From positions 1-22,757 of IMG/VR virus record IMGVR_UViG_3300044825_001413: a stretch of 22,757 bases of DNA; one strand, given 5' to 3'. This document shows positions 1-22,757 of the stretch, piece by piece. The position numbers and the translations under genes were made by a program. Each line of letters begins with the position of its first letter. Within the stretch, counting starts at the first letter, position 1. The stretch is from a virus. The notes beneath the pieces were generated by a model. That model worked only from the letters and a program-made list of their open reading frames with translations. It made no database searches and was not told the origin of the DNA.

Positions 1-402
1 GAACCCCTCGGGGATCGCGACCGCGCCCTCGACGTAGGGGTACCCCTGCGGGTTCTTCTTCGGGGGCGTCAGGGTGACGAAGCACGCCCGGCCGACGAGG
101 GCGGAGAGGTCGAGCCCCTTCGCCTCCTCCTCGGTGAGATCGCGCCCGAGCAGGGCGACGACCCGCTTACGAAGGTGCCCCTTCTCCGAGAGGTTCGCGC
201 CCACCACGTCGCGGACGCCGAACTGACGCCCCTTGCTGTCTCGCTTCTGCGTCTCCCACCAGAGGCAGACCTCGCGACGAGGCCCGTACTGCGGGTGGAT
301 CCGCACGCCGAGGTCGAAGACCCCGGCGAGGATCGCGAGCGTGGTCCCGACGGGAACCTTCTCGCCCGTCCCTTCCGAACTGCCGACGATGATCGGTGCC
401 AT
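1..402 (-). CDS. Phage ssDNA-binding/recombination-associated-like protein, partial (3' end outside window)
   Basis: An open frame starts at ATG 402 and runs off the left edge with 134 codons visible and no stop. A GGAG lies about 10 nt upstream of the ATG. The pattern is a short N-terminus, then QYGPRREVCLWWET (about residues 38-51), NLSEKGHLRK (about 70-79) and a LTEEEAKGLDLSALVG stretch (about 89-104). From memory this resembles a widespread small phage family encoded beside RecB-like nucleases and usually annotated as hypothetical or ssDNA-binding. The position directly after the Cas4-like nuclease gene fits a role in replication or recombination. The family assignment is by pattern only. 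The frame itself is secure because of the overlap-free spacing, the Shine-Dalgarno and the codon use. Confidence 0.75.
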   Translation of the reverse strand, partial: MAPIIVGSSEGTGEKVPVGTTLAILAGVFDLGVRIHPQYGPRREVCLWWETQKRDSKGRQFGVRDVVGANLSEKGHLRKRVVALLGRDLTEEEAKGLDLSALVGRACFVTLTPPKKNPQGYPYVEGAVAIPEGF

Positions 403-425
403 GAACTGCCGTCTCCGTGTAGGTT

Positions 426-441
426 GCGGGCCGAGGCCCGC
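426..441 (-). other. Intergenic hairpin between nuclease and ssDNA-binding-like gene
   Basis: Positions 426-432 (gcgggcc) and 435-441 (ggcccgc) are perfect inverted arms with a 2-base centre. In practice this would fold with a 4-nt loop. A second palindrome, arms 462-468 and 471-477 (ggggagt / actcccc), spans the stop codon of the upstream gene. Neither has a T-tract on the transcribed strand, so these may be mRNA-stabilising or weak attenuator structures rather than full terminators. Confidence 0.4.
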
Positions 442-468
442 GGGGTGAAGATCGAACGAGAGGGGAGT

Positions 469-1437
469 CTACTCCCCCGTCTGACAGGCAGGGCCCGCGA
501 CGAGCGGGCGCCGCCACGCGGGCTTCTTGCCGACCGCGACGAGACCGACGCCCGGGAAGCACGTCGTCACGAAGGGGCAGTAGGAACACCGCCAAAACCC
601 TACCTCCTCGCACGGGCCCTTCGACCCGTCGGGGAGGGAGTTCGCGCCGGGCCGCACGTTCAGGACCGCCCACTCGGGGCGGGCGGGCTCGACCTTCTCG
701 TCGGCCGCCTTGTACGCCGCGGGGACGGCGCGGTCGAACATCCGGTGCGTCGCGCCGTCGAAGGGCACGAACATTTCCGCAAGGTGCCCCGTGTCCTTGT
801 TCACGGCGACGAAGATCCCGTAGGCGGTCGAGGCGTGGGGCTTGCCGCCGTCGTCCACGTTGCGCCGCTGCTCCTGACCGAGCGCCCTCATGTAGAACCG
901 CAACTGCGAGAGGTACCCCCACCGCTCCGACGTCCACCACGGGGCGGTCGGATCCTGCGTCGCCCGCACGAACTCGTCGAACGAGTAGGAACTCATCGAC
1001 TTGACGTCGATCGGGATCTCCTCGCCCTGATACTCGATCGAGGCGTCGATCGAGCCGCGGACCTCTTGCCCCCCGATCTCGATCGCGACCTTCTTCTGCT
1101 CGCCGAGCGAGGAGGGCGACAGGAGGGGGACGCCCGCGACCTTCGCGAGCGTGAGGACGACCGCCTCTAGCGTGTCGCCCATAAGGAACGCGAGGTAGGA
1201 GCGGGCCGAGGACGCCTCCCGCTTCGCACCCGTCATCCCGTAGAAGACACGCCGGGGGCAGTACCACGGGGACGACGGACGGAGCCGCTCGGTCTCGCCC
1301 GTGCGGTCGCGTTGCGCCGAGAGGTTCCTCGCGAGCGAGCGCCGGAACTGCTCTGCCGCCGCGTCGAGGACGTTCGGCGGGATCTCGGCGAGCCGGTTCG
1401 GCCCGCCGAGGTAGTCGAGGATTCGATCGACGATCAC
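469..1437 (-). CDS. PD-(D/E)XK nuclease, RecB/Cas4-like, with Fe-S cluster cysteines
   Basis: 322 aa from GTG 1437, chosen because TAGGAG sits 8 nt upstream; the longer frame above it is a shadow of the preceding gene. Visible motifs: C60 (WYCPRR), acidic D131 (GSID), D144-x-K146 (PIDVKS), Q178xxxY182 (QLRFY), then C284-x2-C287-x5-C293 (CSYCPFVTTC). One distant N-terminal Cys plus a C-terminal CX2CX5C, together with GxxD, DxK and QxxxY, is the pattern of Cas4/AddB-type 4Fe-4S nucleases of the RecB family. These resect DNA ends with 5'-3' or 3'-5' polarity. Placed between an SSB-tipped small protein and a phage ssDNA-binding-like protein, it probably serves phage recombination or genome processing. 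There is no adjacent cas gene or CRISPR array, so a CRISPR role is not supported. Confidence 0.85.
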   Translation of the reverse strand: MIVDRILDYLGGPNRLAEIPPNVLDAAAEQFRRSLARNLSAQRDRTGETERLRPSSPWYCPRRVFYGMTGAKREASSARSYLAFLMGDTLEAVVLTLAKVAGVPLLSPSSLGEQKKVAIEIGGQEVRGSIDASIEYQGEEIPIDVKSMSSYSFDEFVRATQDPTAPWWTSERWGYLSQLRFYMRALGQEQRRNVDDGGKPHASTAYGIFVAVNKDTGHLAEMFVPFDGATHRMFDRAVPAAYKAADEKVEPARPEWAVLNVRPGANSLPDGSKGPCEEVGFWRCSYCPFVTTCFPGVGLVAVGKKPAWRRPLVAGPACQTGE

Positions 1438-1448
1438 GAGGTCTGCTC

Positions 1449-1832
1449 CTAGAAGGGGAGGGAGTCGTCGATCGACGCCGCGGGGGAGACCTTCCCGTCG
1501 GTGCGGGGCTTCTCCTTGTCGTCGGGGATCTCGGGGTCGAGGCGGATCAGGCGCTCGGCGACGAGCCTCTGCTCGGCGAACGCGAGGCAGAGGTTCGCGC
1601 CCGCGATCAGGTCGCGGAGCGCCTTCGCGTCGAGGTCGTCGATCGAGCAGGAGAACCCGCTCGCGTAGTCGCGGGCCTCGACCTTGAACGTCGGGCGCTC
1701 GGGCGTGTAGCACGAGACGCCGACCGTGACGGTCCGCGTCCGGTGCCCCTCCTCGCGGACGTCGATCGACCGGTACGATTCCAGAGCCGCGATCCGTTCC
1801 TTCTTCGTCTTCTGCTTCTCGGGTTCCGTCAC
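1449..1832 (-). CDS. Small protein with SSB-like acidic C-terminal tip, function unknown
   Basis: 127 aa from GTG 1832, which overlaps the TGA of the preceding gene by 4 bases (GTGA), so translation is probably coupled. The N-terminus is charged (TEPEKQKTKKER). The middle (residues about 35-95) looks like a compact alpha/beta domain with a hydrophobic helix (LRDLIAGANLCLAFAEQ). The tail is hydrophilic and ends exactly in DDSLPF. Bacterial SSB proteins end in an acidic tip with the same pattern (DDxxPF, as in DDDIPF) that recruits repair proteins. I do not see an OB-fold signature with confidence. It may be a divergent SSB, or a protein mimicking the SSB tail. The nuclease gene follows 11 bp downstream. 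Confidence 0.75.
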   Translation of the reverse strand: MTEPEKQKTKKERIAALESYRSIDVREEGHRTRTVTVGVSCYTPERPTFKVEARDYASGFSCSIDDLDAKALRDLIAGANLCLAFAEQRLVAERLIRLDPEIPDDKEKPRTDGKVSPAASIDDSLPF

Positions 1833-2395
1833 GAGGGCTTCTCCGTGGGAGGCTCGGGGTTGGGTTCGTCTGACGAGGGAGGATTCTCGCCGACGTCCTG
1901 ACAGGCTTCGGCCTCGTCGGCGATCGCCTTCGCGAACTCGTCTCGGCGGGCCCGGGCGATCTCGCTCCGATCGAGGGCGAGGAACGAGTCGATCGCCTCG
2001 CGGACCTCGGCGTGATCGGAGCAGCACGAGCCAGAGAGCCGGGCGCCGACCTCGACGAGCCTCCCGATCGCCCGCGTCCACGGGCCGCCGCGGTTCGTTT
2101 CTCCGATCACGGAGTCGAGGACGGGCACCTTGACGCGGACGAGCGCCTCGCCCTTCTCGACCTCCTCGGGCGTGATCTGCGACGCGATCGGGCCGACGAG
2201 CCGGACGACGCGATCGCGGAGAGCGAGGAACGAGCCGTAGGCGAACGAGACCGCCTCGGCCGCCGCCTCGGCGATCTCGCCCTCGGCGATCGTCACGGCG
2301 CCGATCGGCGTCAGGCTCTCGGCGACCCTTGTCCCGTTCCGCCGGATCTCCCACCGGTCGCCGACCGGCACGATCTCGACGCGGGGCAGGGGCAC
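1829..2395 (-). CDS. Hypothetical protein in DNA-metabolism operon
   Basis: 188 aa from GTG 2395, one base after the TAG of the upstream gene. No family is recognised. The N-terminus (residues 1-30) reads as short beta strands, followed by an Ala-rich helical stretch (about 35-60) with a hydrophobic patch that does not look like a true membrane helix. A GSCCSD Cys pair lies near residue 127 and the C-terminus is acidic and Pro-rich. It is co-transcribed with the DUF1599-like gene before it and the SSB-tipped gene after it, so a role in DNA metabolism is inferred from context only. Confidence 0.7.
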   Translation of the reverse strand: MPLPRVEIVPVGDRWEIRRNGTRVAESLTPIGAVTIAEGEIAEAAAEAVSFAYGSFLALRDRVVRLVGPIASQITPEEVEKGEALVRVKVPVLDSVIGETNRGGPWTRAIGRLVEVGARLSGSCCSDHAEVREAIDSFLALDRSEIARARRDEFAKAIADEAEACQDVGENPPSSDEPNPEPPTEKPS

Positions 2396-2396
2396 G

Positions 2397-2813
2397 CTAC
2401 GCGCCCTCGACGAACTCGGGCCAGAGCCCGCGGGTCACGAGGCGCCCGATCGCGCCGTAGTTCGTCAGATCACCGAGCGTGTCCTCGACCGCCTCGCCCT
2501 TCACGGCGGAGCGGATCGCCGCGCTCGCCGAGTCGGCGGAGCGTGCGAGGTTCGCGAGCCTCTGCGTCTTGTCGTGCGAGCGGAGCAGGACGCCCGCGAG
2601 GCCGAAGGCTCCAATGTTGCCCGCGCCGTAGTCCGCTTGCTTCCGCACGAAGACCGCGAGGTCGTCGGCGAAGACCGCCGCCATCTGCCGCGTGAGATCG
2701 CGGTTCGTGTCGTTCACGCGGACGCCCGCGATCCGGGCCTCCTCGACGACGGCGCACGCGAGATCGCGTGCGAGGACTTCGATCAGGGCGCGGGCGTTCT
2801 CGGCGGGCGTCAT
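2397..2813 (-). CDS. DUF1599/Nmad1-like protein (MazG-like helical fold)
   Basis: 138 aa from ATG 2813. Conserved-looking blocks are KQADYGAGNIGAFG (58-71), RSHDKTQRLANL (78-89) and EDTLGDLTNYGAIG (110-123). This K..DYG / DK..RL / DTL.DL.NY series is the pattern I know from DUF1599, named nucleotide modification associated domain 1, common in phages. The family is predicted to be helical and related to MazG-type NTP pyrophosphatases, possibly cleaning up or supplying modified nucleotides. It is the first gene of the DNA-metabolism block. The start lacks a clear Shine-Dalgarno but has a TAGGAT box 7 nt upstream, so it may be translated from a leaderless transcript. Confidence 0.75.
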   Translation of the reverse strand: MTPAENARALIEVLARDLACAVVEEARIAGVRVNDTNRDLTRQMAAVFADDLAVFVRKQADYGAGNIGAFGLAGVLLRSHDKTQRLANLARSADSASAAIRSAVKGEAVEDTLGDLTNYGAIGRLVTRGLWPEFVEGA

Positions 2814-2820
2814 GTGTCGG

Positions 2821-2826
2821 ATCCTA
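2821..2826 (-). promoter_or_regulatory. Possible -10 box of a leaderless promoter
   Basis: On the minus strand TAGGAT is followed by 7 nt and then the ATG of the DUF1599-like gene. No convincing -35 hexamer lies 16-18 nt upstream. The arrangement matches leaderless TANNNT promoters known in some high-GC bacteria. This is a weak call based on one short box and the missing Shine-Dalgarno. Confidence 0.3.
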
Positions 2827-2844
2827 CCGGGGGCTCTGACAGTT

Positions 2845-2968
2845 CGTGACGACAGACTCGCGAGTCAGGATCGAGGGTCGTCGGGGCCGGTCATGTGCGG
2901 GCGCGTGCGGGCGCGTGCGCGTGCGTTGGTTCTGACGTCACTTTCTGACGCCCGAGTCTGTCGTCACG
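2845..2968. repeat. 16-bp perfect inverted repeat flanking the lysis/DNA-metabolism junction
   Basis: The left arm 2845-2860 (cgtgacgacagactcg) is the exact reverse complement of the right arm 2953-2968, with 92 bp between them. The right arm covers the stop codon (2964-2966) of the spanin-like gene. The left arm runs into a separate 12-bp perfect palindrome at 2855-2866 (gactcg/cgagtc). A TGACGTCA palindrome lies at 2933-2940. The arms could be a pair of operator sites for a regulator of the downstream genes, or a large stem in the RNA. Confidence 0.8.
2895..2914. repeat. Two tandem copies of a 10-bp unit in the intergenic region
   Basis: gtgcgggcgc occurs at 2895-2904 and 2905-2914, followed by related gtgcgc/gtgcg steps to about 2925. 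It is a GC-rich simple-repeat tract in the 150-bp gene-free interval. No function can be read from it; replication slippage may be its origin. Confidence 0.6.
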
Positions 2969-3569
2969 GACTCCGCCGGAGGGCGCGGAGCGTGTAAACG
3001 AGCCCGACCGAGAGGACGACCACGAGGGCGCCGAGGGATACCGCGAGGACGAGGAGCCCGTAGTTCGCGCCGCCGCCCTCGTCGCGGTCGAGGGGCACCA
3101 GAGGGGCGTCCGGCGGGCGATCGGCCACGGGCGGGGCCGCGGGCGGGCTCGGCGGGCCGCACCGCTCGCGGTCGTCGATCGGGCCCGGCGTCGGGTCGGG
3201 GATCCGGCAGACGCCGCCGGGGCACTCCTCGGCCGGGTCGTCGATCGGTGACGTCTCGGGAGGTACCCGATCGGATACCGTCGGGGGCTCGGCGGGGGGC
3301 ACGGTCTCGATCGGCTCGGCGGTCTGCCACGAGGTCGCGCCCGCGTGGTGAGCCGCCTCGTCGGGCGTCGAGCCGTACCCGTGCCGCTCGTTCCCGGGCC
3401 TCCCGGTCACGGCGGAGAACCCGCGGGGGGCTCCGGCGACCTCGGCCGGGTTCGTCTCGCGGAAGACGCCCGCGGGCTGCCGGTAGACGAGAGCGTGGTC
3501 GGGCTCCCGCGAGGCGCACCCCGCGAGGAGCCCGGCCACGAGGACGGGCGTCAGGAGGCGCACCGTCAC
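2964..3569 (-). CDS. Lipoprotein with C-terminal membrane anchor; unimolecular spanin candidate
   Basis: 201 aa from GTG 3569, which overlaps the preceding TGA by 4 bases. The N-terminus is a lipoprotein signal with lipobox LAGC and lipidated C18. Residues 19-165 are a Pro-rich, hydrophilic region that includes ECPGGVC (115-121) and another Cys at 137. Residues about 170-193 form one strong membrane helix, followed by the basic tail RALRRSP. A lipidated N-terminus in the outer membrane joined through a Pro-rich periplasmic span to a C-terminal inner-membrane helix is the architecture of u-spanins such as phage T1 gp11. These disrupt the outer membrane in the last step of lysis. It is longer than T1 gp11 (131 aa). 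The call rests on topology, not homology. One copy of the 10-bp word CGTTTACACG lies in the membrane-helix codons. Confidence 0.6.
   Translation of the reverse strand: MTVRLLTPVLVAGLLAGCASREPDHALVYRQPAGVFRETNPAEVAGAPRGFSAVTGRPGNERHGYGSTPDEAAHHAGATSWQTAEPIETVPPAEPPTVSDRVPPETSPIDDPAEECPGGVCRIPDPTPGPIDDRERCGPPSPPAAPPVADRPPDAPLVPLDRDEGGGANYGLLVLAVSLGALVVVLSVGLVYTLRALRRSP
2991..3000 (-). promoter_or_regulatory. Dispersed 10-bp motif, copy 1
   Basis: The minus strand reads CGTTTACACG. It lies within the spanin-like gene and encodes part of VYT with GTT for Val, an uncommon choice in this DNA. It shares a 15-bp stretch, CGTTTACACGCTCCG, with copy 2. Confidence 0.55.
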
Positions 3570-3973
3570 GCCTTCGCGATCGTGTCCGCGATCTTCGCCT
3601 CGGGCACCGGGCGCCCGTCCGACGTGACGAAGGGCTCGGCGTCGTACCGGGCGATCGCGTTCGTGACGACCCGCTTCACGCCGTAGGTCGCCCCGCCGAC
3701 GCCGGAGAGCCCGAGCAGGGCGTAGAGCAGGACCGCGAGGACGTCCGAGCCCGTCTGCGGGGGCACGGGCGGGACCGGCGCCTTCTCGCCCGTCGCGGGG
3801 TCCGTCTTCGTCAGGAGGCCCGCGTCGCGGTCGAGGAGCGTCTGCGCGGACTCGTTCGCCGCCCCGCCGACGCGGAGGAGCGGGCCCTTCTCGCCGACGT
3901 AGGACATACACGCCGCGAGCGAGAGGCACGCGACCGCGAGCAGAGCGAACAGGGGCAGGGTGCGGATCTTCAC
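3566..3973 (-). CDS. Lipoprotein with a second membrane segment, lysis-module candidate
   Basis: 135 aa from GTG 3973. I chose this start because GGAG lies 8 nt upstream and because it puts a signal peptide at the N-terminus. The lipobox LAAC places the lipidated Cys at position 22. Residues 23-75 are polar with a PVPPVPP stretch. A hydrophobic helix spans about 77-97 and is followed by a basic YGVKRVV. The C-terminal 35 residues are polar. The next gene overlaps by 4 bases and has the same two-anchor plan, so the pair probably acts together at the envelope, for example as holin-like or spanin partners. No family is recognised. Confidence 0.65.
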   Translation of the reverse strand: MKIRTLPLFALLAVACLSLAACMSYVGEKGPLLRVGGAANESAQTLLDRDAGLLTKTDPATGEKAPVPPVPPQTGSDVLAVLLYALLGLSGVGGATYGVKRVVTNAIARYDAEPFVTSDGRPVPEAKIADTIAKA

Positions 3974-4016
3974 GGTCGGTTCTCCGAGGGGCGTCACGCC
4001 CCGAACGTCCCCGATC

Positions 4017-4865
4017 CTATGATCCGGCATCCTTCCCGCGTCCCCGCCCGTCGAACAGGTTCCCGCCGTACGCCGCGAGACCGCCCTCGCAGAAGACGAT
4101 CCGCACGTCCCCCCGGTCCCCGATCCACTCCACGATCCCCCACCCGTTCGACCATCCCGTGAACGCCGCCGCCTTCAGGTGTTCCCACTCGCGGACGAGC
4201 GTCCGAAGGGCGGGGAGGCCGGTCGCGACGACGAGCCCGCGGCCGACCGCACGCCGGGCGTATTGCTGTCCCCGGTGAGTGTGCCCGTAGACGTTGGACA
4301 CGGCGAGTTCGTCCGCGTGCCGGGCCGCGTGGTGCTTCGGGTAGAAGATCCCGTGGTGGAACGCGAGCCCGCCGATCATGTACGGTTCCTGCTTGTCGCG
4401 GCCGACGTAGTTCCACCCGCGCTCGCGTAGGCGGAGCGCCTCGGGAACGCGAGGCGGGCGCCGCCGGTTCTTCGGGAGGTCTGCGCTCATGAGGTACCGG
4501 TCGAGCCGGTACTCGTGGTTCCCCTGAAGGAACTCGCGCCGTTTCCCGCTCCTGACGCCGTGCCGCCGGACGTTGCGACGGACGAACGGGTTCTCCGAGA
4601 GGGCGCCGTCGAACTCGTCGAGGAACTCGTTCCCCCCGTCGTACTCGTCCTCTAGCGTCACGCCCGCGTCGTCCTCGACGACCTCGTGCCTCGTCAGGCT
4701 CGCGAGGTCGAGCGTGTCGCCCATGAGGACGGCGGCCGGAACGCCGTCGCCCCCGAGGGGGAGCGTCCTCGCCGCCTGAAGGAACGCCCGCCACGTCGGC
4801 CGGTCGTGCCGGGGAGCGTGCGCGTCCGCGCCGAGCAGCGTCAGGCGGACGCCGCCCCTACTCAC
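4017..4865 (-). CDS. Calcineurin-like metallophosphoesterase
   Basis: 282 aa from GTG 4865, overlapping the preceding TGA by 4 bases. The five metal-binding blocks of the family are visible in order: D14-A-H16 (GADAHAP), GDTLD (49-53), GNHE (115-118), HHG (170-172) and GHTHR (194-198). The family hydrolyses phosphodiester or phosphomonoester bonds with a two-metal centre; phage members are usually assigned to nucleic-acid or nucleotide processing. No signal peptide or membrane segment is visible, so it should be cytoplasmic. Its position between a TM/coiled-coil protein and two lipoproteins is unusual for a DNA-repair enzyme. The substrate cannot be read from the sequence. Confidence 0.85.
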   Translation of the reverse strand: MSRGGVRLTLLGADAHAPRHDRPTWRAFLQAARTLPLGGDGVPAAVLMGDTLDLASLTRHEVVEDDAGVTLEDEYDGGNEFLDEFDGALSENPFVRRNVRRHGVRSGKRREFLQGNHEYRLDRYLMSADLPKNRRRPPRVPEALRLRERGWNYVGRDKQEPYMIGGLAFHHGIFYPKHHAARHADELAVSNVYGHTHRGQQYARRAVGRGLVVATGLPALRTLVREWEHLKAAAFTGWSNGWGIVEWIGDRGDVRIVFCEGGLAAYGGNLFDGRGRGKDAGS

Positions 4866-5197
4866 TTGCCGCCCTCGCCGCGCCGCAGAAGGTGATCCGT
4901 CAGGCGCTCGACGGAGACGCGGAGTGCCGCGTCTGCTCGGTCTCGCTCGTCATGCTCGGTTCGGATCATGTTCTTGATCTCGCCGAGCGAGTCGGTCAGG
5001 AGGCGGATCTCGCGGTCGAACGTCTCCCGCGTGACGCCCGACCCCTGCGCGGGGGCGATCTTGTCGGACCACGCCCTCGTCGTGAAGTAGACCGTCCCGC
5101 CGATGATCGCGAAGCACGCGATCACGGTCGCGAAGAACGGCCACCGGACGGCGAACTTGCTCGCCTCTCGGGCGACGGCGACGGTCGCGGTCGTCAT
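4862..5197 (-). CDS. Small TM plus coiled-coil protein, inner-membrane spanin/holin-accessory candidate
   Basis: 111 aa from ATG 5197, overlapping the preceding TGA (ATGA). One membrane helix spans about residues 19-40. It is followed by a charged helical region (about 55-105, RETFDREIRLLTDSLGEI and beyond) with heptad-like spacing. An N-terminal membrane anchor plus a helical ectodomain is the plan of inner-membrane spanin subunits (Rz-like) and of some holin accessory proteins. It lies just after the tail genes, a common place for lysis genes. No sequence family is recognised, and membrane orientation is not certain. Confidence 0.6.
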   Translation of the reverse strand: MTTATVAVAREASKFAVRWPFFATVIACFAIIGGTVYFTTRAWSDKIAPAQGSGVTRETFDREIRLLTDSLGEIKNMIRTEHDERDRADAALRVSVERLTDHLLRRGEGGK

Positions 5198-5634
5198 GCG
5201 TTCGGGCTCCTGCTCCCGCACCCGCACCCCTTCCGGGGCGCGACGAACGGGGCGACGGGCAGGGTCGAAGGAACGTATTCGGCGACCTTGGGAGGACGTC
5301 CCCTCGGGCGTTGCTCGATCGGCACGAACTCCCGCGTCCCCGAGAGGCGACCGCAGAGCGAGAGGGCGTGCCGGTACGCGACGCCTCGGAAGACGCGCGG
5401 CGCGAGGAACCGGCGGACCACGCCGAGGGGGCGGATCTTGCGGTAGTCCTCGGGCGTCAGGACGAGGATTGAGCCGTCGGGCCAGACCGTGCCGCGCTCG
5501 TCGCGCCACGGGGTCTCGACGACCGCGATGATCTGACGCGCCGGAGGGTCGGGTTCGGGCGCGAGGATCAGGCCGCGGGGCCCGTTGCGGTCCCCCGCGG
5601 CACGAACGTAGGCGTCGAGGTCGGCGGGGTTCAT
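5194..5634 (-). CDS. Hypothetical protein following the tail hub gene
   Basis: 146 aa from ATG 5634, overlapping the tail-hub stop by 4 bases (ATGA). There is no signal peptide or membrane helix. Residues 30-75 contain strand-like segments (RQIIAVVETPW, DGSILVLTPEDYRKI). The C-terminus is basic and ends with a Cys pair in KGCGCGS (136-142). Tight coupling to the tail hub gene suggests a virion or tail-assembly role, but nothing in the sequence identifies it. It could equally be the first gene of the lysis group. Confidence 0.7.
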   Translation of the reverse strand: MNPADLDAYVRAAGDRNGPRGLILAPEPDPPARQIIAVVETPWRDERGTVWPDGSILVLTPEDYRKIRPLGVVRRFLAPRVFRGVAYRHALSLCGRLSGTREFVPIEQRPRGRPPKVAEYVPSTLPVAPFVAPRKGCGCGSRSPNA

Positions 5635-8600
5635 GCGGGGTTCGGGGGAGCGGAGATCGCGGGGAACGTGAAGACGCACGAGGCGGGGTCGCACGTCGTC
5701 GGGGACCACGAGAACGAAAGCCCGGGAATCGGGTTGAGGGTTTGCTGGCAAGCGTACAGGCTCTCGCAGCAGTTCGTGATCGTGGGCTTCGACGACATTC
5801 CGAGCGCCCTCTGCGCGATCGCGGTCGCGAGGACGTTATCGTTCACGAACAGGCACGAGCAGAGCGTCCCGATCTTGTTATCGAGGCATTGAATCTCGGT
5901 CTGAACCGTGGTGAAGTTCGTCGAAACCGCCGTGAAAGCGTTCGTGATCGTCGCCAGCATCGCGGAGATCGACGAGATAAGGTTCGTCCCGTCGGCTCGC
6001 ACCTTTGCGAGTTCGGCGTCGAGCGCCGCGGAGGCGCCCGCGAGGCTCTGCCAGAGCGCCGCGACTTGACCGCAGAGCCAGCAAACGACGGCGAGGATCT
6101 CGTAGTTCGTGCCGCCGAGCCCCGCCACCTTGTCGCGGAGCGCCTTCGTCTGGTCCCCGTGGACGGTGATCGAGTTCGCGAACGCCGCGTTCGTCTGCGC
6201 CTGACCGACGCCGACGATCACGGTACAGGCGGGCGTACAGGTCACGGCGGGGAGGACGCCGTTCGCCGAGCAGGACTCCTGATCGGCGAGGGCGTCGGTC
6301 ACGGGGCCGCCGCCCGGCCCGGGCGTGACGACTTGATCGGAGCAGATCGAGGCGAGGCCCGGCTGCCCGCCGCTTGCCGTCGTGCCCTTCAGGGTCTCCT
6401 TTAGGCACTCGTAGAGCGAGAGCATCTGCTCCTGCGTCCGGCGGAGTTCGTCGGCGCGAGTCGTGTCGGCCGCCGCGGAGCGGGCCGCCTCGACGTCGAA
6501 CCCGCCGAACGAGGCGACCGTGCCGCAAAAGACGGTCGTCGTCTTCGCGACGAAATCCCACTCCGCCGCGATCTCCCAAAGGTTCGACGCCCGGGCGACG
6601 GCGGTACGGGGGCTCGGGTCGATCGTCACGATCCGGTCGAGGCGGGCGTAGTCCGTGTCGAGTTCGTTCGCGATCACGAACTCGCCTTGTTCGGCGATCG
6701 TGCCGTAGACGTCGAGGATCGCGTCGGCGATCTTCGTATACTCGGCGTCCTCGCTCGTGCCGCCGTAGTTCGGGTCGTCGATCACGAGGACGCGCCGCAC
6801 GCCCGGGTCGCCGTAGCGGGGAGCGCCGCCACCGTTCCAGAGCGCCGGATCGTAGGAGTACGCCGTGCCGCGGAACCCGGTCGAGGGGACGCGGAGCATC
6901 GGCACCGCGTCAGGGGCGCCGGGATCGACCGTGAACTTGGGGAGGTCGAGTTCGACGTCGTGCGCGACCGTCATCCCGCCGTCGTCGCACGCCGCCTCGC
7001 CGGGCTTCACGGCGGGCCGGTCGAGCGTGACCTTGTGGTACGTCGCGTTCGGGGTTCCGGTGACGGTCCCGAGCGAGTCGTCGATCATCTTCTCGATTCG
7101 GGCGTGAGCCTCCTCGATCGTGAACCGTGCGGGGTCGCTCGGGTCCGCGTTCACGATCCGCGCCGTGACGCACGCGACGTTCCCGACACCGACCGTCGGG
7201 TCCGTGATGTTGAAGGACCGGAAGACCTCGGAGAACCCGTTCCCGTCCGCCTCGTCCTCGACGATCTGAAACGTATCGCCCGGCGCCGGGCCCGCGCCCT
7301 GCCACGCCACGGCGTCGAGCGTGATCTGCCCGCCCGCCCCGTTGCCGTTGCTCTTGATCGTGTACCGGTTCCCGTTCTCCGCGCCAGACGTGAAGACGAG
7401 GACGTTCGGCGCCCACTCGTTCGTCTCGGAGACGAGCGCCGCGGTCGGGACCACGATCATTTCCCCGCCGCCGCCGACACCCGTCCCGTTGACGACGCCC
7501 GTCGCCCTCGCCTTGAACCGGTCCGAGGAGTTCCAGAGGGCTTCCAGAGCGGGATCCCACGCCGAGGAGAGGTCGCCCGCCGAGAGCCGGATCGTCGAGA
7601 TCGGGGGGCGGTACTGCCCGCGGATCAGGACCGCCGTGTAGTTCGCCCGCGGCAGGGTCGAGATCCGCCCCGTGACGTGCCGCGTCGCGAGGGCGATCGT
7701 CGTCGCCGCGCCCGCGCTCCGGTCGAGGAACGCCCACTCCTGCGTCTCGGGGTCCACGTCCCACCCGTAGGAGGGCGCGTACCGGAGGAGCGCCTCGATC
7801 GCGTCATGGACGTTGCCGGAGATCGTGATCGAGGGCTTCACGGCGTCGAGCGCCGCGACGCCCGCGGGGATCACGGTCCCCGAGGCCGGGGCCGCCCCGA
7901 CGTCGCGGAGCCCGCCGGAGCCCGCCTCGTGGTTCGCGACGATCCACTCGATGATCTGCCCGAGCGTCTTCCCGCTCCGGTCGGCGCGGTACTGCGCGTG
8001 TCCGGTCGGGAGGTTGAACGAGACCGTCCCCTCGTTCGTGTCGGGATCGACGATCGGGACGTCCTGCGCGAGTTCCTTCCGCGAGCAGACCTCGTACTCG
8101 CTTCCCTCGGTCGAGGGCGTCAGGTTCCCCGTCGCCGCGCGGAGGAACCCCGAGGCGAGCCAGACGCCGTTTCGGATCACGGCGACCTCGGCGCCGGGCA
8201 CGAGGGCGGGCTCCGTGAACCGGTTCAGGTCTCGGAGGACGACGCTCGCCTCGGTGCCGTAGGACCGCCTCGCCTTCACGAGAACGATCCCGAGCGCCGA
8301 GAACTCGCTCTCCGAGAGATAGCGTCCGTTCACCACGAGGAACGTGCCCGTCCCGAGCGTGCCGGGCCCCGCGTACTCGTCGGCGAAATCGCGGAGAATG
8401 AGGTTGTCGTAGATCACGTCGTCGTCGAGCGAGTTCGCGTCGAGGCCGAGGATCACGCCGCCCGGCCCGCCGAGCCGAGCCGCGTCCGTGTCCGAGAACG
8501 TGAACTCCTCGCTCGCGACGCGAAGCACGAGATCGACCGCGCCGTCGGACTCCTCGGCCGACAGGTAGAGGGCGACCCCCGCGTTCATGTTCGCGGGCGT

Positions 8601-8990
8601 GACGACCGAGAGGTTCGTCCACGCGATCAGGTCCGTAAAGGCACCCGCGACGCGCCGACGGAGCCGGATCCGGGGCGTGCCGATGTTGGAGTCGAGGGTC
8701 GCGTAGTACCCGTTCTGCCCGTCGTCCGAGCATCGCACGGCGAGTTCGGCGTAGCGTCCGGCTCCCGCCGCGTTCTTCCAGACGAGCGAGACGTTCGCCG
8801 CGTAGTTCGCCCTGCCGGGGCGGGCGTCGGCGAGGAGGCGCCACGCGGAGCCGACGCTCGCGTGCGCCCGCCCGGCGTTCGCCCAGATCGGAGGCGGGTA
8901 CGTCGCGTTCCCCTCGACGCGGGCGAACCCGTGATCCGTCCACGGGTCGCCGTTCGTCCCGGTGAAATCGGTCAGGGAGAAATCCGCCAC
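5631..8990 (-). CDS. Tail hub/tip protein with N-terminal lectin-like domain and Cys-rich C-terminus
   Basis: 1119 aa from GTG 8990; GGAG lies 9 nt upstream, and those 9 nt are almost entirely one copy of the 10-bp motif. Residues 1-205 look like a concanavalin-like beta sandwich ending in YDNLILRDF. Residues about 210-480 (VVLRDLNRFTEPALVPG, then NVHDAIEALLRYAPSYGW) resemble the beta-rich hub domains of gpD/gp27-type tail proteins. Residues about 500-850 are further tail-like beta domains. The last 257 residues are helical with about 15 cysteines, including CWLC, CSC, CC and two C-x3-C. It follows the tape measure and a minor tail gene, where distal tail, hub and receptor-binding proteins are encoded. 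The lectin-like domain may bind host glycans. Confidence 0.75.
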   Translation of the reverse strand: MADFSLTDFTGTNGDPWTDHGFARVEGNATYPPPIWANAGRAHASVGSAWRLLADARPGRANYAANVSLVWKNAAGAGRYAELAVRCSDDGQNGYYATLDSNIGTPRIRLRRRVAGAFTDLIAWTNLSVVTPANMNAGVALYLSAEESDGAVDLVLRVASEEFTFSDTDAARLGGPGGVILGLDANSLDDDVIYDNLILRDFADEYAGPGTLGTGTFLVVNGRYLSESEFSALGIVLVKARRSYGTEASVVLRDLNRFTEPALVPGAEVAVIRNGVWLASGFLRAATGNLTPSTEGSEYEVCSRKELAQDVPIVDPDTNEGTVSFNLPTGHAQYRADRSGKTLGQIIEWIVANHEAGSGGLRDVGAAPASGTVIPAGVAALDAVKPSITISGNVHDAIEALLRYAPSYGWDVDPETQEWAFLDRSAGAATTIALATRHVTGRISTLPRANYTAVLIRGQYRPPISTIRLSAGDLSSAWDPALEALWNSSDRFKARATGVVNGTGVGGGGEMIVVPTAALVSETNEWAPNVLVFTSGAENGNRYTIKSNGNGAGGQITLDAVAWQGAGPAPGDTFQIVEDEADGNGFSEVFRSFNITDPTVGVGNVACVTARIVNADPSDPARFTIEEAHARIEKMIDDSLGTVTGTPNATYHKVTLDRPAVKPGEAACDDGGMTVAHDVELDLPKFTVDPGAPDAVPMLRVPSTGFRGTAYSYDPALWNGGGAPRYGDPGVRRVLVIDDPNYGGTSEDAEYTKIADAILDVYGTIAEQGEFVIANELDTDYARLDRIVTIDPSPRTAVARASNLWEIAAEWDFVAKTTTVFCGTVASFGGFDVEAARSAAADTTRADELRRTQEQMLSLYECLKETLKGTTASGGQPGLASICSDQVVTPGPGGGPVTDALADQESCSANGVLPAVTCTPACTVIVGVGQAQTNAAFANSITVHGDQTKALRDKVAGLGGTNYEILAVVCWLCGQVAALWQSLAGASAALDAELAKVRADGTNLISSISAMLATITNAFTAVSTNFTTVQTEIQCLDNKIGTLCSCLFVNDNVLATAIAQRALGMSSKPTITNCCESLYACQQTLNPIPGLSFSWSPTTCDPASCVFTFPAISAPPNPA

Positions 8991-8999
8991 GTTTACACG
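8990..8999 (+). promoter_or_regulatory. Dispersed 10-bp motif, copy 2, in the ribosome-binding region of the tail hub gene
   Basis: The plus strand reads cgtttacacg. In the mRNA its complement occupies the spacer between the GGAG Shine-Dalgarno and the GTG start at 8990, overlapping the start by one base. The intergenic gap is only 15 bp, so the motif and Shine-Dalgarno fill it. Confidence 0.6.
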
Positions 9000-9005
9000 C
9001 TCCGA

Positions 9006-9704
9006 TCAGGGAGGGGTCGGCTCGTGCGCCGAGGCGACGAGGGGCTCCGCGACGCCGACGAGATAATACCGCACGTCGGGACGCCAGAACCCCGCGGCGG
9101 GGTCTCCGCTCGGGGGCGAGCCCTTGCTCATGCGGAGGAACTGCGTCGAGGGGTAGGCGAGGCAGACGTCCACGAGGTACCACGAGGACGTGACAGAGTA
9201 CCCCGTCGGGACGGTCACGGTCACGTCGCCCGCGGTGCGGGCGGAGATCGCCGAGACGAAGCCCTCGCCCGTGGTCGGGTTGCGGAGCAGGACGTATCGC
9301 CCGGCCGCCGTCGTCCACGAGCCCCCGAGGGCGCCGTGCGTGATCGTCCGCACGCCCGCCGCGTAGGAGCCGCCGGTCACGGCGCCGACCTTCGCGTCGT
9401 CCGGGCAGTACGAGAGGAACTGAAGCCCGTCGGCCGCGAGCCGGTGAAGGTTGCGCCCAAGGTAGGCGAGGTCGATCTCGGTCGCCGCGATCCGCGACAG
9501 GTCCGACCGCGCCGCGACGGGGGCGAGTTCGCACGCGACCTCGACGTCGATCCGCACGTTCGGCGAGTCGGGGTTCAGGGAGCCGTATGCGCGGAGAAGC
9601 CCGGAGCCGAACCCCTCGGTCGTCGTCTGCTCGGTGGGCCAGAACCCGACCACGTTGTCGCGGAGACGGATCCCGCCGTAGAAGCACGCGACGTGCCCGC
9701 TCAT
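9006..9704 (-). CDS. Minor tail protein
   Basis: 232 aa from ATG 9704, which overlaps the tape measure TGA by 4 bases. It begins MSGHVACFYGGIRL and is predicted mainly beta, with many Gly/Thr/Val strands and a few scattered Cys. There is no signal or membrane segment. Its place directly after the tape measure gene is where distal tail proteins are encoded. The short length and beta content fit a distal tail or tip-accessory protein. The specific family is not recognised, so the name comes from position. Confidence 0.7.
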   Translation of the reverse strand: MSGHVACFYGGIRLRDNVVGFWPTEQTTTEGFGSGLLRAYGSLNPDSPNVRIDVEVACELAPVAARSDLSRIAATEIDLAYLGRNLHRLAADGLQFLSYCPDDAKVGAVTGGSYAAGVRTITHGALGGSWTTAAGRYVLLRNPTTGEGFVSAISARTAGDVTVTVPTGYSVTSSWYLVDVCLAYPSTQFLRMSKGSPPSGDPAAGFWRPDVRYYLVGVAEPLVASAHEPTPP

Positions 9705-12112
9705 CGGCCACCCCCAAGGTTGCGGACGTTCTCCGACAGGCGCCGAACCTCGGCGCGGATCTGCTCCTGCTCGCGGCGGAGGCTCTCGACGGCGGACGAC
9801 ACGAGATCGGTCACGGCGCGGAAGCCCGTCGCGGTCTCCTCGGCGAGCCGCGTCACGGCGTCGCCGACACGCTGGAACTCGGTCGGGAGGGTCGCGACGT
9901 TCTCGGAGATCGTGCCGATCCCCTCCTCGACCTTGCCGACCGCCTCGCCGACCGCGGTCGTCGCCTCGGCGGTCGTCGCCGTCGCCTCGCTCGCCTTCTC
10001 GGCCGCGCCCTTCGCCTCCTCCGCCTTCGCCTTCGCCTCGTCGGCCGCCGCCTTCGCCTTGTCGCCGATCGTGGAGCCGTCGAGGCCGGGCAGACCCGGG
10101 ATCGAGGGGGAGCCCGGGAGGCCCGGCAGACCGGGCAGGGGGAGCCCGCCCGGCATCTGCGGCATCGGAGGCAGGGGCGGGAGGCCCGGCAGGGGGGCGG
10201 GCTTCGGGGCCGCCTTCTGCGCCGCCTCGGCCGCCTTCTGCGCCCGCCACTCGCTCTCGGTCGGACCGTCGGCCGAGAACATCCGGGTCTCCTTGACCCG
10301 AACGCCCTCGCCCCACCGACTGAAATACTTCGGGAGCCGCCGCTTCTTGCGGAACTCGCGCTCCTTGTCCGTCATGCCGTCGTCGCGGATCTTGCTCTGC
10401 TTCTCCTTCTCGGCGGTCTGATCCTTCTCGATCTCGGCGATCCGCTTCTGGTAGAGCGCCTCGGCCTTCGCCGCGTCGGCGCCCGCCTTCAGGAGATCGA
10501 CCTTCTCGCGCTCGGCGTCGAGCCGCCTCCGGGCCGCCTCGTCGGCCGCCGAGAGGTTCTCGATCTCGCGCTCGATCTCGTCGTTTACACGGGACCGAGC
10601 CTCGGCCTCGTCGTCGGCGATCTCGGCGAGTTTCGCCTCTAGGCGGAGCCGGGCGAACGGGTCGCCCTTCTCGTCGGCCGCCTTCGCCTCGGCGCGGGCC
10701 TCCTCGCGGCGGGCGTCGAACTCGCCCATCCCACGAGTACGCTTGCGGAGGTCGAGCGCCCCGCGCTCGTCGGTCCACCGCTCGGCGAACTCGGTCAGGC
10801 GCCGGGCCACCCGCTCGCGGTCCTCGTCGATCTGCTTCTGCCGCTCGGCCGCCGCCTCGGCACGCTTGCGAGCCGCGATCTCCCGCTCGATCTCGTCGGC
10901 GATCTTGCCCTGCCCGGTCGCCCGGAGTTCCTCGATCGTGCGGAGTTCGCTCGCGTACTTGCGGTCGTCCTCGGAGAGCCGGAGGACGCGGAGCGTCTCG
11001 CGCCCGCGGTCGGCGATCGCCTCGACCCGAGCCTTCTCCTGCTTCGCGATCTGCTCCTGCTTCTCCTGCTCGCCCTTATCCTCGGCCGCCTTCTTCTGCT
11101 CGCGGTACCGAGTGCGGGCCTCCTCGACGAGAGCCCGCGCCGCCCGGATCTGCTCGACCGTGCCGTTCTTGAACGCCTCCTGAAGAACGCCGAGTTCGGT
11201 CGCGATCGCCTTCTCCTCCTCGCTCGCTCGGAGGGACTCGGCCGCCTTCGCGATCTTCTGATTCAGAGAGGCGACCCGCTCGCGGTCCTCGCCGCTCTGC
11301 TCGGCGAGGAGCCCGGCGATCTCGGCCTCGCGAGCCGCGATCTCCGCGTCGATCGCGAGGATCGACCTCTTTTGCTGCGCCGCCGCCTTGTCGAGATCCT
11401 TCGCCTTGTCGGTCAGGATGCCCCGCCGCGTGGGGTCCGTAGAGCCCTTCGCCTCCTCGCGGACCCGGGCCGCCTCTCGGAGCGTGCGCTCGCGGGCCGC
11501 CGCCATGCGGTCGCGGGCCGCTCGATCGCTATCGAGCCCCTTCCGAGCCGAGTCGAGGTCGAGCCCGCGCTCCTCCTCTCGGACCGCTCGCTCGGGGTCG
11601 CGACCCTCCTCGGCCGCCCGGGCGCGGGTCGCCGCCACTCGCTCGCGGTCCCACGCCTCGCGGGCGCGGTCGGCCGCCGACGCGATCCGGTCCCCGATCG
11701 CCGAGGCGAACGCCTTCGCCCGCTTCTCGCCCTGCTCCATCTTCGCGACGATCGAGCCGATCAGCGTCCCGACGCCCGCGAGAGCGAGCCCGACGGGCCC
11801 GCCCGCCGCGAACCCCGCCGCGAGGCTCGTCGAGACCCGGAGCGTCGCACGCCCCATGCTCTCGCCCGCGGACTCGGCCGCCGCCATCCCCGCGACGACA
11901 CCCGTCAGGGCGCCGCCCGCGAGTTTGCGGAAGCCCTGAAAACTCTTGCCGATATCCGTAATCCGCTTCCCGAGGGGGACGACCTTCTCCGCGGCATCCG
12001 ACGCCGCCGCCCCGACGGCGCGGGTCTCCGCCGCCGCCTTCCGCATGACGTCGCCGGAGAGGTTCTTTGCCCGGACGACGATCTCTAGGGTCTTCGTGCT
12101 TTCGTCGCCCAC
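9701..12112 (-). CDS. Tail tape measure protein
   Basis: 803 aa from GTG 12112, with GAGGAG 9 nt upstream. The N-terminus (1-85) is a typical tape-measure start with the small-residue stretch KLAGGALTGVVAGMAAAE. A hydrophobic, Gly/Ala-rich segment follows at about 95-125. Residues about 130-620 are an almost continuous Ala/Arg/Glu coiled coil. Residues about 637-678 are Pro/Gly-rich with short collagen-like GLPGLPG steps. The C-terminus returns to coiled coil. By the usual scale of about 0.15 nm per residue, the tail would be roughly 120 nm long. No lysozyme or peptidase domain is visible. The position after the tail chaperone and before the minor tail genes is standard. Confidence 0.9.
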   Translation of the reverse strand: MGDESTKTLEIVVRAKNLSGDVMRKAAAETRAVGAAASDAAEKVVPLGKRITDIGKSFQGFRKLAGGALTGVVAGMAAAESAGESMGRATLRVSTSLAAGFAAGGPVGLALAGVGTLIGSIVAKMEQGEKRAKAFASAIGDRIASAADRAREAWDRERVAATRARAAEEGRDPERAVREEERGLDLDSARKGLDSDRAARDRMAAARERTLREAARVREEAKGSTDPTRRGILTDKAKDLDKAAAQQKRSILAIDAEIAAREAEIAGLLAEQSGEDRERVASLNQKIAKAAESLRASEEEKAIATELGVLQEAFKNGTVEQIRAARALVEEARTRYREQKKAAEDKGEQEKQEQIAKQEKARVEAIADRGRETLRVLRLSEDDRKYASELRTIEELRATGQGKIADEIEREIAARKRAEAAAERQKQIDEDRERVARRLTEFAERWTDERGALDLRKRTRGMGEFDARREEARAEAKAADEKGDPFARLRLEAKLAEIADDEAEARSRVNDEIEREIENLSAADEAARRRLDAEREKVDLLKAGADAAKAEALYQKRIAEIEKDQTAEKEKQSKIRDDGMTDKEREFRKKRRLPKYFSRWGEGVRVKETRMFSADGPTESEWRAQKAAEAAQKAAPKPAPLPGLPPLPPMPQMPGGLPLPGLPGLPGSPSIPGLPGLDGSTIGDKAKAAADEAKAKAEEAKGAAEKASEATATTAEATTAVGEAVGKVEEGIGTISENVATLPTEFQRVGDAVTRLAEETATGFRAVTDLVSSAVESLRREQEQIRAEVRRLSENVRNLGGGR
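10582..10591 (+). promoter_or_regulatory. Dispersed 10-bp motif, copy 3
   Basis: The plus strand reads cgtttacacg. It is inside the tape measure gene, where the coding strand spells Arg-Val-Asn as CGT GTA AAC. GTA for Val stands out against the GTC/GTG used around it. Confidence 0.55.
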
Positions 12113-12115
12113 GGG

Positions 12116-12927
12116 TCAGGACTCCTCGCGTGCCCGGGCCTCGCACGCCGCCCACTCCGCCTCGACGACGAGGAGGGCGGTCGCGAGGGCTCGGGTCTGG
12201 TCGAGCATACCGCCCGCCGCCGGAAGGTGCCCGTCCCTTCGCCAGAGGAACGCCTCGACGTACCCGATCACGCCCCGCTCCTCGACGCGGGGGCACCGGA
12301 GGAACCGGTACGCCCCGTCGCCGCGACAGTAGGGGCACGTCTCGTCGCCCCGCTTGCCCTCGCATCGGTGGCACGAGATCGCGTACCCGGGCCCCTCGCG
12401 GTCGCACCCCCACCGCTCGCGGTTCTCGGGGGTTCGGCACGCCGAGCCGCACCGGGGGGGAGTCTGCCCCCACCGTGAGCGGACCGCGAGGATCAGGCTT
12501 TTACCGCGGAGGGCCCGAGGGTGTTCAGGTCGTCGATCGCGTCGGCGAGTTCCATGCGCCACGCGCCCGGGATCCGCGCGATCGAGTCGTCGGTCGGGCG
12601 CCCCGCCTTGTCGGCCGCGAACGCCGGGGCCCCGCCGCCGCTCCACCCCGCGAGCCCGCCGCGGAGGTACTGCTCGACCATCGTCCCGGTACGGACCGAG
12701 GTCGCGCCGTCCTTCTCGACGACGCGGATCGCATCCTGAACCCGGGCGTACTCGCGAACGGTCAGGGGGCGGAGGAGCCACGTCACCCGCTCGCGCTCGC
12801 GCCGGGCGTTCTCCTCGGCGCGGGCCTCGCGCTCGGCGAGCGTGGTCGAGTCGATCGGGAGGTCGGGCAGGGCCCGATGCTCTCGGAGGACGTAGGGGAC
12901 GCGGGCCTCGGGGTCGATCCATGCCAT
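12116..12927 (-). CDS. Tail assembly chaperone, long form made by -1 frameshift, with zinc-ribbon-like extension
   Basis: Translation from ATG 12927 with a -1 shift after the AAA codon at 12501-12499 enters an open frame ending at TGA 12118-12116. The product is about 270 aa (143 + 127). The second frame has no ATG, GTG or TTG near its beginning, so a separate start is unlikely. The extension has a CxxxC, CHRC (CxxC), CPYC (CxxC) and additional Cys within about 55 residues, as in zinc-ribbon folds, then a helical end. A -1 frameshift between two overlapping frames just before the tape measure gene is the conserved gpG/gpGT arrangement of siphovirus tail chaperones. The exact slip site and its efficiency are inferred. 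Confidence 0.65.
12493..12927 (-). CDS. Tail assembly chaperone, short form
   Basis: 144 aa from ATG 12927, with AGAGGAG about 10 nt upstream inside a hairpin. The N-terminal half is charged and helical. WLLRPLTVREYARVQDAI (50-67), LRGGLAGW (88-95) and ARIPGAWRMELADAIDDLN (117-135) match the pattern of siphovirus tail assembly chaperones, which hold the tape measure protein during tube assembly. It sits immediately upstream of the tape measure gene. The frame ends in GTA AAA GCC TGA, the likely slip region for the long form. Confidence 0.8.
   Translation of the reverse strand: MAWIDPEARVPYVLREHRALPDLPIDSTTLAEREARAEENARRERERVTWLLRPLTVREYARVQDAIRVVEKDGATSVRTGTMVEQYLRGGLAGWSGGGAPAFAADKAGRPTDDSIARIPGAWRMELADAIDDLNTLGPSAVKA
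12496..12504 (-). other. Probable -1 ribosomal frameshift site
   Basis: The mRNA reads GTA AAA GCC in the zero frame, directly followed by the stop. A run of four A is rare in this GC-rich DNA. The A-site tRNA reading AAA can slip back one base and still read AAA. The P-site re-pairing (GTA to GGT) would be poor, so this is not a canonical X-XXY-YYZ heptamer. GC-rich sequence downstream could supply a stimulatory structure. Confidence 0.55.
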
Positions 12928-12930
12928 ACG

Positions 12931-12968
12931 GGCGGGTCTCCTCTGGTTCGCCCCAGAGGCTACCCGCC
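12931..12968 (-). promoter_or_regulatory. Two-part RNA hairpin enclosing the ribosome-binding site of the tail chaperone gene
   Basis: Outer arms 12931-12937 and 12962-12968 (ggcgggt/acccgcc) and inner arms 12940-12946 and 12953-12959 (cctctgg/ccagagg) are all perfect, with matching 2-nt internal loops and a 6-nt terminal loop. In the mRNA the 3' side carries AGAGGAG, the Shine-Dalgarno of the chaperone, and the ATG starts 3 nt after the hairpin. It may control translation, or end transcription of the preceding small unit, although there is no T-tract. Confidence 0.7.
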
Positions 12969-12994
12969 CGTCTGACAGAGCCGGGCGTCCCCGG

Positions 12995-13420
12995 TCACTC
13001 GCTCATCATGCGCTCCCACGAACACCACTCGTAGACCGTCCCGTCGGCCGCGACGTTCAGGAGGCCGATCCGGTCGTCGCCGCGGGCCTTCCGCTCGGCG
13101 ACGTAGGCGTCGATCAGGCGAGCCGTCTCCTCGGGCGTCCGCTTCGCCGCCGCCGCCGCCTCGGCCTCGCGGCGGGCGCTCTCGGCGCGGGCGCGGGCCG
13201 CCTCGGCGCGGGCGCGGGCGTTGCGGGCGTCGAGGCGCTCGCGGAGGGCCGCCTCGCCGAGCGCCGTCAGCATCGGCTCGCCCGAGCCCGTGCGCTCGAC
13301 GAGGAGGAGGGCGACGAGGCTCTCGACCGTCTTCGCCTTGCGGGAGAGGTCGGCGCCGCCCTTCTGGATCTTGCGGAGCGTGTCGGTCTGGTTGTCGGAG
13401 AGGTACAGGTTCGTCGTCAT
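12995..13420 (-). CDS. Winged-helix-like regulator candidate with coiled coil (short, internally initiated form)
   Basis: 141 aa from ATG 13420. Its own promoter-like sequence (13464-13491) and a GGAA-type Shine-Dalgarno precede the ATG. Residues about 8-55 have a pattern like MarR/PadR-type winged helices (SDNQTDTLRKIQKGG, then TVESLVALLLVER, then LTALGEAAL). Residues about 60-95 are an Ala/Arg/Glu helix, and the C-terminus has WCSWE. The frame is shared with a longer upstream start at 13744. The DNA-binding role is inferred from pattern only. Its place between tail genes, with separate promoters, suggests a moron or a late regulator. Confidence 0.6.
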   Translation of the reverse strand: MTTNLYLSDNQTDTLRKIQKGGADLSRKAKTVESLVALLLVERTGSGEPMLTALGEAALRERLDARNARARAEAARARAESARREAEAAAAAKRTPEETARLIDAYVAERKARGDDRIGLLNVAADGTVYEWCSWERMMSE

Positions 13421-13744
13421 GGCCGTTGCTTCCGTTGTGGGGTTGAACTCGATCACGGGAGGGATCATACCCCGCCGCGAGGCGGGGTCAAGGGGAATCC
13501 GTCGGGCCCCGACGGGGGTCTGAAGGTTGAACCCGGTCAGGGCGTCCCAGAGGACCGCGGAGTAGGCGGTCTGAAGGTCGGCCGCGGGGATGTTCCCCTC
13601 GGCCCGGCGGTCGGCCGCCGCCTCGTCGGAGGAGTCGATCGCGGAGAGGATCTCCGAGCGGACCTGATAGGCCGGGAGGTTCGCGATCGAGGAGAGGAAC
13701 CGGTCCGCGAGGCGCGAGGCGAAGGTCTTCGTCGTGGTCGTCAT
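12995..13744 (-). CDS. Long in-frame form of the moron gene, or an upstream gene fused by loss of its stop
   Basis: 249 aa from ATG 13744, with GGAG 9 nt upstream and a sigma70-like promoter at 13772-13800. Residues 1-85 (TTTTKTFASRLADRFLSSI, then PAYQVRSEILSAIDSSDEAAADRR) read like a real small helical domain. Residues about 87-108 are the translation of the downstream promoter and leader, after which the frame continues unbroken into the 141-aa protein. Either this is a nested gene with two start points, or two genes whose separating stop is missing. In GC-rich DNA open frames can persist by chance, so the join may not be functional. No family is recognised for the N-terminal part. Confidence 0.5.
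   Translation of the reverse strand: MTTTTKTFASRLADRFLSSIANLPAYQVRSEILSAIDSSDEAAADRRAEGNIPAADLQTAYSAVLWDALTGFNLQTPVGARRIPLDPASRRGMIPPVIEFNPTTEATAMTTNLYLSDNQTDTLRKIQKGGADLSRKAKTVESLVALLLVERTGSGEPMLTALGEAALRERLDARNARARAEAARARAESARREAEAAAAAKRTPEETARLIDAYVAERKARGDDRIGLLNVAADGTVYEWCSWERMMSE
13413..13430 (-). repeat. Start-region direct repeat, copy A
   Basis: The 18 bases gtcgtcatggccgttgct are identical to 13737-13754. Both copies contain the reverse complement of an ATG start with the same upstream leader (AGCAACGGCC) and the same following Thr-Thr codons. The wider promoter-leader regions also align, so one cassette is probably a duplicate of the other. Confidence 0.8.
13464..13491 (-). promoter_or_regulatory. 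Sigma70-like promoter P2 with palindrome in the spacer
   Basis: On the minus strand: -35 TTGACC (13491-13486), 16-bp spacer, -10 TATGAT (13469-13464). The ATG at 13420 is 43 nt further on. The spacer is filled by an inverted repeat (arms 13470-13476 and 13481-13487, ccccgcc/ggcgggg) that overlaps the -35 end. It could be an operator or a DNA/RNA hairpin. TATGAT is a striking exception to the local base composition. Confidence 0.7.
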
Positions 13745-13754
13745 GGCCGTTGCT
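13737..13754 (-). repeat. Start-region direct repeat, copy B
   Basis: Exact 18-bp match to 13413-13430, covering the ATG at 13744. Confidence 0.8.
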
Positions 13755-13771
13755 CCGTGGTTGACGCCCAG

Positions 13772-13800
13772 ACTGTACCCCACCACGCGGGGGTCGTCAA
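13772..13800 (-). promoter_or_regulatory. Sigma70-like promoter P1
   Basis: On the minus strand: -35 TTGACG (13800-13795), 17-bp spacer, -10 TACAGT (13777-13772). The ATG at 13744 follows after 27 nt. Short inverted arms acccc/ggggt (13777-13781 and 13790-13794) flank the spacer, similar to P2. An AT-richer stretch (ATTTTCTG) precedes the -35. A strong terminator hairpin lies just upstream, so P1 would be the first promoter after transcription of the head and tail-tube genes ends. Confidence 0.65.
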
Positions 13801-13814
13801 CAGAAAATCCGGCG

Positions 13815-13824
13815 CGTGTAAACG
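13815..13824 (-). promoter_or_regulatory. Dispersed 10-bp motif, copy 4
   Basis: The minus strand reads CGTTTACACG. It is intergenic, between the terminator hairpin (13828-13857) and the P1 -35 box (13800). It is the one copy next to a recognisable promoter, and its TTCGTTT flank also gives the hairpin a modest T-rich tail. Confidence 0.6.
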
Positions 13825-13827
13825 AAG

Positions 13828-13857
13828 GCGGGGCCCGGACTTACGCCCGGGCCCCGC
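13828..13857 (-). terminator. Strong terminator-like hairpin after the major tail protein gene
   Basis: Perfect 11-bp arms 13828-13838 (gcggggcccgg) and 13847-13857 with an 8-nt loop, starting 21 bp after the stop codon of the major tail protein gene. In the transcribed direction it is followed by CTTCGTTT, only partly T-rich. Placement before promoter P1 supports a terminator separating two transcription units. Confidence 0.7.
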
Positions 13858-13878
13858 GCGAGACCGAACCCCGCGCCG

Positions 13879-15033
13879 TCAGTAGACGCCGATCTGGATC
13901 TCGTCGTCCCCGCCCGTGATCGTCGCGGAGACGAACTCGACGGGCACCTTCAGGACGACGTGACCGTTCCGGCTCTCCTGCTCCGTGCCGGAGTTCTGGA
14001 CGGTCGGGAAGGCGAACGTGAGCCGCTTCCCGGTGCCGGAGCCGTACTCGTACGAGATCCGCGCCGTCGTCCCGTTGCGGAGCAGGGCGTACCAATCCTG
14101 CTCGCTCGCGAGGTTGTCCTCGGGGTCGATCTCGCCCGTCGCCTCGCGGGTCGGCCGGACGATCGAGAGGACGCCGTTCGTCGCGTTCGCGCTCGGCCGG
14201 GGTTCCAGCACGTTCCCGAGGTCGAACGAGAACGCCGAGAGGATCGGCGAGAACGAGCCGATCTTGAAGCCCACCCCCTGCCACGCGGGCGGGGTGATCT
14301 CCTGATACGTCGGCGAGGGCAGGGCGACGTCGGTCGTCGATTCCCAGACGCCGAGGAACTCCCACGAGAAGAACCCGGGCTCGCCGACCCGCTTCTCGAT
14401 CTTGACGGTCCCGCGGGCCCCGACGAGAAGGTGACGCTTCCCGTCCTGATAGAGCCCGATCGTCACGGAGGGCGGGTCCGAGGAGATCGGGCGGTACTCC
14501 CACCCCTGCGAGGCGGTTGGGGTTCCGCCGGTCGTCGCCGTCGCCCCCGACGTGCCGCCCGTGACGACCTCGCCCGAGACGAAGACGCCCGTCAGGACGA
14601 CGAACCGGAGCGTCGAGACGCCGTTCGCGTGGTCCCCGACGACGCGACCCGTCGCGCTCGACGTGCCGCCCGTGATCGTCTCGCCCCCCTGAAACGGGCC
14701 GCTCGCGATCGCGCCGATCGCGATCGTCGAGATCGCCGTCACGTCGAGCCCGCACGCCCGGGCGAGGACGTCCCACTCGGGCTTCGTCGCGACCGCGCCC
14801 GACCCCTTGATCTCGGACCGGAAGGTGATCCGGCCGAGGCGCCGACCGTGGATCGCCGCGAGGGGCGTCAGGCGGGGGCGGGCGGGGGCCCGCTTGTACC
14901 GCGCCTGATCGGGCGAGAACTTCGCATCGTAGACGAGGACGGCGCAATCGGACGCGGAGAGGGTCTCCGCCGTGCCCTCGGTCACTTCGACCTTGGCACC
15001 GATCACGCTCTCGCGGTCGAGGATCACGGTCAC
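13879..15033 (-). CDS. Major tail (tube) protein with inserted repeat domain
   Basis: 384 aa from GTG 15033, with GGAGG 10 nt upstream. The N-terminus (ILDRESVIGAKVEVTEGTAETL) is a typical tail-tube beginning, and the body is beta-rich with the late segments TVQNSGTEQESRNG and PVEFVSATITGGDDEIQIGVY. Two related segments with the core GExVTGGTSxAT occur at about 113-134 and 149-172. They look like an inserted surface domain, which would explain why the protein is longer than a minimal tube subunit. It lies between the tail terminator gene and the tail chaperone region, as expected for the tube gene of a long non-contractile tail. There is no sign of a separate sheath gene. Confidence 0.85.
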   Translation of the reverse strand: MTVILDRESVIGAKVEVTEGTAETLSASDCAVLVYDAKFSPDQARYKRAPARPRLTPLAAIHGRRLGRITFRSEIKGSGAVATKPEWDVLARACGLDVTAISTIAIGAIASGPFQGGETITGGTSSATGRVVGDHANGVSTLRFVVLTGVFVSGEVVTGGTSGATATTGGTPTASQGWEYRPISSDPPSVTIGLYQDGKRHLLVGARGTVKIEKRVGEPGFFSWEFLGVWESTTDVALPSPTYQEITPPAWQGVGFKIGSFSPILSAFSFDLGNVLEPRPSANATNGVLSIVRPTREATGEIDPEDNLASEQDWYALLRNGTTARISYEYGSGTGKRLTFAFPTVQNSGTEQESRNGHVVLKVPVEFVSATITGGDDEIQIGVY

Positions 15034-15052
15034 GGGAGGAGCCTCCTACGGG

Positions 15053-15538
15053 TCAGGGGTTGCCGTCCGACGGGTCGGCCCGCGTCGTCCGGTAGTCGAT
15101 CTCGACGACGGACTCTACCGTACAGAAGGGATCAGAGGGGACGCCGATCGCCGAGGACGACGAGACGAGCCGGAGGGCGATCCACCCCGGGATCGCCCCG
15201 AGCGCCGCCAGAGTCGAGGCGGACTCGACGCACCGCTCGACGTCGGCGAGGAGGCGGTTCGCGATCGTGCCGGGGTCGGGGTTCTCGCCGTAGGCGATCC
15301 GGTCGATCGCGACGATCGTCAGGCGGAGGCGCCGATTGTAGGTCTCGCGGGTCCGGCGGTCGAGCGTCTCGGAGAGGTCCGAGACCGCGATCGCCGGGAA
15401 CGAGAGGGCGGTCTCGGCGGGGAACGCCCACCGGTAGACGTTCGCGACGTCGGACGAGTACCCGCCCGCGGTCGTCATGCCGCCGAGAGCGGAGACGAGC
15501 GCCGCGACGATCTGCTCCCTGACGGACTCACTCGGCAT
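15053..15538 (-). CDS. Tail terminator protein
   Basis: 161 aa from ATG 15538, overlapping the end of the upstream gene by 11 bp. It begins with a helix (SESVREQIVAALVSALGGM). Strand segments typical of small tail-terminator/gpU-like proteins follow (SFPAIAVSDLSETL, NRRLRLTIVAI, ESVVEIDYRTT). These proteins cap the tube and set the head-proximal tail end. Position directly before the major tail protein gene and length both fit. Sequence identity within the family is low, so the call rests on pattern and order. Confidence 0.75.
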   Translation of the reverse strand: MPSESVREQIVAALVSALGGMTTAGGYSSDVANVYRWAFPAETALSFPAIAVSDLSETLDRRTRETYNRRLRLTIVAIDRIAYGENPDPGTIANRLLADVERCVESASTLAALGAIPGWIALRLVSSSSAIGVPSDPFCTVESVVEIDYRTTRADPSDGNP

Positions 15539-16148
15539 CGGTCAGACCCTCCCGCACGGACCGGTCGAGAACCCTATCGCGAGCCGGGGCGTCCGCGTCC
15601 CACGCCTCGCGGAACCCGAGGCGGGGCGGGACCGTGACGGACCGGACGAGGAGGAAGATCGGGATCTCGCGGGCCCGCTTCCCTTGCCCCTTCCGCACGA
15701 AGACGCATAGGCGCCCGTCGTCGAGGCGACGAACGAACGTGATCCCCGGCCACGAGCGGGCGTACCCGCGGACCTGTCCGGCCGCCCGCGTCTTCGCCGC
15801 GTCGAGGGGGATCGTCAGGTACTTCGCCCGTTTCGGCGTGACCGTCCCGCCGAACTCCTGAAGGCGGGCGTAGGGGGCCCGCGTGTAAACGCTGCCCGCC
15901 CACTCCTCATCGGACGCCCCGGGGAGTTCGGCCGCTTGGAACGAGTTCGCGAGCGTGCCGCTCCGCGAGCGGAGCCCGGCCGGGCCCGCCCGCCGCATGA
16001 GCAGGGGCGGGACGCGCATCGCGAACCCCTGAAGGTAGGCGAGGAGGTTCGCTCGGAGCCGGGCCGCGATCCGCGGGCCCGCGCGGTCGAGCGCCGACGC
16101 GACCTCCTCGGGCGTCAGGGCGCGGTCGGGGGCGGGGCTCTGCGTCAC
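15528..16148 (-). CDS. HK97 gp10-like tail completion/neck protein
   Basis: 206 aa from GTG 16148, overlapping the preceding TGA by 4 bases. The core RSGTLANSFQ (62-71), then YARLQEFGGTVTPKRAKYLTIPL (93-115), is the recognisable signature of HK97-gp10/virion-morphogenesis proteins that join head and tail. A middle segment, ITFVRRLDDGRLCVFVRKGQ, and the late FREAWD also fit. It lies between the connector and tail terminator genes. The codons for VYT (87-89) contain one copy of the dispersed motif. Confidence 0.8.
   Translation of the reverse strand: MTQSPAPDRALTPEEVASALDRAGPRIAARLRANLLAYLQGFAMRVPPLLMRRAGPAGLRSRSGTLANSFQAAELPGASDEEWAGSVYTRAPYARLQEFGGTVTPKRAKYLTIPLDAAKTRAAGQVRGYARSWPGITFVRRLDDGRLCVFVRKGQGKRAREIPIFLLVRSVTVPPRLGFREAWDADAPARDRVLDRSVREGLTDAE
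15882..15891 (-). promoter_or_regulatory. Dispersed 10-bp motif, copy 5
   Basis: The minus strand reads CGTTTACACG, inside the gp10-like gene. It is read as Val-Tyr-Thr with GTT for Val, the same reading as copy 1. Confidence 0.55.
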
Positions 16149-16723
16149 CGGGTCCGGCGGAGATCGAGGACTCGCTTCACGAGGGGCAGGAGGTCGATCC
16201 CGCCGTCGAACCCCTCGGACGACCCGCCGACCGCGACGTTCGTCGTCCCGAGCGTATCGCGCCTCTGGATCAGGTGCGCGACCTGAAGATCGACCGCGCC
16301 CGCCACGTCGGGCCACGCCGCCGCGAAGGCGGTCTCGCTCGCCGCCACCCCGCCCGAGTACGCGACCCGGAGGACGTTCCGACCCGGCGAGAGGATCGCG
16401 TCGTCGAGGTACAGGAGGCGCCCGCCGTCGTCGAGCGTGTACGCCGTCGAGGCGAGGTCGGTCCCCGTGCCGAAGACGTGCGCGAGATCGTGCTTCACGG
16501 ACGAGATCGACGCCGCGGGGGCGCCGAGGACGACGACCTTCTGCCCGTCGGCGAGGTCGAACGTCTCCGTCCGGTTCTTCAGTTCGCACCCGATCCCGAG
16601 GTACTGCTCGACCGCCGCCGAGACCACGGTCACGAGCGTTCCGATCATCCCGTCGAGCGAGGTCTGCGCCTTGCCGCCCGCCTCGATCAGAGCCTTGACG
16701 CGGGCGGTCGTCGTGAGATCCAC
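16145..16723 (-). CDS. Head-tail connector protein (gp6/phiE125 gp8-like)
   Basis: 192 aa. I chose GTG 16723 because GGAGG lies 8 nt upstream; a TTG at 16738 would place the Shine-Dalgarno inside the gene. The N-terminal helices (TTARVKALIEAGGKAQTSLDGMIGTLVTVVSAAVEQYLG), the beta middle, and RVAYSGGVA, then AVDLQVAHLIQRRDTLG, follow the pattern of phage head-tail connector proteins that form a ring under the portal. A hairpin precedes the gene, separating it from the decoration gene. It overlaps the gp10-like gene by 4 bases. Confidence 0.8.
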   Translation of the reverse strand: MDLTTTARVKALIEAGGKAQTSLDGMIGTLVTVVSAAVEQYLGIGCELKNRTETFDLADGQKVVVLGAPAASISSVKHDLAHVFGTGTDLASTAYTLDDGGRLLYLDDAILSPGRNVLRVAYSGGVAASETAFAAAWPDVAGAVDLQVAHLIQRRDTLGTTNVAVGGSSEGFDGGIDLLPLVKRVLDLRRTR

Positions 16724-16744
16724 GGGCGGGGCCTCCAATGGGAA

Positions 16745-16774
16745 GGGGCGACGGGCCCGGAAGCCCGCCGCCCC
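16745..16774 (-). terminator. Terminator-like hairpin after the decoration gene
   Basis: Twelve-base arms 16745-16756 and 16763-16774 pair fully in RNA with one G-U pair and a 6-nt loop. They lie 24 bp after the decoration gene stop. The sequence after the hairpin is TTCCCATT, so the tail is weak; partial termination or mRNA stabilisation is likely. The Shine-Dalgarno of the connector gene follows directly. Confidence 0.55.
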
Positions 16775-16798
16775 AGAGTCTACGCCGACGCTACTCGA

Positions 16799-17215
16799 TC
16801 ACGTCCCGACGGCGATCCACGAGAACTGCTCGGTCCCCGTCGAGGCGACGAGCGTCGGGTCCGTGGCGTCGGTCGGCTTCCATGCGTAGACGTTCACGGC
16901 GCCCGCCACGGGCGCACCGTGCGTCAGGACCGAGGTACCCACGCCCGGGGCCGCCGTGCCGATCAGGGTCGCGACGAACGCGACGACGGTCGTCAGGCCG
17001 GTCGCGATCGCGGTCGGGTTCGCGCCGTCGAGCGTGCCGACGCCGCGGGCGATCCGGTACCCGGCCGCCACGCCGAGGGCGCCGTTCGTCGGGACGTTCA
17101 CGTCGGCCGAGCGATCGACCTCGCTCGCGTCGAAGAACTTCGCCCCGTTCAGGTGGAGGTCGCCGTTCCGGTCGATGTAGACGCGGTTCGGCTCGTGTCC
17201 TGCTTCGGGTGCCAT
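16799..17215 (-). CDS. Putative capsid decoration/head-fibre protein
   Basis: 138 aa from ATG 17215, with GAGGAG 9 nt upstream. It is a small beta-rich protein. RVYIDRNGDLHLNGAKFF (11-28) opens the fold, ATGLTTVVAFVATLIG (about 69-84) is in the middle, and VNVYAWKPTDATDP, then TEQFSWIAVG, close it. I associate this YxW.PT / W.AVG ending with small beta proteins encoded just after phage major capsid genes and annotated as decoration or hypothetical virion proteins. Hairpins on both sides make it a separate mRNA segment, consistent with high expression. The decoration role is inferred. Confidence 0.6.
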   Translation of the reverse strand: MAPEAGHEPNRVYIDRNGDLHLNGAKFFDASEVDRSADVNVPTNGALGVAAGYRIARGVGTLDGANPTAIATGLTTVVAFVATLIGTAAPGVGTSVLTHGAPVAGAVNVYAWKPTDATDPTLVASTGTEQFSWIAVGT

Positions 17216-17268
17216 CGGTAGGGTCTCCTCGATCCTCGGTTCGGTTGCGGGTCAGGGGGTGCGAGGGA

Positions 17269-17288
17269 CGGGGCCCGTGAGAGCCCCG
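17269..17288 (-). other. Hairpin after the major capsid gene
   Basis: Arms 17269-17274 (cggggc) and 17283-17288 (gccccg) with an 8-nt loop, 15 bp after the capsid stop. It is short, with no T-tract. It could stabilise the capsid mRNA or give partial termination. Confidence 0.4.
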
Positions 17289-17302
17289 CCCCCCGCGAGC
17301 GA

Positions 17303-18487
17303 TCAGTTCGTGACGCCCGTCAGAACCTGAACGGACTTGGCCCGGGTGACGAGCCAATCGTCCTCCATCGTCGCCTTGATCCACATCTGGTGGTCGGCGA
17401 ACGACGTCCCGCCCTCGACGGTCGTCTCGATCAGGAGGTCGCCGTAGACCGCGTGCCAGACGTCCGGCCACGAGGCGAGGTAGACCTCGGAGTCGCTGCC
17501 GCCGCCGAGCGTGATCGAGACCTGACCCGACACGATCACCGGCACGCCGAAGATCGTGAACCCGCCCGCACGGGTGACGTCGGGCTGGATCTGGTACCGG
17601 CTCGCCCCGTCCTTCGACGCGAGCAGGGCGTAGAAGGTGCGCGGGCTCATGACGAACGCCCGACCCTCGCTCGGGGCGTTGTCGAGTTCCAGACGCCCGA
17701 TCTGCGCGAGCAGGAGGTCGAGGGTCGCGGCGCCCGCGATGTTCGTCCGCTGCCCCGCGCCCGCGCCGACGTAGACGCCGCTCGGGATCGGGGCGACGCC
17801 CGTCCCGTAGAGGCCCGTGCTGTCCATCTTCAGCGCCATGTCGCGCTCGATCGTCGCACGGAGGACGCCCTCGATCGCCGGGTCGGCGAGGTTCACGAGG
17901 CGCCGCGACGTCTTCACGAGGCACGCGAGAAGGTGCGGGGAGACCGAGACCTGATCGAAGGTCGGGGTCGAGTCGGAGATCGAGCCGTTCTCCGCGACGT
18001 AGGCGCACGTCACGCCGCCCGTCTGGCGCGGGAACGAGATCGGGGTCTGCTTCAGACCCGAGATCGTGGTGATCCCCGCCCGCGTGAGGCTCATCTTGTT
18101 CAGGAGCCGGTCGATCATCTGCGCGACGTACGCGAAGGGGGTGATGTACCCGCCGTTCGCCGCCGTGCCGACGCTCATGACGCGGGAGAACGAGCCGCTC
18201 TTGCGGGCCTCGTCACGCGACGCGAGACCGATCTCGCGCTCGCGCTCCGCGCCCTTCCACGCCTCGGGGGAGTCGAGCCCACCCGCCGCGAGGCCGCGGA
18301 CGACCTTCGCGATCGAGAACGTGCGCTCGCCGGTCTTCGGGTCGGGGGAGATCCCCCGCTCCTTCTCGTGCTGCTCGATCGTCGCGAGGCGGGCCTCGAC
18401 GGCGCCGACCTTGCCCTCGACCGCCTTCGCTCGGGCGTTGCCCTCCGCGATCAGGGTCTTCAGTTCCTCGACCTGCTTCGGATCCAC
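17303..18487 (-). CDS. Major capsid protein, HK97 fold
   Basis: 394 aa from GTG 18487, with GGAGGG 9 nt upstream. Residues 1-45 are a coiled-coil delta (scaffolding) domain. The linker to about residue 100 is probably removed by the protease. The mature part begins near GTAANGGYITPFAYVAQMIDRLL (107-129), followed by PISFPRQTGGVTCAYVAENGSISDSTPTF and the late GFTIFGVPVIVSGQV, all typical of HK97-family capsids. The length and the preceding protease gene agree. The exact cleavage point is not visible from sequence alone. Confidence 0.95.
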   Translation of the reverse strand: MDPKQVEELKTLIAEGNARAKAVEGKVGAVEARLATIEQHEKERGISPDPKTGERTFSIAKVVRGLAAGGLDSPEAWKGAEREREIGLASRDEARKSGSFSRVMSVGTAANGGYITPFAYVAQMIDRLLNKMSLTRAGITTISGLKQTPISFPRQTGGVTCAYVAENGSISDSTPTFDQVSVSPHLLACLVKTSRRLVNLADPAIEGVLRATIERDMALKMDSTGLYGTGVAPIPSGVYVGAGAGQRTNIAGAATLDLLLAQIGRLELDNAPSEGRAFVMSPRTFYALLASKDGASRYQIQPDVTRAGGFTIFGVPVIVSGQVSITLGGGSDSEVYLASWPDVWHAVYGDLLIETTVEGGTSFADHQMWIKATMEDDWLVTRAKSVQVLTGVTN

Positions 18488-18505
18488 GGGTGGAAACCCT
18501 CCGGG

Positions 18506-19549
18506 TTAGGCGGTCGCGGGCTCGCCTCCGGCGAACTCGCGGGCCGCGTCTAGGAGCGAGATCATGTAGGAGGCGTCCTCCTCCGCGTCCCCTCTCGCGG
18601 GGGGCGCGACCGGCGGAGCCGGAGGAATCGAGACCTCGACGACAGGCGCCGCCTTCGTGGAGTCGTGAGCGTGTTCGCTCGGGGGCGACGTCGGGGTCTC
18701 GTCCTGCGGATCCATCGGGAGGGCGATCTCGTCGGCGAGCGCCGCGAGCGCCAGAGCGTAGGAGCGGAGCGTCGAGGCGATCTCGTGCGCGTCCCGCTTG
18801 CCGGAGCGGGCCGACGCGACGAGCGTCGCGAGAGGATCGCCCCCCGGCGCACCCTCCGCCCGAGCCGCGGGCGGGGGCTCCGTGCGCCCGGAGTCGGCGG
18901 TCGCGTTTCCCGCCTCGGGGGCCGGAGGGGCGGGAGCGGGGACGGGCTCGGCCGGGGGCGCCGCGAGCGCCCGCTCGATCGAGTCGGCGAGGGCGTCCCA
19001 GAACTCGATCCCGTGGAGCCGGGACCGGATCAGGCGGGCGTCGTCCCGCGTCAGGGATCGGCACCGCTCGACCGAGATCGCGCCCGGGTCCGCGCCGACG
19101 GGGACGATCGAGACCTCGACGAGTTCCTGCTCGACGGAGACCCACCGGGCGCCGCGGGCCGCCTCCTCGGGGAGCGGGGGCCGCTCCGAGATCGTGTCCC
19201 ACGAGACAGAGACCGCCCGGACGATCCCGAGGTCGCAGAGGCGGGAGATCATCCCGGCGAAGGGGTGGACGTCGGCCGGGGCGAACCGCGCCCCGACGAG
19301 CATCTGCTTCGTCTCGGGGTCGATCTCCCACTTCTCGATCGTGCCGAGCGGGGGCGTGTCGGACGAGCGTCCGTGCGCCCAGAGGAGGACGGGGTTCTTC
19401 GCGAACCGGTTGAACCGCCACCCGCTCGCGAGGATGATCCCGCGGTCGGAGGCGACCTCCTCGGTCGAGGCGACGAACCATCGGAGCCCGTCGCCCTTCT
19501 CTCGGGCCGGGCCCTTCTCGGAGATCGTGCGGAGGCGAGGGGTCGTCAT
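18506..19549 (-). CDS. HK97-type prohead protease (S78 family) with long Pro-rich C-terminus
   Basis: 347 aa from ATG 19549; the Shine-Dalgarno is weak (only GGC/GAG-like), so coupling to the portal gene 10 bp upstream may matter. Residues 1-175 carry the protease: NPVLLWAHGR with catalytic His59, AVSVSWD with the likely catalytic Ser114, and LVEVSIVPVGADPGA with E145. Residues about 195-345 are Pro/Ala-rich, low complexity, then helical. This may be a scaffold-like tail, since no separate scaffold gene is seen. It processes the delta domain of the adjacent capsid protein. Confidence 0.9.
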   Translation of the reverse strand: MTTPRLRTISEKGPAREKGDGLRWFVASTEEVASDRGIILASGWRFNRFAKNPVLLWAHGRSSDTPPLGTIEKWEIDPETKQMLVGARFAPADVHPFAGMISRLCDLGIVRAVSVSWDTISERPPLPEEAARGARWVSVEQELVEVSIVPVGADPGAISVERCRSLTRDDARLIRSRLHGIEFWDALADSIERALAAPPAEPVPAPAPPAPEAGNATADSGRTEPPPAARAEGAPGGDPLATLVASARSGKRDAHEIASTLRSYALALAALADEIALPMDPQDETPTSPPSEHAHDSTKAAPVVEVSIPPAPPVAPPARGDAEEDASYMISLLDAAREFAGGEPATA

Positions 19550-19559
19550 GGGGGCGAGC

Positions 19560-22064
19560 CTACTCGGGAGAGGGGATCTCCTCGGGCGCCGCCGAACACC
19601 GGCAGTTCACCACGAGGGAGGCGGGCGCCGCGAGGTCGCCCGGGAACCGGAGCGTCGCGCCGTCCACGAACGAGGAGCCGATCGGGACGGTCTTCCCGTC
19701 GATCTCGACGTGCGCCTCGCGGACCGCCGCGTCGCCCGCCGTGATCCACGTCGTCGCCTTCACGCCCGACCGGAGCATCGTCTCCTGCCGGACCGCGTTC
19801 ACGGTCTGCGCGGACTCGGTGCGGGCGATCGTGAGCGAGCGCCGCTGCTCGACCGCCCACCGCTCCTCGATCCGCTCCTGAATCCCGCGCACGTCGTCGC
19901 CCGCGTCGAGGCCCTTCGCGACCGCCTGACGCACGTCGCCGATCGTCTTCTCGGCGACGCCGCGGACGAGGATCTGCTTCTTGCGGATCAGTTCGACGAG
20001 GGCGGGGTCGCCCTGCGGAGCCTGAACGAACGCGCCGCCGAGTTCGGGCTTGATCCCCGCCTCGGCGTCGGCCGCGACCTTGCGGTACACGGGGTCGAGC
20101 ATCTTCACGAGGCGGTCGGACCACGCCGCCTTCCGGCTCGCGATCCACTCGTCCCACGTCTGCCGCGAGGGGGCGCGGGCGGACCGGTCCGCCCAGAACG
20201 CCCGGATCTCGCCGTAGACCTCGCGGAGCCACGAACGGTATCGGAGGCCGATCCGGCTCTCGCCCTGATCCATAACCTTCGCGATCCCGCGCCACCGGGC
20301 GAGGCGCCCCTCGCGGCCGGGCACGGGCTCGGCCCGGTTCTCGGCGGGGGCGTTTACACGCGGGGGCTCCGCGGGCGGGGGCGGGGGCTTCCCTCCGCCC
20401 GCGGGCGGAACCGGCGGAGGGGCCGGGGGTTCGGGAGGCTTCTCCTCCGAGAGCGTCTCCGCGGGCCCGACGATCGCCGTCGCCTGATCGGGCGTGAGAG
20501 GGAACGCGACGAGGAGGATCTGCTTCGCGGACTCCGGCGGGAGTTCCTTCGCGACGACCGCCTTCACCACGTCCACGAGAGAGGCGACTTGCGCCCCGTT
20601 GTACGCGGTCTGCGCGGGGTTGACGCCCGCCGCCGCGGTCTCGGCCGCGACGGGCTTCCCCGCGCCGCCGTCGCCCGTGGGAGCGGGGACGGGCGGGGGC
20701 GTGCCGGGCCCGGCGCCCGCGCCGGACTTGCCCGAGCCCGCCGCCTTCTCGTCCTGCGGGATCGCGTCGGGGTTCGTCTTCGGAGCCCCGCCCTCGCCCG
20801 CGGGGACGTCGCCCGCGCCCATGCCGGAGAGGAGACCGGCGGAGACGTCCGGCAGGGGGGCGAGCCCGGCCGCGACCGTGCCGACGTCGCCGCCCTCGAC
20901 CTTCGGCATCCCGAGGTCGAACTTGTCGGAGACGACGTTCAGGGGGTACCCCATGCGGGCCGCCCGCTCGGCGACCTCCCACCGGGTCGTGACGTCATCG
21001 CGGAGCGCCTCGACCGAGGCGAGGTCGAACGCGACGCCGAGGTTCGTATCGACGGTCGCGAACGTCTTCGTCGAGAGGGCGTCCTCGACCACGCGGGCGA
21101 TCGGGAGGATCGCATCCTCCCAGAGCGTGCGCCGCGCCGCCCGCGCCGTCGCGTAGGAGACGTCGCCCTGCTCGGCGAGGTAGTACGGGGGCACGCCGTA
21201 GACGGTCGCGATCTGCTTCCGCGAGAGCCCGCGGGTCTCGATGTACGCGAGATCCTTCGCGTTCACCGTGACGGGGAGGTACTTCAGGCCGCCCTCTAGG
21301 ACGGCGACCTTCCCGGCGTTGCGGTCCCCCTTGTGCCGGTCCTCCCACTCCTGACGCATTTCCTTCCGCTGCTTCGGCGTCAGGGCGCCGTCGGTCGTCA
21401 GCACGCCGCCCGGGTCCGCGCCGTTCGCGTACAGAGCGTCCGTGAACCTCTGCGCCCGGAGGTCGATCTTGTACCCGAGGCGGGCCGCGTCGAGGGGCGA
21501 GAGCCCGCGGGTCGGCTCGTAGGGGTTGAAGAACCGAAGGTGCGTCACGGAGTCGAGGGGGAACGCCTTCTCTCCCGTGGAGAGTTTGACCTTCCACCCG
21601 ATCTGCTTCTTCGTCTCGCGGTTCTCGTCGGGCTCGACGCACCGGCCGGGGACCGCCCAGAGGCGCTCGGGCATCTTGCCCGGCCGCGTCGGGTTCTCGT
21701 TCGCGTCCGTCGAGAGGAGGAAGACCTCGCCGTCGAGGAGCCACCACGTCAGGAGGGCGTCGAGGAACTCGCGCCGCGACTGAAGGGGGTTCGGCTTGCG
21801 GAGCAGGGACGCGAGCGCCCCCTTCTCCCCGCCCGCCGTGTCCTTGACGGTCTTCCCGTCCCACGTCGCCGCGAGCGTGATCTGCGCGAGGTTGCGCGAG
21901 ATCAGGGAGACGCACCGGTAGACCGCCTCGTGCGAGGAGTAGGGGCGCGAGTCGTCCCCGGCCTCCGCCGTGAGCGTGCGCCGCACCGCGTTCGCCCACG
22001 AGGGATCGTGGTACCCGCGCTCGGGGAGGCGGGGCCGGAACAGGCGGGCGAGCGGGTTCCGCAT
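19560..22064 (-). CDS. Portal protein fused to MuF-type head morphogenesis domain
   Basis: 834 aa from ATG 22064, with GAGG 10 nt upstream. Residues 1-380 are an HK97-type portal (SSHEAVYRCVSLISRNLA near 43-60, RFFNPYEPTRGLSPLDAARLG, YGVPPYYLAEQGDVSYATA). Residues about 380-480 are a Gly/Pro linker. A segment NGAQVASLVDVVKAV, then ILLVAFPLTPDQA, is also seen in other portals. A second Pro-rich linker (about 540-570) contains a copy of the dispersed motif. Residues about 580-834 are MuF-like, ending in ARTESAQTVNAVRQ, HVEIDGKTVP and VVNCRCSA. In many phages portal and MuF are separate genes; here one product would carry both into each of the 12 portal subunits, unless it is processed. Confidence 0.9.
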   Translation of the reverse strand: MRNPLARLFRPRLPERGYHDPSWANAVRRTLTAEAGDDSRPYSSHEAVYRCVSLISRNLAQITLAATWDGKTVKDTAGGEKGALASLLRKPNPLQSRREFLDALLTWWLLDGEVFLLSTDANENPTRPGKMPERLWAVPGRCVEPDENRETKKQIGWKVKLSTGEKAFPLDSVTHLRFFNPYEPTRGLSPLDAARLGYKIDLRAQRFTDALYANGADPGGVLTTDGALTPKQRKEMRQEWEDRHKGDRNAGKVAVLEGGLKYLPVTVNAKDLAYIETRGLSRKQIATVYGVPPYYLAEQGDVSYATARAARRTLWEDAILPIARVVEDALSTKTFATVDTNLGVAFDLASVEALRDDVTTRWEVAERAARMGYPLNVVSDKFDLGMPKVEGGDVGTVAAGLAPLPDVSAGLLSGMGAGDVPAGEGGAPKTNPDAIPQDEKAAGSGKSGAGAGPGTPPPVPAPTGDGGAGKPVAAETAAAGVNPAQTAYNGAQVASLVDVVKAVVAKELPPESAKQILLVAFPLTPDQATAIVGPAETLSEEKPPEPPAPPPVPPAGGGKPPPPPAEPPRVNAPAENRAEPVPGREGRLARWRGIAKVMDQGESRIGLRYRSWLREVYGEIRAFWADRSARAPSRQTWDEWIASRKAAWSDRLVKMLDPVYRKVAADAEAGIKPELGGAFVQAPQGDPALVELIRKKQILVRGVAEKTIGDVRQAVAKGLDAGDDVRGIQERIEERWAVEQRRSLTIARTESAQTVNAVRQETMLRSGVKATTWITAGDAAVREAHVEIDGKTVPIGSSFVDGATLRFPGDLAAPASLVVNCRCSAAPEEIPSPE
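20351..20360 (+). promoter_or_regulatory. Dispersed 10-bp motif, copy 6
   Basis: The plus strand reads cgtttacacg. It lies in the Pro-rich linker of the portal-MuF gene, read as Arg-Val-Asn (CGT GTA AAC) on the coding strand, the same reading as copy 3. The flanks are entirely G/C-rich. Confidence 0.55.
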
Positions 22065-22127
22065 GGGGAGCGGGCCTCGGGTTGCGACGGGTCGAACGAG
22101 GGGAGCCTACGCGACGCCGGGGACGAC

Positions 22128-22757
22128 CTACCAGACCGAGAGCCGGGGCACGCTCGACGTCCGTCCGACGTGCCCGCCGACCGCGAGGGCGATCGCGTCC
22201 GCGTCGTCGGGCGACCGGCCGATCCGGGCCTTGATCCGATCCTTCGGTTCCAGACGCTTCGACCGACCCGAGAACCGGTACGTCGGCGCGAGGAGTTCCT
22301 CCTCGACCCCATCGTCGGGATCGAACGCCGCCTCGTCTCGGAGCCAATCGCGGAGGCGCCACCAGAGTTCGGTCCGGCGGTCCGCCCACTCCGCGGGGTC
22401 CGTCGCCTTCGCCCCGAAATCGTTGACGAGGATCTCGACGTCGGGCGCGAGCCGCCCCGCCTCCTGCTCGTCGTTCAGCGTGTCCACCACGGACGCGCCG
22501 ACGCCGCCGGTATCGACCGCGATCGAGACCGCGCCCCACTCCTTCGCGATCTCGATCGCTCGGAGGGCGACGGTCTTCCCGTCCGCCTTGTGAATCACGC
22601 CGCCCGTCGGCCGGAACACCTTCGGTCCCCGCGCGACCCAGATCCGCGTCGAGTCGTCGCCGAACCGCGCCACGTCCACGCCGAGCCGCCGCGGGATCTC
22701 GGGGGCGGGCTCGACCCCTGCCGCGAACCTCGCCCGCGAGCGGGAGAGGTGTTCGTA
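22128..22757 (-). CDS. Terminase large subunit, nuclease domain, partial (5' end outside window)
   Basis: An open frame enters from the right edge and ends at TAG 22130-22128, with 209 residues visible. GVDVARFGDDST, IAVDTGGVGASVVD and SPDDADAIALA carry the three acidic positions of the RNase H-like nuclease domain of large terminases, which cuts concatemeric DNA during packaging. The N-terminal ATPase domain is not in the window. The ATG at 22679 is internal to the frame (GVDVAR is contiguous with upstream coding), so it is not the start. The portal gene follows after 63 bp that hold only its Shine-Dalgarno. Confidence 0.9.
   Translation of the reverse strand, partial: YEHLSRSRARFAAGVEPAPEIPRRLGVDVARFGDDSTRIWVARGPKVFRPTGGVIHKADGKTVALRAIEIAKEWGAVSIAVDTGGVGASVVDTLNDEQEAGRLAPDVEILVNDFGAKATDPAEWADRRTELWWRLRDWLRDEAAFDPDDGVEEELLAPTYRFSGRSKRLEPKDRIKARIGRSPDDADAIALAVGGHVGRTSSVPRLSVW

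Follow-up and report, generated by a model that had tools for sequence, protein, structure and literature searches.

A 10-base word, CGTTTACACG, recurs in a 22,757-base stretch of viral DNA (hereafter the window). On our best reading of the sequences, it is an element found widely among phages that goes together with a single protein family, PHROG 6361, whose members are SprT-like. The word is probably bound by a phage-encoded repressor that regulates its own gene, likely the SprT-like protein itself. This regulatory reading is based on the enrichment of the word, on selection acting at the level of DNA, on its co-occurrence with PHROG 6361, on its position in the promoter regions of SprT-like genes and on its clustering in prophages.

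The word is repeated and selected in the window

The window is a linear virus record with a GC content of 71.7%, and is a fragment. Its assigned genes all lie on the minus strand and include the 3' part of TerL, a portal-MuF gene, a protease-like gene, the HK97 major capsid gene, head-tail and tail genes, and genes for a tape-measure-like protein, a lipoprotein, holin-like proteins and a Cas4-like nuclease. Scanning the window for Rfam families and tRNA genes gave no matches.

The original prediction placed six exact copies of CGTTTACACG in the window in both orientations, and we recovered every one at its predicted position and strand, three on each strand (Table 1). By comparison, 0.016 copies are expected under an independent-base model, and 100 dinucleotide shuffles of the window produced none. 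The word accounts for six of the nine TTTA/TAAA occurrences in the window, in line with the claim that it makes up most of them, and copies 1 and 2 do share 15 bp (CGTTTACACGCTCCG). One-mismatch variants of the word, which the original prediction had proposed to count, were absent across the window. Read on the minus strand, copy 2 ends on the G that opens the GTG start codon of a tail-region gene (5631-8990, minus strand), and the same GGAG-CGTGTAAAC-start layout was found in phage JackieB. The first 20 kb of the window contain three sigma70-like promoters versus 0.3 expected, one of which adjoins copy 4.

Table 1. Copies of the word and adjoining features in the window.
Feature	Position	Strand	Context
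Word copy 1	2991..3000	-	Coding, near the 3' end of lipoprotein-like gene 2964-3566 (-); V-Y-T
Word copy 2	8990..8999	+	Intergenic, between Shine-Dalgarno-like GGAG (9003-9000) and GTG start
Word copy 3	10582..10591	+	Within coiled-coil tape-measure-like ORF 9701-12112 (-); R-V-N
Promoter-like TTGACG-17-TACAGT	13772..13800	-	14 nt downstream of copy 4
Word copy 4	13815..13824	-	Intergenic, hairpin on one side and sigma70-like promoter on the other
Hairpin, 13 pairs, terminator-like	13828..13857	-	Immediately upstream of copy 4; fold of the region, z = -3.5
Word copy 5	15882..15891	-	Within DUF6441-like gene 15528-16148 (-); V-Y-T
Word copy 6	20351..20360	+	Within portal/MuF-like gene 19560-22064 (-); R-V-N

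As had been claimed, the four coding copies spell valine with GTT or GTA, two as GTT TAC ACG (V-Y-T) and two as CGT GTA AAC G (R-V-N), and these codons are indeed rare, making up 27 of the 533 valine codons in the window. Within the window's gene set, the word spells both V-Y-T peptides and two of the three R-V-N peptides. When synonymous codons were shuffled with the proteins kept (n = 3000), the number of coding copies averaged 0.025 and never exceeded two, compared with the four observed. Because the coding copies far exceed those in the synonymous-codon shuffles, we conclude that selection acts on the DNA word. The earlier proposal that the DNA word, rather than the protein, is selected is supported both by these shuffles and by the retention of copies in relatives of other word-bearing phages, where, for example, 7/10, 10/13, 10/12 and 4/5 copies were kept. 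In most comparisons with relatives, retention was typically 70-85%, versus about 12-26% for composition-matched 8-mers. Judged from sequence, we take the word to be a genuine regulatory site of phages that is maintained by selection.

The word recurs in phages of different hosts and in prophages

Searches of IMG/VR with the window's major capsid protein, portal, 1119-aa tail-region protein and Cas4-like protein returned no close relatives, and a TerL search returned six distant fragments only, with no clear enrichment of the word. The nearest relative found (L259) is an 11.4 kb fragment whose TerL is 55% identical.

We also scanned IMG/VR with a 14-base extension of the word. Many of the contigs recovered repeat the 10-mer, up to 12 times per record, with a reversed control that was nearly always 0, and one word-rich contig matches Microbacterium phages. 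The word is the top over-represented one, at 10-26 copies, in Arthrobacter AZ phages, Microbacterium EH phages, Streptomyces phages and many IMG/VR contigs. Exact CGTTTACACG counts were 22 in Cen1621, 15 in Iter, 11 each in Zeta1847 and Percival, 26 each in JackieB and LazerLemon, 23 in Marky and 10 in Emotion; the reversed word was absent from all of these. The Microbacterium phage phiMiGM15, similar in layout to Cen1621, has zero copies. Several proteobacterial phages are enriched in a palindromic form, GTTTAAAC. This form occurs 17 times in R5C, 34 times in Venkman and 8 times in Alexa, and is low in number (4-7) in PT1, Arya and Persinger. We found no published description of the word in the open-access literature.

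The copies favor promoters and gene edges. At least partly intergenic copies make up 17/28, 14/27 and 12/38 of those in Cen1621, Iter and JackieB, where intergenic DNA is 11, 8 and 6% of the genome, respectively. Nine copies in Cen1621 sit in a promoter-like unit, TTGCGYGTGYGTTTACACGCGTGTA, that is repeated upstream of about nine genes. Site orientation is near-even in JackieB (15/11) and for the 10-mer in Iter (8/7), and biased in Cen1621 (18/4) and Emotion (10/0).

In the genomes of Arthrobacter sp. EPSL27 and Pseudarthrobacter siccitolerans (about 9 Mb), the word occurs 43 times, and all but one of these copies are in prophage-like clusters, three of which contain or adjoin a PHROG 6361 gene. 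Two clusters near contig ends (G051 C4 and G052 C29) had no SprT match on those contigs, which counts against a SprT-like repressor.

A SprT-like protein family accompanies the word

An all-against-all comparison of word-rich contigs yielded one family in 22 word-rich contigs: the SprT-like protein encoded by Cen1621 gene 48, of PHROG 6361. By phmmer it was the only family present in 22/22 word-bearing genomes compared, many of which are related, so that these counts are not independent. Some of the 22 genomes were picked via the SprT-like gene itself, and the cleaner tests are a set chosen by the word and a set of controls. Among records of at least 30 kb fetched by the word pattern, not all of them independent lineages, PHROG 6361 was present in 8/8 with at least five copies and in 0/11 with one copy. 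As controls we took nine phages on the strength of portal, capsid or tail matches; neither the word nor the gene is present in eight of them, and the ninth, Burkholderia phage Mica, has both, with three copies of CGTTTAAACG, one about 12 bp upstream of its SprT-like gene.

Searching phages with the SprT-like protein returned 163 records, of which we sampled 18 beyond Cen1621. CGTTTACACG is repeated in seven of these (Iter, Zeta1847, Percival, JackieB, LazerLemon, Marky and Emotion), GTTTAAAC is enriched in three (R5C, Venkman and Alexa) and sparse in another three (PT1, Arya and Persinger), and five carry neither. The five word-less, SprT-positive phages (Bachaco, Brahms, Dismas, MW2 and PSA20) weigh against a repressor role for the protein, and no convincing alternative cognate word emerged in them. 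We rejected CGTCTACG as Bachaco's word: it occurs 13 times there, but also 11 times in the word-less phiMiGM15. Further evidence against such a role is that neither the 22.8-kb window nor the 11.4 kb L259 fragment has a SprT-like gene, and the latter also lacks the word. The window appears to be a structural-arm fragment, and we predict that the gene lies in the missing part.

In 18 of 32 word-bearing genomes, the word is found no more than 100 bp upstream of where the SprT-like gene starts, versus about two expected. Its placement there varies: it falls in the spacer of promoter-like elements, just after the -10 or adjoining the -35, and in four phages (PT1, Arya, Persinger and Alexa) it is at -24 to -28. 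Such variable placement over promoters is what repressor operators typically show.

The linked protein matched phrog_6361 with an E value of 1.4e-51. Cen1621 gp48 scored 26.4 bits against PF10263 (SprT-like; cut-off 25.6), and the G029 protein scored 17.5, below the cut-off. In an alignment of 21 sequences, basic C-terminal zinc-ribbon residues (KKQ.TRMLK..C..CG...R) are among the invariant ones, and HExxH is nearly invariant, being lost in G041 and HQLTH in L229. A structure model (pLDDT 87) had human SPRTN (6mdw) as its best PDB match (VIA), with Z 7.2 over 102 residues, although Z values below 8 may reflect nothing more than a widespread structural arrangement. Foldseek with the model against the PDB gave no match at E <= 0.001, and a profile search of PDB sequences with the SprT-like alignment gave weak, seemingly unrelated matches only. 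Nine diverse SprT-like proteins, when aligned, had diverged too far for the alignment to be used in scanning a collection. We recognized no paper in the open-access literature linking SprT-like proteins to phage repression.

A proposed mechanism and its alternatives

In the mechanism we propose, the PHROG 6361 protein, with its predicted metalloprotease fold and conserved basic C-terminal zinc ribbon, would be the likely reader of GTTTA(A/C)AC; that the zinc-ribbon end makes the contact is a guess. The protein would bind the word and act as a repressor, with promoter copies serving as operators and the copy on its own promoter providing autoregulation. Copies scattered through the genome would serve as stoperator-like sites or as a reservoir, contributing to the silencing of the phage genome, and those in coding sequence may act on elongation. 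The unbiased orientation of sites in the window, in JackieB and of the 10-mer in Iter counts against this mechanism, as does the chance that several word-bearing phages are strictly lytic. Of the three roles originally suggested, stoperator-like sites come closest, but without the strict orientation of stoperators, since the window has three copies per strand; a packaging or recombination signal found no support.

That the window has few copies might favor chance, or a codon or amino-acid effect, as the origin of the repeat. We regard this as extremely improbable: it is contradicted by the exact counts, the retention in relatives and the repeats in independent phages, and the synonymous-codon shuffles rule it out. 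A host factor acting at nucleoid or partition sites, the remaining role in the original prediction, or at Chi-like sites could explain why a phage carries six exact copies in both orientations. We rejected it, leaving it a very slight probability, because the word clusters in prophages within host genomes, as seen in two of them. The same word is also carried by phages of different host genera (Arthrobacter, Microbacterium and Streptomyces), whereas the Microbacterium phage phiMiGM15 has none.

Two other alternatives keep the word as a phage site. In one, a different phage regulator, such as an HTH protein, binds the word and the SprT-like gene is merely a conserved member of its regulon. Genes for HTH or DNA-binding proteins lie near the SprT-like gene in many phages (Cen1621 46-47, Iter 44-45), and away from it in JackieB (43 and 47), and SprT-like proteins are usually regarded as DNA-protein crosslink proteases rather than repressors. 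However, no other family nears 22/22, the SprT-like gene is the sole one common to the proteobacterial phages and the actinophages, and Persinger and Mica, with just four and three sites, each have one at that gene; we consider a different regulator unlikely. The sites could also be docking or loading points that recruit the SprT-like protein to phage DNA as a protease, whether to repair DNA-protein crosslinks, to strip off DNA-bound host proteins or for counter-defence; autoregulation would then be secondary. The HExxH retained by most members, the structural match to SPRTN and the presence of sites on both strands and inside genes suit such a role. Against it, promoters and gene edges hold a disproportionate share of the sites, and the aligned G041 member lacks HExxH, yet its phage keeps the word, which makes docking quite improbable. 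We favor the autoregulated SprT-like repressor. More tentatively, PHROG 6361 proteins might be phage repressors of a new class, binding DNA sequence-specifically and controlling their own genes, with GTTTA(A/C)AC sites throughout the genomes of phages of Actinobacteria and Proteobacteria, and supply the missing AZ/EH immunity repressor; we hold this broader proposal to be possible but somewhat doubtful.

If the repressor reading is true, it would show which site a widespread family, now annotated as protease or with no function assigned, targets and that this family is regulatory, and it would provide a candidate for the AZ/EH repressor. The word would also be a simple genome signature for flagging carriers in metagenomes.

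Comparison with known systems

The closest parallel is the operator/stoperator system of Cluster A mycobacteriophages (L5, TipsytheTRex; PMC9283540), in which 20-30 near-identical short sites are spread genome-wide, both at early promoters and in short stretches between genes or at their edges; as there, some carriers of the word are temperate. The many-sites feature is present here, with six copies in the window and 10-26 in other phages, as is the promoter or gene-edge placement, in Cen1621, Iter, JackieB and, in the window, copies 2 and 4, the other four being coding. Orientation following transcription was found in Cen1621 and Emotion but not in the window, JackieB or Iter. The word differs in being 10 bp and near-palindromic, compared with the 13-bp asymmetric stoperator, in having many copies inside genes and an orientation bias in some carriers only, and in its proteobacterial carriers. 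No L5-type HTH repressor family is common to the word-bearing phages compared (the window being a fragment), and the linked protein has a predicted SprT-like metalloprotease fold.

R4-type Streptomyces phages (cluster BD; PMC10276819) similarly combine a repressor at an early promoter with many genome sites, but their repressor is identified. For AZ and EH phages, the published reports state that no repressor could be identified, and describe stable, homoimmune lysogens of Powerpuff (PMC8758107, PMC7302621). The intergenic repeats of Microbacterium EC, EI and EG phages and the SAS/ESAS motifs (PMC7302621) are likewise short motifs repeated in actinophages, but have other sequences and are intergenic, mostly upstream of starts; passages of that paper on EH phages make no mention of the word. 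SprT/SPRTN metalloproteases, among them some annotated phage proteases, share with the linked family the HExxH of most members, the C-terminal zinc ribbon, the PF10263 match of Cen1621 gp48 and the resemblance of the model to 6mdw. The linked family differs in that the member of at least one word carrier lacks HExxH, and in its sequence-specific DNA sites and autoregulatory operator, both putative and undescribed for SprT/SPRTN proteins in the literature searched.

Features of the window and variant SprT-like proteins

A very stable GC hairpin of 13 pairs lies immediately ahead of an intergenic copy of the 10-bp word (copy 4), and its CTTCGTTT tail runs into that copy. Elsewhere in the window, an ORF adjoined by two lipoprotein-like ORFs carries the metallophosphoesterase-like motifs GDTLD and GNHEY; family searches gave no name for it. 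HExxH is lost from the SprT-like protein of phage G041, which keeps the word and has a further match to PHROG 6361, the SprT-like family, 2 kb away. HQLTH replaces the motif in a Mesorhizobium relative.

Coordinates of the features
Feature	Location	Position	Strand
13-pair hairpin	Window	13828-13857	-
Metallophosphoesterase-like ORF	Window	4017-4865	-
SprT-like protein, HExxH lost	G041 (L152)	10948-11481	-
Further PHROG 6361 match	G041 (L152)	13372-13881	
Mesorhizobium PHROG 6361 relative	L229	10001-10579	
Host word cluster	G051 C4 (L235, L236)	1366-1385 kb	
Host word cluster	G052 C29 (L237)	2-12 kb	

Distribution and forms of the word

Two host genomes bear word clusters close to contig ends, on contigs with no PHROG 6361 match. 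The word pattern GTTTA(A/C)AC was not enriched in the SprT-positive phages Bachaco (L187-L189), Brahms (L190-L191), Dismas, MW2 and PSA20, where no clear substitute was found. PT1 and Arya (L205-L208) have ACAATNATTG as a second repeated near-palindrome.

G001 and G010 (L079, L059) contain a relaxed word family (CGTTTACACG, CGTTTAGACG, CGTTTATACG), with six exact copies inside 1.6 kb adjoining the SprT-like gene. In G050 (L133-L135), the palindromic CGTTTAAACG occurs at six sites in the 11-26 kb part, one of them adjoining the SprT-like promoter, and the asymmetric CGTTTACACG is dispersed over other places; this mixture suggests two classes of site.
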